A stretch of DNA of 64,000 nt from contig CALKJO010000002.1 of NCBI GenBank assembly GCA_937995825.1, forward strand, positions 248,001 to 312,000, in the 5' to 3' direction. This DNA is from an uncultured Anaerolineae bacterium (lineage in GTDB: Bacteria > Chloroflexota > Anaerolineae > Aggregatilineales > Phototrophicaceae). Every line of letters begins with the position of its first letter. Positions within the stretch are counted from its first letter, which is position 1. The notes beneath the pieces are model-generated. The model worked only from the letters and a program-made list of their open reading frames with translations, did not search any database and was not told the origin of the DNA. A program made the position numbers and the translations under genes. This document shows positions 1 to 64,000 of the stretch, in pieces.

Positions 1-1
1 G

Positions 2-256
2 CTGCCCGAAGCGATCACGTTCGGTGAGCCGCTGAATTTCACCATTGACGGCAATCTGACCGTCATCGATAAGACGACGCCGGTGACGTTTGCCGCATCG
101 GTCACGCCGATCTCGGAGACGCGCATCGAAGGCTTGGCGACGCTGATCATCAACTACGCCGATCTGGGCGTGAGCATCCCGCGTCTGCCGCCGCAGGTCG
201 CCAGCGTCGATGATGAAATCCGCCTCGAACTCGACTTTGTGGCAGTGGCGGGCTGA
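2..256 (+). CDS. YceI-like domain protein, C-terminal part (5' end outside window)
   Basis: The window opens inside a reading frame that ends at TGA 254-256, leaving 84 residues. The visible part has FTIDGNLTVIDKTTPVTF, then TRIEGLATLIINYADLGV, and ends DDEIRLELDFVAVAG. This is the pattern of the second half of the YceI lipocalin-like fold: a layer with alternating polar and hydrophobic strands, an 'R-x-E-G-x-A' turn and a terminal 'D-E-I-x-L-x-L' strand. YceI proteins bind polyisoprenoid or amide lipids in the periplasm. The signal peptide, if any, is outside the window. The family call is from pattern memory and the exact ligand is unknown. Confidence 0.7.
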   Translation: MPEAITFGEPLNFTIDGNLTVIDKTTPVTFAASVTPISETRIEGLATLIINYADLGVSIPRLPPQVASVDDEIRLELDFVAVAG

Positions 257-325
257 ACTGGACTTGCGGTAAAGTGTTAAAGGGGACTCAGGCGAGTCCC
301 CTTAAGTTATCGGAGGGAATATCCC

Positions 326-877
326 GTGAATCTGATCGCGTCTCTGGCATCGCTCGCCCGTCCAGTGCTGACTCTGCCATTGGTCAGGCAGACGCGCCGC
401 AATCACAGCCTGGAACATGCCACTATTCACCTTCTCAGCCGCCGCGTCAAGGTTCCGATGGCAGGGCGCAGCGATCAGACCGGCTTTGTCCTGTTCGGCA
501 ATATCCCGACGACCGCCGTCGAAGCCGCCGCCCGCGATGCGCTCAAGCGCTTGCAGTCGGGCGAGCGCCATCTGGCGATCCATCCCAACTGCGGGACGAA
601 CCTGGTCACCACGGCGTTCATGGTCACCGTCGCGGCGTTCATCGCGTCCATCGGCGCAAAGCCGGGCGAGCGCTGGTCACGGCTGCCGCTGGCGATGGCG
701 CTGAGCATGATCGCGCTGTTCGCCTCGCGCCCGATTGGGATGGAGCTGCAGCGCCACATCACCACTGACGGCGATCCGGCGGACACCGAGATCGTCACCG
801 TCACGCAGCACGACATCCGCCTGCCGATGAGCAAAACGCCGATCACGGTGCATCGGGTCGAGACGCGCTCAAGCTGA
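326..877 (+). CDS. DUF6391-type membrane protein
   Basis: 183 residues with a GTG start at 326 and a strong GGAGG at 312-316. Near the N-terminus is R-R-N-H-S-L-E-H-A-T-I-H (about residues 24-35), the hallmark 'NHxLEHATxH' of the DUF6391 family seen in Chloroflexota and cyanobacteria. Residues 85-105 and 115-132 are hydrophobic and look like two membrane segments, with a cysteine in HPNCGTN just before the first. The three histidines and two glutamates around the motif could bind metal, but that is inference. Function is unknown. It follows the YceI-like gene after about 70 bases and may be read with it. Confidence 0.6.
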   Translation: MNLIASLASLARPVLTLPLVRQTRRNHSLEHATIHLLSRRVKVPMAGRSDQTGFVLFGNIPTTAVEAAARDALKRLQSGERHLAIHPNCGTNLVTTAFMVTVAAFIASIGAKPGERWSRLPLAMALSMIALFASRPIGMELQRHITTDGDPADTEIVTVTQHDIRLPMSKTPITVHRVETRSS

Positions 878-891
878 GCTGGCGCGTCTGC

Positions 892-1962
892 TTAAGCCGC
901 GCCGCCGCAGCGCAGACAGCGCCCCTTGTAACTTCCCGCCATCGCCCCGCAGGTCGCGCATGGCGCGCCGCCAACACGATACGGCTGATCGCTGCCAGGC
1001 AGCGAACGCCGCACCGCCGGCGCCGCCGCCCCCACCGCGCCGCAGCGCTCGCAGTAGGCATAGCCCGCCGCCAGCGCCGCGCTCCGAACGCCGCAGGACG
1101 GACAGTAGACCCCCGCCCCCCCGCTCTGACGATACGCCGCGATCAAGGCGCGCGCCGCCTCCACAGTGACCGCGAACAGGTGATCGGCGTTGCGCGCGGT
1201 GTTGAGCGTCATGATCCCGACCAGCCGGTTGGAGTCGTCGAAGAGCGGATCGCCGCCGGCGTCGGGCAGTGCTTTGATGTCGGTCGGCAGCCAGTGCGCC
1301 GCCATTGTCCGCCGAGTCGGGCGATACGCGCCCAGCGTGACCGTCCCATCGAACGCCAGCGCGATCAGCGGCGTCTCGCGGTCTCCATGCAGCGCCGCGG
1401 TTGGCAGCGATGCCGGCGGTGTATGCCCGATGCTCAGCAGCGCCAGATCGTGATCCGGCGACGATGCCGTGACCGCCGCCACCATCTGACCATGCTGATG
1501 CAGCTCGACCGTCAGCCGCGCCGCGCCGCCAACCACATGGCGCGTCGTCACCCACATGCCTTCCACAAAGACCGCCGTCCCCGCGCCATACGCGCCGTCC
1601 AGCACGCGCGCCACCATCAGCGCGACGTTGACGCTGGCGGACGAGGCAGGCGCTTCCGGCGGGAGAGACGCTGGCGGCATCGCTGAACGCGCGGGCGCGA
1701 TCAGCGCGCCGAGTCGGGCGCGAATCTCGGCGCTTAGACCGGGATCGCGGGCGTGCTGAAGCGCGGCGGCATAGTAACCGCGCTTCGACGCCAAATCGTC
1801 GGTCGTCTCCGCCAGCCCGATATATGCTGTCGCCCGCTGATCGCCGTCGAGCGTCGCGGATCGCCCGTCCTGCTTGAGCGCATAGCGCAGCAGCCGCGCC
1901 CCTTCCGCCCGACTGCCCATCTGCACCGCTTTGATGCCCATCTCCAATGCCCGCAGCGACAT
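892..1962 (-). CDS. Trypsin-like (S1C) protein lacking the catalytic serine, with C-terminal zinc ribbons
   Basis: 356 residues from the ATG at 1962, chosen because GGGGAGGGG lies six bases upstream; a TTG at 1995 lacks such a site. The first 90 residues are helical and TPR-like. The middle is an HtrA/trypsin-like fold: the histidine is in WVTTRHVV and the aspartate in DHDLALLS. The usual GxSGGPL reads DAGGDPLF, so the nucleophilic serine is glycine. The C-terminus has two CxxC pairs making zinc ribbons (CPSCG...CERCG and CATCG...CLRCG). Proteolysis is therefore unlikely; a peptide-binding or scaffold role is inferred. There is no signal peptide, and the ribbons fit a cytoplasmic protein. It is transcribed divergently from the DUF4388 gene. 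Confidence 0.7.
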   Translation of the reverse strand: MSLRALEMGIKAVQMGSRAEGARLLRYALKQDGRSATLDGDQRATAYIGLAETTDDLASKRGYYAAALQHARDPGLSAEIRARLGALIAPARSAMPPASLPPEAPASSASVNVALMVARVLDGAYGAGTAVFVEGMWVTTRHVVGGAARLTVELHQHGQMVAAVTASSPDHDLALLSIGHTPPASLPTAALHGDRETPLIALAFDGTVTLGAYRPTRRTMAAHWLPTDIKALPDAGGDPLFDDSNRLVGIMTLNTARNADHLFAVTVEAARALIAAYRQSGGAGVYCPSCGVRSAALAAGYAYCERCGAVGAAAPAVRRSLPGSDQPYRVGGAPCATCGAMAGSYKGRCLRCGGAA

Positions 1963-2065
1963 CGCGCCCCTCCCCGACCATGCCTGAAGGCTCAATTGTC
2001 TTCTCTATTCGATTTATAATACACTACCCATAGGATCGGCGGTGTTCCGATAACGTTTTGGGCGA

Positions 2066-2094
2066 TTGACGATGCCGAGCGCGAAAGTTATAAT
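2066..2094 (+). promoter_or_regulatory. Sigma-70-type promoter for the DUF4388/GTPase operon
   Basis: TTGACG at 2066-2071 and TATAAT at 2089-2094 with a 17-base spacer, about 90 bases upstream of the ATG at 2187. It is the best consensus promoter in the window. The divergent gene ends its leader on the other side of this 224-base gap. Confidence 0.65.
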
Positions 2095-2186
2095 TTGCAG
2101 CCAATGTGGTCTTAAGAGCATCCGTGTCGATCTACAGGCGGCGTTTATCGCCAGCCGCTGCGTTTACTTAGAGGCAGGGGGAATCC

Positions 2187-3056
2187 ATGCCGCTGAAGGG
2201 CAATTTACGGGATTTTAGCACGACCCAGCTCCTTAATCTGATTAACCTCGCTGGCAAAACCGGCACGTTGTTCATTTATGAGGGGATTCTCACGGGTGAA
2301 AAGGACGCCATCGGCGGCGCAAAGATGAAGCCAGGAGCGGAGCGTGCGCGCGTTTCTTTCAAGACCGGCAAGCTGATCGCCGCTCAGATGGGCGGGGAAG
2401 GCAGCGATCTGGTGACTGTGCTGAATAAAACCGGCAAACTGAATGACAATCAAGCCAAGCTGATCCGCGAGCGCGCCAAAAACACCAGCGATAAAGCGCT
2501 GGCGCTGCGCCTGATCAGCGCCAATTACATCAGCCAGCGCGAGATCGTCGCCAGCGTCCAGCAGCACACGCTCGATATCGTCTACAACCTGCTGAGCTGG
2601 CACGAGGGGCCCTTCACCTTTGAGGACAATGTCCTGCCGACAGGCGACCGGATCATCGTCCCGATTGACCTGGAAAATGTCATCATCGAGGGCGCAAGAC
2701 GCATCAAAGAGATCGAAGAGCTGAACAAACATCTGCCCGATCTCGATTACTCGCTCAAATTCCCTGAAAACCCGCGCGAGAAGTTCAAGGGCATCCATCT
2801 GAGCGTTGAGGAATGGCGCGTCGTCTCGTTTGTAAATCCCAAAAACACGATCCGCCAGATCGCCAAAGCCAATAATATGTCCGAGATCGAAATCCGCCGC
2901 ATCGTTTACGGGCTGGAGCAGGCGGGTCTGGTTGAGCTGGTGAGTCCGGCAGCGCGTGAGAGCAGCACCGGACGAGTGAGCAGCAAGCCGCTGATCAAAA
3001 CGCAGGTCTCGAAACCGACTGTCAAAAAGCTCATCGACCGCATCAGTCAGCTTTAA
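2187..3056 (+). CDS. DUF4388 domain protein, putative gliding/polarity regulator
   Basis: 289 residues beginning MPLKGNLRDFSTTQLLNLIN, the typical opening of DUF4388 (PatA N-terminal-like) proteins, which are regulatory partners in two-component and motility systems. The DUF4388 fold covers about residues 1-165, with an insertion near residue 45. The C-terminal part (about 200-265) looks like a winged helix: EEWRVVSFVNPKNTIRQIAK then EIRRIVYGLEQAGLVEL. A GGGGGA ribosome site precedes the ATG. The GTPase gene follows after 29 bases, so the two are probably co-transcribed and may act together. The partner role is inferred from context. Confidence 0.75.
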   Translation: MPLKGNLRDFSTTQLLNLINLAGKTGTLFIYEGILTGEKDAIGGAKMKPGAERARVSFKTGKLIAAQMGGEGSDLVTVLNKTGKLNDNQAKLIRERAKNTSDKALALRLISANYISQREIVASVQQHTLDIVYNLLSWHEGPFTFEDNVLPTGDRIIVPIDLENVIIEGARRIKEIEELNKHLPDLDYSLKFPENPREKFKGIHLSVEEWRVVSFVNPKNTIRQIAKANNMSEIEIRRIVYGLEQAGLVELVSPAARESSTGRVSSKPLIKTQVSKPTVKKLIDRISQL

Positions 3057-3085
3057 TCGACACGAACTCACGGGATTAAGTAGAT

Positions 3086-3628
3086 ATGGCGAGCCAAACC
3101 GTTAAAATGGTGATCACCGGACCGTTCAGCTCCGGTAAAACAGAGTTCATCAGCTCGATCAGTGAGATCGATATGGTCACGACGGAGCGCGGCATCACCA
3201 CCGCCGCCGAAAAGATGGTCAAGGATTCGACCACGGTCGCGATGGACTTCGGGCGCATCACCGTCGATGAGGATCTGGTACTGTACCTATTTGGCACGCC
3301 CGGTCAGCGCCGCTTCGACTTCATGTGGGAGGTTCTCGCTGAAGGCATGCTCGGCTTCATCGTCATGGTAGACAGCACCAAGCCGGAGACCTTCCGCGAA
3401 GCGAAAAGCATCCTCGAAACTTTCCGCGCTTACGCCTCAACGCCGTATGTCATTGCCGCCAATAAGCAGGACATGCCCGATGCCTGGAACACCGACGATC
3501 TGCGCATCGCGCTGCGCATCGAAGATCATGTCAAGCTGCTGCCGTGCGTCGCCAAGGACAAAGAGAGCGTCAAGGCTGTCCTGCTCGAACTGCTCTATGC
3601 CATCCTTGAGGAAATGGAAGAAAGTTAA
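3086..3628 (+). CDS. Small Ras-like GTPase (MglA/CvnD type)
   Basis: 180 residues. Walker A is GPFSSGKTEFI (residues 11-21), G3 is FGTPGQRRF (about 70-78) with the glycine-for-aspartate change normal in this prokaryotic group, and G4 is NKQD (about 127-130). MVTTERGITTAAEKM carries the switch I region. Prokaryotic GTPases of this class act with roadblock/LC7 or DUF4388 partners in polarity, motility or signalling. Here the DUF4388 gene lies immediately upstream. No roadblock protein is seen nearby. The call as a GTPase is firm; the process it controls is not known. Confidence 0.85.
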   Translation: MASQTVKMVITGPFSSGKTEFISSISEIDMVTTERGITTAAEKMVKDSTTVAMDFGRITVDEDLVLYLFGTPGQRRFDFMWEVLAEGMLGFIVMVDSTKPETFREAKSILETFRAYASTPYVIAANKQDMPDAWNTDDLRIALRIEDHVKLLPCVAKDKESVKAVLLELLYAILEEMEES

Positions 3629-3727
3629 TTAGAGCGCTAAGGTGTGAGGGATGAGGAAAGACCGGCTCGCTCTTTAGCTCTCATCACCTCCCCCTCAACA
3701 CGTTCTGCGCATTATCAGGACGGGATT
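3629..3727. repeat. Intergenic repeat copy 1 (GGGATGAGGAAA family)
   Basis: Contains GGTGTGAGGGATGAGGAAA at 3641-3659 and a partly complementary CATCACCTCCCCCTC further on. Related sequence occurs at 5866-5940 and 7836-7895. Probably an RNA stem-loop; it separates the GTPase gene from the hydrolase gene. Confidence 0.4.
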
Positions 3728-4537
3728 GTGCCGACACTGGTCACCGAGCAGGGCATCGTACATTACGAAACATTCGGTCGCGGTCGCCCCGTTCTGCTGC
3801 TGCATGGCTGGCTCAATTCCTGGGCGGTCTGGCGCACTACAATGGAAGTTTTAGGGCGCGAGTTCAAAATCTATGCGCTCGACTTCTTCGGCTTCGGCGA
3901 ATCCGGCGATCAGAGCGAGGATTTCTCCGTCAGCAATTTCGCCGCGCTCGTCGGCAGCTTCATGGATCGGCTTGGCATCGCCAAAGCGCCGCTGGTCGGA
4001 CACTCGATGGGCGGGACAGTCTCGCTGCTGGCGGCGCTGCGCTTTCCTGGGCGGGTCGTCAAGGTGGCTGTCGTCGGATCGCCGATTGAGGGCAAGGCGC
4101 TCAGCCCGCTGCTGCGCTTCGCCGCCTGGGACGGCTGGCGCGAAATCGCCGACGCTGTGCCGGTGCTGTACGCCCCGATCCGCGCCGGACTGCGCCCGCT
4201 GCTGCGCGGCTACGGCTACATCATCTCCCGCGATGGCAAGACCGTCGGCAAGATGCTGGCGGACGATTTCGCCAAGCTCAGCGTCATGTCGTTTCTGGAA
4301 AGCATCGGCACGCTGCATGACACCGATCTGCGCGACCGGCTGCGCGAACTCACGGTCCCGGTCATGGGCGTCTACGGCATGGAGGATCGGATCGTCTCGC
4401 CGCATCAGTACAAGGTCCTGCAGACCTATCTCCCGTCCAGCCAGATCGCCATCTTCGAAACATCCGGGCATTTTCCGATGAATGACGACCCGGAGCGTTT
4501 CCACCAGACGATGCGCGATTTTCTCAATCAAGGATGA
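3728..4537 (+). CDS. Alpha/beta hydrolase
   Basis: 269 residues if translation begins at GTG 3728, which has AGGA eight bases upstream; a GTG at 3644 would add 28 residues that fall in the intergenic repeat and is disfavoured. Features are the oxyanion LLLHGWLNSWAVW, the nucleophile elbow VGHSMGG (Ser present), the acid in YGMEDRIV, and the histidine in TSGHFPMNDDPE. This is a complete catalytic triad. Substrate is unknown; the size and lid fit a lipid or acyl esterase. The stop overlaps the ATG of the next gene (ATGA), so the beta-helix protein is translationally coupled. Confidence 0.8.
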   Translation: MPTLVTEQGIVHYETFGRGRPVLLLHGWLNSWAVWRTTMEVLGREFKIYALDFFGFGESGDQSEDFSVSNFAALVGSFMDRLGIAKAPLVGHSMGGTVSLLAALRFPGRVVKVAVVGSPIEGKALSPLLRFAAWDGWREIADAVPVLYAPIRAGLRPLLRGYGYIISRDGKTVGKMLADDFAKLSVMSFLESIGTLHDTDLRDRLRELTVPVMGVYGMEDRIVSPHQYKVLQTYLPSSQIAIFETSGHFPMNDDPERFHQTMRDFLNQG

Positions 4538-5865
4538 TGCCGATGCTGCGCTATGTCATCGAGGATACGCGCCACGTCCCGCCGTTCAATCAGGCAGCCA
4601 GCGCGCTGACCATCGGCACAGCGCCGCTCAAGCTGCATCATGAAGAAGTTTTTCTGCGCTATTTCAAGAAAGCGCTCAACCTGGGCGGCACGTTCCCCCT
4701 CAATCGCAGCGTCATCGCCAGCGTGCAGGGGCAGGCGCTGGTCTACCGCGACAGCTTGTGGTTTGATCTCGAATTTCTCAAGTACTTCATGGATCGCGCT
4801 GTCGCCAGCAAACGCGCCTGCCGCGCCGCCTTCCGCCTGGATGATCCCGCCTTCCGCACTTACACGCTGCCGCTGGCGAAAGGCTTTGAGCGCGTCAGGC
4901 TGCCTGATGGGACGCCCGCCGCGCTCTGCGATCTGTGGTATTTCCCAAATGGCTATACGCCGGACATCATGCCGATCCTCATCCCCAGCGACTCGCAGGA
5001 GATGGGCTTTTACAGCGTCCCCGACTTTATGACGATGGAGCAGGGCGATCTGACCCACTATGGCACATCGCGGGCGGTGCTGTCGATTGAAAGCTGGGTG
5101 CATGTCTATTTCGCGTCGATCATCTATGGCTTATTCGGGCGGGCGGCGCGCTTCCTGACCCACGTCAAGACGCACAATTTCTACTCGCTGCGGCTGCTCT
5201 GGCAGGCGATTTTGGAGCAGAAGCAGCTCCTAAGCACCTCGAATGTCGTCACTGTCGGCAAAGGCACAGTCATTCACCCGACTGCCGTGATCACCGGTCC
5301 CACCAGCATTGGCGAAAACTGCCACATCGGACCCGGGGTGCTGATCGACAACTGCACGATTGGCGACCGCGTTTCGATTGATGATGGCTGCGTGCTGATG
5401 TTCAGCACGGTCGCCAGCGGCTGCTTTTTGCCCTTCCGCGCCGCGCTCTACCTGACCGCGATCATGGAAAACAGCATCGTCGCGCAGAACACCTGCCTGC
5501 AAATGTGCGTCATTGGGCGCAACAGCTTCGTCGGCGCGGGCAGCACTTTCACCGACTTCAATCTGATCGAACAGAAGCCGATCCGCGCCGTCAACATCGA
5601 TGGCAAGCTGGAGGATGTCGGGCAGGTGGTGTTGGGCAGCGCGGTTGGGCATAACTGCCGCATCGGGTCGGGGATGGTGGTCTTTCCAGGGCGCACCATC
5701 GAGTCGGATGTGGTGCTGATCGCGTCTCCACAGCGGCGCGTGATCGGGCGCAGCGTCACCTTTGAGGAGAGCGATCATCATTTCATCCCGTCGCTGAGCG
5801 GTCATCCGCGCCATTACCCGCGCCAGTCCGACGAAGCGCAGCCCGAAAACTGGGATCGCTGGTGA
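4534..5865 (+). CDS. Left-handed beta-helix (hexapeptide) protein
   Basis: 443 residues. Residues from about 235 to 425 carry hexapeptide turns (VITGPTSIGENCHIGPGVLI, IDNCTIGDRVSIDDGCVLM, VVLGSAVGHNCRIGSGMVV), as in GlmU C-terminal and LpxA-type acyltransferases. The N-terminal 230 residues are not a recognisable nucleotidyltransferase. The arrangement resembles the long beta-helix proteins attached to peptide-synthetase-like systems. An acyl or acetyl transferase is possible, but no catalytic histidine can be assigned with confidence. Coupled by ATGA to the alpha/beta hydrolase gene; the pair may modify a surface lipid or glycan (inference). Confidence 0.7.
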   Translation: MMPMLRYVIEDTRHVPPFNQAASALTIGTAPLKLHHEEVFLRYFKKALNLGGTFPLNRSVIASVQGQALVYRDSLWFDLEFLKYFMDRAVASKRACRAAFRLDDPAFRTYTLPLAKGFERVRLPDGTPAALCDLWYFPNGYTPDIMPILIPSDSQEMGFYSVPDFMTMEQGDLTHYGTSRAVLSIESWVHVYFASIIYGLFGRAARFLTHVKTHNFYSLRLLWQAILEQKQLLSTSNVVTVGKGTVIHPTAVITGPTSIGENCHIGPGVLIDNCTIGDRVSIDDGCVLMFSTVASGCFLPFRAALYLTAIMENSIVAQNTCLQMCVIGRNSFVGAGSTFTDFNLIEQKPIRAVNIDGKLEDVGQVVLGSAVGHNCRIGSGMVVFPGRTIESDVVLIASPQRRVIGRSVTFEESDHHFIPSLSGHPRHYPRQSDEAQPENWDRW

Positions 5866-5940
5866 AGAGCAGGTCAGGCGGGATAAGGAAAAACGCTTTT
5901 CACCGCTCCTCCCTCATCACTCACACCTCATTACTCCGAC
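5866..5940. repeat. Intergenic repeat copy 2 between convergent genes
   Basis: GGGATAAGGAAAA near the left end and CCTCATCACTCACACC near the right end. The right part is the reverse complement, with one change, of GGTGTGAGGGATGAGG in copy 1. Sited between two convergent genes, so it may act as a bidirectional terminator. Confidence 0.4.
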
Positions 5941-7320
5941 CTAATTTCCCGGCAGATTCGGATCGGGGAAGGCATTGCCGAACATGCCCGGCACAGGCGT
6001 GACGGTCGGCGGGATCGGCGCGTTCACCTCGACCGGCAGCGCATCGATGAATGCCTGCGTCTCCAAGCCGATCACCGCCACCCACCCCGTGACTCCGCCG
6101 CCGACATCGACCTTGACCCAGGGGCTGTAAGGGCTGCGCGTCAGCAGCGTCACCGCTGCCCCGCCCGGCAGCGTCCCCAGCGCTGGGAAGATCGGATCAG
6201 GACCTGAGCGCACGGTGATGCCGCCCGATCCCAGCACGCGCGCCGTCCGTCCCAAGTCGCCGAGCCGCTGCGGCGGCAGCGGCGTCAGGAAGTAGCGCGC
6301 GTTGATCGCGCCCAGATTGCGCCCCAGCAGCTCGCCGAACATCCAGCCCGTCTCGCCCGTCTGACGGCGCACATGCAGCCAGGTCCCATCGGTGCTGCTG
6401 CCCAAGACCGACAGCAGCTCTCCGCCGGGAACCTGCACGATCACGCCCGATCCGGTGTTCGGCTCCGTGCGCAGATTGACCGCCCCCAGTGTCGTCACTG
6501 TCCCCGGCTGCGGCAGGATGATCGGGCGGTCGAACAGCGCCACCGGCAGCCGTTCCAGATACACCGGATCGAGCGGGACAGCCGCGCTCGCCCGCCCGAT
6601 GGGGGCGCTGTAGTCATCCGGCGCATACGGGGCGCTGATGCTGGTTCCCGTCCACAATGTCGTCTGTTCGCCCAGCACGATCAGCGCGGCAATGCCGCTC
6701 AGCGCCGTGAAGATCGTCTCTCCTGGCGCAGTCCGCACCAGCGCCGTGCTGTTCGCCCCCAGCAGCAGCGACACGCCGTTGATGGCGATCCGTGCCTGCT
6801 GCGTCAGCGGGCTTTGCGCGATCAACACGCTGCGCGGGGCATCGACGCAGTCCGACGCCTCCGGCGCAGTGTACATCAGCAGCGCGCTCCAGGGCGGCAC
6901 ATCGGGCGTCCCGGCATCGCGCAGCGTCACATCGCCGACCAGCAGCAGCGTGATCGGGCTGGGCGCGCCTCGCCGCAGCCACAAAATCCCGCCGATGCCG
7001 CTGGCATCATAGGGCGGCGCGCGCAGCGCCTCGACCGCCCCGACTTCGACCAGCGACCCGACCGGCGCAATCGCGTTGGCGACCGCGCCCTCAGGCTCGA
7101 CCGCCGGCGGCGCGCCGCCGTTGCACAGATAGCCGTCGGGTTTGTTGATACAGGCGTTGGTCGCGCCCGTCCAGAGCGCCTCAAGCGTCCGCCCGCACGC
7201 CGACGGCTCCGGCGCGGTCTGCGCCGTCACGATGGGCAGCGCCGACGCGCCAAGCATCAGCGCGCTGATAATCAGTCCGCACAGACTAAGACACAGCATG
7301 GGGAGAAGTGTTTTTCGCAT
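5941..7320 (-). CDS. Secreted protein with two bacterial SH3 domains
   Basis: 459 residues from ATG 7320 (MRKTLLPML...), which gives a clean signal peptide ending near VTAQ; a GTG at 7359 would add 13 residues. The C-terminal half has two SH3b modules: VTTLGAVNLRTEPNTGSGV...WLHVRR...GWMFGELL and GGITVRSGPDPIFPALGTL...WVKVDVGG...GWVAVIG. Such modules bind cell-wall or surface peptides. The N-terminal half has paired cysteines and a beta-rich jelly-like pattern but no known family. No ribosome site is visible; TACAAT lies about seven bases before the ATG, so a near-leaderless transcript is possible. Confidence 0.7.
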   Translation of the reverse strand: MRKTLLPMLCLSLCGLIISALMLGASALPIVTAQTAPEPSACGRTLEALWTGATNACINKPDGYLCNGGAPPAVEPEGAVANAIAPVGSLVEVGAVEALRAPPYDASGIGGILWLRRGAPSPITLLLVGDVTLRDAGTPDVPPWSALLMYTAPEASDCVDAPRSVLIAQSPLTQQARIAINGVSLLLGANSTALVRTAPGETIFTALSGIAALIVLGEQTTLWTGTSISAPYAPDDYSAPIGRASAAVPLDPVYLERLPVALFDRPIILPQPGTVTTLGAVNLRTEPNTGSGVIVQVPGGELLSVLGSSTDGTWLHVRRQTGETGWMFGELLGRNLGAINARYFLTPLPPQRLGDLGRTARVLGSGGITVRSGPDPIFPALGTLPGGAAVTLLTRSPYSPWVKVDVGGGVTGWVAVIGLETQAFIDALPVEVNAPIPPTVTPVPGMFGNAFPDPNLPGN

Positions 7321-7417
7321 ATCGATGATTGTAGCGCGATTCGGGCGGCGCAGGATCACGGATCGTCAGGGTATTTGGCGGTCAGGCTGATCTTTCCCTC
7401 ACAAAACTGGCAAAACA

Positions 7418-7426
7418 TGCTATAGT
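7418..7426 (+). promoter_or_regulatory. Extended -10 promoter of the cupin gene
   Basis: TGCTATAGT (TGN followed by TATAGT at 7421-7426), 32 bases before the ATG. No good -35 box, as expected for an extended -10 site. Confidence 0.4.
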
Positions 7427-7457
7427 CAAGATGCTTTGAAAAGATGAAGGATTAAGG

Positions 7458-7835
7458 ATGAGCGCGATGGGGGTCATTCGACGCCGCCAGCCAGACGGCG
7501 CGTGGGTCTGGCAAGACACGGAAATTTACACATACAACAGCAACGACGCGACTAAACAGGTCTTGGTCGGGCATGATGACGGCGCGCACAATTTCGAGAT
7601 GCGCGTCTTCACCATCCCGCCGCGCGGTTTCAGCAGCCTGGACGAACACGCCCACGATCACGGCGTGCTGGTGCTGCAGGGCAAAGCCCGCGTCATGCTC
7701 GGCGACACCTTCGATGAGGTCTGCGAAGGCGACTCGGTCTACATTCCGAGCATGGAGCGCCACCAGTTCGAAAACCTGACCGATCAGCCGTTCGTCTTTT
7801 TATGCGTGATCCCGCCCAAGCCGATCAAACAGTGA
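7458..7835 (+). CDS. Cupin-2 domain protein
   Basis: 125 residues. A single conserved cupin barrel: motif 1 is DEHAHDHGVLVLQGKARV with three histidines and the glycine, and motif 2 is DSVYIPSMERHQFEN with the last histidine. The metal ligands are therefore intact. GAAGG at 7446-7450 serves the ATG at 7458; a second ATG at 7467 is also possible. Cupins of this size are often isomerases, dioxygenases or sensor modules; nothing here narrows the choice. Monocistronic, followed by a stem-loop. Confidence 0.8.
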   Translation: MSAMGVIRRRQPDGAWVWQDTEIYTYNSNDATKQVLVGHDDGAHNFEMRVFTIPPRGFSSLDEHAHDHGVLVLQGKARVMLGDTFDEVCEGDSVYIPSMERHQFENLTDQPFVFLCVIPPKPIKQ

Positions 7836-7848
7836 AGCGTTGAGACGC

Positions 7849-7882
7849 CGGGATGAGGAAGACACCGTTTTTCCCCATCCCG
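7849..7882. terminator. Bidirectional stem-loop, intergenic repeat copy 3
   Basis: Stem 7849-7860 (CGGGATGAGGAA) pairs with 7871-7882 (TTCCCCATCCCG) at 11 of 12 positions, with a 10-base loop. It lies between the convergent cupin and CoA-binding genes and shares GGGATGAGGAA with copies at 3641 and, less exactly, 5879. Confidence 0.5.
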
Positions 7883-7895
7883 CTTCCCCTGCGGC

Positions 7896-8399
7896 TCAGA
7901 AATAGCGCCGCCCGCGCCGCGCGCTGATGATCTCGGTGTTCATCCCCACCCAGTGCAGCGATCCGCTGTAGCGCCCATGCTCGATCTTGACGCAGCGATC
8001 CATGATGACCGTCAAGCCGCCTTCCTCGGCAATCCGCGCCGCCTCAAAACTGACGATCCCCAACTGAAGCCAGAGCGTCTTCGCCTTGATCTGCACCGCC
8101 TGGCGCGCGATCTCCGGGCAGTCGTCGGGGTTGCGGAAGACATCTACCATATCGACCGGCTCCGGGATGCTGAGCAAATCGGGATACGCCTTCTCCCCCA
8201 GGATCACATCCGCGCGCGGGTTGACCGGGATGATCCGATAGCCTTCGTATTGCAGATACGTGCCGACGAAATAGCTCGGTCGCTCCGGCTTCGGGGACAA
8301 GCCGACGATGGCGATGGTTTTAGTGGTGCTGAGGACGCGCCGAATCGCGCCCGGATCGATGAAACGGGCATGTTCCGGCGTGTTCAGGCTGGTATTCAT
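7896..8399 (-). CDS. CoA-binding domain protein (YccU type)
   Basis: 167 residues starting at ATG 8399. The Rossmann glycine run is KTIAIVGLSPKPERPSY, followed by GYRIIPVNPRA, PVDMVDVFRNPDD and KTLWLQLGIVSFEAARIAEEGG, the usual order in the CoA_binding_2 family. The C-terminal VIMDRCVKIEHGRY is also typical, with the cysteine commonly conserved there. It probably binds CoA or a nucleotide, and its physiological role is unknown. The gene begins two bases after the stop of metY, so it is the last gene of that operon. Confidence 0.8.
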   Translation of the reverse strand: MNTSLNTPEHARFIDPGAIRRVLSTTKTIAIVGLSPKPERPSYFVGTYLQYEGYRIIPVNPRADVILGEKAYPDLLSIPEPVDMVDVFRNPDDCPEIARQAVQIKAKTLWLQLGIVSFEAARIAEEGGLTVIMDRCVKIEHGRYSGSLHWVGMNTEIISARRGRRYF

Positions 8400-8401
8400 G
8401 C

Positions 8402-9688
8402 TCACGTCTGCTGCAAGGCTTGATCGATGTCCCATAGCAAGTCCTCCGTCGTCTCCAGTCCGATTGAAAGGCGGATCATGCCAGCGTCGATGCCAGCGGC
8501 GGCGAGTTCGGCGTCCGAGAGCTGCTGATGCGTGGTCGAAGCGGGGTGAATCACCAGGCTGCGCACATCGCCGACGTTCGCCAGATGCGAAAACAGATGC
8601 AGCGACTCGATGAAGGTCTTGCCCGCCTGGCGCGGATTGTCGCTTTTGAGGCTGAAGGTGAAGATCGCGCCGGCTCCGCACGGGGTGTATTTCTGCGCCA
8701 GCGCGTGGTACGGGCTGTCCGGCAGTCCCGCATACGCCACATACGCGACTTTAGGGTGATCGTGCAGGAACGACGCGACCGCGCGGGCATTCTGAACATG
8801 CCGATCCATGCGCACCGAGAGCGTCTCCAAGCCCTGAATCAGCAGAAAGGCATTGAACGGCGAGAGCGCCGCGCCCGTATCGCGCAGGGTGACCGCCCGC
8901 GTTTTCATCAGAAAGCCGTAATGCCCGAAGGTCTCATAAAACTTCAGATCATGATACGCCGGATCGGGGTCGGCGATGGTGGGAAAGGTCGAAAAGTCGA
9001 AGCGCCCCGAATCGACGACGACGCCGGCAATCGATGTGCCATGCCCGCCGATGAATTTGGTCGCGCTGTGGACGACGATGTCCGCGCCCCAATCGAGCGG
9101 GCGGCACAGATACGGCGTGGCGAAGGTGTTATCGACGATCAGCGGGATGTTGTGGGCGTGGGCGATGGCGGCGAGCGCTTCGATGTCCAGCACACTGCCC
9201 GTCGGGTTGCCGATGGTCTCGCCGTAGAGCGCGCGCGTTTTCGGGGTGATAGCGCGTTCCCAGGCTTCTAAGTCGCTGGGATCGACGAAATGCGTTTTGA
9301 CACCGAGCTTTTTGAACGTGTGGGCAAACTGAGTCGCTGTGCCGCCGTAGAGGTGGCGCGAGGAGACGATCTCATCGCCAGGCTCCAAAAGTGTCATGAA
9401 GACCGCAAACTGCGCCGCCATGCCGCTGGCAGTGGCAACCGCGCCCGTCCCATTTTCCAGCGAGGCGATCCGCTCCTCAAAGACCGCGTTGGTCGGATTG
9501 TTGATGCGGGTGTAGATATTGCCATACTGCTTGAGTTCGAAAAGCTGGGCGGCTTTGTCAGTGTCCTCAAACACATAGCTGGTCGTCTGGTAGATCGGGA
9601 CGGCGCGCGCGCCGGTGATCGGATCGGGGATGTGTCCGGCGTGAACCATCCGCGTTTCAAAGCCGAATTTGCGTTTTTGTTGGGTCAT
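8402..9688 (-). CDS. metY: O-acetylhomoserine sulfhydrylase
   Basis: 428 residues, full length for the family. PLP-dependent Cys/Met metabolism enzyme that makes homocysteine from O-acetylhomoserine and sulfide. The PLP lysine is in HSATKFIGGHGT, SSRHLYGGT holds the phosphate-side residues, and YTRINNPT is the typical N-terminal signature. GAGG lies eight bases before the ATG. Its length and the insert after DPDPAYHD favour MetY over the shorter cystathionine gamma-synthases. Third gene of a four-gene minus-strand operon. Confidence 0.9.
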   Translation of the reverse strand: MTQQKRKFGFETRMVHAGHIPDPITGARAVPIYQTTSYVFEDTDKAAQLFELKQYGNIYTRINNPTNAVFEERIASLENGTGAVATASGMAAQFAVFMTLLEPGDEIVSSRHLYGGTATQFAHTFKKLGVKTHFVDPSDLEAWERAITPKTRALYGETIGNPTGSVLDIEALAAIAHAHNIPLIVDNTFATPYLCRPLDWGADIVVHSATKFIGGHGTSIAGVVVDSGRFDFSTFPTIADPDPAYHDLKFYETFGHYGFLMKTRAVTLRDTGAALSPFNAFLLIQGLETLSVRMDRHVQNARAVASFLHDHPKVAYVAYAGLPDSPYHALAQKYTPCGAGAIFTFSLKSDNPRQAGKTFIESLHLFSHLANVGDVRSLVIHPASTTHQQLSDAELAAAGIDAGMIRLSIGLETTEDLLWDIDQALQQT

Positions 9689-9704
9689 CTGTTTGCCTCT
9701 GCGA

Positions 9705-10715
9705 TCAGTTCTCGTCCACGTCTTTCAGGTGCGGCGTGAGGATCATGAAGCCGTTGGACGGCATCATCGACTTCGGGCGATCCGGCACGACGCGCTCACC
9801 ATACAGATCGGGTCGGTTGGCGGCGCACGGCGTCCCAAAGCGCGGCTGGGCATAGGGCAGGTGCGTCGCGCCGCGCGCCAAGATGTGCAGGGAATTGGCG
9901 CTGTCGCCCTCATACGGCATCCCGTGATTCCAGGGGACGCGCGAACGGGCGTTGCAGTAATGCCCGACGAAGGAGCGGCGTGTCCGCTGCGAGACATTGC
10001 CCAGCGACCAATGGATGACATGCCCGCCGAAGAAGACCACATCGCCCGGCTCTGCCTCCACTTTGACCTGCGGATATTTCGCAGCGATCTGCGAGAGCGT
10101 ATTCTTCTCCGGATCGGGATTGCTCGCGCCAACAATCGGCTTGATGTCCGCCAGCGTCCGGTCTCCGTTCGGCGTCACGCCGTCGTCATCGGGGTAGATC
10201 GGCTCATTCTGCGATCCCACCGCGAACCACAGGCAGCCGTTCTCCTCCGTCGCCCGATCCAGCGCCAGCCATGCGCCGCAGAGCGTGTCCGGCTGTGTGG
10301 GGATATAGTAGGCGTCCTGATGGAAGCCCTGCCCCGCCTGACCAGGCTGTTTGAAGAACAGCATCGTTTGCAGCGCCAGCACGTCAGGTCCGATCAGCGC
10401 CTCCAGCACGTCGATGATGCGCGGATGGAGCATGAAGCGCTCATGGATTTCGAGGACGCGGTGCGGCATGTGCAGCCGCTCCCAGAATTTATGGCGTTCT
10501 TCGGCGGGCGCGTCCACCCCCGGCGAGTCGATCCCCGGCACGCGGATGCGCCCCGCGAGGATGTCGTCCATGTGCGCGTTCAGTTCATCGACTTCCGACT
10601 GCGCCACCAGTCCCGGCACGACCAGATACCCCTGCTCCTTGAAGCGGAGGTATTCGGCGACCGTGACGCGGTAGGCTTCATGCGTGCGACCAGGTAAAAC
10701 GGGCTGTGCAATCAT
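9705..10715 (-). CDS. Phytanoyl-CoA dioxygenase (PhyH) family protein
   Basis: 336 residues. Fe(II)/2-oxoglutarate oxygenase fold: the metal HxD is in GFHQDAYYIPTQ, the distal histidine in HVIHWSLGNVS, and the 2-oxoglutarate arginine in RTRRSFVGHY. EYLRFKEQGYLVVPGLV is the common family opening. Members hydroxylate small organic substrates; the substrate here is unknown. AAAAAGGA precedes the ATG. The stop of the Uma2 gene is three bases upstream and metY starts 16 bases downstream, so it sits inside one operon. Confidence 0.85.
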   Translation of the reverse strand: MIAQPVLPGRTHEAYRVTVAEYLRFKEQGYLVVPGLVAQSEVDELNAHMDDILAGRIRVPGIDSPGVDAPAEERHKFWERLHMPHRVLEIHERFMLHPRIIDVLEALIGPDVLALQTMLFFKQPGQAGQGFHQDAYYIPTQPDTLCGAWLALDRATEENGCLWFAVGSQNEPIYPDDDGVTPNGDRTLADIKPIVGASNPDPEKNTLSQIAAKYPQVKVEAEPGDVVFFGGHVIHWSLGNVSQRTRRSFVGHYCNARSRVPWNHGMPYEGDSANSLHILARGATHLPYAQPRFGTPCAANRPDLYGERVVPDRPKSMMPSNGFMILTPHLKDVDEN

Positions 10716-10718
10716 CTT

Positions 10719-11339
10719 TTACTCATCCTTTTTCAAAAGCTGCGGCGGGATGCCGGCAAACAGATCGCGAAGGCTAGACACAATGCCAGGCAGACAGGCA
10801 AAAGCAATTCTATCATCCATGCCGAACAACTGCGGCGCGCCATACGCGCCGTCGGACAGCCTGTAGAGCTGAAACGTGCGCTCATCGGGGTCGAGGATGC
10901 CGTATTCGGGGACGCCGGCGGCTTCATAGGCGCGGCGCTTGATCGCCTCATCGTAGGCGCGGCTGCCCGGCGAAACGATCTCGATGATGGCATCGGGGAC
11001 GCCGCGCACGCCCCTCTCAGTCAGGAGGTCGAGCCTGGCAGTGGTGATGATCGTCAGGTCAGGCTGCACAGGCGTCGCGCCCGGCATGATCACCCCGAAC
11101 GGCGTGAAGAAGCACAAAGCGATCCGGTTCTGTTTTGCAGGCAGCCCGATGCGCTCATACAACATCGCGGTCAGCCATTGGTGGATGCTTTTTGGCGCAG
11201 TGGACCCGTAAAGATTCCCATCAATGATCTCGTAGATGCAGCCATCATCGGGAAGCTGCTCCCAGTCGGCGTAAGTCCAGTGTCCCTGCTTCGCGCCGGA
11301 TACCAGCGGCGCGTCCGTCGGGGTCGCCAGCGTGATCAT
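10719..11339 (-). CDS. Uma2 family (DUF820) nuclease-like protein
   Basis: 206 residues from the ATG at 11339, chosen for GGAG eight bases upstream and family length; upstream ATGs exist at 11366 and beyond. The PD-(D/E)XK-like core is visible: YEIIDGNLYGS, QPDLTIITT, and PDAIIEIVSPGSRAYD followed by KRRAYEAAGVPEYGILDP, the classic Uma2 order. These proteins are abundant in cyanobacteria and Chloroflexota and their biological role is unproven. First gene of the Uma2-PhyH-metY-CoA-binding operon. Confidence 0.85.
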   Translation of the reverse strand: MITLATPTDAPLVSGAKQGHWTYADWEQLPDDGCIYEIIDGNLYGSTAPKSIHQWLTAMLYERIGLPAKQNRIALCFFTPFGVIMPGATPVQPDLTIITTARLDLLTERGVRGVPDAIIEIVSPGSRAYDEAIKRRAYEAAGVPEYGILDPDERTFQLYRLSDGAYGAPQLFGMDDRIAFACLPGIVSSLRDLFAGIPPQLLKKDE

Positions 11340-11372
11340 CGCGGTCACTCCATTTTTATCGTGCATCTTTTC

Positions 11373-11378
11373 ATTATA
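11373..11378 (-). promoter_or_regulatory. -10 element of the Uma2 operon
   Basis: TATAAT on the minus strand, 33 bases upstream of the chosen start at 11339. No convincing -35 box. Its position argues against translation from the upstream ATGs. Confidence 0.35.
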
Positions 11379-11469
11379 GCGCGTCCGCACACAAGTTGGT
11401 CTTAAATGCGCGCGGATTCGCGCCCGTTTGGGTGTAGAATCGAACGGGAAAATCATGAAAGGATATCCG

Positions 11470-12297
11470 ATGCAGTTCACGATCAATTACTCGACGCAGG
11501 CGTCTGCCCTGCTGCAAGCCGGCAAAATCGAGATCGACCGCTTCAAATGCCCGCCCTGGTCTGATCTGGTGGCGGAGGCGCGCCAGGTCGCCCCGGTGTA
11601 TGTCCATTTCGATCTGCGCGCCGGAAATGGCAAGCTGGCGGCGGGCGAAGTCGATTTTGACGAGATCGAGCGCTTCCTGATCGAGACTGACACGCCCTAT
11701 GTCAACGTCCATCTGCTGATCAAGGACGGCGCAGTGCAGAGCGCGGACGAAGCGCTTGAGCGCATGGCCGCCGACATCGAGGCGGCGGCGCGGCGCTTCG
11801 GCGCGGAGCGCATCATCGCCGAGAACATCCCTTACCGCGCCAACCGCGCCGACGAGATCGGCGGCAAATATGCCCGCGAATGCGTCGAGCCGGCGGTCAT
11901 CCGCGCCGTACTGGACGCCACCGGAGCCGGCTTGCTATTCGACCTCTCTCACGCGCGCATCACCGCGCAGAGTCTTGGCATCGACCTGCAATCCTACATC
12001 GACTCGCTGCCGCTTGAGCGCATGTCCGAGATGCACGTCACCGGCTTGGGCGAGATCGACGGCATCGTCACTGACCATCTGCCGCTGCAAGCCGACGACT
12101 GGGCACATTTTGAGACGTTCATGGGCAGAATTGGCAGGGATGCCCGCGATCCTTGGTGTCTGGCGTTCGAATACGGCGGCATCGGCGAGCGCTTCGCCGC
12201 GCGCAGCGACCTCACCGTGATCGCCGAGCAGGTTCCGCGCCTGTTTGCGATCAGCCGCGCTGCCACGCGCACCGCCGCGCAGCTCCGCGCCGGATGA
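11470..12297 (+). CDS. DUF692 / MNIO family protein (multinuclear iron oxidative enzyme)
   Basis: 275 residues from ATG 11470 (AAGGA seven bases upstream). It is a TIM-barrel with the metal-ligand pattern of the DUF692/MNIO family: VYVHFDLRAG, VNVHLLIK, IAENIPYR, LLFDLSHARITA, EMHVTGLGEIDG with DHL, and LAFEYGG. Characterised members (MbnB, TglH and others) use two or three irons to modify cysteine or other residues of ribosomal peptides. No obvious precursor peptide or partner protein is adjacent. The stop overlaps the start of the M23 gene (ATGA). Family assignment is fairly sure; substrate is not. Confidence 0.7.
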   Translation: MQFTINYSTQASALLQAGKIEIDRFKCPPWSDLVAEARQVAPVYVHFDLRAGNGKLAAGEVDFDEIERFLIETDTPYVNVHLLIKDGAVQSADEALERMAADIEAAARRFGAERIIAENIPYRANRADEIGGKYARECVEPAVIRAVLDATGAGLLFDLSHARITAQSLGIDLQSYIDSLPLERMSEMHVTGLGEIDGIVTDHLPLQADDWAHFETFMGRIGRDARDPWCLAFEYGGIGERFAARSDLTVIAEQVPRLFAISRAATRTAAQLRAG

Positions 12298-13844
12298 TCC
12301 GCCGGCTGGCGCTCGCGCTGCTGCTGATCGGCTGGATGAGCGGGTCTGCCGCCGCGCAGATGCCGATCTGCGGCTTCACCGACTCGGTCGGCTTCCCCGT
12401 CGATCCGGCGGCGTTCGTCATCGTCCAGGGCTACGGCGCGGCGTCGTTCCGGCATCAGGGGCGCTATCACACGGGTGAGGACTGGACGCGCCGCGACGAT
12501 CCTTCAGCGGCATACGGCGAATTTGTCCGCGCCATCGGCGATGGACGGGTCATGTTTGCGTCACCCTCCGGCTGGGGCGCAGACGGCGGCGTGATCATCC
12601 TCGAACACACCTTCCGCGATGGCAGCGTCTTCTACAGCATGTACGGACATCTGACCGACGCCACAGGCGCGGCATTTCCGGCGCTCTATACCTGCGTCCG
12701 GCGCGGAGACATCATCGCCGCCATCGGCGACTCGCGCCCCGCGCCGCATCTGCATCTTGAAATCCGCGTCAACAACCCGACGACGCCGGGCGCGGGCTAT
12801 GTCTGGGACACTCCGACCCGCCTAGGCTACCGCCGACCGACCAAGTTCATCCTCAACTGGGGCGCGCAGCTGCTCGATGCCTATCGCTGGCGGCTCGATC
12901 TAGGCGATGAGACCGGACCTGCTGTCACGCCGATCTTACTGGATGATAGCAGCCTGATCACGGTGGATCGGCTGCGGCTGCTGCGCATCCATGCCAACGG
13001 CGGCGCGCTCTGGCGGGTCAACCTGGCGCAGCCGCCGCTGGCGCTGGCGCGGGATGGGGCGGGCGTGCTGTTGATCACGCCTGATGGCGAAGTCGTCCGC
13101 TATAGGATCGATGGGACGACGGGCGAGCGCTGGAACATCGGCGCGCGCCTGGGGCGGGCGCTGAGCGCGCCTGATGGACTGCTGCTGTATACGGACGATG
13201 GCGCGTGGCTGCATTATGATCCCATCGGGCGCGCTGTCCACTGGCAAATCGACGGACTGCCGCCGCCCGCCGACTGGGTGGTTTCGCCCGTCGGCGCGCT
13301 CGTGCGCACAATCGATCAGCAGATCATCGCGGTGGACGCAGGGGGCGCGCTGCTGGATCGGGCGCAGCTGCTGGAGGCGGCGGCGCTGGCGCTGGATCGC
13401 GACGGCATGCCGCTAGTTTACGCGCGCGGCGGCTTGTGGCGCGTCGAGAACGGCATCTGGTCATCGCCGCTGCCGTTTGCGCCGGCGGGCGGAGCGCGCG
13501 CCGCTGTTTACGCCGACGCCGACGGCTATACGCTGTTCGACGGCGCGCGGATGCTGCGTTACACGCGCGCTGGATCGGGCGTCTGGCAGGCGATCCTCGC
13601 TCCGACAGGCGGCGCGGCGCGGCTTCAGCGCTATGACTCGTTCTACCTGCTCACGTCCAGCGGCGGCGACCTGGCAGTGGTGCGCGCCATCGACGGCGCG
13701 CTCTGCCGTCAGACGCGCGTCTTTGGCGATCATCGCTCGCGGATGTGGGCGGGTTTGGCTGCCGACGGCGGGCTGCGCCTGCACGCGGCGGATCAGGTGG
13801 CGGCGTTCGACTGGGGGCGGCTGCTGGGCGCATGCCAAGGGTGA
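12294..13844 (+). CDS. Secreted M23 metallopeptidase with C-terminal propeller-like region
   Basis: 516 residues from ATG 12294 with a signal peptide (LALALLLIGWMSGSAAAQ). The LytM/M23 domain spans about 35-165: zinc ligands in RYHTGEDW (HxxxD) and PAPHLHLEI (HxH), with the YGHL motif at the expected place. From about 205 to the end are repeated blade-like segments such as GEVVRYRIDGTTGERW, GAWLHYDPIGRAVHWQ and IIAVDAGGALLDRAQ, like a PQQ-type beta-propeller. The peptidase would cleave cell-wall cross-links and the propeller may bind a partner or polymer. It shares an ATGA overlap with the MNIO gene. Confidence 0.75.
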   Translation: MIRRLALALLLIGWMSGSAAAQMPICGFTDSVGFPVDPAAFVIVQGYGAASFRHQGRYHTGEDWTRRDDPSAAYGEFVRAIGDGRVMFASPSGWGADGGVIILEHTFRDGSVFYSMYGHLTDATGAAFPALYTCVRRGDIIAAIGDSRPAPHLHLEIRVNNPTTPGAGYVWDTPTRLGYRRPTKFILNWGAQLLDAYRWRLDLGDETGPAVTPILLDDSSLITVDRLRLLRIHANGGALWRVNLAQPPLALARDGAGVLLITPDGEVVRYRIDGTTGERWNIGARLGRALSAPDGLLLYTDDGAWLHYDPIGRAVHWQIDGLPPPADWVVSPVGALVRTIDQQIIAVDAGGALLDRAQLLEAAALALDRDGMPLVYARGGLWRVENGIWSSPLPFAPAGGARAAVYADADGYTLFDGARMLRYTRAGSGVWQAILAPTGGAARLQRYDSFYLLTSSGGDLAVVRAIDGALCRQTRVFGDHRSRMWAGLAADGGLRLHAADQVAAFDWGRLLGACQG

Positions 13845-13851
13845 GTCGCCA

Positions 13852-14688
13852 TCACCCCGCCGCGTTGACCGCCGCCAGCTCCGCCTCGATCAGCTGCTGG
13901 AACACTGTGAACGGCTGCGCGCCCTGCACGATCTTGCCGTTGATGAAAAAGGTCGGCGTGCCAGTCACGCCCAGCGCCTGCCCATCCAGATAATCTTCCA
14001 GAATCGACTGCTCATGAATCTGCCCGTCGAAGCAGGTCGTGAACTGCGGCATATCCATGCCGATGCGCTCGGCGATGCGGAGGATCCCCTCGCGGTTGAG
14101 CGCGTTCTGATTCGCAAACGCCCAGTCGTGGAATTCCCAGAAATGTCCCTGATCGTTGGCGCATTCGGCGGCGTGCGCTGCGCTGACCGAGTTTGCGCCC
14201 AGAATCGGGTAATCGCGATAGACGTAACGCACCTGTCCAGCGTAGGTCTCCATGATCTGCGGCATGGTTTCCGTCTCAAAGCGGCGGCAGAAGCTGCACA
14301 GGAAGTCGCCGAAGGCGATGATCGTGATCGGCGCGTTGGTATCATCCGCACCGCGCGCAGGATTGCCCTTTTCCTCCACCGGATAGCGCACGTTGGGATC
14401 GCGCGTCGGCACGGGGGTGGGTCCGCGCGGCACAGCGGCGACCACGGTCTGCACGGCGCGATCGATCAGCGCCTCCTCGCTGACCGCCGCCCGATCCCGC
14501 CCGACATAGCCGATCAGCCCACCCAGGATCAGGCAGACGAACGCAATCACCACAGAGTTGAACGTCTCGCGCGAGACCGTCGCGGCGGGCGCGGCTTTTT
14601 CCGCCTCGATCTGCGCCTGAAGATCGTCAGGGGGCGGTGCTGTCCGCGCCGCCTCGGTGCTTTCGGAGTCTTTTGTTAAATCAGACAT
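13852..14688 (-). CDS. Membrane-anchored DsbA-like thioredoxin protein
   Basis: 278 residues. An N-terminal charged tail, one membrane helix at about 45-62, a proline-rich linker, then a thioredoxin domain of the DsbA/BdbD type from about 115. The redox site is CSFC within FGDFLCSFCRRFE, and the cis-proline is in GVTGTPTFFING. The domain would sit outside the membrane and make or shuffle disulfides in exported proteins, such as the cysteine-rich proteins and c-type cytochromes encoded elsewhere in the window (inference). Ends seven bases from the convergent M23 gene. Confidence 0.85.
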   Translation of the reverse strand: MSDLTKDSESTEAARTAPPPDDLQAQIEAEKAAPAATVSRETFNSVVIAFVCLILGGLIGYVGRDRAAVSEEALIDRAVQTVVAAVPRGPTPVPTRDPNVRYPVEEKGNPARGADDTNAPITIIAFGDFLCSFCRRFETETMPQIMETYAGQVRYVYRDYPILGANSVSAAHAAECANDQGHFWEFHDWAFANQNALNREGILRIAERIGMDMPQFTTCFDGQIHEQSILEDYLDGQALGVTGTPTFFINGKIVQGAQPFTVFQQLIEAELAAVNAAG

Positions 14689-14753
14689 CGAGTCCTCAGA
14701 TAAAACAGTCTGGCGTTCAGATCATAGCGCAGACGCCCCAAGCCCCTCCACGC

Positions 14754-16040
14754 TTACCCGCCAATCGGCGTCGGTGGAATCGGCGTCGGCGGGATGCGCG
14801 TCGGCAGCGGACGCCCGCTGTAACCCGTGCAGGACACCGTGACCAGCCGAATCCCCTCCAACGAGGCATTCAGCACGGGGTTATTCTCGCTGCTGCCGCC
14901 TGCAAGCTGAATCCGCGTCACTGCGTCGTTGAGGATGTTCCATGCATCCTCACATTCGCCCAGGTAGTAGTGCGCCAGCCCGCGCAGATAGAAGCAGCGG
15001 ATGTCGGGGTTGTCGCCGCCGAAACGGATGCAGTTCTGAAACGATTGGATCGCGCCCTCGTAGTTGCGGCGGCTGTACTGCGTCTGCCCCAGGCTCGCCC
15101 ACGCCAGCGCGTAATCCGGCTGGATTGCGAGCGCTTCTTCGCAGTAAACCTGAGCGCGGGTGTTCTCGCTCGCCTGAAAATAGGTCTCGCACAGCCGCTG
15201 ATAGGCGCGGGCATTTTCGGGCTGCATGGCGAGAATCTGCTCATAGGTGGCGACAGCGAGTTCAAGCTCGTTCTGCGCCCGATACATATTTGCCAGTTCG
15301 AAATAGGGACCGGTGCTGTTGCGATTGAGCGCGACCGCCTGCTCAAGCTGATCGATGGCGTCGTCGCGCCGCCCCACCCAGATCAGCGCGTAGGCGTAGA
15401 TGCGCCGCGCCAGCGGATCGAGCGGGTCGATCTCAATCGCGCGCTCCGCGCTGTCGAGCGCCACATCGTAGCGGTCGATGCGCCGGTAAGCATCGGACAG
15501 AGCAGCGTGCAGTGGGGCAAAGAAGCGATCCACCTGCAAGCCCGCCTGCCCGACTGGCACGGCGCTCGCCGCCTGACCCGAAAAGCTCAGTGCCAGCGCC
15601 TTGAGCGCGTAGCCGCGCGGATCGCTGGGATTGGCGGCAATGGCGCGGTCGCCCATCTCGATCGCCATCTCGTAAAACTGCGGGTTGTCGACGGCGCGCT
15701 CGATCAGAACGCGCCCGTATTCATACAGATAATCGACGTTGTTCGGCTGCAAAGCGACGGCGCGGGCGAAATGCTCGCTCGCCTGAACGACGTTGCCCTG
15801 TAGAAACGCCTCCATGCCCCAGGTGGCATACTGGCTCGGAAACGGCGTTGGCGGCGGCGCTTGCCCGATGGCTTCCAGCGCGACCAAGCGGAGCTGGTAG
15901 AAGTTGGCATCCACGTACCATAAAAACCCGCCAATTGCCAGAAAGAACAGCGCGATCATGCGCCAGCGACCGCGCCCCCGCCGGCGGCGTCCAACCGGAC
16001 GACCGAAAAACGGCTCGGAATAGTCGCGTCGTATCTGCAT
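14754..16040 (-). CDS. Membrane-anchored TPR protein
   Basis: 428 residues. A basic N-terminus (GRRRRGRGRWR), one membrane helix at about 27-43, then at least seven TPR units between about 65 and 385, for example ASEHFARAVALQPNNVDYLY, LDSAERAIEIDPLDPLARRI and YCEEALAIQPDYALAWASLG. The C-terminus is proline/threonine rich. A protein-binding scaffold on the outer face of the membrane is inferred. It is upstream of the thioredoxin gene on the same strand, 65 bases away. Confidence 0.8.
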   Translation of the reverse strand: MQIRRDYSEPFFGRPVGRRRRGRGRWRMIALFFLAIGGFLWYVDANFYQLRLVALEAIGQAPPPTPFPSQYATWGMEAFLQGNVVQASEHFARAVALQPNNVDYLYEYGRVLIERAVDNPQFYEMAIEMGDRAIAANPSDPRGYALKALALSFSGQAASAVPVGQAGLQVDRFFAPLHAALSDAYRRIDRYDVALDSAERAIEIDPLDPLARRIYAYALIWVGRRDDAIDQLEQAVALNRNSTGPYFELANMYRAQNELELAVATYEQILAMQPENARAYQRLCETYFQASENTRAQVYCEEALAIQPDYALAWASLGQTQYSRRNYEGAIQSFQNCIRFGGDNPDIRCFYLRGLAHYYLGECEDAWNILNDAVTRIQLAGGSSENNPVLNASLEGIRLVTVSCTGYSGRPLPTRIPPTPIPPTPIGG

Positions 16041-16165
16041 CGGCTGCTTACATCCTCATCTCATTTCCACTGTGCGCGGTGATCAAGTCGGCATCCGTGT
16101 TTGCACGTTCGGTCAATATTGGATTATATCGGATCAATCGACATTCACGGGAGGGTGACTCGGCG

Positions 16166-16807
16166 TCAGCACAGCCGGCGCTCGCCCACCCAGTTCGGCT
16201 CAACCACCGGATCGAAGGACGGCACGCCGCCGGGAGCAGGCATATTGATGCGGATCGGCGTGTTCCAGAAGCGCGCCGTGTCAAAGCGGCACGAGATCAT
16301 CGCTTCAACGCGGTAAGCGATCTGATCGGCGTCGGTCATCACGGCGTATTCCGCGATGTAGTACGAGGCAGCGCGCGGGCTAGCGATGCGGCGGAACGTC
16401 TCGCCGGAGTGCAAAAGCGCCAGATCGCCCAGCGTCAGCCGCGTTGGGATGCGGATGTACTGCACGATGTTGCGATACACCCACAGCACGCCGCTGCTGC
16501 TCGCATCGACCCAGGCGGGCTGCGCGCCTGACCAGCTCCACGCCAGCGCGTTGAGATCGATATACAGATCGACGTTTCTGACCCAGGGATGCGCGTCCAG
16601 AATGGCATAAGCTTCGCCGAGGCTGGTGACGCCAGGGCGGATCGCCATCAGACACGGCAGCGCGCCGCACCCCTCCGCCGACAGCGCATACGCGGCGAAG
16701 GCGGCGGCGGCGGGATGTGGCTGCGACAGCGCGCGAATGCCGCCGGCAAGCGCGGCGAAAACAAGGCTGAGCGCGACCCACGCCCGCCGCAGCGAAGCGC
16801 TCAACAT
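16166..16807 (-). CDS. Anchored protein of unknown function, paralog of the next gene upstream
   Basis: 213 residues from ATG 16807, which overlaps the stop of the upstream gene. One N-terminal membrane or signal segment, then a domain with two conserved cysteines (EGCGALPCL), a HPWV motif, a WSWSGAQPAW motif and a LWVYRNIV...IPTRLTLGDL motif. All these are shared with the gene at 16801..17448, so the two are tandem duplicates. I do not recognise the family. The C-terminal cysteines (CRF, RRLC) could form disulfides, consistent with an exported domain. Confidence 0.65.
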   Translation of the reverse strand: MLSASLRRAWVALSLVFAALAGGIRALSQPHPAAAAFAAYALSAEGCGALPCLMAIRPGVTSLGEAYAILDAHPWVRNVDLYIDLNALAWSWSGAQPAWVDASSSGVLWVYRNIVQYIRIPTRLTLGDLALLHSGETFRRIASPRAASYYIAEYAVMTDADQIAYRVEAMISCRFDTARFWNTPIRINMPAPGGVPSFDPVVEPNWVGERRLC

Positions 16808-17448
16808 GCGCCCCACCTCGGCTGCCAGACCTCCGGCGGCTGGACGCTGACGGCGCGCCGCCCGATCACAAATTTGACCGCCGCGTGCCAATAGGCTTCA
16901 GGGCGCACCGGGCAGTAGAGCGTCGCTTCGGCGCGCAGCCGACCATCGAAGTAATCGAGCAGCAGGTAAACCCGCTGCGGCTGCACCGATGCGCCGTAAA
17001 GCTGAATGTCATCGGGCGGCGGCATGTTCAGCCACAGATCGCCGAGCCGGATCGTGGTCGGGATGATCGCACTGCGCACCACGCCGCGCTGCACCCACAA
17101 TCCGCCCTGACTGTCGCCGGCGATCTGCGGCGGCTGCGCGCCCGACCAATCCCAAGTCAGATAGCCGGAGTCGCTGTCCATACCGCGCGAAAAGCGCGCC
17201 CGCGTCACCCACGGATGATAGCGGGCGAAGTCGTTGAGCGTATCGAGCGTGCCTTGATCGAGCGCGAAGCCGAGCGCGCACGGCTCCGCCTGGATGCACG
17301 CCGCGACATCCGCCATGAAGCGCCGCAGCCCACCATCATCAGCGGGCGCGGCGCGCATGACCGCGAGCAGTCCGGCGAAGAGCGCGCTCAGCGCCCCCGC
17401 CAGCATCAGCGGACGCCGCCCGATCACGGCGCGAACGGGTCGTAGCAC
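16801..17448 (-). CDS. Anchored protein of unknown function, paralog of the next gene downstream
   Basis: 215 residues with a GTG start at 17448, overlapping the metalloprotease stop by 25 bases. An N-terminal hydrophobic segment (LMLAGALSALFAGLLAV) is followed by the same motifs as its neighbour: QAEPCALG, HPWV, TWDWSGAQPPQ, GLWVQRGVV and IPTTIRLGDL. The C-terminus ends in RWGAC. Identity between the two is moderate and concentrated in the W-S-G-A-Q-P region. Function unknown; probably co-transcribed with the secreted metalloprotease, and it could be an accessory or inhibitor (speculative). Confidence 0.65.
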   Translation of the reverse strand: MLRPVRAVIGRRPLMLAGALSALFAGLLAVMRAAPADDGGLRRFMADVAACIQAEPCALGFALDQGTLDTLNDFARYHPWVTRARFSRGMDSDSGYLTWDWSGAQPPQIAGDSQGGLWVQRGVVRSAIIPTTIRLGDLWLNMPPPDDIQLYGASVQPQRVYLLLDYFDGRLRAEATLYCPVRPEAYWHAAVKFVIGRRAVSVQPPEVWQPRWGAC

Positions 17449-19847
17449 AGCACAGCGTTTGTGCTGGTGGCAGTGCTGACGCCGACAAAGACGTTATCAA
17501 CGCGCAGATGCGGTCGATTGTCCGCCATTGAGGCATAGATCGAGATCGTCGCGTTCGCCCAGTTGCGCCCTGGTCGTCCCGTCATGCGAAACTGCGTCAG
17601 CGGCGTATTCGGCGGCAGCCAGAACGAACATATGAACAGATCGCTGAAATCGGCATCGTGCAGTGCGATCACAGCGCGTTTGCGCTGCCCGCTGGAGTTG
17701 CCAAGATCGACTCGCGCTTCCAGCAGCGTTCCTGAGGCAATGGCAGTGCCGAGATTCTGGAAAATGACGCCCTGCGTGCTGTTGGTCTGGCGGTAGAACT
17801 GGAAGACGCCGCCGGTCACGTTCCAGATGGGGTTGATCGGCGCGCCGAAGATGTTCCAGTGCTGCGGCGGCGTATTCGGCGGCGATCCAGCGTTGTCGAA
17901 GTTCCCGTTGTACACGAGATTCGGCTCCCTTAGGTTGAGATACAGCGTGGTCGATGCGGTGGGCGGCGTAATGCCGTAGCGACCGACGACGATATGATAG
18001 GTTGTCCCCTGCCGCGCCGTGTAGGTGACGCGCGAGAGATAATTCGCCGCGCCGTCGTCGTCGCACGCCACTTCGGTCAGATTGCCTTCCCACCCGGTAT
18101 AGACCGCCAGCACGGTATCAGCGATGCCGTCGACCGAACTCGTGCCGAGGGTATCGATGGTGATTCTGCCTGTCAAGGGCGCGGTGAAGCGATACCAGAC
18201 CGTCCCCGCAAACGGCGCGCACGACGGAGTCGGATCGGTGGCGCTGTCCGTCGCGCCGAGCCATTGCTGGATATACGTGCCGCCGAGCGAGACCGGGCGC
18301 GCATTCGGGAACAGATCATTGGCTGGCGCGGGCGGCGGGGTTGGCGTCGGATTGACACTGCCGTTGCTAATGCGGACGGTGAACGTCGATCCGCTCTGGC
18401 TCAGCACTTCGATGCTGATCCTGCGCGCAGCGTCGTTATACGTTTCACCTGGCAGCCAGCGCGCCCCAGCATCGTTGGGGTTGGTGTTATAGGTGTCGGC
18501 ATCGACGACGTAGGCATGACCGCCGTTGCCCGTCCGCGCGGTGTTGACATCGTGGATGATGACCGCCGACGCCGGGATGTTCTGGTCATAGCCCGCGTTG
18601 ATATTGCGGACTTCGACGGTGTAGAACTGGCTGGTTGACGATCCGAACGGCACAATCGCCATCAGCGGGTTGGTCGTGGACTGCGGCAGGACGGTGCGTT
18701 CAAGCGTCAGCGTCACATTCTGCCCCGATCCGACGGTGACGATGCGCCCGCTCGGTATCCACTGCGCCATACGCAGATGGTAGCTGATCGTGCCTGGGGC
18801 GAGCGCGCCGTAGCCGGACACCGAGACCGCGCCCGTGCCGTTGGAATCGCTCATCACGTCCCACTGCGAGACGTAGATGCTCAAGCCCGTCGGCGGATTG
18901 TTGGCGGGTCCAGTTGAATGAGGAAATCCGAAACCATGCCCCATCTCATGGGCGATCACACTGTGATTCGCCGCCCACGGCGGCAACCATGTCGTCCGGT
19001 AGAATTTCGACTGCCCATCGGCATTGACCATACTGCCGCCGCCCCACGCGCAGCAGTCGAGCGAGTCGTTGAAGAACATGTTGATACCGACGAACGACGG
19101 GAAAAACACCTCGGCGTCATGCACGCCGACGCAGTCAGTGCGCAGCGCGTCCAGGTTAGCGATCGTGCTGGAGCCGCTGCCGGTGATATAGAACGAGCGC
19201 GGCCGCGGCAGCGCTTTCCACGCGGTGACAGTGGCAGTCCCGCTCAGGTTGATGTTGTTGTAAGAAAGCTGCCGCCAGTAATGATCCAGACCCGGATAAG
19301 CCGTGCTGAACAGCGTCTGATAGAACGAAGGTGCATTCGGCTGAGTGGAGATATCGCTGAAGCGGCAGAGCAGGTTGATCCAGGGCTGCGCTCCGCTCAC
19401 GCGGACATCGCGCAGTCCTTCGCCGCGCTGCGGCGCAATCGGGCTGACATGGCGCGCATTCAGCAGCGTCCCATTCAGTGCGCGGGACTCGGCGCGCAGC
19501 GTGCCGATGACTTCGACATACTGCCCGTAAAGCATCTGAAGCGTGCCTTCAGGCATGGCAACTTCAACCAGATCAGTCCCGCTTCCATCTTGCAGCGTCA
19601 CCAGGCGGACTCCAGCTTGCCCGCTGTCCGGCTGCGGATCGCCGTAGATCATGCTCAGCCAGCCTTCGACGCGAATTTCGCCCGCCCCTGGCTGGCGCGA
19701 GTCTTCCCCTTTGGGGATGATCGGCTGCTGCTGGGCGGACGCGCTCGGCGGATCGCCGGACAGCGCGCCGTAGACCACGATCAGCAGCGTGAGCATCAGC
19801 CCGATGAACAATGGCAAGGCGTAACTTCTCTGACGTTTTTGTCCCAT
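17424..19847 (-). CDS. Large secreted zinc metalloprotease (M6-like)
   Basis: 807 residues from ATG 19847 (AGGA seven bases upstream); longer starts lie in non-coding-looking sequence. A signal/anchor segment at about 9-26. The zincin motif is HEMGHGFGFPHS (about residue 310), followed by a DVMSD methionine-turn, as in M6/M11-type peptidases. Residues 80-135 resemble an OB-like domain. After a PTPTPPPAP linker come a pre-peptidase C-terminal-like beta domain (NDLFPNARPVSLG...WYRFTAP) and a carbohydrate-binding-like jelly roll (NLVYNGNFDNAGSPP). It would degrade extracellular protein and adhere to polymer. First gene of the run 19847 to 16166. Confidence 0.8.
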   Translation of the reverse strand: MGQKRQRSYALPLFIGLMLTLLIVVYGALSGDPPSASAQQQPIIPKGEDSRQPGAGEIRVEGWLSMIYGDPQPDSGQAGVRLVTLQDGSGTDLVEVAMPEGTLQMLYGQYVEVIGTLRAESRALNGTLLNARHVSPIAPQRGEGLRDVRVSGAQPWINLLCRFSDISTQPNAPSFYQTLFSTAYPGLDHYWRQLSYNNINLSGTATVTAWKALPRPRSFYITGSGSSTIANLDALRTDCVGVHDAEVFFPSFVGINMFFNDSLDCCAWGGGSMVNADGQSKFYRTTWLPPWAANHSVIAHEMGHGFGFPHSTGPANNPPTGLSIYVSQWDVMSDSNGTGAVSVSGYGALAPGTISYHLRMAQWIPSGRIVTVGSGQNVTLTLERTVLPQSTTNPLMAIVPFGSSTSQFYTVEVRNINAGYDQNIPASAVIIHDVNTARTGNGGHAYVVDADTYNTNPNDAGARWLPGETYNDAARRISIEVLSQSGSTFTVRISNGSVNPTPTPPPAPANDLFPNARPVSLGGTYIQQWLGATDSATDPTPSCAPFAGTVWYRFTAPLTGRITIDTLGTSSVDGIADTVLAVYTGWEGNLTEVACDDDGAANYLSRVTYTARQGTTYHIVVGRYGITPPTASTTLYLNLREPNLVYNGNFDNAGSPPNTPPQHWNIFGAPINPIWNVTGGVFQFYRQTNSTQGVIFQNLGTAIASGTLLEARVDLGNSSGQRKRAVIALHDADFSDLFICSFWLPPNTPLTQFRMTGRPGRNWANATISIYASMADNRPHLRVDNVFVGVSTATSTNAVLCYDPFAP

Positions 19848-19994
19848 CCGCGTTCCTATTCTCTTTGAGCAGCCTCTCACTTCAATCTTAACCGATACCT
19901 TATGCCATAAAAAGTAGGATTTACGGCTCGTGGATTTGGTAGTTGGTCGGTTTTTCTCTCGCATTTTGCGCGCTCTGTATGGTACGCTGGAACC

Positions 19995-20843
19995 ATGAAC
20001 GAAATCGCCTGTCACACCTGGAGTTTCAACGATCTGACGCTGCCGGAGGCGTTGGGGACGGTGGCGCGGCTCGGCTTTCGCGCCGTGGACATCGGCAGCG
20101 GCGCGGGCTGGAACATGGCAAACGCCGTGCGCAGTCCGGCTGCCGCCGCCGCCGAGATCATCGACGATCTGCGCTTGTTCAACCTGCGCCTGACCGATCT
20201 GGCGCTGATGTTTCCGCGCATCTCGGTCGAGCATGACGAGCAGCGCGAGAAGGATGTGCAGGGGTTTGTCGGATTGCTGCCGTTCGCGTCGGCGCTGGCG
20301 GGGGCGATGGACAACGCGCCGGGGATCACCCTATCGCCCGGCGTCGCGCATGTGCTGGAGGATGGATCGCGCGATGAAGCGGCATGGGCGCGCAGCGTCG
20401 AGTCGCTCAAAGCGATGGTGACCGCCGCGCGCGATTTCGGGCTGGCGGTCAGCATCGAGCCGCACCCGGACACGATGGCGGCGACGCCGGAAGACGCGCT
20501 GCGCCTATTGGAAGCCGTGCCGGAGCTGCGGCTGACGCTCGACTGGGCGAATCTGACCTATCGCGGTGCGTCCCACGAAGCCATCGCCGCGCTGCTGCCC
20601 AAAACGCGCCATATCCACCTTCGGCAGGCGTCGAAAGGCGCACTGCAAACCCCGCCCGAACGCGGCAAGATCGATCTTGCGCGCGTTGTCGCTGATGCGC
20701 GAGCGGCGGGCTACAGCGGCGCATTCTGCATCGAGATCATCCGGCTGACCGGACGCCATGGGATCGCGGCGCTCAATCCGCACCGTGAGGCGGCGCGGCT
20801 GCGCGACGTATTACGCGGCGCGGTGCGCGCATCCGCGCGTTAA
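19995..20843 (+). CDS. Sugar phosphate isomerase/epimerase-like TIM barrel
   Basis: 282 residues. Xylose-isomerase-like TIM barrel (AP endonuclease 2 family). Visible elements are ACHTWSFNDLTLPEAL, LGFRAVDIGSGAGW, VSIEPHPDT with the metal glutamate, LTLDWANLTYRG with an aspartate ligand, TRHIHLRQAS with a histidine ligand, and FCIEIIRL with the last glutamate. The metal site is intact, so an active isomerase, epimerase or dehydratase is likely, with unknown substrate. It starts its own transcript, divergent from the metalloprotease gene. Confidence 0.75.
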   Translation: MNEIACHTWSFNDLTLPEALGTVARLGFRAVDIGSGAGWNMANAVRSPAAAAAEIIDDLRLFNLRLTDLALMFPRISVEHDEQREKDVQGFVGLLPFASALAGAMDNAPGITLSPGVAHVLEDGSRDEAAWARSVESLKAMVTAARDFGLAVSIEPHPDTMAATPEDALRLLEAVPELRLTLDWANLTYRGASHEAIAALLPKTRHIHLRQASKGALQTPPERGKIDLARVVADARAAGYSGAFCIEIIRLTGRHGIAALNPHREAARLRDVLRGAVRASAR

Positions 20844-20855
20844 ATCGAGGACGGC

Positions 20856-21365
20856 ATGAATCGCATCCTTTTAATCGCACTCATCATCTTCGGAGTCGTG
20901 GCGGCGGTGGTTGTCGTCACGCTGGCGCTCACCCCCGATCAGACCAACCCGGCATTCGCGGCGGCGGAGGCATTCGTCCGCGCTGCCGGCGCGGGCGATG
21001 ACGCGGCGGCAGAAACCTGGCTGACCGATGAGCTGCGCGCCTATGTCGCCGCCTACTGCCCGAATGGGAGCTTGTCGGCGTGCATCGCGGGCTACACGCC
21101 GCCGGAGTGGGGCGGGCTGTTCAGCGTCGGCTTTCGCCGCGCCGCGCCGGATGGCACTGCCTGGGATGTTGACCTGATCGGCATCTACGAGCGCGATCGG
21201 GGCAACACGGGCGTCTGCATTTACACGCGCATGATCCCGTCCGGCGGCGATCCGACTGCGCCGGATGGCTGGCGCGTCGCGGCGTGGGCGGGATTCGCCT
21301 GGTGCGGCGATCCAAACACCCGCTCAATGGCGAAAAACCCCGCCGCGCCGAACCGCGCCCCATGA
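20856..21365 (+). CDS. Single-pass membrane protein of unknown function
   Basis: 169 residues. One N-terminal membrane helix (residues 4-26), then an extracytoplasmic domain that begins NPAFAAAEAFVRAAGAGDDAAAETWL, the pattern of small SnoaL/NTF2-like 'lumazine-binding' domains in lipoproteins. Four cysteines (YCPNGSLSAC, TGVC, WCGD) could pair. GAGG precedes the ATG. Its stop overlaps the start of the lipoprotein gene by ATGA, so the two are coupled. Family assignment is tentative. Confidence 0.6.
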   Translation: MNRILLIALIIFGVVAAVVVVTLALTPDQTNPAFAAAEAFVRAAGAGDDAAAETWLTDELRAYVAAYCPNGSLSACIAGYTPPEWGGLFSVGFRRAAPDGTAWDVDLIGIYERDRGNTGVCIYTRMIPSGGDPTAPDGWRVAAWAGFAWCGDPNTRSMAKNPAAPNRAP

Positions 21366-21757
21366 AATGCCTGCTGATCGCGGCGCTGCTGCTGCTGATC
21401 GCCGGCTGCATCTCGGCGACTCCGCCCCCGCATTTGGCGAACACGCCGGGCGCGCCGGTGATCGTCGATGGTGACTTGGTGATCACGGCGGCATTTCGCG
21501 TTCGCGCGCCGGCGGGCTGGCGGATCATCCTGGGGGCGGCGTCCGCGCCGCCGTCGGTGACGTTTGCCGCGCCGGATAACTGCGCGCTGATCGCCGTGTC
21601 TGCCGCGCCCATCGATGCGCCGCCGCTGCCGAATGCATGTCCCTCGGTTCAGACTCAGATGCAGCAGGTTGCAGTGAATGGGGAGGCGATCATGGTCTAT
21701 GCCGCTGCCGATGCACGGACAACCGCTGGCGTGGTCGCCAGCCTTGCCGCACCTTGA
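21362..21757 (+). CDS. Small lipoprotein of unknown function
   Basis: 131 residues from ATG 21362. A textbook lipobox, LLLLIAGC, gives a lipidated cysteine at residue 16. The mature part has VIVDGDLVITAAFRVRAPAGWRII, like PsbP/DUF1795-type stress lipoproteins that bind at the outer membrane face, but the match is weak. Translationally coupled to the preceding membrane protein. Processing would need LspA, which is encoded at 34288. Confidence 0.6.
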   Translation: MKCLLIAALLLLIAGCISATPPPHLANTPGAPVIVDGDLVITAAFRVRAPAGWRIILGAASAPPSVTFAAPDNCALIAVSAAPIDAPPLPNACPSVQTQMQQVAVNGEAIMVYAAADARTTAGVVASLAAP

Positions 21758-21783
21758 GCCTGATAAGGACAATTGGGTATGAT
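21754..21783 (+). promoter_or_regulatory. Promoter of the GNAT-like/methyltransferase operon
   Basis: TTGAGC 21754-21759 and TATGAT 21778-21783 with an 18-base spacer; the -35 box overlaps the lipoprotein stop codon. The start codon at 21816 is 32 bases beyond the -10 box. Confidence 0.45.
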
Positions 21784-21815
21784 TATGTATGGGTGGGGCG
21801 GCTGAGGACGGGAAC

Positions 21816-22844
21816 ATGGATGAGTCTGGGGCAAAAGCGGCGCGGCGGCGGCTGCGGATCATCAGCGATCATTGGCGGCTGACGTGCGTAGATCGCGGCG
21901 CAGAGATCGAAGCGCTCGATCTGGTGGATGTGGTCTATCATCCCTTCAAGTCCGAACCCACTCTGAACGTCGTCACCCCGCGCCGCAGCACCGCCTGGGT
22001 CTCCGCCAGCTATATCCAGCCCGGACTGGCTCGGCTGCGCGAACTCGGACGGACGCCGCGCGTCCAGTTCATCGCCGGCTTATACCCGCCGCAGTTCGCG
22101 GTCGTGCTGCGCGATCTCGGCTTGGGCATCGAACACGAGACCCCGCTCATGGCGCTGGAAACCCACGAGGACAATCTGCCCGACGCCATGCTGCCCGCCG
22201 GCGGACGGATCGCGCCCGTGACCGACTCGGACACGCGCCGCTTGTGGCAGTATGTCTGGCGCAGCGCCTACTACGATGTCAATCTGCTCGGCATCGACGA
22301 CACCGCGTCATCGGTCGATGCCCTGTCGCGCAGTCTCAAGCGCAAGCTGGAGGCGGTCGTCGCCCGGCTCGAAGCTCAGCAGTCCGCAGTGCCGTCGGCT
22401 CCGCAGCCGCTCATCTGCGATTTTCTCTACTGGCATCATCAGCAGCCGATGGGCGCGGCGCGCCTGATCATCCGTCCCGACCTGGGCAGCGCGCACCTGG
22501 AGACGCTCGCGCTGCACGAGACGGCGCTGCGCGATATGCTGGCATCGATGGAGGCAGACGCCTTCGCGCCGATCCTGCCGCATGACCAAGCGCCCGCGTG
22601 GGATGCAGTCGATGAGGATGCGCTGCGCGTCGATATGCTCAGCGCGCTGATCGCAGCGGCGCTGCGATCAGCGCATGAGCAGGGCGGCAAGCTGGTCTTC
22701 GTGCCGGCGGAGGACGACGCCGAACGCCGCGCCTGCCGCCGAGTCGGGTTTATCGACCTGAGCAGTTTCGTCCGTTACGCGCCGGTATCCCGACGAGAGG
22801 AAGATCGTTATGTGGCAGAGGCTGTTCATTCGCCTGGACGGTGA
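21816..22844 (+). CDS. GNAT-like acetyltransferase domain protein (divergent)
   Basis: 342 residues from ATG 21816 (GAGG upstream). The second half looks like a divergent GNAT fold: MGAARLIIRPDLGSAHLETL, then LSALIAAALRSAHEQGGKLVFVPAEDDAERRACRRVGFIDLSSF, where the terminal RRVGF element is the usual last GNAT motif. The canonical Q/R-x-x-G-x-G/A pyrophosphate loop is not clear, so activity is uncertain. The first half may be a second degenerate copy. It overlaps the next gene by 35 bases. Confidence 0.5.
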   Translation: MDESGAKAARRRLRIISDHWRLTCVDRGAEIEALDLVDVVYHPFKSEPTLNVVTPRRSTAWVSASYIQPGLARLRELGRTPRVQFIAGLYPPQFAVVLRDLGLGIEHETPLMALETHEDNLPDAMLPAGGRIAPVTDSDTRRLWQYVWRSAYYDVNLLGIDDTASSVDALSRSLKRKLEAVVARLEAQQSAVPSAPQPLICDFLYWHHQQPMGAARLIIRPDLGSAHLETLALHETALRDMLASMEADAFAPILPHDQAPAWDAVDEDALRVDMLSALIAAALRSAHEQGGKLVFVPAEDDAERRACRRVGFIDLSSFVRYAPVSRREEDRYVAEAVHSPGR

Positions 22845-23625
22845 CCCATCGGCGCTCGCTGACGCGCTGATCGCGGCGGCGCGGGCAGAACGTTACACGC
22901 CGTATGATCCATTCGGGCTGATGCCCGGATTGTCCTATCCGCGCGCGATCAGGGCGTTTGCCGCGCCGCGCGCCTTGAACGGCTGGGGAGCGGTGATCGC
23001 GTCCGCTGATCCGATTCCGAGCGCGGTGATCGCGTCTGCCGCTGAGTCGCTCGGCGCCGCCGCGCTGCATCTGACGCTTGATGCGGTGGGGCGCGCCGAG
23101 ATCGCCTGGTTCGACGGCGATCCGCCGCCTGACCTGGCTCACATCATCGACGGCGATCCGCTGACGGTCGAGCGCTGTGCGGTTCCCGCGCCCGCGTCAG
23201 CGCTTGAAGCGCCGGTGCTGGCGCTGCCTGCCGACGCACTGCCGGAAGATATGCGGTCGGCGCTGATCAAAGGGCAGATCGATGGGACTCAGGCGGAAAA
23301 GCTGTTCGCGAAGATGGCGGGCGCGGTCGCAGGCAAGGTCGGCGTTGGCGGGGAAGATGCGGAGGCGGCGAAAAAGCTGCTTCAGACCGCGCAGATCGAC
23401 TGGGAAAGCAGCGGCGGTCGCCGGATTCGCGCTGCCATTGGGCTGTTCGGCTTGGGCGAGGCGCTGAGTCTGCCGGATTTCACGGCGCTGCGGGATGCCT
23501 ACGCGCTCCATGCGCGCAAACGGCGCAAGCCGGACGCGATTCTTTATCCGGGTGACGCTGAAGCGATGGCAGCAGTCCCGGACGCGCTGGCATACACGCC
23601 GATCTTTGCGGGGAGGCGCGCCTGA
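22810..23625 (+). CDS. Conserved-looking protein of unknown function
   Basis: 271 residues; GAGG precedes the ATG. Begins MWQRLFIRLDGDPSALADAL. No membrane segment or known motif. Residues about 150-180 (ALIKGQIDGTQAEKLFAKMAG) and 185-200 (EDAEAAKKLLQTAQIDW) are helical and charged. I do not recognise a family. It overlaps the upstream gene by 35 bases and shares a TGATG junction with the methyltransferase gene, so all three form one tightly packed operon. Confidence 0.6.
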   Translation: MWQRLFIRLDGDPSALADALIAAARAERYTPYDPFGLMPGLSYPRAIRAFAAPRALNGWGAVIASADPIPSAVIASAAESLGAAALHLTLDAVGRAEIAWFDGDPPPDLAHIIDGDPLTVERCAVPAPASALEAPVLALPADALPEDMRSALIKGQIDGTQAEKLFAKMAGAVAGKVGVGGEDAEAAKKLLQTAQIDWESSGGRRIRAAIGLFGLGEALSLPDFTALRDAYALHARKRRKPDAILYPGDAEAMAAVPDALAYTPIFAGRRA

Positions 23626-24173
23626 TGGCGGGGCAGGATCGACTGCGCTGGGATGCCATTTACAACGAACGGCGCGATCAGCCCTATCCGCCGCCCGATC
23701 CACTGCTGCTGCAGTTCGCGCCGCCGGCTGAGGGCGCGCGGGCGCTCGATCTGGCGGGGGGACTCGGTCAGAATGCGCTCTGGCTGGCGGAACAGGGCTA
23801 TGTCGTCGATCTGGTCGACATCAGCCGCGCCGCTCTCACCCGCGCCCAGGAAGAAGCCGCGCGGCGGAGCCTGCGCGGGGTCAACTTCATTCAGATGGAC
23901 TTGGACAGCGCCGCATTCGAAGCTGAGACCTACGATCTGATCGCGGTCTTTCGCTTTCTCGACCGCACGCTCTTCCCGATGCTGCGCGCGGCGGTCAAAC
24001 CGGGGGGAAGGATCATCTATCAGACGTTCAATACGCGCTACCGCCCGCCGCAGCCGTTCAACCCCGATCATCTGCTGCGCATCGGGGAATTGGCGGGCAT
24101 TTTCGCCGATTGGCGCCTCTTGCACCTGTCTGAGCCGGATTTCGTGACTCAGGTCGTGGCGATCAAGCCGTGA
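23625..24173 (+). CDS. Class I SAM-dependent methyltransferase
   Basis: 182 residues. Motif I is ALDLAGGLGQNALWLAEQGY, with GGLGQ for the more common GxGxG. The acidic residue after strand 2 is in VVDLVDISRAAL, motif II/III is NFIQMDLDSAAF, and motif IV is YDLIAVFRFLDR. A small tellurite-resistance (TehB)-like methyltransferase is the closest type. Substrate unknown. Last gene of the three-gene operon, ending two bases from the convergent receiver gene. Confidence 0.8.
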   Translation: MAGQDRLRWDAIYNERRDQPYPPPDPLLLQFAPPAEGARALDLAGGLGQNALWLAEQGYVVDLVDISRAALTRAQEEAARRSLRGVNFIQMDLDSAAFEAETYDLIAVFRFLDRTLFPMLRAAVKPGGRIIYQTFNTRYRPPQPFNPDHLLRIGELAGIFADWRLLHLSEPDFVTQVVAIKP

Positions 24174-24174
24174 A

Positions 24175-24552
24175 TCAGGCGATCTCCCAAACCGGCTCGC
24201 CGTTCAGGATGCGCGCGATCTGATTTGGAAAGAGCGCGTGATCGAGCGGTTTGCCGATGAAGCCGTCAAAGCCAGCTTGTTTGACGCGGTTGATCTCGCT
24301 TACATGCACCGTATAGGCAATGATCGGGACATTCTGAATCTGCTCGCGCAGCAGCAGGCGCGCATCAAAGCCGGAAACACCTGGCATCTCCAGATCGAGA
24401 AAGATGACATCCACGGGCGCTAACTCCGGGATCAGCTTTTGCAGCTTGCGCGAGTCGACCACTTCGGTGACAGTGATCCCCTCGCGCGCCAACAGCTGCG
24501 CTAGCACTTTCAGGTTTTTCGGATTGTCGTCCACAATCAGCGCGTGGCACAT
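24175..24552 (-). CDS. Stand-alone response regulator receiver, copy 1
   Basis: 125 residues, one CheY-like receiver and nothing else. Acidic pair VDDN, phospho-acceptor aspartate in VIFLDLEMPG, threonine in AYTVHVS, lysine in GFIGKPLD. It ends with FPNQIARILNGEPVWEI, a tail shared in form with the two receivers upstream. With no output domain, it would act by protein contact, like CheY or DivK, or as a shuttle in a phosphorelay. Last of the four-gene signalling cluster. Confidence 0.85.
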   Translation of the reverse strand: MCHALIVDDNPKNLKVLAQLLAREGITVTEVVDSRKLQKLIPELAPVDVIFLDLEMPGVSGFDARLLLREQIQNVPIIAYTVHVSEINRVKQAGFDGFIGKPLDHALFPNQIARILNGEPVWEIA

Positions 24553-24604
24553 GAGACTGGTTCCTCTCTATCTATCTGTTGTGTAAGTGGAGCATAACAT
24601 ATCG

Positions 24605-25036
24605 CTAGCCGGTATACCAAATTTCCTCGCCTTCCAAAATCGCGGCGATCTGCAGCGGGAACAGCTGCTTATCAATCGGCTTGGCGATGAAGCCGTTGAA
24701 GCCCAGCTGTTGCGCTTTAGGGACAGCGACAGCCGGTTCCATCGCCGAAACAGCCACAATCGGGGTGTCGGCAAAGCGCGAGACGCCGCGAATCTGCTTG
24801 AAAATGTCAAATCCAGACAAGCCATCGTGGAGCATCAGGTCAAGGATGATCAGATCGATGTGGATCGCATTTCTTATACGCACGAGTGCTTCCGTCCCCC
24901 ATCGGTCAAAGCCGGTTCGCGCCTCATGTTTCATGAACATCAGTTGAAAAATGAGGCGATTCTCGGTGTTGTCCTCGATGATGAAGATGTGCTTATTGCG
25001 CAGCATGGATGGAGCCATGTCGATGACCTTAACCAC
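24605..25036 (-). CDS. Stand-alone response regulator receiver, copy 2
   Basis: 143 residues with a GTG start preceded by AAAAGGA. Receiver signature: acidic pair IIEDN, acceptor in LIILDLMLHDG, serine in AVSAMEPA, lysine in GFIAKPID. Ends FPLQIAAILEGEEIWYTG. No output domain. The shared F-P-x-x-I-x-x-I-L-x-G-x-x-x-W tail shows that this and its neighbours come from duplication. Confidence 0.85.
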   Translation of the reverse strand: MVKVIDMAPSMLRNKHIFIIEDNTENRLIFQLMFMKHEARTGFDRWGTEALVRIRNAIHIDLIILDLMLHDGLSGFDIFKQIRGVSRFADTPIVAVSAMEPAVAVPKAQQLGFNGFIAKPIDKQLFPLQIAAILEGEEIWYTG

Positions 25037-25054
25037 GTGTAATCCTTTTCAGCG

Positions 25055-25471
25055 TTAATCTGCCATGTGCCAAACGACTTTGCCAGCCAGAATGCTGCTG
25101 AGCATGTCTGGGAACGTTTCGATATTGATCGGTTTGCCGATGCAGCCGTCGAAGCCAGCGTCTTTAAGCCGCTGAACTTCCTCCACCATGACGCTGGCGG
25201 TGAGCGCGACAATCGGCATCTTTTTCGCCCAGTTCAACTGTCTGAGCATTTCGAGCATGGCGAAGCCGTCGTAAGGCTTCATCTGGATGTCGAGCAGGAT
25301 CAGAGTGGGCTTGGGATCGAGCGCCTCCAGATTGCTCAGAAAATGCTGGCTGTCTTCGAGGATGGTGACGTGAGCCAACTTCATTCTGCCGCGCAGCAGC
25401 ATCGACATCAGTCGGCGGCTGTGTGGATCATCTTCAACGTACAGGATGCTTATGGGAGACTGTGCCATCAT
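25055..25471 (-). CDS. Stand-alone response regulator receiver, copy 3
   Basis: 138 residues; AGGTGA upstream of ATG 25471. Receiver signature: YVEDDPHSRR, acceptor aspartate in LILLDIQMKPYDG, threonine in ALTASVMVEE, lysine in GCIGKPIN. Ends FPDMLSSILAGKVVWHMAD, the same tail as the other two copies. It starts 23 bases after the histidine kinase stop, so it is the likely first phosphate acceptor. Confidence 0.85.
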   Translation of the reverse strand: MMAQSPISILYVEDDPHSRRLMSMLLRGRMKLAHVTILEDSQHFLSNLEALDPKPTLILLDIQMKPYDGFAMLEMLRQLNWAKKMPIVALTASVMVEEVQRLKDAGFDGCIGKPINIETFPDMLSSILAGKVVWHMAD

Positions 25472-25494
25472 GGGTATTCACCTGGGTTGGAATG

Positions 25495-27048
25495 CTATGC
25501 CAAGGCTTCCACAAGCATATCCGCTTTGATCGGCAGCGCGACATAGAATGTTGTCCCTACCCCGTATTCGCTTTGCAGCCAGATGCGCCCGCCATGCGCC
25601 TCAGACAGGCTCTTGGCAATCGGCATCCCCAAGCCGGTTCCGCCCGCCTGGCGCAAGCCAGCGGAGGACTGCTTGAACGGCTCAAAGATCAGGCTCTGGT
25701 CTTCGGGGGCGATGCCGATGCCGGTATCCTTGATGGAAACCATGACCTCCCCGTTTTGCTGAAGGGCGCGGACGGTGATCTCGCCTTCATCGGTGAATTT
25801 GCAGGCATTGGACATGATGTTGAGGAAAATCTGCAAGATGCGCTTCTTATCGCCGCAAATCTTGGGCAGATCGGGCTGAATGTCGGTCACGATCCGAATC
25901 GGCTTATCGCCCAGCAGCCCTTCACCGGTGCTGACCGTTTTCTCCAGCAGCGCCTTGACATCCACATTCTGCTCGACGAACAGATTGAGCGACCCCGACT
26001 CGATCTTGGACATGTCCAGAACATCGTTGATCAGGTTGAGCAGATGTTTGCCACTGCCGAGGACTTCGTTGAGAATCTCGCGCTGCTGTTCATTGAGCTC
26101 CCCCAAGTCGCCATCGACGACGAAGCGGGTGAAATTGAGGATGGCATTCAGCGGCGTCCGCAGCTCGTGCGACATGCTGGCGAGAAACGCCGACTTGACA
26201 TGGGAAGAACGCTCGGCTTCCAGACGCGCGGCATTCACTTCATCGATCTTCTTCTGGATCGTCTCCGCCATGTCATTGAACGCGGCGGCGAATTCGCCCA
26301 ATTCATCGGACGACTGAAAACTGCTGCGGACGGAGAAATCGCCGGCTTTGAGTCGCGTTGCGGTTTCCGACAGTTGCTTGACGGGGCGGATGACCATGCG
26401 GTTGAACTGGCGCAGCACCACCACGATGATCACAACGATGACAGCCAGCAGTATCAGCGTCAAATAGAATGCCTGATCAATCGCGATGTTGACGCTCGCC
26501 TGGCTGCGCTGCAGATTGTCGGCTTCTAGAGCGAGCAGGCTTTCGGACTGCGCGATGAATTCATCTTCCAAGTTCTCTAACGTCTGGCGCAGCTCGATGA
26601 GCGCTTCGACGGACAGGTTCGCGCCCTCGATGATCCTGCTGCCGATGGCGATAATCCGCTGTCCGATCTCCACAACGCTGGTGAAGTTTTCGTCTTCATT
26701 CAGGACGCGCTGCTCTATGAGCGCCTGATAGTCCGTCAGCAGCTGCGAAAATGTTTCGACGTTTTCTTCAATTTCTTCGAATTCCCGCGCGCCGATCTCG
26801 CCATCCGCATCCAGAAGCTGGTCAGTGATCAGTTCGTTGATCGAAGAATTGATGCGCGCGCCGCGATACGCCAGCTCTTGCATCATCAGTGAGATCGGCA
26901 GAGTCACTTGAGACAGTTCGTCGATGCGGCTGCGAACGATGCTCGCCGAGACCAGCCGCGACAGCAGAATAATGAAGGTGAGTACGACGGGGATAAGAAT
27001 GCCGAGCGCCAGCTTGGCTTGGAGAGAGAGCTTCATGTTCACTTTCAT
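25495..27048 (-). CDS. Membrane sensor histidine kinase
   Basis: 517 residues. Two membrane helices (about 10-30 and 192-212) flank a helical sensor of about 160 residues, followed by a HAMP domain (about 215-265). The HisKA phospho-site is in FLASMSHELRTPLNAIL. The ATPase has N-box NIMSNACKFTDEG, G1 KDTGIGIAPEDQ and G2 GGTGLGMPIAKSL. The kinase has no receiver of its own; three receivers follow in the same operon. The sensor region resembles four-helix chemoreceptor-type domains and its signal is unknown. Confidence 0.9.
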   Translation of the reverse strand: MKVNMKLSLQAKLALGILIPVVLTFIILLSRLVSASIVRSRIDELSQVTLPISLMMQELAYRGARINSSINELITDQLLDADGEIGAREFEEIEENVETFSQLLTDYQALIEQRVLNEDENFTSVVEIGQRIIAIGSRIIEGANLSVEALIELRQTLENLEDEFIAQSESLLALEADNLQRSQASVNIAIDQAFYLTLILLAVIVVIIVVVLRQFNRMVIRPVKQLSETATRLKAGDFSVRSSFQSSDELGEFAAAFNDMAETIQKKIDEVNAARLEAERSSHVKSAFLASMSHELRTPLNAILNFTRFVVDGDLGELNEQQREILNEVLGSGKHLLNLINDVLDMSKIESGSLNLFVEQNVDVKALLEKTVSTGEGLLGDKPIRIVTDIQPDLPKICGDKKRILQIFLNIMSNACKFTDEGEITVRALQQNGEVMVSIKDTGIGIAPEDQSLIFEPFKQSSAGLRQAGGTGLGMPIAKSLSEAHGGRIWLQSEYGVGTTFYVALPIKADMLVEALA

Positions 27049-27188
27049 TGATCTATCGAGCCTGAGCGAGAGATTAGTGCGCTGCTGCGCGTTATCTATA
27101 ACGATACAACATTTCGAAACATTATGAAATAGTCGGTGGGGCGGTTGCAGGAGATTTCACGATAAATTCATAATCTAAAAGTGATTAA

Positions 27189-27218
27189 AGAGCCTGCGCG
27201 CAGGCGCGCGCAGGCTCT
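27189..27218 (-). terminator. Perfect stem-loop after the SGNH hydrolase gene
   Basis: AGAGCCTGCGCGC (27189-27201) pairs perfectly with 27206-27218 around a four-base loop, 13 base pairs. On the minus strand it is followed by TTTAATC, a short U tract, 25 bases past the stop at 27243. Confidence 0.65.
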
Positions 27219-27242
27219 GCGCATCTGGCGAGTCGGGGCGGA

Positions 27243-27878
27243 TCAGCCGATTAGAGTCTTGACCTGCTCGACCAGCGCCTCACCCAATTTCAGATGCTGA
27301 TCCGGTTCGAGATGGATCGCGTCGCGCGGGCTGGAGACGATGACGCTGCCGGCATCGAAGAAGGCGCAGCCCATCTCGGCGGCAGTCTGAGCGTAGAAGC
27401 CCGCCAGCTTCTCGGACTTGGCGGGCGCGCCCTCGAACATGTCCTCAAACGGCGTGCCTGCCAGGGGCGCAATGGGCGGGGGCGCGACCAGCAGTAGTCT
27501 GGGCGCTTTTCCGCCGACTCCTGCCGCGCTGCTCAACACAAGCTGCGCCAGCGCGCCCATGCCGCGCGCGATGTCGGAGGCTGGCACGTCAAAGCGCTTC
27601 TTCAGATCGTTCGTGCCGAGCATGATGATGACCAGATCGAGCGGCGCGTGGGTTTCCAGCAGCAGCGGCAGCGCCGCGCGCCCGTTCTTGTGCGCGCCTT
27701 CAAACGGATCATCCTGGGCAGTGGTGCGCCCGTTCAGCCCCTCCTCAACGACGTGATAGCCCGCGCCGAGCCGGTCGCGCAGGACGCCCGCCCAGCGCGT
27801 GTGAATGTCCATGCGCCCCGATCCATCGGGCAGCGCGCCCCAGGTGTTCGAGTCGCCGTAGCACAGAATCGTTTTCAT
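27243..27878 (-). CDS. SGNH/GDSL-family hydrolase
   Basis: 211 residues from ATG 27878 (AAGGA seven bases upstream). Block I is ILCYGDSNTWG with the nucleophile serine, block III is IMLGTNDLK, and the histidine is in DAIHLEPDQH. A complete catalytic set for an esterase or arylesterase of the TesA/TAP type. There is no signal peptide, so it is cytoplasmic. The start lies 11 bases after the stop of the glycosyltransferase gene. Substrate unknown. Confidence 0.85.
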   Translation of the reverse strand: MKTILCYGDSNTWGALPDGSGRMDIHTRWAGVLRDRLGAGYHVVEEGLNGRTTAQDDPFEGAHKNGRAALPLLLETHAPLDLVIIMLGTNDLKKRFDVPASDIARGMGALAQLVLSSAAGVGGKAPRLLLVAPPPIAPLAGTPFEDMFEGAPAKSEKLAGFYAQTAAEMGCAFFDAGSVIVSSPRDAIHLEPDQHLKLGEALVEQVKTLIG

Positions 27879-27888
27879 GATCCATTCC

Positions 27889-28626
27889 TTAATCGACAAA
27901 CCGGTATTTCAGCAGCGTCCAGAGCGCAATCGGCGCATCCGTCCACTTGATCTTTTTGCCTTCCGTCCATTCGCGCCCGTTGTAGCTGATCGGGACTTCG
28001 TAGATGCGAATCCCCTGCTTGAGGACTTTAGCAGTGAACTCCGGCTCAAATTCAAAGCCGCGCGCGTGGATCGTCATGCCGCGCACCACCTCCGCCCGAA
28101 AGACCTTGTAGCCCGTCTCCATGTCGCTGAGGATGGCGTTGTAGAGGATGTTCGTCACCAGAGTCAGGCTTTTGTTGGCGACCATGTTCCAGAAGTTCAT
28201 GGCTTTGCGCGGTCCGCCAAGAAAGCGCGATCCATAGACGACTTTGGCGATGCCCTCGTGCAGCGGCTTGAGGAGCTGCGGATATTCGCGAGGATCGTAT
28301 TCGTAATCGGCGTCCTGGATCAGGAAAATGTCGCTGGTGGCGGCGCGAAAGCCGGTGACCAGCGCCGCGCCTTTGCCCTGATTATGCTCATGATACAGGA
28401 TGCGCACGCTCGGTCGCGCTTCGCGCTCCATCTGGCGCAGGATGTCGCGCGTGCCATCTGTCGAGCCATCATCGACGATGATGATCTCATCCGCCAGCCC
28501 GACCGCCTCAACGCGGTTGACGACCTCCTCGATGGTTGCCGCCTCGTTATAGCAGGGGATGATCACGCTCAGGGTCAGACGGCGGTCGGGGGTGCGCTGC
28601 GGCGCGTGATGGGGGCTTGGCTGCAT
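27889..28626 (-). CDS. Family 2 glycosyltransferase (polyprenyl-phosphate mannosyltransferase-like)
   Basis: 245 residues from ATG 28626 (GGAG upstream). GT-A fold: SVIIPCYNEAATIEEVV, EIIIVDDGSTDGT, NQGKGAALVTGF and the DxD element in IFLIQDADYEYDP. No membrane segment follows the catalytic domain, which matches soluble DPM1/DPMS-type enzymes that load a sugar onto polyprenyl phosphate. METGYKVFRAEVV and FEFEPEFTAKVLK are typical of that subgroup. Sugar and acceptor not determined. Confidence 0.85.
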   Translation of the reverse strand: MQPSPHHAPQRTPDRRLTLSVIIPCYNEAATIEEVVNRVEAVGLADEIIIVDDGSTDGTRDILRQMEREARPSVRILYHEHNQGKGAALVTGFRAATSDIFLIQDADYEYDPREYPQLLKPLHEGIAKVVYGSRFLGGPRKAMNFWNMVANKSLTLVTNILYNAILSDMETGYKVFRAEVVRGMTIHARGFEFEPEFTAKVLKQGIRIYEVPISYNGREWTEGKKIKWTDAPIALWTLLKYRFVD

Positions 28627-28857
28627 GAAACTTCTCCAGTACGTCAATTCATGCTTAAGAATACATGATTTTGCGCTGCTTTTCGCATAAAAAGTGATCA
28701 GGCTGTGTGTTTTGAACGCAGCGCGCGCGCCGAGACGCAGCGCGCACGGTGTAAAATCTTTTTCTCCAAAAGTCCCTGTGTTCTCTGCGTTATTGACTTT
28801 TGGGAGCGCTTGCCCGGGTTTAGAGGGCGGGATCGAGTCCCCACCTGGTGACATTGA

Positions 28858-28866
28858 TGATACAAT
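28858..28866 (+). promoter_or_regulatory. Extended -10 promoter of the Fes-like gene
   Basis: TGATACAAT (TGN then TACAAT at 28861-28866), 40 bases before the ATG at 28907. Confidence 0.4.
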
Positions 28867-28906
28867 CATCCTGAATACCCGTTCACACCAGACAGGAGCG
28901 CGCCTT

Positions 28907-30109
28907 ATGCCGCGTTGGCTTACTTTCGACTCCTTCCTGACCGACGCCGCCGCTGCGGTGGACGATGCCGCCCGTCAGGCGCTGGTCGATGAGCTGCTCG
29001 AAGAGCGCCCGACCACGCCCTGGGTGGAGGACAATAAGGCGACGTTCTTGTACGCAGGCGACGCCAAATCCGCCGCGCTCAACCTCGACACGATCGACGC
29101 CGATCCGCCGTTTCTGCCGATGACGCGGCTGGAAGGGACGAACCTCTGGTACGTCTCGCATCACTTCGAACGCGATGATCTGCTCGACTACCTGCTCGCC
29201 ATCGACGACCCGATGACGCCGACGCAGGGCGATCCCGATCTGGTCAGCCGGATCATGACCTACTGGCGCGCTGATCCGCGCAATCCGCTGCGGTTGGACG
29301 CGGGCGGGACATCGGTCTCAGTGCTGCGCATGGGGCAGGCGCGGGCATATGCGGACTGGAGCGCCTTCAAAGCCGTCCCGCGCGGGCGCATCACGCAGAG
29401 CAGCATCGCCAGCGAAGAACTCGGCTTCAGCGGACGGACGCTCTGGGTCTACACGCCGCCGGGCTACAGCCGGATCGTCAACGCCGACGTGCGCTATCCG
29501 CTGCTGATCCTGCACGATGGACAGTGGGCGGCGGGCGCGCTGCAAGTCCCGGCGATGGCGGATGCGCTGATCAAGAACGAACGCCTGCAGCCGTGCGTGA
29601 TCGCCATGATCCAAAGCGCGACCGGCGCGGATCATGACCGCGAATACATCGCCAATGAGCGCCATTACCGTTTTCTGCTGACCGAGCTGCTGCCGTTTGT
29701 GCAAACCCGCTACCGCGTCGATTCGGCGCGGGTGGCGGTTGGCGGTGTGGCGACCGGCGCAGTCGCGGCGGCGTTCGCGGCGATCAACAACCCATCGGTC
29801 TTCAGTGGCTTGATGATGATCTCGCCACCGTTGGGCAAAGGCGCGAATCAGGAGGCGCTGCGCGATCTGGTGCGGCAGGTGATCACGTCAGAGGTCTATC
29901 CGAAGCGGATTTTTCAGTCGGTCGGGCGCTATGAAGCGCGCGCGCGCTTCGTCCGTCCGGCGCTGGCGCTGCGCGAGGAATTGATCACTCACCGCGAGAT
30001 CGCCTACCGCTTTGTCGAAACGGGCAGCGGGCACAGTCTGGTCGGGTTCAAGAGTGTGATGCCGGAAGCGCTGGCGTGGATGTTCCCCGGCAGCGCTTTC
30101 GACCGCTGA
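28907..30109 (+). CDS. Fes/esterase-D-like alpha/beta protein, nucleophile serine replaced
   Basis: 400 residues; AGGAG lies upstream of ATG 28907. The N-terminal 150 residues match the Fes N-terminal-like module. The esterase domain has GRTLWVYTPPGYSR, YPLLILHDGQWAAG, NERHYRFLLTELLPFVQTRYRVD, and the histidine in TGSGHSLVGF. The nucleophile elbow, normally G-x-S-x-G, reads VGGVATGAV, so serine is alanine. Classical ester hydrolysis should be lost. A binding role is possible. Its stop overlaps the next ATG (TGATG). Confidence 0.7.
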   Translation: MPRWLTFDSFLTDAAAAVDDAARQALVDELLEERPTTPWVEDNKATFLYAGDAKSAALNLDTIDADPPFLPMTRLEGTNLWYVSHHFERDDLLDYLLAIDDPMTPTQGDPDLVSRIMTYWRADPRNPLRLDAGGTSVSVLRMGQARAYADWSAFKAVPRGRITQSSIASEELGFSGRTLWVYTPPGYSRIVNADVRYPLLILHDGQWAAGALQVPAMADALIKNERLQPCVIAMIQSATGADHDREYIANERHYRFLLTELLPFVQTRYRVDSARVAVGGVATGAVAAAFAAINNPSVFSGLMMISPPLGKGANQEALRDLVRQVITSEVYPKRIFQSVGRYEARARFVRPALALREELITHREIAYRFVETGSGHSLVGFKSVMPEALAWMFPGSAFDR

Positions 30110-30762
30110 TGCGGGCGTTTTTCTGGCTGGCACTGATCGCGCTGCCGGGGCTGTTGTTTACGGGCTGGCAGGGCTGGCGCTGGTGGCGCGCGCCGGCGAG
30201 TGACTGGTTTGTCACCGAGGATGGCGTTCCAGCGCCGGGCGCCTGTGAAGCGGCGGCATGGGCGCGGATCGCGGGCGGCGGCTTAGCGCTGATGCCGCTC
30301 AGCGATCTGATCGATCCGGCGGAAGCCCGCCGCCGCGCCGATGTCATCCTGCGCGCCGCCTTCGATCTGGGCGAGACCCCGTTCATCAGCCGCCCAACCT
30401 TGATCCTGACCGCAGCCGCGCCGGTCTGGGTGCTGACCGCGCCGATCCCGCTCGATCCGGCGTCGATGCCCCTGATGTCCGAAGCGCCGCCGACGCAGCC
30501 CGCCGCCGTCCTCATCCTGGATGCGCGCACAGGCGAACGGCGCGATCTGATCGCCGCTGCGCAGTCCGCCGCGCCGGAGACCTGCCGCCGCCAACTGCGG
30601 GCGCTGGTGGACGCGCTGCGGGCATCGGCGCGGGATCGGGCGGCGCTGATCGCGGGCGCGAGCGTGTGGGCTGCATGGGGAATGCTGATTGTCGTGATGT
30701 TTTTACGTCAGCAGCGGACAAAGCGCAGTACAATGAAAAACGACTTTCCTGACCTGAGATGA
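30109..30762 (+). CDS. Two-helix membrane protein of unknown function
   Basis: 217 residues from ATG 30109. Membrane helices at about 3-20 and about 180-200 with an extracytoplasmic loop between them. The loop has a cysteine pair (GACEAAAW and PETCRRQL) and acidic and proline-rich parts. The tail QQRTKRSTMKND is cytoplasmic and basic. I recognise no family. Coupled to the Fes-like gene by the TGATG overlap and followed 10 bases later by a lipoprotein gene; the three may form a surface complex (inference). Confidence 0.55.
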   Translation: MRAFFWLALIALPGLLFTGWQGWRWWRAPASDWFVTEDGVPAPGACEAAAWARIAGGGLALMPLSDLIDPAEARRRADVILRAAFDLGETPFISRPTLILTAAAPVWVLTAPIPLDPASMPLMSEAPPTQPAAVLILDARTGERRDLIAAAQSAAPETCRRQLRALVDALRASARDRAALIAGASVWAAWGMLIVVMFLRQQRTKRSTMKNDFPDLR

Positions 30763-30772
30763 AAGGCGCACC

Positions 30773-31339
30773 ATGACTCGCAAGCTCATCGGGATGCTGA
30801 CACTGGGTTTGGCGCTGCTGCTGGCGGCATGTGGCGCGCCAGCGCAGCCGACACCCACGATCACGCCTTCGCCGCTTCCATCGGCGACCCCAGAACCAAC
30901 CGCGACCATCGCGCCGATCGTGCTTCGGGCGCGGACGCAGGATGTGATCCTCGCCGGCACGCTCGACATCCGCGCCAATCCCGCTGGCACGCCGACTGCT
31001 GACTCGGAGTTCACCTTCACCCTGCTCGAATTCGCCCAGACGGGCGGCATCACCGGCGCGACGCTGGCGATCACCGTCACCGGTGATGGGACGATGAATT
31101 ACAACGGCGTCGAGCGCGCGCTCAGCCCCGAAAAGCTGGAGGCGCTGCGCGCCGCGCTGGCGGCGATCAATTTCTTCGGGCTGCAGGGGAATTTCACCGG
31201 CATGACGGCGTCAGACGCCTACAGCTACACGCTGACGGTCGAAAGCGCCACCGGTTCGCGGACGCTGCGCGCTACCGAGGGCTTGATCCCGGAGCAGCTC
31301 CAAAGCCTGTTCGACCTGATCATCGACTTGAACGCATGA
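30773..31339 (+). CDS. Lipoprotein of unknown function
   Basis: 188 residues. Lipobox ALLLAACG gives a lipidated cysteine at about residue 20, followed by a proline/threonine-rich spacer (PTPTITPSPLPSATPEPT), typical of surface-tethered proteins of Chloroflexota. The remaining domain has NYNGVERALSPEKLEALRAAL and YSYTLTVESATGSRTLRATEG, a small alpha/beta pattern without known name. It overlaps the convergent HAD-like gene by 20 bases. Confidence 0.7.
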   Translation: MTRKLIGMLTLGLALLLAACGAPAQPTPTITPSPLPSATPEPTATIAPIVLRARTQDVILAGTLDIRANPAGTPTADSEFTFTLLEFAQTGGITGATLAITVTGDGTMNYNGVERALSPEKLEALRAALAAINFFGLQGNFTGMTASDAYSYTLTVESATGSRTLRATEGLIPEQLQSLFDLIIDLNA

Positions 31340-32021
31340 GCGCCGCCGCGATCCCGTCCAGCAGGGACAGTTCCCGCGCCGGGCGCGCCGTCCGCATCCC
31401 AGCGGCGCGCGCCGTTTGGAGCGCATCCATGCTCGCGCTGACCAGCAGGCATGAGTCTGGATCGACCCCCGCCCGACGCGCCGCGATCTCAAAGTAGGTC
31501 TGATCGCGCTCGAAGCGCTCGACCGTCTCCGGCGTCAGGATCGGCGCGTCGATCAGCGTCAGCGCTGCGCCGCCGCGCAGCAGCCCGCGCGCATGATCGG
31601 CGGTCAGATACGTCGTCACGCCGCGCCGAATCCCCGCCCGGCTAAGCCATTTGAGCGCGTCCAGCGCACCGGGCAGCAGCGCAGCGCACGCCGCTGCTGC
31701 CTCCCCCGGCAAACTCCGTGACAGCGCCGTCAGCGCCGGCTGAGCGGGCGTAGGCATGTCCGCCAGCCGAAAATACCCGCGTGTAACGCGATACAGTCCT
31801 TCCCACATATCGGCGATGCCGTCGTCGCCGGAGAGATTGAGATCGGCGTAGTAGCTGTCCCAGTCGGCAAAGACGCCGCGCACAGCGCTGTGCCAGCGCG
31901 CCAGATCGCCGCCGAAGCGGGCGCGCAGCGTCCGCGCCAGCGCATCGGTATAGCAAGGCAGCAGCGCATCCGAATCGACCAGTGCGCCGATCAGATCGAA
32001 ATAAACGACATGCAGAGGCAT
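31320..32021 (-). CDS. HAD-superfamily protein with degenerate catalytic motifs
   Basis: 233 residues. The overall layout is that of a HAD phosphatase with a helical cap (about 15-95). Motif I, normally DxDGT, reads FDLIGAL: the first aspartate is kept and the second is isoleucine. The motif II threonine region is GVTTYLTAD. Motif IV, normally GDSxxD, reads VSASMDALQTARAAGM, so one acidic ligand is lost. Activity of the usual type is doubtful. A TATAAT on the minus strand at 32067-32072 probably drives it. Otherwise isolated. Confidence 0.65.
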   Translation of the reverse strand: MPLHVVYFDLIGALVDSDALLPCYTDALARTLRARFGGDLARWHSAVRGVFADWDSYYADLNLSGDDGIADMWEGLYRVTRGYFRLADMPTPAQPALTALSRSLPGEAAAACAALLPGALDALKWLSRAGIRRGVTTYLTADHARGLLRGGAALTLIDAPILTPETVERFERDQTYFEIAARRAGVDPDSCLLVSASMDALQTARAAGMRTARPARELSLLDGIAAALMRSSR

Positions 32022-32066
32022 CAGATCAAGTCTTCACCTTGCCACTTCCGACTTTTAATCTTCGCT

Positions 32067-32072
32067 ATTATA
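32067..32072 (-). promoter_or_regulatory. -10 element for the HAD-like gene
   Basis: TATAAT on the minus strand, 46 bases upstream of ATG 32021, in the 91-base gap shared with the divergent glycosyltransferase gene. No -35 match. Confidence 0.35.
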
Positions 32073-32112
32073 CTTTTTCATATTCGCCTCACTCACTTTA
32101 TGATAGACCATC

Positions 32113-33246
32113 ATGCGTGTTGCCCTGTTCACCGAGACCTTTCTTCCCAAAATCGATGGCATTGTCACCGTCACCTGTCTGCTGCTCGATCATCTGAGTC
32201 GGCGTGGGATCGAGACGGTGATCGTCGCGCCGAAGATGGGCGTGGATCGCTATAATCAGACGCGGATCATCGGCGTGCCGGGGATGGTCATGCCGCTCTA
32301 TCCTGAGCTGCGCGTGGGTCCACCCACCATCAGCACCTATCACGCCGTCAAGCGCTTCCGACCGGACATCGCGCACTTCATCCATCCGGCGCTGATCGGC
32401 GTGCCGGGGATGTGGATGGCAAAGCGGCTGAACATCCCTAAGCTGGCGTCGTTTCATCTGGATGTGGCGCGGCTGCTGCGCCATTTTCGCTTGGGCTGGC
32501 TCGAACCGACGACGCGCTGGATCACGCGGCACATTTTCAACACGGCTGATTACGCGCTCGCCCCATCGCGGCAGATTCAGCGCGAGATGGAAGCATTGGG
32601 CGTGAAAAACGTCGGCTTATGGAAGCGCGGCGTCGATGGCGACCGCTTTCATCCCCGCTTTCGCAGCGCGGACATGCGCGCGGCGCTGTCCGGCGGCAAT
32701 CCGAACGATACGCTGATGCTGTATGTTGGGCGGCTGTCCGACGAAAAGCAGATCGATCACATCCGTCCGGCGCTGGAGCAGGTTCCGGGGACGCGGCTGG
32801 CGATTGTCGGCGACGGACCCGCCCGCGAACGGCTGGAAGCGGTGTTTGCCGGGACGCCGACGCGCTTCATGGGCTACATGAAAGGCGAGGCGCTGTCGCA
32901 GGCGTATGCCAGCGCGGATATGTTCGTCTTTCCGTCCGCGCTGGAGACATTCGGCTTGGTGGTGGTCGAGGCGATGGCGGCGGGGCTGCCGGTGGTGGCG
33001 TCGCGGGTCGGCGGCATCCCGGATGTGGTTGAAGAAGGGCGCACCGGCTACACGTTCGACAGCGGCGATGTCACCGGGCTGGTCGAGGGCGTCCGCCGGA
33101 TCGCGGTCAGCCGCGAGCGGATCGCCGAAATGGGCATGGCGGCGCGGACATTTGCGCAGACCCAGACCTGGGACGCGATCATGGACGAGGTGATCGACCA
33201 CTACGTCCGACTGATCGAGCTGAAGCGGGGGCGCCGGCGGCGCTGA
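32113..33246 (+). CDS. GT4 glycosyltransferase, SqdX/mannosyltransferase-like
   Basis: 377 residues. Opening MRVALFTETFLPKIDGIVT, then VPGMVMPLYPELRV, KRGVDGDRFHP and the GT4 E-x7-E region in SALETFGLVVVEAMAAGLPVV. This order is characteristic of the group holding cyanobacterial sulfoquinovosyl-diacylglycerol synthase (SqdX) and GDP-mannose-dependent lipid mannosyltransferases (MgtA/PimB-like). A glycolipid-making role at the inner membrane face is likely. No SqdB homologue is in the window, so the sugar is open. The gene appears to be transcribed alone. Confidence 0.8.
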   Translation: MRVALFTETFLPKIDGIVTVTCLLLDHLSRRGIETVIVAPKMGVDRYNQTRIIGVPGMVMPLYPELRVGPPTISTYHAVKRFRPDIAHFIHPALIGVPGMWMAKRLNIPKLASFHLDVARLLRHFRLGWLEPTTRWITRHIFNTADYALAPSRQIQREMEALGVKNVGLWKRGVDGDRFHPRFRSADMRAALSGGNPNDTLMLYVGRLSDEKQIDHIRPALEQVPGTRLAIVGDGPARERLEAVFAGTPTRFMGYMKGEALSQAYASADMFVFPSALETFGLVVVEAMAAGLPVVASRVGGIPDVVEEGRTGYTFDSGDVTGLVEGVRRIAVSRERIAEMGMAARTFAQTQTWDAIMDEVIDHYVRLIELKRGRRRR

Positions 33247-33325
33247 GACGACCAAGTGTTAACCCTGCAAAATGGCGGCATCGGTGTAGACTAATGCTAA
33301 CCTTCAAACAGATGAGGGAGCGCCG

Positions 33326-34291
33326 ATGCGCCTTTTTCGTGTCCTGCTGAGACTTGTCCCGCTGGTGGTGATCGCCGCGCTGGTGATCGCCTTCGGCGTC
33401 ATCCCCTACTCGTTCGCCCGTCAGATGGCGGCGGCGCTGATTCATCCCCAACGTCTGCCGATCACCGGCACGCCCACCACGCTCGGATTCACCGACTGGC
33501 AGACCGTCCGCGTCGATACGCTGGACGGGATCACGCTCGAAGGCTGGTTCATCCCGCCGCCCGCCGCCGCGCTCGACGGCACGCCGTCCGATGGGGCGAC
33601 GATCCTCTATCTGCACGGCTTAGGCGGGACGCGCCAGTCGATGCTGCTGCAGGCGGCGCTGCTCCACCGGCAAGGATTCGGCGCGCTGCTGGTCGATCAG
33701 CGGGCGCACGGCGAAAGCGGCGGCGAGCGCTCGACGCTGGGCTATCAGGAACTCGCCGATACCTCGGCGCTGATCGATTTCCTGCTGACTCAGCCGGAGG
33801 TCAATCCGAAGAGGATCGGCATCGTCGGCGAAGGCATGGGCGCGGTCACCGGCATTCTGGTCGCGTCGCACCGCCCGGATGATGTGCGGGCAGTGGTTGC
33901 GCAGTCGGCGTATGCGTCGATTGAAGACCTGATCCGCCCAGAGGCGCAGCGCGCCTCTGGACTGCTGGCGCTGACAGCGGTTCCGCTGACACGGCTGGTA
34001 CTGGAGCAGGAAACCGGCACGGATTTCAGCGCGGTCAACCCGCTGGCGCAAATTTACTGGCTGCATCCGCGCGCGGTCATGCTGCTGCATGGCGATGCCG
34101 ATCTCGTGGTCGCGCCCGAATCGAGCCAGGCATTGTATGATGCCGCCCGCGATCCGCGCGAACTGGTCTTTTTCGTCAGCGGCGGGCATGGCAGCCTGCT
34201 GGAAGCCGATCCGTCGCTGTGGGGACGGCGGGTGACAGCATTTTTGCGGCGCTATCTGCGCGATGCGCCCATCGAAACAGGGGCTTCATGA
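33326..34291 (+). CDS. Membrane-anchored alpha/beta hydrolase-like protein, nucleophile replaced
   Basis: 321 residues; GAGGGAG upstream of ATG 33326. An N-terminal membrane helix (about 8-28) anchors an alpha/beta domain on the outer face. LYLHGLGGTRQS is the oxyanion region, VDQRAHGESGGE is typical, LLHGDADLVV holds the acid and SGGHGSLLE the histidine. The elbow reads VGEGMGAV, giving glycine in place of the serine. BAAT/YqkD-like families normally keep this residue. The stop overlaps the lspA start (ATGA). Confidence 0.75.
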   Translation: MRLFRVLLRLVPLVVIAALVIAFGVIPYSFARQMAAALIHPQRLPITGTPTTLGFTDWQTVRVDTLDGITLEGWFIPPPAAALDGTPSDGATILYLHGLGGTRQSMLLQAALLHRQGFGALLVDQRAHGESGGERSTLGYQELADTSALIDFLLTQPEVNPKRIGIVGEGMGAVTGILVASHRPDDVRAVVAQSAYASIEDLIRPEAQRASGLLALTAVPLTRLVLEQETGTDFSAVNPLAQIYWLHPRAVMLLHGDADLVVAPESSQALYDAARDPRELVFFVSGGHGSLLEADPSLWGRRVTAFLRRYLRDAPIETGAS

Positions 34292-34821
34292 ACGAATCGA
34301 GGACGAACCGTGTCCGGCGGGGCGAATGGCTGCGGCTGCTGGCGATCATCGTCATCATGCTGGCGCTCGATCAGGTCAGCAAGCGGCTGATCGTCGAGAC
34401 GATGCTTCTGGGCGAGACGATCCGCCCGATTCCGGCGCTGGCGCCGTTTTTTCAGCTCACCTTCGTCTATAACACGGGATCCGCGTTCGGCTTTCTGCCG
34501 CAGGCGGGCGATGTCTTCCTGATCCTGGCGGTGGTGACCGTCGGCGCGCTGATCTTCTTCTATGCGCGCATCCCGCCCGGCGCATCGCGCTTTGCGGTCG
34601 GCTTGATCTGCGGCGGCGCGCTCGGCAACGCGGCGGATCGGCTGACCTACGGCGCGGTGGTGGACTTCATCCACTACCAGATTCCGGGCGTGATCTCGAA
34701 TGTCTCTAATCTCGCCGATCACGCGATTGTCGGCGGCGTGCTGATTATGCTGATCGAAAGCTGGCGGCGGCCGGATGAAACCAAGCAGCCCAAACCCAGC
34801 GATGATCGCCCACTGCATTGA
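34288..34821 (+). CDS. lspA: Lipoprotein signal peptidase (signal peptidase II)
   Basis: 177 residues from ATG 34288, overlapping the previous stop. Four membrane helices. The conserved blocks are all present: DQVSKRLIV, VYNTGSAFGF, GGALGNAADRLTYGAVVDFI and NLADHAIVGG; the two catalytic aspartates are in NAADR and NLAD. It cleaves the signal peptide of lipidated prolipoproteins, such as those encoded at 21362, 30773 and 53591. Length is normal. Confidence 0.95.
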   Translation: MNESRTNRVRRGEWLRLLAIIVIMLALDQVSKRLIVETMLLGETIRPIPALAPFFQLTFVYNTGSAFGFLPQAGDVFLILAVVTVGALIFFYARIPPGASRFAVGLICGGALGNAADRLTYGAVVDFIHYQIPGVISNVSNLADHAIVGGVLIMLIESWRRPDETKQPKPSDDRPLH

Positions 34822-34861
34822 CTGAAACGCTGAGCAGCCATGAGATCAGTGAGGATTGATG

Positions 34862-36157
34862 ATGCCCAAAATCACGTTCATCGGTGCAGGCAGCACCGTT
34901 TTCGCCAGGAATCTGCTCGGTGACCTCCTCGGCTTCCCCGAACTGGCGGATGCCGAGATCGCGCTCCATGACATCGACCCGGAGCGCCTGCGCACCTCGG
35001 AGATCGTCGCCCATCGAGTCGCTGAGGCGCTCGGCGCGCATCCGACCATCACCGCCAGCACCGACCGGCGCGCCGCGCTCGACGGCGCGGATTACGCGAT
35101 CTGCATGATCCAGGTCGCCGGCTATAAACCCGGCACGGTGATCGACTTTGAAATCCCCAAAAAATACGGGCTGCGCCAGACCATCGCCGACACGCTCGGC
35201 ATCGGCGGGATCATGCGCGGGCTGCGGACGATCCCGGTGCTGCTGGACATGTGCCGCGATATGGAGCAGCTCTGCCCGGACGTGACCTTTTTGCAGTATG
35301 TCAATCCGATGGCGATCAACTGCTGGGCGATCAGCCGCGCCAGCCCGATCAAAACGGTCGGCTTGTGTCACAGCGTGCCGCACACCGCGTCCGAGCTGGC
35401 GCATGACATCGGCGTGCCGGTGGAGACGATCAATTACCTGGTCGCGGGCATCAACCACATGGCGTTTTACCTGAAATTCGAGCGCGATGGACAGGATTTG
35501 TACCCGGAGATTCGCCGCGTGCTGGATGAAGGGCGCGTCCCGCCGACGAACCGCGTCCGTTATGAGATGTTCCGGCGGCTGGGCTACTTTGTGACCGAGT
35601 CGAGCGAGCATTTCAGCGAATATGTCCCCTGGTTCATCAAGCGCGACCGCCCCGATCTGATCGAGGCGTTCAATATCCCGCTGGATGAATACATCCGCCG
35701 CTGCGAACACCAGATCGCGGACTGGGAGAAGCAGCGCGCTGCGCTGGAAGGGGGCGCGCCGCTGGAGATTCACCGCAGCGTCGAATATGGATCGGGGATC
35801 ATCCACAGCTTAGAGACGGGGACGCCGCGGGTGATCTACGGCAACGTCGCCAATGCACACCTGATCGACAACCTGCCCGCCGGCTGCTGCGTCGAAGTGC
35901 CGTGTGTCGTCGATAAGAATGGGATTCAGCCCACCAAGATCGGCGCGCTGCCGCCGCATCTGGCGGCGCTGATGCAGACCAATATCAACGTGCAGGCGCT
36001 CACGGTCGAGGCGGCGCTGACCGGACGGCGCGAACACATCTATCACGCCGCCATGCTCGATCCGCACACAGCGGCGGAGCTGTCGCTCGATCAAATCTGG
36101 GCGCTGGTCGACGATCTGATCGCCGCGCACGGCGGTTGGCTGCCCGCATACACGTAG
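34862..36157 (+). CDS. GH4 family alpha-galactosidase/alpha-glucosidase
   Basis: 431 residues from ATG 34862 (GAGG seven bases upstream; ATG 34859 is an alternative). NAD-dependent family 4 glycosidase: the NAD-binding loop is FIGAGSTVFARNLLGD, the manganese cysteine is in VGLCHSVPHT, and the histidine is in AGINHMAFYL. These two motifs favour the alpha-galactosidase (MelA)-type branch over 6-phospho-beta-glucosidases, because the phosphate-binding pocket residues are not evident. The enzyme would act in the cytoplasm on imported alpha-glycosides. It ends two bases from the convergent Trm112-like gene. Confidence 0.85.
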   Translation: MPKITFIGAGSTVFARNLLGDLLGFPELADAEIALHDIDPERLRTSEIVAHRVAEALGAHPTITASTDRRAALDGADYAICMIQVAGYKPGTVIDFEIPKKYGLRQTIADTLGIGGIMRGLRTIPVLLDMCRDMEQLCPDVTFLQYVNPMAINCWAISRASPIKTVGLCHSVPHTASELAHDIGVPVETINYLVAGINHMAFYLKFERDGQDLYPEIRRVLDEGRVPPTNRVRYEMFRRLGYFVTESSEHFSEYVPWFIKRDRPDLIEAFNIPLDEYIRRCEHQIADWEKQRAALEGGAPLEIHRSVEYGSGIIHSLETGTPRVIYGNVANAHLIDNLPAGCCVEVPCVVDKNGIQPTKIGALPPHLAALMQTNINVQALTVEAALTGRREHIYHAAMLDPHTAAELSLDQIWALVDDLIAAHGGWLPAYT

Positions 36158-36159
36158 GA

Positions 36160-36414
36160 TCAGCCCTTCGGGGGCGGGACGGGCAGATCGTCAACAGGGG
36201 TGTCTTTCCATTTTGCCCCTTCTTCGATCAAAAGGATCGGAATCCCGTCCCGAATCGGGTATTTGTAGCCGGAGTCGGCGCTGACCAGCCAGCAGCCTTT
36301 GACCAGCTCGAGGCGACCGGGGTCACTTCCCAGGCTGCGATCCTGCACGGCGACCGGGCAGCGCAGCAGGTCGAGGAATTCCGGGTCAAAAGCGGGCGTT
36401 GTCGCGTCCATCAT
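36160..36414 (-). CDS. Trm112-like small protein
   Basis: 84 residues. Has FDPEFLDLLRCPVAVQDRSL, ELVKGCWLVSADSGYKYPIRDGIPILL: the usual Trm112/YcaR (UPF0434) layout, in which the terminal 'Y-P-I-x-D-G-I-P-x-L-L' is diagnostic. The zinc-ribbon cysteines are incomplete. In the family it partners methyltransferases or acts in lipid A biosynthesis regions. Here it has no such neighbour. Confidence 0.8.
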   Translation of the reverse strand: MMDATTPAFDPEFLDLLRCPVAVQDRSLGSDPGRLELVKGCWLVSADSGYKYPIRDGIPILLIEEGAKWKDTPVDDLPVPPPKG

Positions 36415-36527
36415 GCAGCCTCATTTCCATGTCCACGTGATGTTGTCTAGATGCAATGATACGGCGCGGACGGCGCGCCGTCAATTGATTGTACGGCTCT
36501 CTATATCATCAGCGGCAGGCATTACGG

Positions 36528-36533
36528 TATAAT
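36528..36533 (+). promoter_or_regulatory. -10 element of the cytochrome island
   Basis: TATAAT 40 bases before the GTG at 36573; AAGGA at 36562-36566 is the ribosome site. No clear -35 box. Confidence 0.4.
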
Positions 36534-36572
36534 CTAAAGCGAAATTGACCCAAATACTGGCAAGGATCGGCT

Positions 36573-37274
36573 GTGCGCTCAGTGTTCACATCGCTGCTGG
36601 CGCTGGCGCTGATGGTGCTGATTGCGGCGGCGCTGATCGTCCATCCACGCGCGGAGCTGTCCGCGCAGGCATCATTGGGCTTTGCTGTGTGGCGCGCGCA
36701 GGGCTGCGCGGGCTGTCACGCATTGTTCGATGCCGGCGGGGGCGTCGCGTCCGATCTGGCGGGGGTGACGCGGCGGCGCACGATTGAAAACATCCGTGCA
36801 GCGCTGCGCGATCCGGCGCTGCCGCCGCACCATGCGGGCTTGACCGTCTCCGAGATCGATGATCTGATCGCGCTCTTTCGCTGGCTGGATGCGCAGCCGC
36901 TCTCGGCGCGTCCGACACCGACGGCGCTGGCATTCGCCGCCGCCGTCGCCTCGACAGGTGCGCCGCCGACCGCCGCGCTGACTCCCGCTGAGCGCGGACG
37001 GGCTGAATTCAGCCGCGCGCCGGGCAACTGCGCGTCATGCCATTCATTAGCGCCGGATGTGGTAATCGTGGGTCCATCGCTGGCGGGGATCGCATCGCGG
37101 GCTGCGGAGCGCGTGCCGGGGCAGACGGCGGCGGTCTATCTGCGCAATGCCATCCTCTATCCGTCCGACTATCTCGTGCCAGGCTATGCCGATCTGATGG
37201 CGAAGAATCTTGGCGCGGCGCTGACCGTCGATCAGGTCGATGATCTGGTCGCGTTTCTGCTGACGTTGGAATGA
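36573..37274 (+). CDS. Membrane-anchored diheme cytochrome c
   Basis: 233 residues, GTG start. One N-terminal membrane helix. The first heme site CAGCH (about residue 48) lies in a NorC/CcoP-like stretch (FAVWRAQGCAGCHALF...VASDLAGVTRRR). The second, CASCH (about 150), is followed by VGPSLAGIASRA and YPSDYLVPGYADLM, where the methionine would be the axial ligand. The pairing of two c-type domains on one anchor is typical of electron delivery subunits of terminal oxidases or NO reductases. It overlaps the next gene by four bases. Confidence 0.85.
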   Translation: MRSVFTSLLALALMVLIAAALIVHPRAELSAQASLGFAVWRAQGCAGCHALFDAGGGVASDLAGVTRRRTIENIRAALRDPALPPHHAGLTVSEIDDLIALFRWLDAQPLSARPTPTALAFAAAVASTGAPPTAALTPAERGRAEFSRAPGNCASCHSLAPDVVIVGPSLAGIASRAAERVPGQTAAVYLRNAILYPSDYLVPGYADLMAKNLGAALTVDQVDDLVAFLLTLE

Positions 37275-38545
37275 CCATGACCCGTGCCGAACGCGCCGCA
37301 GTCCACCTGCTCGCTCTCGCCCTCGCGCTGCTGATCGGCGGGGCGGCTGCGTCAGCCCTGACCGCCGTTGAGCGGACTGGGACGGCTCCGCTGCTGGCGC
37401 TGAGTCTGCCGTCAGCAGCGGGGCTGGCGTCGACGCTGCTGACGTGCGGGCTGCTGAGCGGTCTGCTCGGCGGTGGGCTGCTGATCGCGCTGGATGATTG
37501 CCCTGCTTGGCGGCTGAGTCCGGCGCAGATCGGGGCGATGCGGCTGTGGTGGGCGGCGGCGCTGGCATCTCCAGCGGCATGGCTGCTCGATCTGCCGTTT
37601 GCCAGCGCGCTGACGGTATGGGTCGGTATCGCGGCGCTGATCCTTACGGCGCTCGTCCCATCCGCGCTGCGCCGCGGTCTGGCGGTCTGGCGGGCGGGGA
37701 TGGCGTTGGCGGGGATCGGGCTGCTGCTGCCCGCGCTGCTCGCGGCGATCCTGCCTGGCGATGTGTTCACGGCGCTGATCGGCGGCGTGATCGCGGATGG
37801 GCTGCGGGTGTCTATCGGGATACCGGTCGCGGCGGTGGCGCTGATGTTCTGGCTGATGCACCGTTTCAGCACGGTGACGCCGGTCTGGGCGGCGCGTGGG
37901 ACGCGGACATGTGGCGGGCTGATCGCGCTGGCGGGCGCGTGGCTGACGCTGCCTGGGCTTGCGGCGTTCGGCGCGCCGAACTGGATGCGCACCCTGATCG
38001 GGGTGGGTGGATTCATCCCGCCGCTGGCATGGGCGGTGGTCGCGGCGCACACCTATGCAGCGCTGGTTCGCAGCGGCATGACCACCGCCCGCACCACGCA
38101 CTGGACGGCGCTGGCGGCGCTGCTGTTTTTGCTCGGCGGACTAACGGGCGGGCTGCGCGCGCTGCCGGAGTTTGCGGCGTGGACAGCCCCGGCGCTGTCG
38201 AATACCCTGATGATGTGGGGCGCGGCGGCGGTCATGATCGGCGCGCTCAATCAAACGAGCGCGGCATTCGGCGGGCGCGCGGCGCGCGGGGGCGCGCTTG
38301 CCCCATTCTGGTTGGTGACGGGCGGCGTCCTGATCGCGGTCTGGGCGCTGAGTATGGCATATGCCGCGCAGACGGCGCTCGCACTGGGCGCAGGCGTCGG
38401 GCTGGCGGGGTCAGCGGGGCTGATCGCGCCGCTGCGGAGTCTGGCGCTGGTCGGCTGGATGGCGGCTGTGTTCGGCGTCAGCTGGTTTGGCGTCGGCTTC
38501 TGGCGGCGTCCGCCCGCCGCGCTGATAGAAGCAGAGCAGGAATGA
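37271..38545 (+). CDS. Polytopic membrane protein (about 12 helices) linked to the cytochrome
   Basis: 424 residues, nearly all hydrophobic, with about twelve membrane helices. The arrangement after a NorC-like cytochrome recalls heme-copper oxidase or NO reductase subunit I, but the conserved histidine clusters are missing: there are only scattered histidines (AAVHLL, LMHRFS, AAHTYA, TTHWTA). It may be a degenerate or very divergent relative, or an unrelated membrane partner. Coupled by ATGA to the diheme cytochrome upstream and to a short frame downstream. Function unknown. Confidence 0.55.
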   Translation: MTMTRAERAAVHLLALALALLIGGAAASALTAVERTGTAPLLALSLPSAAGLASTLLTCGLLSGLLGGGLLIALDDCPAWRLSPAQIGAMRLWWAAALASPAAWLLDLPFASALTVWVGIAALILTALVPSALRRGLAVWRAGMALAGIGLLLPALLAAILPGDVFTALIGGVIADGLRVSIGIPVAAVALMFWLMHRFSTVTPVWAARGTRTCGGLIALAGAWLTLPGLAAFGAPNWMRTLIGVGGFIPPLAWAVVAAHTYAALVRSGMTTARTTHWTALAALLFLLGGLTGGLRALPEFAAWTAPALSNTLMMWGAAAVMIGALNQTSAAFGGRAARGGALAPFWLVTGGVLIAVWALSMAYAAQTALALGAGVGLAGSAGLIAPLRSLALVGWMAAVFGVSWFGVGFWRRPPAALIEAEQE

Positions 38546-38670
38546 CTGTGCCAAGTCGATTGAGCGGAGTTTTGGGGATTACCGATGTCTGTGTTTATCT
38601 GCCGGAGTGCGCGCGCCTGGTCTGGCGGCATTGGATCGGCGGTGCAGCGCCGCCTCTATCTGCCGCTTGA
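38542..38670 (+). CDS. Short open frame, possible small protein
   Basis: 42 residues (starts MTVPSRLSGVLG). The ATG overlaps the stop of the membrane protein by ATGA, the arrangement used throughout this region for true coupled genes. It ends 18 bases before the peroxidase ATG. It has no membrane helix and no known motif. It could equally be chance. Confidence 0.3.
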   Translation: MTVPSRLSGVLGITDVCVYLPECARLVWRHWIGGAAPPLSAA

Positions 38671-38688
38671 GCGCACGGAGGACGCGCC

Positions 38689-40911
38689 ATGAAACAACTT
38701 CGCCTGATTCTGGCGCTGTTGATCGGCGTGGTAATCCTGCTGGCATATCTGCCCGTCCCGGAGGATGCGCTGATCGCGCCCGATCAGCAGGGCGGCGGGG
38801 CGCGCCAAACCGCGCGAAGCGTGAGCGGGCTGCAAGCGCCGTTCCCTGACCTGCCGCCGGTCGATCCGGCGGCAGCGGCGCTCGGACGGCTGCTTTTCTA
38901 TGACCCGATCCTGTCGGTCAACCGTGACCGCTCGTGCGCGACCTGCCATCACCCCGATCTGGGCTTTGCGGATGGGCTGCCGCTGGCGCAGGCGGCGCAC
39001 GGCGGCGAACTGCGCCGCAACACGCCGAGCCTGTGGAATGTCGCCTTTGTCCCGCGCCTGTTCTGGGATGGACGCGCCGACTCGCTCGAAGCGCAGATGC
39101 TCGCCCCGCTGACTCATCCCGAGGAACTCGGCATCGGCATCGATGCGCTGCTGGCGCGGCTGCGGGCGATTGAGGCATACCGGCAGTCTTTCGCGCAGGT
39201 TTACGGGGATGAGGCGATCACGCTGGAGCGCGTCACCGGCGCGGTTGCCGCCTTTCAGCGCACGCTGATCAGCCGTCATTCCCCGTTCGACCGCTTCGCG
39301 GCGGGCGACCGCGACGCGCTGACTCCGGCGCAGCGGCGCGGCTTCGATGTGTTTCGCAGCGCGCAAACGCGCTGCATGGAATGTCACGCGCCGCCATTGT
39401 TCACACACAACACGTTTCACGTGCTGGGCGTGCCGGACTATTCGATCAACGCCCCAGATCGCGGTCAGGCGGAGATCGTCAGCGCGCCGGCGTCGGAGCG
39501 CGCCTTCCGCACGCCCGGACTGCGCAATGTCGCCCTGACCGCGCCTTACATGCACAACGGCGCGTTCGCGACGCTCGAAGAGGTGATCGATTTCTACGCC
39601 ATCGGCGGCGGATCGGCGTTTCGGACGGGCGCGCTGGCGGATGAAAAAGTGCGCGGCTTCAACCTGACCGATCAGCAGATCAGCGACCTGATCGCGTTTC
39701 TGCACGCCTTGACCGATGAACCCGCTGAGCTGATCGCCATCCCAGACAGTGTGCCGAGCGGCTTGCCAGTGGTGCAGCCGCGCCCCAATCCGGCGCGGGG
39801 GATGGCTGCGGCGCTGCGCGCGCCGATGGCGGCTGAGTCTGCGCCGCGCGCACCGACGACCCTGCTGGTCTATCCACATGAGTCGATTCAAGCGGCGGTG
39901 GATCGCGCCCAGCCAGGCGACACCGTGCTGATCCTGCCCGGCGTCTATCATGAGACGGTCTATGTCGATCAGCCCAACATCACCATTCGCGGGCTGGGCG
40001 AGGGGGATGAGCGCGTCTGGCTAGATGGGCAGCACGTCCTGTCGGACGGCTTCAACACCACTGGCAACGGCTTCACGCTGGAAAATCTCGGCATCCGCAA
40101 TTACATCGGCAACGGCGTGATCACGACCGGGGCGCGGGGCGTGGTCTACCGCGATCTGATGATCGTCAACACGGGCTTGTACGGCGTCTATCCGGTCGAA
40201 GTGACGGATGTGCTGATCGAGCGCCTGACCGTGACCGGCATCCGCGACGCCGCGATCTACGTTGGGCAGAGCCGCCCGCCGATCATCGTCCGCGAGAATG
40301 TCGCCTTTGGCAACGTGACTGGCATCGAGATCGAGAACAGCGTCGGCGCGGAGGTCTATGATAACCATGTCTACAACAACACGGGCGGGATTCTGGTCTT
40401 TCTGCTGCCGAACAATCCCTCCCGCGTCGCCTGCTGCACCCGCGTCTACAACAACCTGATCGAAAGCAACAACCATCCCAACTTCGGCGATCCTAACAGC
40501 GTGGTTGGCTTGGTTCCGCCAGGGACAGGGATGCTGGTCCTGTCGGCGGACTCGACCGAGGTTTTCGGCAACACCTTCAGAGACAATATGACCGGCGGCA
40601 TCGGCGTCACCAGCCTGTATATGCTGTTCGGGCGTGATACCGTCTTCGATCTGGGCGCGCTGCCGGAACACAACTGGATTCATGACAACATCTATGAGAA
40701 CAACGGCTACGATCCGCACGGGATCGTCCGCGAACTGGGGCTGCCGGGCGCAGACGTGACCTGGACGGGCGAAGGCTGGACGAACAGCTTCGACGAGCCG
40801 TCGGCGTCGTATTTCCCGCCGGTTTTACCGTCGCGCAGCACACCCGACCCGCTCCGTCGGCTGCTCTGGCGGGTTTACGATACCGCTGTCAGGCTGCTGC
40901 TGACGGAGTGA
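38689..40911 (+). CDS. MauG-like diheme peroxidase fused to a right-handed beta-helix domain
   Basis: 740 residues with an N-terminal signal/anchor; GGAGG lies upstream. Residues about 45-350 are a bacterial cytochrome c peroxidase/MauG domain: CATCH (FADG follows) and CMECH heme sites, plus the RNVALTAPYMHNGAF and EVIDFY segments typical of the family. From about 390 the protein is a NosD/pectate-lyase-like beta-helix: HESIQAAVDRAQPGDTVLI, IYVGQSRPPIIVREN, YNNTGGILVF and NTFRDNMTGGIGV. The peroxidase half would use electrons from the diheme cytochrome upstream. The beta-helix may bind polymer or guide an enzyme partner. The fusion is unusual. Confidence 0.85.
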   Translation: MKQLRLILALLIGVVILLAYLPVPEDALIAPDQQGGGARQTARSVSGLQAPFPDLPPVDPAAAALGRLLFYDPILSVNRDRSCATCHHPDLGFADGLPLAQAAHGGELRRNTPSLWNVAFVPRLFWDGRADSLEAQMLAPLTHPEELGIGIDALLARLRAIEAYRQSFAQVYGDEAITLERVTGAVAAFQRTLISRHSPFDRFAAGDRDALTPAQRRGFDVFRSAQTRCMECHAPPLFTHNTFHVLGVPDYSINAPDRGQAEIVSAPASERAFRTPGLRNVALTAPYMHNGAFATLEEVIDFYAIGGGSAFRTGALADEKVRGFNLTDQQISDLIAFLHALTDEPAELIAIPDSVPSGLPVVQPRPNPARGMAAALRAPMAAESAPRAPTTLLVYPHESIQAAVDRAQPGDTVLILPGVYHETVYVDQPNITIRGLGEGDERVWLDGQHVLSDGFNTTGNGFTLENLGIRNYIGNGVITTGARGVVYRDLMIVNTGLYGVYPVEVTDVLIERLTVTGIRDAAIYVGQSRPPIIVRENVAFGNVTGIEIENSVGAEVYDNHVYNNTGGILVFLLPNNPSRVACCTRVYNNLIESNNHPNFGDPNSVVGLVPPGTGMLVLSADSTEVFGNTFRDNMTGGIGVTSLYMLFGRDTVFDLGALPEHNWIHDNIYENNGYDPHGIVRELGLPGADVTWTGEGWTNSFDEPSASYFPPVLPSRSTPDPLRRLLWRVYDTAVRLLLTE

Positions 40912-40967
40912 ACGCAGTTGGCAAGGCATGTGTTAAGATTGGGCTTTATGCAATGAGCAGGTGAACC

Positions 40968-41441
40968 GTGGAAACCGAAACGATAGAGGTGGTCAATCCG
41001 CCGCTGCGACTGCTGGCAGCGTTTGCGCAGCGCTTCCCCGACCGCGAGCCGTCGGTCATCCTGCAAGCACCGGGGCGCGATCTGTGGACAGCGGCGGTTG
41101 TCCTCGGCACGCAGCAGTACCGGATCGAGGCGCTCGATTTGCGCGCTAAAACCGTTTTCAGCCGCCAGAGCGCCATCCGCCGCGAGACGATCCTGCGCCG
41201 TCCGCTGCCGCGCTGGGCGCGCTATGCCTCCGGCGTGATGCTGGCGCTGGACGATCTGATCAATGTGCCGGGGATGGTCGCGCTAATCTGCGGGGACGAG
41301 GCGCCCGGTCCGCGCTATGACTATGGCTTAGGCGTGCTGTTCGCGGCTTTGTGGCATGAAATCGCGGGCGCATGCGCCCGCGAACGTGAGCTGATCGAGC
41401 TGGTGGATCGCGTTCAGCGCGAGTATGTCGGATGGGAATAG
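40968..41441 (+). CDS. Hypothetical protein
   Basis: 157 residues, GTG start with AGGTGA upstream. Begins METETIEVVNPPLRLLAAF. The last third (ALICGDEAPGPRYDYGLGVLF and EIAGACARERELIELVDRVQ) is helical and acidic. No membrane helix or known motif. It lies between the peroxidase gene and the convergent VWA gene. Confidence 0.55.
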   Translation: METETIEVVNPPLRLLAAFAQRFPDREPSVILQAPGRDLWTAAVVLGTQQYRIEALDLRAKTVFSRQSAIRRETILRRPLPRWARYASGVMLALDDLINVPGMVALICGDEAPGPRYDYGLGVLFAALWHEIAGACARERELIELVDRVQREYVGWE

Positions 41442-41447
41442 GATCAG

Positions 41448-42830
41448 CTAGCCGTCGGCTAGAATCCGATCCACCGCTGCGCTGAGTTCGCGTAAATTGC
41501 TGACGCGGTAGACGCCGTTAGAGAGCGGCGCGTAGGCGCGCATATCGCTGTCGCCTGTCCCCCACTGCGCCGGCGGCTCTGGGTTGAACCAGAGCAGGCG
41601 GCGGCTCTTGTGCCAGATTTCCTGGATGATGTCGAGGCGCGGATCGTTGAAGTTGTTGCGCCCATCGCCGACGATGATCACCGTCGTCTTGCTGGTCAGG
41701 CAGCCCATATGTTCCTGGCGGAAAGTCGCCAGCGCGCTGCCCAGATCGGTGTTGTAGTAGCCGGGGCGGTTCTCCGTCAAGACGCGCTCAACCGCATCCT
41801 GCGGGTGCATCTCGTTGAAGACCATGCTGATGTCCACGATGTCGCTGATGAAGACAAAGCTGTTGGTGCGCGCGACCTGATCCTGAAGCTCGTAGATCAG
41901 CGTCAGCAGAAACTCAGCGCAGTAGCGCATCGACGTGCTGATGTCGCAGATCAGCACCAGCGCCGGCTTGACGTGGTGCGTCTTGAAGCGCAGTTCCATC
42001 GGCACGGCGTCGTAGCGCATGTTGGCGCGCATCATCTTGCGCGGATCGAGCGTTCCGGCATTGGCGCGGCGCTGACGGAGCGCGGCGCGGCTGCGCAGGC
42101 GCGCCGCCAAGCGGCGAATCTCCTCGCGGATGGCGTCCACTTCGGAGTCGCTCAGGCGGGTGAACGGCACATCGAGCAGATCGGGCTTGGGTTCGGGTTC
42201 GCGGTTTGCCATCCGCTGCGCCATCGCTGCGCCGGTGTATTCGGAGACCTGCTCGGACAGCCCTTCGGCGTTTTGTTCAAGCATTTCGCGCAGTGCTTCG
42301 AGCGACTGCCGATCCATGCCCATCTGCTGAAGCTGCTCAAGCAGTTGATCGATCAGTTCCTGCATCTGCGGCATACTGAGCTGGCGCTGCATCCGTCGTT
42401 CCATCCATGGGCGCTGGCTCATGTCGGACGCCTGATCCAGCCCGGCGCGCTGGGCAGCGTCATCGAGCTGCTGACGGCTGAACGGCTGACCGCGCAGAAG
42501 CTGATTGAGGAGCTGCTGAAGCGCCTGCAGGTTGCCCATCAGCGCCTGCAGCGCCTGCTGAAGCATCTGCTGCTGCTGCGGGGTCATGTTCCCGGCGGCA
42601 TCCTGCATATTCGGCTGCTGCGAACCGAAAAAGAGCGGGAAATATTCGTCAAAAATCTTCTGATCGCGCGATTCCTTGATGAGCGTGGTCTTGAGCGCGG
42701 CGCGGAACAGCTCGCGCTGCTGCACGCCGATCACATCGACGCCGTGCATCGCGTCTATGCTCTCCGCCAGCGACACGCGCACTCCCGCGGCGCGCAGCGC
42801 GCGGATGAAATCCACCATGCGCTTATTCAT
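41448..42830 (-). CDS. CoxE-like VWA domain protein
   Basis: 460 residues from ATG 42830 (AGGATC eight bases upstream). The N-terminal part is helical; a Gln/Met-rich middle (about 85-190) includes QQQQMLQQALQALMGNLQAL and may form coiled coils. The C-terminal VWA domain has the MIDAS sequence DISTSMRYC and later TDLGSALATF and IIVGDGRNNF. In CoxE-type systems such proteins work with a MoxR AAA+ ATPase to mature metalloenzymes; no MoxR is adjacent here. It faces the hypothetical gene, ending seven bases from it. Confidence 0.85.
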   Translation of the reverse strand: MNKRMVDFIRALRAAGVRVSLAESIDAMHGVDVIGVQQRELFRAALKTTLIKESRDQKIFDEYFPLFFGSQQPNMQDAAGNMTPQQQQMLQQALQALMGNLQALQQLLNQLLRGQPFSRQQLDDAAQRAGLDQASDMSQRPWMERRMQRQLSMPQMQELIDQLLEQLQQMGMDRQSLEALREMLEQNAEGLSEQVSEYTGAAMAQRMANREPEPKPDLLDVPFTRLSDSEVDAIREEIRRLAARLRSRAALRQRRANAGTLDPRKMMRANMRYDAVPMELRFKTHHVKPALVLICDISTSMRYCAEFLLTLIYELQDQVARTNSFVFISDIVDISMVFNEMHPQDAVERVLTENRPGYYNTDLGSALATFRQEHMGCLTSKTTVIIVGDGRNNFNDPRLDIIQEIWHKSRRLLWFNPEPPAQWGTGDSDMRAYAPLSNGVYRVSNLRELSAAVDRILADG

Positions 42831-42912
42831 GGGCATGATCCTAAAAACCTTTGCGTTGATCGCAAGTATGGCGCACTTCGCGCAGCGCGTCAATTCGTCC
42901 AAATGGGCAGGC

Positions 42913-44310
42913 TTACTGCGCCTGCACGGGCAACCCGGCGTCCTGCCAGGCGTCGATCCCGCCGCGCAGATTGATGACATCGCTCAGTCCGGCGCGTTGA
43001 AGGATGCTGGCGGCAATCAGCGAGCGCGTCCCACCCGCGCACTGGACGATGATCGGCGTTCTCATCGGCAGTTCATCCAGATGCGCCATCAGATAGCCGT
43101 AGTGCAGATGGCGCGATCTGGCGATCTGCGCTTCGCGGCGCTCGCTGGCTGCGCGCACATCCAGCAGCAGCGCGCCGTCCTCGTCCAGCAGCCGCTTTGC
43201 CTCATCAGGCGCGATCTGCGCCACCGTCACCAGGTCACCGCCGATGTCGGACGGCGCGCACCAGCCCGCGACCTGATCGACGCCAACCGAGCGCAGCGCC
43301 GTCACCAGCTCCGGCACGGCGTCCTCATCTGCGATCAGATAGACCGGCTGATCATCCGGGATCAGCCAGCCGGCATAGCCTGCAAAGCCGGACTCAGGCG
43401 GGATGTGCAGCGCGCCCAGCAGATGCCCGGCGGCGAACTGATCGGCGGGGCGGGCATCGATCACCCAGCCGCCCGTCCGCCCCACCTCCTCGACGACGCT
43501 CCCCTCGACGCGCTCCGGCGCGGGCAGCGTCTCCAGCAGAGCCGGACCCTGCTTGTTCATGCGCTTCATGCGGGCGAAGTAATGCGGCGTCTCCGGCTGA
43601 CCATCGAGCAGCCAGGCGACAAAAGCCGCTTCATCCGTGAGCTGGAAAGCCGGATTGAACAGCTTCTCATACCCCAGTGTGGATGACGGAACCGCGCCAA
43701 GCGCCTTGCCACAGGCGCTCCCCGCGCCGTGACCGGGCAGGACTTGCAGATAGTCGGGCATGGCGCGCAGCTTTTGGATGCTGCGGAACTGATCGCGCGC
43801 GCCGGCTTCTTTCGTCCCGATCATGCCCGCCGCTGTCTCCAGCAGATCGGGGCGTCCGATGTCGCCCACAAACAGACAGTCGCCAGTGATCAAGCCCATC
43901 GGCTGCGCCGCGCCCGCTGTGTCTGTCCAGGAGAAGATCAGGTGTTCGGGCGTGTGACCGGGCGTGTGGATCGCCTGGATCAGGACGCGCCCGACTGCGA
44001 TGATGTCCTGATCGCGCAGCAGGATCGTATCGGCGTCGGCGTAGGCATACTGCCAGTCTGCGCCGCCTTCGGCGCTCAGGTAGAGCTGCGCGCCAGCTGC
44101 CGCCGCCAGTTCGCGCGCGCCGCTGACAAAGTCGGCGTGGATGTGGGTCTCAGTGACATGCGCGATACGCAGCCCCTCGCGCTGAGCCGCCGCCAGATAC
44201 GGCGCAATATCGCGAGCTGGATCGATCACGATGGCTTCCTTATATGCCTGGCAGCCGATCAGGTAGGACGCCTGCGCCAGCGCGGGATCATAGAAGTATC
44301 TCAAGAGCAT
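42913..44310 (-). CDS. MBL-fold hydrolase with two rhodanese domains (persulfide dioxygenase-like)
   Basis: 465 residues. The MBL domain (1-230) has the metal motif ETHIHADFVSG, then HTPGHTPEHLIF and GDCLFVGDIGRPDL, and a C-terminal LPGHGAGSACGK, which match ETHE1/BlhA-type sulfur dioxygenases. The first rhodanese domain (about 255-350) lacks the active cysteine (YLIADED); the second has CAGGTRS and should be active. It would handle glutathione- or protein-bound persulfide from sulfide oxidation, in keeping with a phototroph that meets sulfide. Eleven bases separate it from pepF. Confidence 0.85.
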   Translation of the reverse strand: MLLRYFYDPALAQASYLIGCQAYKEAIVIDPARDIAPYLAAAQREGLRIAHVTETHIHADFVSGARELAAAAGAQLYLSAEGGADWQYAYADADTILLRDQDIIAVGRVLIQAIHTPGHTPEHLIFSWTDTAGAAQPMGLITGDCLFVGDIGRPDLLETAAGMIGTKEAGARDQFRSIQKLRAMPDYLQVLPGHGAGSACGKALGAVPSSTLGYEKLFNPAFQLTDEAAFVAWLLDGQPETPHYFARMKRMNKQGPALLETLPAPERVEGSVVEEVGRTGGWVIDARPADQFAAGHLLGALHIPPESGFAGYAGWLIPDDQPVYLIADEDAVPELVTALRSVGVDQVAGWCAPSDIGGDLVTVAQIAPDEAKRLLDEDGALLLDVRAASERREAQIARSRHLHYGYLMAHLDELPMRTPIIVQCAGGTRSLIAASILQRAGLSDVINLRGGIDAWQDAGLPVQAQ

Positions 44311-44321
44311 GCGTTCACCCC

Positions 44322-46151
44322 TCAGTAGACATCGGTCAGTTCCGCCAGCTTATCGACGTACTTTGCCAGCGTGGCAAAGGTCTCTTCGACCGCCGTCGGC
44401 GTCGTCATGTCTACGCCCGCCTCCTTGAGCGCATCGACCGGATAGCGCGAGCTGCCGCTGCTCAAAAAGGCAAGGTAGCGCTCCGCCGCCGCCTCATCGC
44501 CCGCTAGGATCGGCGCCGCCAGCGCGTGCGCGGCGGAGATTCCGGTCGCGTATTGAAATACGTAGTAATTCATGTAGAGATGCCCAAAGGTCGCCCAGGT
44601 CATGCCGATGCGCCGGCGCGTGGGGGCGTCCATCGCCATTTCGCCGCCATAGCCCTCTTCGAGCAAGTCTGCCATCAGCGCGATCATGTCGTCGGCGGTC
44701 ACGCCTTTGCCGGCTTCGATGCGCTCATGGATTTCGAGTTCAAAGCGCGCCAGCGTCGGCATCTGAAAGAAGTAGCGGTGGAAATTGTCCATCGCTTCTT
44801 CGATCAGCGCGATCTGGAACTGCGTATCATCGGCTTTTTCCTTCATCAGATAAGCGCGCGTCAGCGCCTGGTTGAAGTTAGACGCGACCTCGGCGACGAA
44901 CATGCTGTAGCTGCCATAGATATAGGGCTGCGTCTTCCAGGTCAGATACGAGTGCATCGAATGTCCGAGTTCGTGCGCCAATGTGCTGACATCGCCGAGC
45001 GTGTTGTTGTAGCTCATCATGATGAACGGATGCGTGCCATACGCGCCATAGCTGAACGCGCCCTGGCGCTTGCCTTTCGTCGGATAGACATCGACCCAGC
45101 GCTCTTCCAGACAGCCGCGCCGGATCGCTTTGCTGTACTCCTTGCCGAGCAGCTTCATCGCCTCGCTGATCCACTCGACCGCCTGCTTATACGGCACGAC
45201 CGGCTGCTTTTTGGCGATCGGCGCCCACACGTCATACGGCGCGAGCGTATCGAGTTCGAGCGCGCGCCGCCGAATCGCCCAATAGCGATGCCAGGTCGGA
45301 AGATTCTTCTTGAAGGTGTCGATCAGACTGCGGTAGACGCGCTCCGGGATGTTGGACTCGTGGAGCGCGGCTTTGAGCGACGACTCGTGCCGCCGGACGC
45401 GAGAGAGGAAAATATCGCGCTTGAATGCCAGCGCCAGATTCGCCGCCAGCGTGTTTTTGTGCTGGACATAGCCGTCATGATAGCGTTCCCACGCCGTCCG
45501 GCGCAGTTCGCGGTCAGGATGGTTCAGCAGCGTCTCATAGTTGGTCTGGGTGATCTCGATCACCCTGCCGTTCATGCCCCCCGCCGGCACGAACACCATG
45601 TCCGCGTTGGTCAGCTCAGAATTGACCATCTCAATCGACAGCATCATGTCCATCGCCAGCCCGACCGTCTCCTCGACTTCGGCGGAGCGGATGTGCGCGG
45701 CGCGGCGGAACAGATTATCCAAGTAGTGCTGATAGACGCGCAGCTTTTTCTCTTTGCTCAGCCAGTCATCGAGCGTCTCGCGCGGGATCGTCAGCAGTTC
45801 CGGCTCAAAGAAGGCGGCAGCCGCCTGGAACTTGGCGATCAGCGTCCCCGCTTGGCTGCTCATGGCGGCGGCTTCAGCGTCGTTGGCGTTGCATTCGCGC
45901 AGCATGAAGGCATAGAACGACACGATATCGACGCGCCGCTGCAGATTGAGCGCGTGATCGAACCACTCCAGCAGCGTCTCCGGGCTTTCGGCGATGCGTC
46001 CCCGATAGGCGCTCAGCATTGGCAGCAGCTCGATCAGGGCGTTGTATTCCTTCGTCCACGCAGCGCGATCCTTGAAGAGGCTCTCGGCATTCCAGGTGTA
46101 TTCCACCGCTGGCGCGCTGCGGGAGGGCGCATTCGCAGGGGTTGCAGGCAT
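44322..46151 (-). CDS. pepF: Oligoendopeptidase F (M3 family)
   Basis: 609 residues, full length. Zinc motif HELGHSMHSY with the third ligand glutamate in FVAEVASNFNQ about 25 residues on. Also KGKRQGAFSYGAYGTHPFIM and a C-terminal FLSSGSSRYPVDALKEAGVD, both typical of PepF. It degrades peptides of roughly 7-17 residues in the cytoplasm. GGGAGG is upstream of the ATG, and a TACAAT element on the minus strand (46206-46211) may be its -10 box. Confidence 0.9.
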   Translation of the reverse strand: MPATPANAPSRSAPAVEYTWNAESLFKDRAAWTKEYNALIELLPMLSAYRGRIAESPETLLEWFDHALNLQRRVDIVSFYAFMLRECNANDAEAAAMSSQAGTLIAKFQAAAAFFEPELLTIPRETLDDWLSKEKKLRVYQHYLDNLFRRAAHIRSAEVEETVGLAMDMMLSIEMVNSELTNADMVFVPAGGMNGRVIEITQTNYETLLNHPDRELRRTAWERYHDGYVQHKNTLAANLALAFKRDIFLSRVRRHESSLKAALHESNIPERVYRSLIDTFKKNLPTWHRYWAIRRRALELDTLAPYDVWAPIAKKQPVVPYKQAVEWISEAMKLLGKEYSKAIRRGCLEERWVDVYPTKGKRQGAFSYGAYGTHPFIMMSYNNTLGDVSTLAHELGHSMHSYLTWKTQPYIYGSYSMFVAEVASNFNQALTRAYLMKEKADDTQFQIALIEEAMDNFHRYFFQMPTLARFELEIHERIEAGKGVTADDMIALMADLLEEGYGGEMAMDAPTRRRIGMTWATFGHLYMNYYVFQYATGISAAHALAAPILAGDEAAAERYLAFLSSGSSRYPVDALKEAGVDMTTPTAVEETFATLAKYVDKLAELTDVY

Positions 46152-46398
46152 CGTTTTTCCATCCTCCCGTTTCTGGCTGGGGCTTGTGTCCTTATCTTAG
46201 GTCACATTGTACTATCTGGCGGGGAGGATTTGCTATCTGGAAACCATGTTCTATCGTCAGATGTAATGGATTCTTAAATCCGTTTTTCACATAGGTTTAA
46301 TTGTTTTGTAAACCAAGGCAGACCAATTTATAGCAACTTATTGACAAGCCGCGCCACTAATGCTACTCTCATAAAAGAAGAGACTCTTACGAAGGGTA

Positions 46399-46434
46399 CT
46401 ACCGAAGCCCTTTCTGGAGAAAGAAGGTCGGTAG
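46399..46434 (+). promoter_or_regulatory. Stem-loop that would cover a ribosome site
   Basis: CTACCGA (46399-46405) pairs with TCGGTAG (46428-46434), with an internal pairing of CTTTCT and AGAAAG inside. The AGAAAGAAGG ribosome site of the small frame at 46436 lies in the 3' half of this structure and would be hidden when it folds. Confidence 0.4.
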
Positions 46435-46435
46435 C

Positions 46436-46573
46436 ATGAAAAAAATTCTTTTGGGTAGTAGAGGCGGCGTTGAGCGAAAATCGATTTGGTGCGATAGACG
46501 GGCTTCGTGCCTGCCCAGCGGATCGCTTTCACCCTGCGTTTCAGTGTCTTCCAGCGTCACCGTCTTACCGTAA
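46436..46573 (+). CDS. Possible leader peptide or small protein
   Basis: 45 residues beginning MKKILLGSRGGVERKSIW, four cysteines, serine-rich end. Excellent ribosome site (GAAGG at 46423-46427, eight-base spacing). It has no known homologue that I recall. Its start lies behind a stem-loop, and it is well upstream of the actF promoter, so it may be on its own transcript or a chance frame. Confidence 0.3.
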   Translation: MKKILLGSRGGVERKSIWCDRRASCLPSGSLSPCVSVSSSVTVLP

Positions 46574-46659
46574 TCTCCACATGGTCTACTGGAAATCCTT
46601 CACTCGATCTTCCGTGATGTAGTTGGTAGCTGAAGTGAGCCTGACGTCCCTGCTGCTCA

Positions 46660-46687
46660 TTGACTGTACCTGACGTTGGGATAGGTT
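46660..46687 (+). promoter_or_regulatory. Candidate promoter of the ACIII-puf operon
   Basis: TTGACT at 46660-46665 and TAGGTT at 46682-46687, 16-base spacer, 43 bases before the actF ATG. The -10 box is weak. Confidence 0.35.
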
Positions 46688-46729
46688 TTTTAGCTGTTCT
46701 AGGTTCCAATCAACCATAAAGAGTGGCGT

Positions 46730-47917
46730 ATGCAGCAATCACAGTCTAACTCGATAAGCCTCAGTTCTGTCCAGATCGGCGCGATTGCCGTTGCCGTGAT
46801 CGGTCTGATCCTCGGATTGATCGGCGCGACCAGCGATGCCGATCACTTTTTCCAGGTCTATTTCCTCGCATTTCTGTTCTGGCTTCAGATCGCGCTTGGG
46901 TGCCTTGGGGTCGTGCTGCTGCTCAATGTGCTGAGCAGCCCGTGGGGCTTTGCCATTCGGCGCATCGCTGAAGCAGGGGCGCGCACGCTGCCGCTGCTGG
47001 GGGTGCTGTTTCTGCCCATCCTGCTTGGCATGGAGCGCATCTTTCCGTGGGCGAAGGCGGGCGTCGTCGTCGCGGGCAATAAAGGCTTGTTCATGACGCC
47101 GGGTCTGTTCGCGCTTCGCGCCATCATCTATTTCGCTATCTGGATCGCGCTGGCGTATCTGCTGACGATCTGGTCATACAGCCAAGATCGCAGCAGTGAC
47201 CCCGAAGCGATCCGGCGGCGCGCGCATCCGGTCGCAATTGTCGGCATCATCTTGTTCTTCCTGACCACGACCTTTGCCGCCTTCGACTGGATCATGTCGG
47301 TCGAGAAAGGCTGGTTCTCCTCGGTGATCGGCTGGTTGTTTGTGAGTCAGCAGATTTTGAGCGCAATCCCGTTTGCCATTCTGGTGCTGGGGACGCTCTG
47401 GGATCGACCGCCGCTGGCGAAGGTGGCGCGGAAGCAGGTGCTGATCGACTTGGGATCGCTGATGCTGGTCGGCTTGCTGCTTTGGACGTATCTGAGCTAC
47501 ATCCAATACATCGTGATCTGGTCGGGCAACCTGCCCGAGAAGATTCAATGGTACGTGACGCGCAGCGCGGGCGGCTGGGAAGGCTTCGTCATCTTGATGG
47601 CGATCTTCCACGCCATCATCTTCGTGATGCTGATCGTTCCGGGGCTAAAGCAGGTCAAATCGGTCATGCTGGTGATCGCCGGCGCGCTGTTGGTGCTGCG
47701 CTTCATCGAGATGTACTGGCTGATCATGCCGTCGATGAGCGCAAGCTTCGCGCCGCGCTGGTGGGATTTGGCGCTGGTTGCCGCGTTCGGCGGGGCATTT
47801 TGGGCGATGTTCCTGTGGTCGCTCAACAGCAACCCGCTGATCCCGGTCAAACATCCTGAGCTGCCGAAAGCGCTGCGAGAGGCGGATGACGATGCTCAAG
47901 CACAGATCGCGATTTGA
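46730..47917 (+). CDS. actF: Alternative complex III subunit ActF (quinol-binding, NrfD-like)
   Basis: 395 residues with about ten membrane helices. Begins ahead of a helix IGAIAVAVIGLILGLIGATS, then FFQVYFLAFLFWLQIALGCLG, the usual ActF opening, and later VEKGWFSSVIGWLFVSQQIL and QYIVIWSGNLPEKIQWYV, conserved family elements near the proposed quinol site. ACIII oxidises quinol and passes electrons to c-type cytochromes, replacing the bc1 complex. The gene precedes actA, whereas described operons usually place it after actE. The next gene is 109 bases away. Confidence 0.88.
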   Translation: MQQSQSNSISLSSVQIGAIAVAVIGLILGLIGATSDADHFFQVYFLAFLFWLQIALGCLGVVLLLNVLSSPWGFAIRRIAEAGARTLPLLGVLFLPILLGMERIFPWAKAGVVVAGNKGLFMTPGLFALRAIIYFAIWIALAYLLTIWSYSQDRSSDPEAIRRRAHPVAIVGIILFFLTTTFAAFDWIMSVEKGWFSSVIGWLFVSQQILSAIPFAILVLGTLWDRPPLAKVARKQVLIDLGSLMLVGLLLWTYLSYIQYIVIWSGNLPEKIQWYVTRSAGGWEGFVILMAIFHAIIFVMLIVPGLKQVKSVMLVIAGALLVLRFIEMYWLIMPSMSASFAPRWWDLALVAAFGGAFWAMFLWSLNSNPLIPVKHPELPKALREADDDAQAQIAI

Positions 47918-48026
47918 CTTGCATTCGCATATGCTCAGTCGGCTGGGGCAGCGCCGCGCCTGTGCAGGCGGCTGTCCATCGTTCCTTCATCGCTCGTATT
48001 GGCTGATGTAGATTGGTTTTAGACCT

Positions 48027-48686
48027 ATGAAGCAAGCTTTCGGAGCAGGTGCAAACACGTTCGCCAAGCTCAGTCTGCTCGGCGGCGGCTTGTTCACCGT
48101 ACTGATTTTGGGTTTGCTGTTCGTCCTCGACCACTCACCTTATACGCGGGGACCTATCGGGGTCGCAGTGAACCAGCCCGTCCGTTTCAGCCATCAGCTC
48201 CACAGCGGTGTGCTGAATATCGACTGCCGCTACTGCCATATCTCGGCAGAACAGGGTGCTTATGGCGGCATCCCTGACACGCACACCTGCATGAGCTGTC
48301 ACTCGCAGATCGCCACTTACAGCGAACTGCTTGAGCCAGTGCGCACCAGCTACGCAACCGGCGAGTATCTGGTCTGGAATAAGGTGCATAACATCGCCCA
48401 GCACGTCTACTTCAATCACAGCGCGCATGTCAACGCGGGCTTTGCCTGCGAGACCTGCCACGGGCGCGTCGATCAGATGCCGCTGGTCTGGCAGCATCAG
48501 TCGATGACCATGAGCTGGTGTCTAGAGTGCCATCGTGAACCGGAGCGTTTCATCCGCACGTATGATCAGGTCTACACCTTCGGCGAACCTGCGCCGGAAA
48601 ACCAGATCGACGTGGGCTTGCAGCTTGTCGCCGCACAGGGCATTGATGTCTCGCGGTTGAGTAACTGTTCGATCTGCCACCGCTAG
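48027..48686 (+). CDS. actA: Alternative complex III subunit ActA, pentaheme cytochrome c
   Basis: 219 residues. One N-terminal membrane helix (about 16-36) and five heme c sites: CRYCH, CMSCH, CETCH, CLECH and, at the extreme C-terminus, CSICH. The NHSAHV and FSHQLHSG stretches supply distal histidines. In ACIII this subunit collects electrons from ActB and hands them to ActE or a mobile carrier on the periplasmic side. Size, heme number and location fit described ActA proteins. Confidence 0.92.
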   Translation: MKQAFGAGANTFAKLSLLGGGLFTVLILGLLFVLDHSPYTRGPIGVAVNQPVRFSHQLHSGVLNIDCRYCHISAEQGAYGGIPDTHTCMSCHSQIATYSELLEPVRTSYATGEYLVWNKVHNIAQHVYFNHSAHVNAGFACETCHGRVDQMPLVWQHQSMTMSWCLECHREPERFIRTYDQVYTFGEPAPENQIDVGLQLVAAQGIDVSRLSNCSICHR

Positions 48687-48703
48687 CAAAGGAAGCAGGA
48701 CCT

Positions 48704-51655
48704 ATGCCCAACGAAATGACTCACCATGAACCCCATGCTGAAGACGGACGTCAGTGGCAGCCGATGCAGCTCATGTCTGAGGAAGACGCCTTTGAAGCCC
48801 TCCTCCGGCGCGATCATCCACGCGAAGCGGCGGCAATGCAGATGGCAAAAGTCAATCGACGCGCGTTCCTCAAGATCATGGGCGCATCGCTGGCGCTGAC
48901 CGGCTTTGGCGCTGTCGGCTGTGTGCCGCGCCGGACGGATGAGCAGATCATCCCCTATGTCCGTCAGCCGGAGGAACTGATCCCCGGTCGTCCGCTCTAC
49001 TTTGCCTCATCGATGGTGCTGGGCGGCTTTGCCACCGGAATTCTCATCGAAACTCATGAAGGTCGCCCGACCCGCGTCGAAGGCAACCCGAATCACCCCG
49101 CGTCGCTCGGCGGCAGCAACGCGATGGTGCAGGCGTCGGTGCTGGAGCTGTATAACCCACTGCGCCGAGTCGGCGTTCTCAATAACAATGCCGCCAGCAG
49201 TCTGGAAAACTTCACCCAGGCGCTTCAGCGCGCGCTGCAAAGCCGCAATGCGGCGGGGCTGCGCCTCCTGACCGAAACCGTGACCTCGCCCACGCTGGCA
49301 GCGCAGATCAAGGCGCTGTTGGAGGCGTATCCAGGCGCGCAGTGGGTGCAGTATGAGCCGGTCTCACGCGACAATGTGATTGACGGGTCGCTTCTAGCGT
49401 TCGGCGAGGTCGTCAACACGGTTTACCACTTCGATCAGGCGGAGGTGGTCGTCTCGCTGGACGCGGATTTCATGGCGTCGATGCCGGGCAGCGTGCGCTA
49501 TGCGCATGATTTCGCCAGCCGCCGCAAAGTCCGCGCCGACAGCGCGAGCATGAATCGGCTGTTCATGGTTGAAAGCACGCCGACGATCACCGGCAGTGCG
49601 GCGGATCACCGCCTGGCGCTGCGTCCATCGCAGGTCGAGACGTTCGCGCGGGCGCTGGCAGCGGCGCTCGGCGTGCCGGTCGAGGTTCCGACGGCGCGCC
49701 CGTGGCCATCCGCCTGGTTCGACGCCGTCGTCGCCAATCTGCGCGCGGCGGGTTCAAGCATCGTGATCGCGGGCAATGAGCAGCCGCCGGCGGTTCACGC
49801 GCTGGCGCACGCGATCAACGCGGCGCTCGGCAACGTCGGCACGAGCGTGGTCTACACCGCGCCGGTCGAAGCCAATCCAGTCAATCAGCGCGCGGCACTG
49901 GCTGAGCTCGTGGCGGACATGGAGGCGGGGCGCGTCGAGACGCTGATCATGATCGGCGGCGACCCGGTCTACAATGCGCCAGCCGATATCCCATTCGGCG
50001 CGGCGCTCAGCAACGTGCCGTTCACTGCCCATCTGTCGTACTACAACAACGACACGTCGGCGCGCAGCGCCTGGTTCATCCCGCAGACGCACTACATCGA
50101 GGAATGGAGCGACGCGCGCGCCTATGACGGCACAGCCAGCATCGTCCAGCCGCCGATTGGCCCGCTCTATGATACAGTGGTCTCGGCGCACGAGCTGCTG
50201 GCGCTGCTGACCGGCGATACGCGCTCCGGCTACAACATCGTCCGCGAATACTGGCAGTCGCAGTATCAGGGCGGCGATTTCGACCGCTTCTGGCGGCGCG
50301 CCCTGCATGACGGCGTCGTCCCGGACAGCGCTCTGCCCCCCGTCTCGCCGACGCTGGTCAGCGATCTAAACGCAGCGCTTGGCGCGCCCACCGCAGCGCC
50401 AGGCGGGCTGGAGCTGGTCTTCCGCCCCGACCCGAATATCTGGGATGGGCGCTTCGTCGGCAATGCCTGGCTGCAAGAGCTGCCCAAGCCGCTGACCAAG
50501 ATCACCTGGGACAATGCCGCGCTGGTGAGCGCTGCAACCGCGCGCCAGTTGGGGCTGCGCAATGAAACGCTGGTGCGCCTGACCTATCAGGGGCGCGAGA
50601 TGGAAGTCCCCGTCTGGATCACGCGCGGACAGCCGGATGATGTGATCACCGTCAGCCTCGGCTATGGGCGCGGACTGGGCGCAGATGTGGACGCCGGGCG
50701 CAGCTTCAACGCCTACGCCATCCGCACGTCGGCAGCGCCCTGGTTCGTCAGCGGCGTCACCGCCACTGCGACGACCATCCGCTATCCGCTGGCGACCGTG
50801 CGCGCCAATATGGAGACAGAGAACACCGAGCATGTCCATCTGCTGTCGCTGGCGGAGTTCCAGGCGAACCCCGATCTCTACCTGGCGCACACGCCGGAGA
50901 ATTCGGCGTATCCGCCGTTCGCATACGACAGCTATTCATGGGGCATGTCGATCGATATGACCTCGTGCATCGGCTGCAACGCCTGCATCATTGGCTGCCA
51001 GACCGAGAACAATATCCCCGTCGTCGGCAAGGATGCAGTGCGGCGCGCGCGCGAGATGCACTGGCTGCGCGTGGATCGCTACTACGTCGAGGATGCCAGC
51101 GGGAGCGAACGGACGGTTTTCCAGCCGCTGCCATGTATGCACTGCGAACAAGCGCCGTGCGAGCCGGTCTGCCCAGTGACCGCAACGGTTCACGACTCGG
51201 AAGGTCTGAACACGATGATCTACAACCGCTGCGTCGGCACGCGCTATTGTTCAGCCAACTGCCCGTACAGTGTCCGCCGCTTCAACTATCTGACCTACAA
51301 CACGGACGAGCCGCTCAATGCCGAATGGCGCAACCCTGATGTGACCGTGCGCATTGAAGGTGTGATGGAGAAATGCACCTACTGCGTGCAGCGCATCTCC
51401 GAAGCGCGTATCAATGCCAAGAACGAAGGACGCCCGATCATGGATGGCGAAGTCACGCCCGCCTGCGCGGCTGCCTGCCCGACCAAAGCGATTGTGTTCG
51501 GCAATCTGAACGATCCGGCGGCGCAGGTGGTGGCGCTGAAGGCGCAGCCGCATGATTATGGTGTGCTGGCGGAACTCAACACCCGACCGCGCACCACCTA
51601 TCTCGCTCGTATTGTCAATCCCGATGAGTCGCTGCGTGGAACAGCAGGTGAGTAA
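48704..51655 (+). CDS. actB: Alternative complex III subunit ActB, iron-sulfur protein with Mo-protein-like domain
   Basis: 983 residues. A Tat-like N-terminus (NRRAFLKIMGASLALTGFGAVGC) may end in a lipidated cysteine. The large middle part resembles the molybdopterin oxidoreductase fold (FFGAALSN-like stretches, ASLGGSNAMVQASVLELYNP) but carries no molybdopterin ligand, as in other ActB proteins. The C-terminal third is ferredoxin-like with CIGCNACIIGCQTEN, CMHCEQAPCEPVCPV, CVGTRYCSANCPY and CTYCVQRI...CAAACPTKAI: three 4Fe-4S and one 3Fe-4S cluster are expected. AGGAAGCAGG serves the ATG. Confidence 0.92.
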   Translation: MPNEMTHHEPHAEDGRQWQPMQLMSEEDAFEALLRRDHPREAAAMQMAKVNRRAFLKIMGASLALTGFGAVGCVPRRTDEQIIPYVRQPEELIPGRPLYFASSMVLGGFATGILIETHEGRPTRVEGNPNHPASLGGSNAMVQASVLELYNPLRRVGVLNNNAASSLENFTQALQRALQSRNAAGLRLLTETVTSPTLAAQIKALLEAYPGAQWVQYEPVSRDNVIDGSLLAFGEVVNTVYHFDQAEVVVSLDADFMASMPGSVRYAHDFASRRKVRADSASMNRLFMVESTPTITGSAADHRLALRPSQVETFARALAAALGVPVEVPTARPWPSAWFDAVVANLRAAGSSIVIAGNEQPPAVHALAHAINAALGNVGTSVVYTAPVEANPVNQRAALAELVADMEAGRVETLIMIGGDPVYNAPADIPFGAALSNVPFTAHLSYYNNDTSARSAWFIPQTHYIEEWSDARAYDGTASIVQPPIGPLYDTVVSAHELLALLTGDTRSGYNIVREYWQSQYQGGDFDRFWRRALHDGVVPDSALPPVSPTLVSDLNAALGAPTAAPGGLELVFRPDPNIWDGRFVGNAWLQELPKPLTKITWDNAALVSAATARQLGLRNETLVRLTYQGREMEVPVWITRGQPDDVITVSLGYGRGLGADVDAGRSFNAYAIRTSAAPWFVSGVTATATTIRYPLATVRANMETENTEHVHLLSLAEFQANPDLYLAHTPENSAYPPFAYDSYSWGMSIDMTSCIGCNACIIGCQTENNIPVVGKDAVRRAREMHWLRVDRYYVEDASGSERTVFQPLPCMHCEQAPCEPVCPVTATVHDSEGLNTMIYNRCVGTRYCSANCPYSVRRFNYLTYNTDEPLNAEWRNPDVTVRIEGVMEKCTYCVQRISEARINAKNEGRPIMDGEVTPACAAACPTKAIVFGNLNDPAAQVVALKAQPHDYGVLAELNTRPRTTYLARIVNPDESLRGTAGE

Positions 51656-51664
51656 GGAAGAACT

Positions 51665-53062
51665 ATGTCAACTTTAGACATCGTACCAGGCAAATCGAGT
51701 CCGAACGAGCCGCAATCCCTGACTGTGCGCCAGCAGCCGCCGGATAACACCATCGGCGGGGTGTCCGATCAGATCACCGCCGTCAGTCTGGGCAAAGCGC
51801 CGCTCTGGTGGTGGATCGGGCTGATCTGCTCGGTCGCGCTGCTCGGCGTGTTCGCTTTCACCCTCGGCTCGATTGCGATCCGAGGGACAGGCTTATGGAA
51901 CTTGAGCATCCCGACGATCTGGGCGATTGACATCGCCAACTTGATCTTCTGGATCGGTATCGGTCACGCCGGCACGTTCATTTCGGCGTTCCTGCTGCTG
52001 CTGCGCTTCAAATGGCGCGGGACGTTCAGCCGGTTTGCCGAAGCAATGACGATCTTCGCGCTGGCGACAGCAGGTCTCTTCCCGCTGTTCCATCTCGGTC
52101 GGATCGAGTATTTCTACTATCTGGCTCCGTATCCGAACACGATGTGGATGAATCCGCAGTGGCGCAGCCCGCTGATCTGGGACTTCTTCGCCATCAACAC
52201 CTATCTGCTGATCTCGCTGCTGTTCTGGTTCATCGACCTGATTCCAGACATTGCCGCGCTGCGCGATAAAGCAAAAGCGCCGGTGCTGAAATTCTTCTAC
52301 AACATCCTGGCAATGGGCTGGCGCGGTGATATGTTCCACTGGGAAGGCTTGCGCAAAGCCGCTTTCACGCTCGCCGTGATCGCCACGCCGCTGGTGATCT
52401 CGGTTCACAGCATCGTCGGCTTGGACTTTGCCGTCGCCATCACCCCCGGCTGGCATCACACGATCTTCCCGCCGTTCTTCGTCGTCGGCGCGATCTTCTC
52501 CGGCATGGCGATGGTGATCCTGTTCGGCGTGATCCTGCGCTCCGGCTTCAAGCTGCAAAACCTGATCCCGCTGTCGCACATGGACAACGCCGCGAAATTG
52601 CTGCTGCTGACCGGTATGCTGGTGGTCTACGGCTACCTGATCGAGGCGTTCGGCGCGTGGTTTGCCGATGATGCCTTCGAGTTCGCGCTGGTCGCCAACC
52701 GCAGCACAGGTCCGTTCGCGCCGGCGTTCTGGGGCATGATCTTGCTCAACGCGCTGCCCATTCAGGCGCTCTGGTTCAAGAGCGTGCGCCGCAGCCCGAC
52801 CGCGCTGGTGGTCATCGCGCTGTGCGTGCTGCTGGGGATGTGGCTGGAACGCTTCGTGATCATCCCGGTCAGCCTGTCATATCCGTACCTGGAGAGCATG
52901 TGGAATGTCTACACCATCGGCGTCTGGGACTTCCTGACGATCATCTCGCCGTTCGGCTTGTTCCTGACGCTGATGTTCATCTTCATCCGCATCCTGCCGA
53001 TCATCTCGATTGCCGAAGCCAAACAACACCTGGCGGAGGAGGCTGAACATGCCCACCAATAA
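51665..53062 (+). CDS. actC: Alternative complex III subunit ActC (NrfD family)
   Basis: 465 residues, about ten membrane helices, member of the NrfD/PsrC family. [20 protein letters not shown] is the first helix. [33 protein letters not shown] and [20 protein letters not shown] are the family landmarks near the quinol site. [33 protein letters not shown] is also typical. It overlaps actD by 14 bases. AAGGA precedes the ATG. Confidence 0.93.
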
Positions 53063-53597
53063 AGCAACCCCCTTGTATGGGATCGCGGCGGAATTCGACG
53101 ACGCCGATAAGCTCAAGCAAGCTGCGGCGGCGCTGCGCAAAGCCGGCTATACCGAGGTGCGCGCCTTCACGCCCTACTGGGTCGAGGGACTGACCGAGCT
53201 GCTCAGCCCGCGCACGTTCAACTTCGTGCCATATCTGGCGATTGGCGGGCTGTTTCTGGGCTTGCTGGCGGGCTTCCTGCTTCAGTATTACACGTCGGTG
53301 GTGTCTTATCCGCTGAACGTCGGCGGGCGTCCGCTCAACAGTTGGCCCTCGTTCATCCTGGTGACGTTTGAAGTCGGGATTTTGTTTGCGGGCGTCGGCA
53401 CGGTGCTGGGGTTCTTCCTGCAGACCAATCTGCCGCTGCCGTATCACCCGATGTTCAACGCGCCTCGGTTCGAGCTGGCGTCCCGCGACGGCTTCTTCCT
53501 GTGCGTCGAGGTGACGGATAAGAAATTCAATCTGGACAAGACCAAAGCCTTGCTGCAAAGCCTGGGGTCATTGAACGTGAGCGAGGTGCCATGTTAA
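53049..53597 (+). CDS. actD: Alternative complex III subunit ActD (DUF3341)
   Basis: 182 residues from ATG 53049, with GGAGGAGG upstream. Begins [20 protein letters not shown], then a soluble alpha/beta part with GYTEVRAFTPYWVEGL, two membrane helices (about 60-80 and 100-125), and a C-terminal soluble part (GFFLCVEVTDKKFN). This is the DUF3341 layout of ActD, a membrane subunit without cofactors that stabilises ActC. It overlaps both neighbours. Confidence 0.93.
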   Translation: MPTNKATPLYGIAAEFDDADKLKQAAAALRKAGYTEVRAFTPYWVEGLTELLSPRTFNFVPYLAIGGLFLGLLAGFLLQYYTSVVSYPLNVGGRPLNSWPSFILVTFEVGILFAGVGTVLGFFLQTNLPLPYHPMFNAPRFELASRDGFFLCVEVTDKKFNLDKTKALLQSLGSLNVSEVPC

Positions 53598-54220
53598 CAC
53601 CAATGCACACCACCCAACGGGCGTCGTCACGACGCCTCTCCCCACTGCTGATCGCGCTGGCGCTGCTGCTGATGGCGGGCTGCCGCAATATGCAGCAGCA
53701 GCCCAAGCTGGCTGCGCCATACGATGAGAGCGTTTTATTCGGGCGCGCGGCGCGCGAAATTCTGCCGGAGGCAGTCCCTGTCGGCTTCCTGCGCGACGAT
53801 GAACTGCTGCACACCGGGATGCAGAACGGTGAACTGGCGACCGAATTTCCGTTTCCGATCACGCGCGAAATCCTGGAGACCGGTCGGTCGCAGTACAACG
53901 CCTTCTGCGCCCCTTGTCACGGCTATGCCGGCTATGGCAACGGCGTGATCGTCGTCGAGGGCTTCCCGATGGCGCGCTCATTCCACACCGAAGAGATGCG
54001 CAGCGCGCCCGTCGGACGCTTCTACCGCGCCATCGCCTACGGCGTGGGCGTGATGTATGACTACGCGGCGCGCGTGCCGGTTGATAAACGCTGGGCGATT
54101 GTCGCGTATATCCGCGCCCTTCAGCACAGCCAGAACGCCGCCTACGCCGAGCTGCCCGCCGAAATTCAGGCGCAGCTTGCGCAGACTGGAACTCAGACCA
54201 CGGAGGCGATGGGATCATGA
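53591..54220 (+). CDS. actE: Alternative complex III subunit ActE, monoheme cytochrome c lipoprotein
   Basis: 209 residues. Lipobox ALALLLMAGCRN suggests a lipid anchor. One heme site, CAPCHGYAGYGNG (about residue 100), with a downstream methionine in GFPMARSFHTEEMRS as possible sixth ligand. In ACIII this subunit passes electrons to a mobile carrier or to the reaction-centre cytochrome. The stop overlaps the ATG of the next gene. Confidence 0.92.
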   Translation: MLTPMHTTQRASSRRLSPLLIALALLLMAGCRNMQQQPKLAAPYDESVLFGRAAREILPEAVPVGFLRDDELLHTGMQNGELATEFPFPITREILETGRSQYNAFCAPCHGYAGYGNGVIVVEGFPMARSFHTEEMRSAPVGRFYRAIAYGVGVMYDYAARVPVDKRWAIVAYIRALQHSQNAAYAELPAEIQAQLAQTGTQTTEAMGS

Positions 54221-54858
54221 CCACCTATCAGAATCGCGCCTTCGCGAATGAAAACATCGTCGTGGATGGCAACCGCTACGTCGCCTGTTCGTTCCGCAGC
54301 GTCGGCTTGATCTACAAGGGCGGCGATCTGCCCAGCTTTGAGGGCTGCACCTTCCAGGGCATGACGCTGCAGCTTGGCGGATCGGCGCTGTCCACCGTCC
54401 GCTACCTGAGCGGGCTGCATCAGGGCGGGATCGTTGCGCCGGTCGAGGCGACGCTCAAGCGCATCGAGGCGGGTCCGCCGTCGCCAGAGGCGGCGCGGCG
54501 CTATAACCCCGAATATACCGGGACAAACTGGGGGACGCTGGGCTTTGCCAGCCTGATCTTGGTCGGGGTGACGCTGCTGCTGCTGCTGGCGTTCCATTAT
54601 GGCTTGCAGGTCGCCCCGCGCACGCAGTTTCTCAACGCCAACCCGCCGCGTCCACTGGCGGCGCAAATTCCGCTGGAGCTGATGCCGGCGCTGCCGGATG
54701 AGCTGGCGGTGGCTTACGATGAGCTGCGCGCGTCGCAGCTTCAAATGGTGACCAGCTACGGCTGGATCGATGAAGCGCAGGGCGTCGTTCATATTCCGGT
54801 CGATGCCGCAATCGATCAATTGCTTGCAGCCGACGGGTTTCCGGTAGCGGGAGAGTAG
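54217..54858 (+). CDS. ACIII-linked membrane protein with an N-terminal CxF/GG-repeat domain
   Basis: 213 residues. The N-terminal 67 residues (motifs VDGNRYVACSFRS, LIYKGGDLPSFEGCTF, STVRYLSGL) form a compact beta domain, found again as a stand-alone protein in the next gene. One membrane helix at about 107-129 (LGFASLILVGVTLLLLLAFHYG). The C-terminal part ends YGWIDEAQGVVHIPVDAAIDQLLA, a 'Y-G-W-x-D-x-x-x-G-V-V-x-I-P' motif that I associate with small proteins encoded near cytochrome oxidase and ACIII gene sets. It could be an assembly or peripheral ACIII subunit. ATGA overlap with actE. Confidence 0.6.
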   Translation: MTTYQNRAFANENIVVDGNRYVACSFRSVGLIYKGGDLPSFEGCTFQGMTLQLGGSALSTVRYLSGLHQGGIVAPVEATLKRIEAGPPSPEAARRYNPEYTGTNWGTLGFASLILVGVTLLLLLAFHYGLQVAPRTQFLNANPPRPLAAQIPLELMPALPDELAVAYDELRASQLQMVTSYGWIDEAQGVVHIPVDAAIDQLLAADGFPVAGE

Positions 54859-55128
54859 ATGATGGAAACGGTTGAAAATCAGGTCTTCCGTGACCAATCG
54901 GTCGAAGTCGATGGAAAACAGTTCACAAAATGCACGTTTCGCAACGCTCGGCTGTCGTATGCGGGCGGCGCGCTGCCGGCTTTCATCGATTGCAGGTTCA
55001 GTAATGTCAGCTTGGAGTTCACGCAGGGAGCAGCCAATACTATCGCCTTTCTGAGTGGGCTGAAGGGGCGCGGTTTCGACGTCGCCATCGAGCAGCTCAC
55101 CAGCGCGATTCGTGAACACAGGTTCTAA
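54859..55128 (+). CDS. Stand-alone homologue of the CxF/GG-repeat domain
   Basis: 89 residues. Motifs [29 protein letters not shown] and NTIAFLSGL line up with the N-terminal domain of the previous protein over about 60 residues. No membrane segment or signal peptide, so it should be cytoplasmic, the same side as the partner's N-terminus if that has the positive-inside orientation. It is the last gene before the light-harvesting genes. It may bind the preceding protein. Function unknown. Confidence 0.6.
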
Positions 55129-55155
55129 GACATCCTTATTTCCTTTTGGAACTAC

Positions 55156-55171
55156 AGAGCCGACTGGCTCT
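55156..55171 (+). promoter_or_regulatory. Stem-loop upstream of pufB
   Basis: AGAGCC, loop GACT, GGCTCT: a perfect six-pair hairpin in the 89-base gap after the CxF-domain gene. It could be an attenuator or mRNA-processing site between the ACIII and puf messages. Confidence 0.35.
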
Positions 55172-55217
55172 TGGGTTCAGCAGTCTGCTTGCCATCAACG
55201 TTAAAGGGAGGAAACTG

Positions 55218-55430
55218 ATGGCTGACAATATCGTGGTGGTGACCACCGAAGAAGATCGTGAGGTCGTGGTTGTTGAAAACGACCGCGTGCCGGACAAATG
55301 GAAGGGGCTTTTCAACAACGAAGAGTGGCTGATGCACGACATCGTTGTCAAAGCTACCTACGGTTTCCTTGTGATCGCGATCATCGCGCACACACTCGTT
55401 TTCCTGTGGCGCCCGTGGCTGGGCAACTGA
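55218..55430 (+). CDS. pufB: Light-harvesting complex beta polypeptide
   Basis: 70 residues from ATG 55218 (AGGGAGG upstream). An acidic N-terminal half, then [34 protein letters not shown] (split here into the helix and its ends). The histidine before T-L-V ligates bacteriochlorophyll, and the terminal W-R-P-W-L is diagnostic of beta chains. The extended acidic N-terminus (about 35 residues) is longer than in purple bacteria. Pairs with the alpha chain encoded next to form the membrane antenna. Confidence 0.92.
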
Positions 55431-55454
55431 GTGATATCCGAAGGGGGATATAAA

Positions 55455-55616
55455 ATGAGCGACAATCCGCAAGAAAAACTGGTCGTCCAGCGCAAAGAGC
55501 GTCCCGTTGAGTTCCGCACCGTGATGCTGCTCTACGTGCTTCTGGGCTTGGGTGTCGGTCTGACGATTCATTTCATTCTGCTCAGCACCCCGACCTACAA
55601 CTGGCTGGGTGGCTGA
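55455..55616 (+). CDS. pufA: Light-harvesting complex alpha polypeptide
   Basis: 53 residues from ATG 55455 (AGGGGG upstream). A single membrane helix at about 25-42 with the bacteriochlorophyll-ligand histidine in GLTIHFILLST, followed by PTYNWLGG, the classic alpha C-terminus. Rest of the protein is a charged N-terminal tail facing the cytoplasm. 24 bases after pufB, forming a beta-then-alpha order. Confidence 0.93.
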   Translation: MSDNPQEKLVVQRKERPVEFRTVMLLYVLLGLGVGLTIHFILLSTPTYNWLGG

Positions 55617-55651
55617 GCGTCCTGTAATGTGCGCAGGATAATCTGCACGCG

Positions 55652-55703
55652 GCGGACAGGCGGGCGGCGCCAAGCTTCGGCTCCGCGCCGCCGCCCTGCC
55701 CGC
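55652..55703 (+). promoter_or_regulatory. Intercistronic stem-loop between pufA and pufLM
   Basis: Arms 55652-55670 and 55685-55703 are complementary at 16 of 19 positions. The inner eight pairs (GGCGGCGC with GCGCCGCC) are perfect, and the loop contains AGC-TTCG-GCT, a C(UUCG)G tetraloop. Very stable as RNA. It is placed where purple bacteria carry a stabilising hairpin in the puf message. Confidence 0.7.
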
Positions 55704-55735
55704 TCCAAGACATGAATTAGAAAGCGAGACGACCG

Positions 55736-57616
55736 ATGGCAAAGGCAATCACGGGGTCACTCCCTCCTGAAGAACGCAAACATGCAGGTGAACGCCTGGC
55801 AATCGAACAGGCGCTGGAGGGGCAGGAGATTTCATTCGCCGAAATGGAGCGTTACTACAAAAAACCAGGCGGCACGCTGATGCACGCTTGGTTTGGCGCT
55901 GATCCGTTCGACTTCTGGGTGGGGCGCTTCTACGTAGGCACGTTCGGAGTGCTGTCGCTGATCGGCATCTTCTTCGGCGTCGTCTTCTATTTCTATCAGG
56001 TATGGGTGGTCGAAGGCACGTTCAATCTGCTTCAGGCGCGCATCGATCCGCCGGCGATCAGCGCGGGGCTGCGGCTGGTCGGTCCGAATGAGCCAGGCTT
56101 CTATTGGCAGTTGATCGTCTTTTTTGCCACGCTTGCCTTCATCGGCTGGATGCTGCGTCAAGTGGACATTGCCCGCAAGCTGGATATGAGCTACGAAATT
56201 CCAATCGCCTACGGCGCGGTGGTGTCGTCGTGGATCACGCTGCAGTGGCTGCGCCCGATTGCGATGGGCGCATGGGGCAACGGCTTCCCGCTTGGGATCA
56301 CGCATCATCTGGATTGGGTGTCTAACATCGGCTACCAGTACTACAACTTCTTCTTCAACCCGTTTCATGCGCTCGGCATTTCGCTGCTGTTCACAGCAAC
56401 GCTGATCCTGGCAATGCATGGCTCGATCATTCTGAGCGCTGCCCGCCGCCCGCATGTGCGCGAGGGGAACGAAGATGGCTTCTGGCGCAATCTGCTGGGC
56501 TACAGCATCGGCGAAATCGGCATCCACCGGCTCGCGCTGTGGGTTGGGGTGGCATCGGTGCTGGTGTCTAATCTATGCATCTTCCTATCCGGCACGCTGG
56601 TGCAGGATTGGGTCGCCTTTTGGGAATTCTGGAATGACTTCCCGGTCTGGGAAAGCACGGGCGTGCTGAGCGCCACGATCATCGGGATCGTCGTCTGGCG
56701 TGGGCGGGCGCGCGGTCGTCCGGTCGATCCGCGTCAGCAGGAATATGGCGGCACGGGGCTGGAAAGCACCGCCATCAAGCGCCCGATCAACGTGCGCTTC
56801 CTCAAACAACTGTTTGACAATGGACAGGTCGGTCCGGTTTACCTGGGGATTTGGGGCGTAGTGTCCATCCTGGCGGGCGTACTCTGTTCATTCATCATCC
56901 TGGAACACTATCTCTACCAGGTCGGCTACAACCCGATCCAGTTCGTCCGCGATTTCTTCGTCCTGTCGCTCGATCCGCCGCCCATGCGCTATGGGCTGAA
57001 CGCTGCCCCCTGGCGTGAGGGTGGGGCATGGCTGGCGGCAACGTTTTTCCTGCATGTGTCCGTCCTCGCTTGGTTGATGCGGATAATCAACCGCGCCCGC
57101 GCCGGTGGGCTGGGTCAGCATCTGGCGCGCGGCTTTGCAGCGGCGCTCGCGCTGTATTTTGTGATCTACCTCATCCGTCCGGTCATCATGGGCAACTGGG
57201 CGCAGGCGCCCGGTCACGGCTTCAAAGCCATCCTGGACTGGACGAATAACGTCAGCATTCAGTACGGCAACTTCTACTACAACCCCTTCCATATGCTGTC
57301 GATCTTCTTCCTGCTCGGCTCAACGCTGCTGCTGGCGATGCACGGCGCGACGATTGTCGCAACCTCGCGCTGGGGATCGCATCGTGAAGTCGATGAGATG
57401 ATGGCAGAAGGTCCTGGCACGCATCGCGCGCAGCTCTACTGGCGCTGGTGCATGGGTTTCCAAGCGACTTCCAAGACGATTCATGACTGGGCATGGTGGT
57501 TTGGAGCGTTGACCGGCATCACCGGCGCTATCGGCGTGCTGCTATCGGGGACGGTCATTTTCGACTGGTACGCCTGGGCGGTGCAGTCCGGTTTTGTCGC
57601 GCCGCCGTTCCCATGA
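55736..57616 (+). CDS. pufLM: Fused photosynthetic reaction centre L and M subunits
   Basis: 626 residues. L half about 1-320 and M half about 352-626, joined by a charged linker. L ligands: His191 (accessory bacteriochlorophyll, HHLDWVSN), His211 (special pair, NPFHAL), His228 and His264 (iron). M ligands: His519 (special pair, NPFHML), His536 and His583 (iron). At the M accessory-chlorophyll position, the usual histidine is Ile499 (FKAILDWTNN), as expected for Chloroflexota centres with three bacteriochlorophylls and three bacteriopheophytins. Ten membrane helices. Translation signal is weak. Fusion is known from Roseiflexus. Confidence 0.95.
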   Translation: MAKAITGSLPPEERKHAGERLAIEQALEGQEISFAEMERYYKKPGGTLMHAWFGADPFDFWVGRFYVGTFGVLSLIGIFFGVVFYFYQVWVVEGTFNLLQARIDPPAISAGLRLVGPNEPGFYWQLIVFFATLAFIGWMLRQVDIARKLDMSYEIPIAYGAVVSSWITLQWLRPIAMGAWGNGFPLGITHHLDWVSNIGYQYYNFFFNPFHALGISLLFTATLILAMHGSIILSAARRPHVREGNEDGFWRNLLGYSIGEIGIHRLALWVGVASVLVSNLCIFLSGTLVQDWVAFWEFWNDFPVWESTGVLSATIIGIVVWRGRARGRPVDPRQQEYGGTGLESTAIKRPINVRFLKQLFDNGQVGPVYLGIWGVVSILAGVLCSFIILEHYLYQVGYNPIQFVRDFFVLSLDPPPMRYGLNAAPWREGGAWLAATFFLHVSVLAWLMRIINRARAGGLGQHLARGFAAALALYFVIYLIRPVIMGNWAQAPGHGFKAILDWTNNVSIQYGNFYYNPFHMLSIFFLLGSTLLLAMHGATIVATSRWGSHREVDEMMAEGPGTHRAQLYWRWCMGFQATSKTIHDWAWWFGALTGITGAIGVLLSGTVIFDWYAWAVQSGFVAPPFP

Positions 57617-57686
57617 CCCGGATGATCGGATGACAGGGGGGAATGGGGTGGTCATGCAAAGCAGTAGAACCATCGACTTGTCGTCA

Positions 57687-57710
57687 GGCGCAGAGCGCAC
57701 CGCCTGCGCC
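57687..57710 (+). promoter_or_regulatory. Stem-loop between pufLM and pufC
   Basis: GGCGCAG (57687-57693) pairs with CTGCGCC (57704-57710); inside, GCG and CGC add three pairs around a CAC loop with one bulged A. It lies 71 bases after the pufLM stop and 21 bases before the pufC start. Confidence 0.5.
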
Positions 57711-57730
57711 GCGAGACAATGGAGGATCAG

Positions 57731-58690
57731 ATGTTACGTCGGGTTTTAGGCGAACGTGGATTGTTCCTGTTCACGTTTGGGCTGATCACGCTGACCTTGT
57801 TGGGCGCGACCGCCTGGGTGGTCACGTTCGTCTGGCAGCGGGTCAGGGTAGATAATTTGCTCCGAGTGGACAACGCGCTTTCGGCGATCTACGTCAACTA
57901 TTACAACAGCGCGGACAACTACGTGAGCGCGGACTCGTATCTGGCAATGGCGGCGTATCAGCGCGATTACGTGCGTCCGCAGAATGTGCGCGTGCTGACC
58001 GGCTTGGATACGCAGGGCGTGATCGGCTATATGCTCAATCATATCAGCGCCGGCATGGGCGTGAACTGCACCCACTGCCACACGCTGGCGAATTTCGCCG
58101 CCGACATGTGGGACGATCCAGTCGGGGTGGCGAATAAGCGGCTGGCGCGCGAACACCTACTGATGGTGCGCGATCTCAATCAGGAATGGATCGCCACGCT
58201 TGCATCGCTGACCGATCGGCGGCGTCCATCCGGCGCGCAGGTGACCTGCGCGACCTGCCACAACGGCGTTCCCGTCCCGCAGTCGTATCCAGCCAATCAA
58301 GAAGGCGTCCCGGATGATTTCCGGCTGCCGCTAGGGGAAGATGTGGTTTTCAGCGTTGAACAGCAGGGCATTCTCAATGTCAACGCGCGGCGGGATATTT
58401 CGCTCGACACAGTGCAGTACAACCAGAACGTCATGTATCACATGAACCAGAGCCTGGGCGTCGGCTGCACGCACTGCCATAACTCGCGTTACTTCCCAAG
58501 TTATGAAGTGCCGGCGAAATACTATTCACTGCACATGCTGCAAATGTCGCAGTTTCTGGTCTCGAATTACAGCGACGCGCTGCGCGGTCAGCAGCCATCC
58601 TGCAACCTGTGCCATCAGGGCGCCGCGATCCCGCCGGGCGCGGCGCGGTCAGCGGACGTGATGCCGGCGGCGCTGGTCGCCAACGACTAG
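57731..58690 (+). CDS. pufC: Reaction-centre tetraheme cytochrome c subunit
   Basis: 319 residues from ATG 57731 (GGAGG upstream). One N-terminal membrane helix (about 10-32) rather than a lipobox. Four heme sites: CTHCH, CATCH, CTHCH and CNLCH, with methionine axial ligands in YMLNHISAGMGV, HLLMVRD and HMNQSLGVG. This is the four-heme donor that re-reduces the special pair on the periplasmic side. Its electrons would come from ACIII through a mobile carrier. Normal family length. Confidence 0.94.
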   Translation: MLRRVLGERGLFLFTFGLITLTLLGATAWVVTFVWQRVRVDNLLRVDNALSAIYVNYYNSADNYVSADSYLAMAAYQRDYVRPQNVRVLTGLDTQGVIGYMLNHISAGMGVNCTHCHTLANFAADMWDDPVGVANKRLAREHLLMVRDLNQEWIATLASLTDRRRPSGAQVTCATCHNGVPVPQSYPANQEGVPDDFRLPLGEDVVFSVEQQGILNVNARRDISLDTVQYNQNVMYHMNQSLGVGCTHCHNSRYFPSYEVPAKYYSLHMLQMSQFLVSNYSDALRGQQPSCNLCHQGAAIPPGAARSADVMPAALVAND

Positions 58691-58718
58691 GCACGCAGAC
58701 ACCCGCCATCGGCGCGCG

Positions 58719-58748
58719 GAGGGGTGTTTGCTTGATCAAACACCCCTC
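58719..58748 (+). terminator. Stem-loop after pufC
   Basis: GAGGGGTGTTTG (58719-58730) pairs perfectly with CAAACACCCCTC (58737-58748), six-base loop, 12 pairs. No U tract follows, so it may protect the puf message 3' end rather than stop transcription alone. Confidence 0.55.
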
Positions 58749-58838
58749 ACCGCAGCACTGAAAGCGCATCGAAGCCTTGAGCGTGCCAGCGCACGCCTAA
58801 AACGCGCACTTGCAGCCATCTTTCGTGGATAAGTCTGG

Positions 58839-59759
58839 ATGGGAATGAAGATTAACCAGCAACCTACCGAAAACGTCGCACTCCCCGTCGTTCGACCGCC
58901 CGTACTGGCGCGATCCCTGGCGCTGATGAAGCCGATCACGTGGTTTGCGCCGATGTGGGCATTTTTATGCGGCGCGGTCGCCAGCGGGGCGGTCGAGTTC
59001 ACCGTTGGCGACATCCTCCGCGTGATCCTTGGGTTGGTGATGGCGGGTCCAATTTTGTGCGGATTGTCGCAGGTCATCAACGATTATTTTGACCGCGAGA
59101 TCGACGCGATCAATGAGCCGCACCGCCTGATCCCCGCCGGATTGGTGACGATCCAGCAGGTGATGATCACGATTCTGCTGCTCGCCCCGATTGGCATCGG
59201 CATCGCGCTGATCTTAGGGCGCGGCGTGCTGTTGTTCACCGGTATCGGGCTGCTGCTGGCGCTGGCATACAGCGCGCCGCCGATCCGCGCCAAGCGTAAC
59301 GGCTGGGCGGGCAACACCGTGGTCGCGATTGCTTATGAGGGGCTGGCGTGGCTGGCGGGGCATATCGCTTTTGCCCCGCTGACAGGTCCGAGCATCCTGC
59401 TGGCAGGGCTGTATTCGTTCGGCGCGCACGGCATCATGAGCATCAACGACTTCAAGAGCATCGACGGCGACCGCAAAACGGGGATCAAAACGATCCCGGT
59501 GCTGTACGGTCCGCAGGGCGCGGCGTGGCTGATCGTGATCACGATGAACCTGGCGCAGCTGGGCGTAATCGTCGCGTTCGCAGCCTGGGGGCAGTGGTTC
59601 GCGGTGCTGGGGATCAGCGCGATCCTGCTGGCGCAGCTTCCCTTGCAGCGCCGGTTTTTAAACAACCCGATGGAAAATTTTCTGAAATTCAGCGCCATTG
59701 GCGTGAGTATCTTTGTCTGGGGGATGCTGGCGTCGGCGGTTGCCGTGCGCGGGCTGTGA
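58839..59759 (+). CDS. bchG: Bacteriochlorophyll synthase
   Basis: 306 residues. UbiA-type prenyltransferase with nine or so membrane helices. The first aspartate-rich motif is NDYFDREIDAINEPHRLIP and the second DFKSIDGDRKTGIKTIPV, both diagnostic of ChlG/BchG. It attaches geranylgeranyl or phytyl to bacteriochlorophyllide. It is 148 bases after pufC, past the stem-loop, and may have its own promoter. The order bchG-bchP is common in phototrophs. Confidence 0.95.
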   Translation: MGMKINQQPTENVALPVVRPPVLARSLALMKPITWFAPMWAFLCGAVASGAVEFTVGDILRVILGLVMAGPILCGLSQVINDYFDREIDAINEPHRLIPAGLVTIQQVMITILLLAPIGIGIALILGRGVLLFTGIGLLLALAYSAPPIRAKRNGWAGNTVVAIAYEGLAWLAGHIAFAPLTGPSILLAGLYSFGAHGIMSINDFKSIDGDRKTGIKTIPVLYGPQGAAWLIVITMNLAQLGVIVAFAAWGQWFAVLGISAILLAQLPLQRRFLNNPMENFLKFSAIGVSIFVWGMLASAVAVRGL

Positions 59760-59801
59760 CCCCCCTTCTCTGCTGGTTGAGTGTGCTTGAGGGTATCGAC
59801 C

Positions 59802-61010
59802 GTGGTAAAGCCGATTGTGGTGGTAGGGGCGTCTGTGGGCGGGTCAACCGCCGCTAACACGCTCACTCAAGCGGGTCTGCCTGTGATTCTGCTGGAGCGC
59901 GACCTGAGCTGGGTCAAGCCGTGCGGCGGTGCGCTGCCGCCGGTGGCGTTTGAGGAGTTCGACATTCCCGAAAGCCTGATCGCGCGCAAGGTGCATAAGG
60001 CGACCATCCACTCCCCATCCGAGCGCGTCGCGGAGATCGATGTCGCCGGCAAAAAGCGCCGCAGCAATGATTATGTGGCAATGACCTGCCGCGAACAGCT
60101 CGATCCGTATCTGCGCAGTCGCGCCGTCGCCAATGGCGCGGAGCTGATCGAAGGCAAACTAACCGGCTTATCGGTTGAGGCGGACGGCGTGAAAGTCACG
60201 TATGCGCCGAAAAACAGCCGCGCCAGCCGCGTGATCGATGCGGAGGTGGTGATCGGCGCAGACGGCGCGTATTCGACGACTGCCAAACTGCTCAATCTGC
60301 CGCGTCTGCCGCAGTGCGTCGCCATTCAGGAGCGGATCGTTTTGCCGCCGGACAAGATGGCGCGCTGGGAAGACACTGCCAGCCTCTATCTGGGCGAAGA
60401 TATCAGCCCTGACCTATACGCCTGGGTGTTTCCAAAGGCGGATCATGTCGCCATCGGCTGCGGCGCGGGTCCGGGCAAGACCAAGGCGATGCGCCAGCTT
60501 CTCGCCAATCTGAAGGCGCGCTTGGGCGATCAGATCGCCGGCGGCAAAACCATTATGGAAGAGGCGCACGCGCTGCCGATCCATCCGCGCAAGCACATGG
60601 CGTTCGACCGCGTGATGCTGATCGGCGATGCAGCGGGCTTGGTCGCGGGGACATCGGGCGAGGGCATCTACTGGGCGATGAAAAGCGGACACAATGCCGC
60701 CAAGACGCTGGCTGAAGTGCTGCCGCAGACCTCGGCGGCGGCGCTGCGCCAGTACGAGCGCCGGTGGTGGAAGGAATACGGCACGATGTATCGCTTCCTG
60801 CGCTGGCTTCAGCGCTGGGGCTATGGCAGCCGCCGGCAGATGGAGGTCTTCACCGACATGTGCCGCAACCGCGACGTGCAGCAGCTTACGTTTGAGTCGT
60901 ACATGCACAAGCGCATGACGACCGTCCCCTGGGCAGCGCAGATGCGCATGACGGGCGACATCATCGCGGCGCAGGTGCGCCATTATCTGCCAGTGAGGGC
61001 GGCAAGCTGA
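59802..61010 (+). CDS. bchP: Geranylgeranyl reductase
   Basis: 402 residues from GTG 59802 (GAGG upstream). FAD-binding Rossmann motif VVVGASVGGSTAANTL, then WVKPCGGALPP, the conserved CGGAxP of the BchP/ChlP family, GADGAYSTTAKLL, and VMLIGDAAGLVAGTSGEGIYWAMKSG. It reduces the geranylgeranyl tail of the pigment to phytyl. Its stop overlaps the ATG of the PuhE-like gene. Confidence 0.93.
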   Translation: MVKPIVVVGASVGGSTAANTLTQAGLPVILLERDLSWVKPCGGALPPVAFEEFDIPESLIARKVHKATIHSPSERVAEIDVAGKKRRSNDYVAMTCREQLDPYLRSRAVANGAELIEGKLTGLSVEADGVKVTYAPKNSRASRVIDAEVVIGADGAYSTTAKLLNLPRLPQCVAIQERIVLPPDKMARWEDTASLYLGEDISPDLYAWVFPKADHVAIGCGAGPGKTKAMRQLLANLKARLGDQIAGGKTIMEEAHALPIHPRKHMAFDRVMLIGDAAGLVAGTSGEGIYWAMKSGHNAAKTLAEVLPQTSAAALRQYERRWWKEYGTMYRFLRWLQRWGYGSRRQMEVFTDMCRNRDVQQLTFESYMHKRMTTVPWAAQMRMTGDIIAAQVRHYLPVRAAS

Positions 61011-61825
61011 TGCTGACACTGACTCACCTGCTGACGGTCGCTTTCACGATGTTCGTATGGTGGTTCTCCACCGGCGCGATCATGGCAGTTTACGGGCGTT
61101 CACAGCGCTTCATCGGCTGGGTCTTTGGCGTTTGGACGCTCGGCTTGATCCCAGCATTGCTCGGGCTGTGGATGACGCGCAGCCGGACGGACGTGCTAGA
61201 TGTGTATCTGGCGGTCGCCTGTGCAGTGATCATCTGGGGCTGGCAGATCGCGGGCTATTTCTTCGGCTTCATCACCGGCCCGCGCCATCCGCAGATCATC
61301 ACACTGCATGAGCCAGTCCCGCTCTGGGATCGGTTCCGGCTGGCGCTCAGCTTCAGCCTGCATCATGAGCTGTTCGCTGTCGGCGGCGCGGTCGTGATCG
61401 CCTTGATCGCGCTGGGACAGCCGAATCCCTGGGCGCTGTGGATGTATCTGATCCTTTGGCTGATGCACACCAGCGCCAAGCTGAATGTCTTTCTTGGCGT
61501 GCGCAATTTCAGCGTCGAGATGCTGCCGCAGAAGATGCGCTATCTCGAAGTTGTGTTCGGCAAACAGCGGCACAACTTGCTGTTCCCATTTTCGATCACA
61601 TTCGCCGTCAGCGCGGCGATTTTCCTGCTCTACCAGACGATTGCGCCGGACACCGAACCGGCTCACAGCGTCGGCGCGGTCATGATCGCGACGATGATCG
61701 GCTTAGGGACGCTTGAACACCTGCTGCTGATGCTGCCGCTGTCCGCCACGCTCTGGGGCTGGGGCATTCGCGCCCTGCCGCAGACCGCCGAGTCCGATTC
61801 GATGGCAGAAGGAGGCGCACAGTGA
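61010..61825 (+). CDS. puhE: PuhE-like photosynthetic complex assembly protein (DUF3623)
   Basis: 271 residues, about seven membrane helices. The order VWWFSTGAIMAVYGR, GYFFGFITGPRHP, SFSLHHELFAVGGA, MHTSAKLNVFLGVRNF and GLGTLEHLLLMLPL is that of the PuhE/DUF3623 family, found only in anoxygenic phototrophs and required for photocomplex assembly in purple bacteria. Coupled to bchP by a one-base overlap and to the hydrolase gene by a four-base overlap. Exact role in this organism is inferred. Confidence 0.85.
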   Translation: MLTLTHLLTVAFTMFVWWFSTGAIMAVYGRSQRFIGWVFGVWTLGLIPALLGLWMTRSRTDVLDVYLAVACAVIIWGWQIAGYFFGFITGPRHPQIITLHEPVPLWDRFRLALSFSLHHELFAVGGAVVIALIALGQPNPWALWMYLILWLMHTSAKLNVFLGVRNFSVEMLPQKMRYLEVVFGKQRHNLLFPFSITFAVSAAIFLLYQTIAPDTEPAHSVGAVMIATMIGLGTLEHLLLMLPLSATLWGWGIRALPQTAESDSMAEGGAQ

Positions 61826-62706
61826 ACGGCGCGGCGATTTTAACGCAAAGTGGCGCAGCCGCATCCGCTTCTGGACTTACAGACACGCTGCGCGTGCCGG
61901 TTCGCAGCGGCGAGATGGTGGTCGATGTCTGGCGGGCGCGGACGGCGACTCAAGCAGCGCCGATCCTGCTGGTGCATGGCTGGGGCGGGACGGGGAGCTA
62001 TTGGCGCGCAACGGCGGCGCTGCTGTCGGAGACGACGACGGTGATCGTGCCGGATTTACCCGGCACTGGGCGCTCGCAGCCAGTGCGCCGCGCGCAGAAT
62101 ATGTACGATCAGGTGAACGCGCTGCGCCAACTGCTCGACTATCTCAAGCTGGATCGGGTGCAGGTGGTCGGGCATTCGATGGGCAGCGCGATGGCGCTTT
62201 TGCTGGCGGACGCGCAGCCCGGGCGGATCGAGCGGCTGGTGCTGACCTCGCTGAGCTTTTTCGTGACCGAGAGCCAGCAGCAGATTTACCGCGTTTTCAT
62301 GGGCGCGTTCGCGCTGACGATGGTCTTTCGACCGAGCTGGCTGGAAAATATGCCGGCGATGTGGCGGATGATGGCGGCGCGCTATTTTCACCGCATCCCC
62401 GATGATGAGGCGATCCTCAGGCAGGGCTGGAGCGATTACCTGCGGCTGGATTACGGCACGGCGATTGCCTGCGCCAAAAATGCCGCCGATTCGAGCATCC
62501 CGAAGGCGGGCGCAACCATCCGCGTGCCGACGCTGCTGATCGCGTGCCGGCAGGATCAGGTGATGCCGGTGGAGAACGTCGCGTACACCGCGCAGACGAT
62601 CCCCAACTGCGAAGTGGCGTGGATCGATCAGTGTGGGCATATGCCGATGATCGAACAGCCGGACATCTATCATGCGCATCTGCGCCGTTTTCTGGCGCTG
62701 GAATAG
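61822..62706 (+). CDS. Alpha/beta hydrolase of the photosynthesis operon, possible BchO-type
   Basis: 294 residues from GTG 61822 (AAGGAGG upstream). Oxyanion region LLVHGWGGTGSYW, nucleophile VGHSMGSAMALLLA, acid in CRQDQVMPVENV, histidine in QCGHMPMIEQP: complete triad. BchO of purple bacteria is also an alpha/beta hydrolase in the bacteriochlorophyll set, with an accessory role in magnesium chelation. Context, not sequence, suggests the parallel here. An alternative is a chlorophyllase- or lipase-like enzyme. Confidence 0.7.
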   Translation: MNGAAILTQSGAAASASGLTDTLRVPVRSGEMVVDVWRARTATQAAPILLVHGWGGTGSYWRATAALLSETTTVIVPDLPGTGRSQPVRRAQNMYDQVNALRQLLDYLKLDRVQVVGHSMGSAMALLLADAQPGRIERLVLTSLSFFVTESQQQIYRVFMGAFALTMVFRPSWLENMPAMWRMMAARYFHRIPDDEAILRQGWSDYLRLDYGTAIACAKNAADSSIPKAGATIRVPTLLIACRQDQVMPVENVAYTAQTIPNCEVAWIDQCGHMPMIEQPDIYHAHLRRFLALE

Positions 62707-62716
62707 GGGGCGCGGC

Positions 62717-63250
62717 ATGAGCGGGGACATCGATCTGCACTACCTGAACGACATTTTGGTCAACCGGATGAAGGTCAAGCGTCAGCCGGTGGCGATCACC
62801 ACCCCGCAGGGCGCGCGCCGTAACAAGGAACAAAGCTATTCGCTGCCGCGCGGCGCAATCACTGCGCTTGCTGCCGCGCCGCTCCACGATGTGCCGGACG
62901 GCGTTCAGGTCGATCTGATGGTCTGCGTCTGCAACACGCAGCAGGCGACGCAGATCGCGGGGGCGGCACCGGTGCGCGAAGGGAAGTTCCCGCATGGCGA
63001 GAGCCGATTGTCAGCGTGTTCATCGATTTTTGCCGCGCCCTGGCACACCCAAAACGGCGTTCTCGCCACAGGTGACGGCGGCGGTCGCGCCTTCAATCAC
63101 GTCGCGGTCAGCGATCTGTTCGTGTCGATCCCGCGTCGCCATTTCGGTTACACCATCGAGCTGATCGGAAACCTCCGCATCAACCCTGAGAAGATGCGCG
63201 AAGCGATCATGCCGTCCCATGCGCCTAAATCCGACTCGGATTCAGACTGA
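62717..63250 (+). CDS. DUF169-like protein at the end of the photosynthesis block
   Basis: 177 residues from ATG 62717 (AGGGGG upstream). NRMKVKRQPVAITTP matches the 'L-x-x-R-P-V-A-V' opening of DUF169 proteins; later VQVDLMVCVCNTQQATQIAG, SACSSIFAAPW and GDGGGRAFNHVAVSDLFVSIP line up with the C-terminal half of that family. It is shorter than usual (about 230-250). Three cysteines (CVC, ACS). Function unknown. Eleven bases after the hydrolase gene. Confidence 0.5.
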   Translation: MSGDIDLHYLNDILVNRMKVKRQPVAITTPQGARRNKEQSYSLPRGAITALAAAPLHDVPDGVQVDLMVCVCNTQQATQIAGAAPVREGKFPHGESRLSACSSIFAAPWHTQNGVLATGDGGGRAFNHVAVSDLFVSIPRRHFGYTIELIGNLRINPEKMREAIMPSHAPKSDSDSD

Positions 63251-63268
63251 AACGATTGGAGTGATCCT

Positions 63269-63835
63269 ATGTTTTTGCAAGATGTCCCAATTACCGGTCT
63301 CCTGTTCTGCTACGGTCCGCTCATTCTGACCGTCCTCGGCTTTATCGTCTTCGCTGCGCTGACGGACGGCAATGCCCGCCGCACGTATCTGCGCCGCAAA
63401 ATCGGCCCGGAGGAAAAGAATCTCGGTAAACAGGTGGGGGTGCGCACGCGACCGCTGACAGTGGCGACGCCGGCAGGCTCCTATCTGACCGTCCAGCCGA
63501 CGCCGCCGGTTCAGGTCGTGCCGCCGGAACTCCCGATCAGCAGCGCGCCGCCCGCGCTGGCAATGGGCGAAGCAGCCGAGGCGAGCGCAGAAGCCGCGGA
63601 GACAGGCGCGGAAGCCCAAGTGTCCGCCGAGGCGAGCGCAGAAGCCGCGGAGACAGGCGCGGAAGCCCAAGTGTCCGCCGAGGCGAGCGTAGAAGCCGCG
63701 GAGACAGGCGCGGAAGCCCAAGTGTCCGCCGAGGCGAGCGCAGAAGCGCCGAAGCGCCGCCGCCGTCGCAGCGGCGAGTCGGCTGAAAGCGGTGAACAGG
63801 GCGAAGCGCCAACCTCAGGCGATGAGCCAAGCTAG
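63269..63835 (+). CDS. Small membrane protein with an acidic repeat tail
   Basis: 188 residues. One membrane helix at about 8-30, a basic stretch (RRTYLRRKIGPEEKN), then a low-complexity tail made of a 17-residue unit (EASAEAAETGAEAQVSA) repeated three times with one change, ending in a basic cluster KRRRRRSGESAES. Probably a cytoplasmic disordered tail. No family recognised. The repeat is also exact at DNA level (see the repeat entry). Confidence 0.65.
   Translation: MFLQDVPITGLLFCYGPLILTVLGFIVFAALTDGNARRTYLRRKIGPEEKNLGKQVGVRTRPLTVATPAGSYLTVQPTPPVQVVPPELPISSAPPALAMGEAAEASAEAAETGAEAQVSAEASAEAAETGAEAQVSAEASVEAAETGAEAQVSAEASAEAPKRRRRRSGESAESGEQGEAPTSGDEPS
63578..63747 (+). repeat. 51-base tandem repeat, about 3.3 copies
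   Basis: Units at 63578-63628, 63629-63679 and 63680-63730, with a partial fourth to 63747. Copies one and two are identical; copy three differs by one base (GCA to GTA, Ala to Val). In frame, inside the coding region. Recent slippage is likely. Confidence 0.9.
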
Positions 63836-63881
63836 GGGCGGCGCGCCCTTGTATTGGGGTCATGAGTAAGGCGAAAGTGCG

Positions 63882-64000
63882 ATGAAGAAGTCGTCCAATT
63901 CTCCCCTGCTGAGGCTGCTGAAGCTGCTTCTGCTGCCTTTCACCAGCCTGTTCAGGGCGGTAGATGGGTGGTTCAAGCGCCGACCGAGCCTATATTGGTG
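63882..64000 (+). CDS. Start of a membrane-linked protein, truncated by the window end
   Basis: 39 codons visible from ATG 63882. MKKSSNSPLLRLLKLLLLPF is followed by TSLFRAVDGWFKRRPS, an amphipathic or membrane-associated start. No ribosome site better than a distant AAGG. The rest lies outside the window, so no function can be given. Confidence 0.4.
   Translation, partial: MKKSSNSPLLRLLKLLLLPFTSLFRAVDGWFKRRPSLYW

Follow-up and report, generated by a model that had tools for sequence, protein, structure and literature searches.

An alternative complex III operon directly upstream of a fused-pufLM reaction-centre block in an Anaerolineae genome

Genes of the act-puf unit and their spacing

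The window, by which we mean the whole stretch of 64,000 nucleotides analysed, carries at 46730-62706 on one strand (+) the genes actF-A-B-C-D-E, two small genes, pufB-A, a fused pufLM, pufC, bchG, bchP, puhE and a hydrolase gene (Table 1). The ORF coordinates and Pfam matches bear out an initial sequence-only reading of the locus, in which an operon of alternative complex III (ACIII) runs straight into a puf/bch block. By the coordinates, actD-E-G-orf8 overlap or abut, no gap within the run exceeds 148 bp, and the gap before actF is 578 bp. The run continues on the same strand past 62706, where a shortened DUF169 gene and a conserved small gene precede pucC.

Table 1. Coordinates of the act-puf unit and its surroundings in the window, with the basis of each assignment
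Feature	Position	Strand	Basis or remark
Intergenic region upstream of actF	46152..46729		578 bp; divergent from M3 peptidase gene; only long gap of the unit
actF, ACIII membrane subunit	46730..47917	+	tblastn to ActF of other act operons, 32-46%
actA, pentaheme cytochrome c	48027..48686	+	Pfam cytochrome c7/c3; five CxxCH
actB, Mo/FeS-like subunit	48704..51655	+	PDB ActB chains 8k9e_B (E 4.1e-297), 6lod_B (E 1.4e-295)
actC, NrfD-type membrane subunit	51665..53062	+	PF03916, E 2.6e-23
actD	53010..53597	+	PF11821, E 1.3e-53
actE, monoheme cytochrome c	53591..54220	+	PF13442, E 1.1e-8; one CxxCH
actG with added N-terminal pentapeptide-like domain	54217..54858	+	C-terminal half is ActG
orf8, small pentapeptide-like protein	54859..55128	+	weak pentapeptide matches
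pufB, antenna beta	55146..55430	+	PF00556, E 3.1e-8
pufA, antenna alpha	55431..55616	+	PF00556, E 2.4e-4, just below curated cut-off; same place in relatives
pufA-pufLM spacer	55617..55735	+	strong stem-loop, U-tract absent; dG -54.7, z -2.8
pufLM, fused reaction-centre L+M	55736..57616	+	PF00124 in two stretches, E 1.8e-151
pufC, reaction-centre tetraheme cytochrome	57719..58690	+	PF02276, E 1.2e-23; four CxxCH
pufC-bchG spacer	58691..58838	+	long stem, U-tract absent; dG -58.6, z -2.5
bchG, bacteriochlorophyll synthase (UbiA)	58839..59759	+	PF01040, E 1.1e-35; same place in Roseiflexaceae
bchP, geranylgeranyl reductase	59781..61010	+	FAD_binding_3, GGR_cat
puhE (DUF3623), presumed name	61010..61825	+	PF12291, E 3.5e-67
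Alpha/beta hydrolase	61822..62706	+	PF00561, E 6.5e-29; same place in Anaerolineae clusters
Shortened DUF169 gene	62672..63250	+	PF02596 positions 90-205 only
Small gene conserved in photosynthesis cluster	63269..63835	+	tblastn in G446, G427, G142, G385
pucC/lhaA start	63882..64000	+	PF03209, E 5.1e-99 on L037; start taken from window joined to following stretch; gene runs beyond window

The act genes encode a pentaheme ActA, a Mo/FeS-like ActB, an NrfD-type ActC, ActD, a monoheme ActE and ActF, and the predicted function of the complex is that of a quinol oxidase passing electrons to a soluble carrier. ActF has no match in the Pfam search. The position of its gene is unusual, first in the unit instead of after actE: among 48 loci actF is first in 4 and last in 27, and a clear ActF is absent in 17.

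The two small genes had been read as unknown proteins. The first is in fact an actG fusion: a profile of 16 act-operon homologues matches PDB 8k9e_G with E 3.6e-15, against only E 0.25 for a single-sequence search with the same chain. Hence, by the profile match, the operon encodes a seven-subunit ACIII of the Chloroflexus type. The second, orf8, is paralogous to the N-terminal half of the fusion (E 8e-19) and present in all five act-puf loci covering that stretch. Its predicted model, with a mean pLDDT of 75, consists of two helices and nine short strands, and a fold search with it gives no match at E <= 0.001, the weak ones being SV2 luminal domains and pentapeptide proteins. The single-sequence actG search finds none in eight Roseiflexaceae loci, which is weak evidence, since the same search misses Chloroflexus, which has ActG. 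For R. castenholzii, an earlier study reports actG absent (PMC3150298).

The reaction-centre block is of the Roseiflexus type in its fused pufLM, its tree position with Roseiflexaceae and its puf-bchG-bchP-puhE order. The fused ORF (626 aa) is the sole PF00124 gene found in the genome. The pufB start is probably at 55218, judging from alignment to relatives, and bchP is 65-76% identical to the relatives' genes at the equivalent place. We take the hydrolase to be a candidate BchO-like protein. As to pigment-tail synthesis, bchG and bchP are present as proposed and the run holds no further bch genes; bchF-C-X-Y-Z, bchH and a bchD-like gene are on another contig (C16). The DUF169 gene is longer and follows bchX in TC_71 and Roseiflexaceae, and the shortened copy is possibly a remnant at the site of bchF-C-X loss. 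The small gene next to it has no match in the Pfam search.

The gap upstream of actF is the presumed promoter region of the unit. A scan for the sigma-70-like consensus finds no match there; overall it gives two matches versus 5.0 expected from shuffles, none in the gap upstream of act or puf. A simple consensus scan of the + strand finds no terminator-like site in the gaps from actF to bchP, the orf8-pufB gap included. In six relatives the z values against mononucleotide shuffles are -1.5 to -6.1 for the pufA-pufLM spacer and -2.7 to -6.2 for the pufC-bchG spacer. The gap before pufB is ~90 bp in the window and ~280 bp in RI_153 and N1_Bin_82.

Recurrence of the junction

The same gene order is found in four other MAGs, TC_152, SM2_1_5, RI_153 and N1_Bin_METABAT_82, with protein identities of 34-79% per gene. 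The actE-pufB join is therefore no chance arrangement, and a mis-assembly is rejected, the junction being the same in all four; together with rpoB on the same 567-kb contig this speaks against an assembly accident. A contaminating contig is likewise unlikely, as the contig also carries one COX1 gene and a MAG of the same genus (G516) has the end of PufLM.

Among loci from the best 77 of 115 PufLM relatives, act precedes puf in 3 of the 47 with at least 5 kb upstream and not in the other 44; a fourth act locus (L207, in TC_152) has 3.8 kb upstream of puf covered. SM2_1_5 shows frame breaks, and actF is absent from the 725 bases covered before its actA. Hosts of the unit belong to Aggregatilineales and to a distant clade that bears the label Caldilineaceae, and the adjacency is kept between lineages with ActB identity of only 55-57%. 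No description of the linkage was found in the open-access literature searched. Searches for a PufLM relative on viral contigs, and for conserved flanks or ends of a transferred segment, found none. PepF orthologues in nine same-genus genomes, inspected for an empty insertion site, have no other window gene beside them in the stretches covered, several of which are short, and so define no such site.

From this layout we infer that act and puf are co-transcribed. We regard as unlikely the alternative that they are two neighbouring operons, inherited together and transcribed or regulated separately, with the adjacency due to shared transfer or chance. The ~90-280 bp before pufB could hold a puf promoter, and strong stem-loops within the run can separate segment abundances. 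A divergent MerR/B12-type gene lies upstream of puf in seven Roseiflexaceae loci and in L209 and L210, which may mean that puf was formerly controlled on its own. However, this regulator has no match around the act-puf loci (more than 2 kb upstream of actF is covered only in the window and L242/L296), and the overlapping or abutting actD-E-G-orf8, the persistence of the adjacency at such low ActB identity and the orf8-pufB gap free of terminator-like sites in the consensus scan all argue against two operons. The locus of AL-N1 (L211), where act is absent, is also without the MerR/B12-type regulator.

Histories of the two halves and the role of the complex

PufLM groups with Roseiflexaceae. Inside the fused-PufLM group a nine-row Anaerolineae clade (100/100) includes all six act-puf rows, namely five genomes with the junction and TC_71, which is counted with its junction unresolved. 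The other three rows are L209, L210 and KLAP72 (L255); the last is placed in the 'noact' group with a contig that starts inside pufLM, and only L209 and L210 are shown without act upstream. These two, inside the same PufLM clade, are evidence against our preferred explanation. Supports here and below are SH-aLRT values from quick trees, except for the careful PufLM tree.

The ACIII trees, with 7 of 46 loci left out (G470, G468, G122, G347, G449, G241, G473), place the six act-puf rows in one clade (99). Its grouping with Roseiflexaceae is rejected by the concatenation (AU p 0.0004), from which four more loci without ActC/ActD were left out (G118a, G353a, G246b, G222b), and by ActB alone (AU p 0.0019), and is not rejected by ActC alone (AU p 0.062). 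A single clade of ACIII from all phototrophs passes the test when 35 rows are used (p 0.40) and is weakly rejected with 37 (p 0.028). The act-puf clade has long ACIII branches, so attraction to the base is possible. Since PufLM goes with Roseiflexaceae and ACIII does not, the two halves seem to have been brought together from different sources. ACIII and reaction centre differ in their closest relatives and so do not have the look of a single Roseiflexus-type block taken over in one piece.

The RpoB tree leaves out the fragments G414 and G455. RpoB rejects one clade of five of the genomes in the act-puf rows (p 6e-67). The RpoB distance from the window genome is 1.14 to RI_153 versus 0.62-0.70 to TC_152/TC_71, while for PufLM the values are 0.38 versus 0.28-0.38 and for ACIII 1.13 versus 0.85-1.15. 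This step between orders in RpoB, with none in PufLM or ACIII, points to transfer between orders. The view of the unit as cargo for transfer of phototrophy stands in part: gene order and distances fit transfer of a block, but its halves have different closest relatives. The two halves disagree on RI_153 and N1_Bin_82, which form a sister pair in the PufLM tree (86/89) and successive branches in the ACIII tree (95). We consider it very improbable that the superoperon was instead present in the Anaerolineae ancestor, inherited vertically and lost in most lines. PufLM branching roughly fits the family grouping within the window's order, and PufLM does not reject one clade of the six act-puf rows (p 0.09); however, it rejects the species-like grouping (p 0.004), the RpoB step has no counterpart in either half, and a PufLM match is absent in 149 of the 154 genomes of the order searched.

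We suggest, with a probability of about 0.7, that the unit is a photosynthetic superoperon, which arose in an ancestor of some phototrophic Anaerolineae when an ACIII module was set before a Roseiflexus-type block. In this superoperon actF-A-B-C-D-E-G would have been placed directly before puf-bchG-bchP-puhE. Menaquinol produced by the reaction centre would be oxidised by the complex, from which a small carrier would take the electrons to PufC, closing a cyclic chain. PufBA and PufLM would capture the light, BchG and BchP would finish the pigment tail, and PucC and PuhE would help in assembly. The roles of the single proteins are established for their families. The unit would have one transcript start region upstream of actF and would have spread as a single unit. 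Its presence in two distantly related groups suggests that an electron circuit driven by light, and almost complete, may have moved from lineage to lineage in a single package.

A dedicated photosynthetic role of this ACIII is plausible, because its actB is the only full-length copy found in the 94%-complete assembly, and elsewhere the genome has two COX1 genes and one for cytochrome b. Of 101 genomes searched, three of the four phototrophs and one of the other 97 have full-length ActB of the window type; among these phototrophs, SM2_1_5 has a frame break and TC_152 ends in ActC. We hold improbable the reading of a general-purpose complex, used for respiration as well as photosynthesis and located before puf only incidentally. 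The two COX1 genes would fit it, as would a non-phototroph of the order (G454) with full-length ActB at 53%; many further non-phototrophs of the order have more distant ones, at 30-37% and in some cases divided between two ORFs. According to Ward et al. 2020 (PMC8067394), their MAGs of the order, non-phototrophs included, contain an ACIII, and phototrophs are thus not the only organisms with such a complex. The ActCDF proteins of the Chloroflexus Cp operon are reported to be made in both modes (PMC9316378). On the other side stand the distribution of window-type ActB, the separate cytochrome b gene, whose neighbours look Rieske-like and cytochrome c-like by eye, and the cox-like genes after actG, seen by eye in 2 of 6 act loci (L136, L141) and not evident in the other 4.

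More tentatively, and with somewhat less than even confidence, we extend the superoperon reading to ACIII as a swappable module, set before either cox genes or puf, with the circuit spreading between Anaerolineae orders and conferring phototrophy in one step on bc1-respiring hosts. A separately derived actF-A-E-G module would have taken the place of the MerR/B12-type regulator before the reaction-centre block, and some respiratory lineages would carry actA-G ahead of cytochrome oxidase genes. Horizontal transfer is the proposed route by which phototrophy spreads through Chloroflexota. Since the phototrophy genes of Chloroflexus are scattered, it had not been evident by what means a functional chain could be transferred. 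A linked block of quinol oxidase, antenna, reaction centre and pigment-tail genes in two distant host clades would be a concrete vehicle, and a testable case of two halves of a photosynthetic chain with different histories. It also predicts a division of labour in one cell, with ACIII used under illumination and bc1 in darkness.

Comparison with known systems

The complex had been likened to ACIII-Cp of Chloroflexus aurantiacus (actABCDEFG, Caur_0621-0627), which also has seven subunits including ActG and is a proposed menaquinol oxidase of the photosynthetic chain (PMC3150298, PMC9316378), the role that we likewise propose here. Beyond this proposed role the comparison fails in the ActB tree: the Chloroflexaceae Cp and Cr rows fall together (94), whereas the act-puf rows, with the window ActB, form a separate clade (100). 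Unlike the window unit, the Cp operon is far from the reaction-centre genes and has actF after actE. The 'respiratory superoperon' of ACIII-Cr (Caur_2133-2144) likewise joins ACIII to genes of its electron acceptor (PMC3150298), but it lacks actCDF and its acceptor is cytochrome oxidase, while in the window the acceptor would be the reaction centre.

The phototrophs CP2_42A, TC_152, TC_71 and TC_22 described by Ward et al. belong, like the window genome, to the order Aggregatilineales, and TC_152 has the same act-puf junction (L207); CP2_42A is not among the compared loci by name. Joint acquisition of ACIII and phototrophy was proposed for CP2_42A (Ward et al. 2018, PMC5826079), and the accessible text of the Ward et al. 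papers holds no mention of the physical act-puf linkage that we could find. Roseiflexaceae share the fused pufLM, and pufB-A-LM-C-bchG-bchP-puhE in 5 of 7 loci, the other two (G142, G385) having bchG followed by bchF-C-X. Unlike in the window, act, actG and orf8 were not found near their puf-bchG block, a divergent MerR/B12-type gene lies upstream of pufB, and ACIII is encoded elsewhere, e.g. ~1 Mb away in G166. Among the electron-transport genes of the heliobacterial photosynthesis gene cluster are b6c genes. That cluster is alike in holding electron-transport genes (PMC7143216), but it belongs to Firmicutes and combines a different complex III with a type I reaction centre.

Gene content of the act-puf unit

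The window covers bases 248001-312000 of contig C2 (566,774 bp) in an assembly of 3.49 Mb that is 93.7% complete. The sequence-only reading described an act operon running into the puf and bch genes at 46730-62706, and ORF and Pfam analysis recovers every gene named there, all on the plus strand. Intergenic gaps inside this interval are at most 148 bp, and the gap upstream of actF is 578 bp. pufLM is one fused reaction-centre gene of 626 aa, the sole PF00124 gene found in the genome. The CxxCH counts of ActA, ActE and PufC (5, 1 and 4) fit the expected pentaheme, monoheme and tetraheme proteins, respectively.

Of the two proteins described there as unknown, the second is termed orf8 and the first is assigned by profile comparison as ActG, because a 16-sequence profile matches ActG of the solved alternative complex III (ACIII) structure (PDB 8k9e chain G, E 3.6e-15) and because its C-terminal half carries the motif SYGWVD..IPI.RAM...GLP, common to short ORFs adjoining act genes. 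The single-sequence query gives only E 0.25 against the same chain. Outside the act-puf group, short ORFs with the motif occur at 11 loci (G454, G073, G150, G153, G209, G105, G161, G353a, G353b, G359, G214). The N-terminal 77 residues of the window's ActG are paralogous to orf8 (E 8e-19); the TC_71 protein has no such extra domain. Structure prediction gives orf8, at moderate confidence, two helices besides nine short strands, in line with weak pentapeptide-repeat matches. Roseiflexus castenholzii is reported to have no actG (PMC3150298); the window has one.

The act-puf unit is larger than 46730-62706, and it is partly broken up in the window's genome. In TC_152, TC_71 and RI_153 bchF-C-X directly follow the hydrolase gene; here they lie on contig C16 together with bchY-Z, with bchH, a bchD-like gene and one read by eye as bchI-like on the opposite strand. 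In SJ142, too, pucC is followed by the small lipoprotein-like gene. The DUF169 gene (62672-63250) is internally shortened in comparison with its relatives and adjoins the site where these carry bchF-C-X.

In SJ142 (L210), homologues of the methyltransferase and FAD oxidoreductase found just past the window end adjoin a pucC-like gene that precedes puf; in TC_71 a homologue of the oxidoreductase sits upstream of actF. Since bchM is reported as absent from phototrophic Anaerolineae (PMC5826079, PMC8446752), the methyltransferase is, speculatively, a candidate substitute for it.

Features of the act-puf unit and of the loci compared (window positions unless a locus is named)
Feature	Coordinates	Strand or orientation	Remark
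actG (assigned by profile)	54217-54858	+	
orf8	54859-55128	+	
Shortened DUF169 gene and small conserved gene	62672-63835	+	left in the window
pucC	from 63882, beyond the window	+	next gene, past the window end: small, lipoprotein-like
UbiE-like methyltransferase and FAD oxidoreductase	L037:2397-4366	-	just past the window end, adjoining pucC
MerR + B12-binding regulator	L049:12064-13068	divergent from pufB	Pfam
MerR + B12-binding regulator	L210:7329-8648	divergent from pufB	Pfam
MerR + B12-binding regulator	L209:6287-7576	divergent from pufB	tblastn

Distribution of the junction and of ACIII

Looked for in other Chloroflexota, as the sequence-only reading had proposed, the order act-actG-orf8-pufB of the window recurs in TC_152, SM2_1_5, RI_153 and N1_Bin_METABAT_82, a MAG labelled 'Litorilinea sp.'. 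TC_152, TC_71 and SM2_1_5 fall in the window's order by genome kinship, and TC_152 was also placed in Aggregatilineales by Ward et al. 2020 (PMC8067394), from which the name used for the order is taken. The TC_71 junction cannot be read, because actF-A-B-C-D-E-G lie on a contig that ends in actG and a second contig begins just before pufLM. On one SM2_1_5 contig (L040/L226, coverage 2.8) actB, orf7 (actG) and pufLM contain frame breaks, which may reflect either sequencing error or decay.

The comparison took in 77 PufLM loci, all from named genomes and being the best among 115 relatives, purple bacteria included. In 47 of them the upstream flank of pufLM spans 5 kb or more, and act is present there in 3 and absent from 44; TC_152, with a flank below 5 kb, is a fourth locus with act upstream. 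Roseiflexaceae keep the order pufB-A-LM-C-bchG-bchP-puhE in 5 of 7 loci, without act, and no act was found near puf in the 7 Roseilinea-like and 2 Chloroflexaceae loci compared alongside.

A MerR gene carrying B12-binding domains precedes pufB, in divergent orientation, at all seven Roseiflexaceae loci as well as at L209 and L210. It has no match in the available sequence around the act-puf loci, which reaches further than 2 kb ahead of actF only in the window and L242/L296; L211 (AL-N1, without act) likewise does not carry it. This regulator might exert light or oxygen control of puf.

Three further loci or groups of loci deserve mention. SJ142 (L210, L297, L298) has a large same-strand cluster puf-bchG-bchP-puhE-hydrolase-bchF-C-X-DUF169-bchY-Z-pucC-lipoprotein, followed by two genes read by eye as bchH-like and bchD-like, with no act within 30 kb upstream. 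L132 (G516 contig C535, 6805 bp) begins with the last ~67 aa of PufLM and continues with pufC-bchG-bchP-puhE-hydrolase-bchF-bchC. L241, from a MAG labelled Herpetosiphonaceae (MGR_bin415), has fused pufLM with bchG-bchP-puhE, and its RpoB groups with that of the non-phototroph G150; it is possibly a further phototrophic lineage. The presence of a reaction centre in TC_22 was left undecided by Ward et al. 2020 (PMC8067394).

PufLM occurs in 5 of the 154 genomes searched from the window's order. Full-length ActB relatives at 50% or above were found in 3 of 4 phototrophs versus 1 of 97 others (101 genomes searched; Fisher p 1e-4). Further non-phototrophs among these carry more distant ActB relatives, in agreement with the ACIII reported by Ward et al. 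2020 in their MAGs of this order (PMC8067394). The cultured relative ZRK33 is reported with phototrophy genes and no ACIII (PMC8941918), and Roseilinea is also reported without ACIII (PMC8446752); phototrophy in this class therefore does not require ACIII.

Histories of the reaction centre and ACIII

In a tree with four act-puf genomes, their PufLM falls with that of Roseiflexaceae (support 100); with more rows, a nine-row Anaerolineae clade (100/100) joins the act-puf rows, L209, L210 and KLAP72. Concatenated ActA-D of six act-puf genomes, TC_71 included, form one clade (99) outside all sampled Chloroflexia-type ACIII. Grouping of ACIII with Roseiflexaceae is rejected for six genomes (p 0.0004), for four (p 0.025) and for ActB alone (p 0.0019), and is not rejected for ActC alone (p 0.062). 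Grouping with all phototrophic Chloroflexales is not rejected at 35 rows (p 0.40) and weakly rejected at 37 (p 0.028); grouping with G454, a non-phototroph of the same order, is rejected at both (p 0.0475 and 0.0035). Independently of trees, a distinct ACIII history is also suggested by the presence of actG and by the position of actF, which stands first in 4 of 48 loci and after actE in 27, the other 17 having no ActF or weak matches only. Hence, the reaction centre and ACIII look to have different closest relatives. We suggest, with a probability of about 0.7, that an ACIII module was joined to a Roseiflexus-type puf-bchG-bchP-puhE block as a photosynthetic superoperon.

In the RpoB tree RI_153 and N1_Bin_82 stand together (99) outside all other sampled Anaerolineae, with phototrophic members of the window's order placed among non-phototrophs; the name 'Caldilineaceae' for the distant clade is the database label of L242 only. 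Distances from the window's genome to RI_153, TC_152 and TC_71 are 1.14, 0.62 and 0.70 for RpoB, 0.38, 0.28 and 0.38 for PufLM, and 1.13, 0.85 and 1.15 for ACIII. The between-order step of RpoB is therefore absent from both halves of the unit. With SM2_1_5 omitted, RpoB rejects five act-puf genomes as one clade (p 6e-67). For PufLM a species-like grouping is rejected (p 0.004) and a single clade of the six act-puf rows is not (p 0.09). These comparisons would fit passage of the unit between orders. That ACIII is a swappable module, and act-puf a cyclic photosynthetic circuit spreading between Anaerolineae orders as one package, we propose tentatively, at somewhat less than even odds.

Proposed working and precedent

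ACIII probably takes electrons from menaquinol and hands them to a periplasmic carrier feeding PufC, and the reaction centre probably passes electrons back to menaquinone. The genome encodes one ACIII, of the act-puf type, two COX1 genes and, next to a gene read by eye as Rieske-like, one cytochrome b gene, so that ACIII and bc1 may plausibly divide the work. The pufA-pufLM and pufC-bchG spacers hold strong stem-loops, also in several relatives, by which parts of a putative long transcript could be processed to different levels.

We found no mention of act adjoining puf in the portions of the open-access literature searched. Ward et al. 2018 had already proposed that ACIII and phototrophy were gained jointly (PMC5826079); the available text of Ward et al. 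does not give the physical act-puf linkage, the identity of actG or the spread over two clades. In Chloroflexus, ACIII-Cr is reported as joined to cytochrome oxidase (PMC3150298); cox-like genes also follow actG in 2 of the 6 act loci listed (L136 and L141, read by eye). In the window the reaction centre takes that place.
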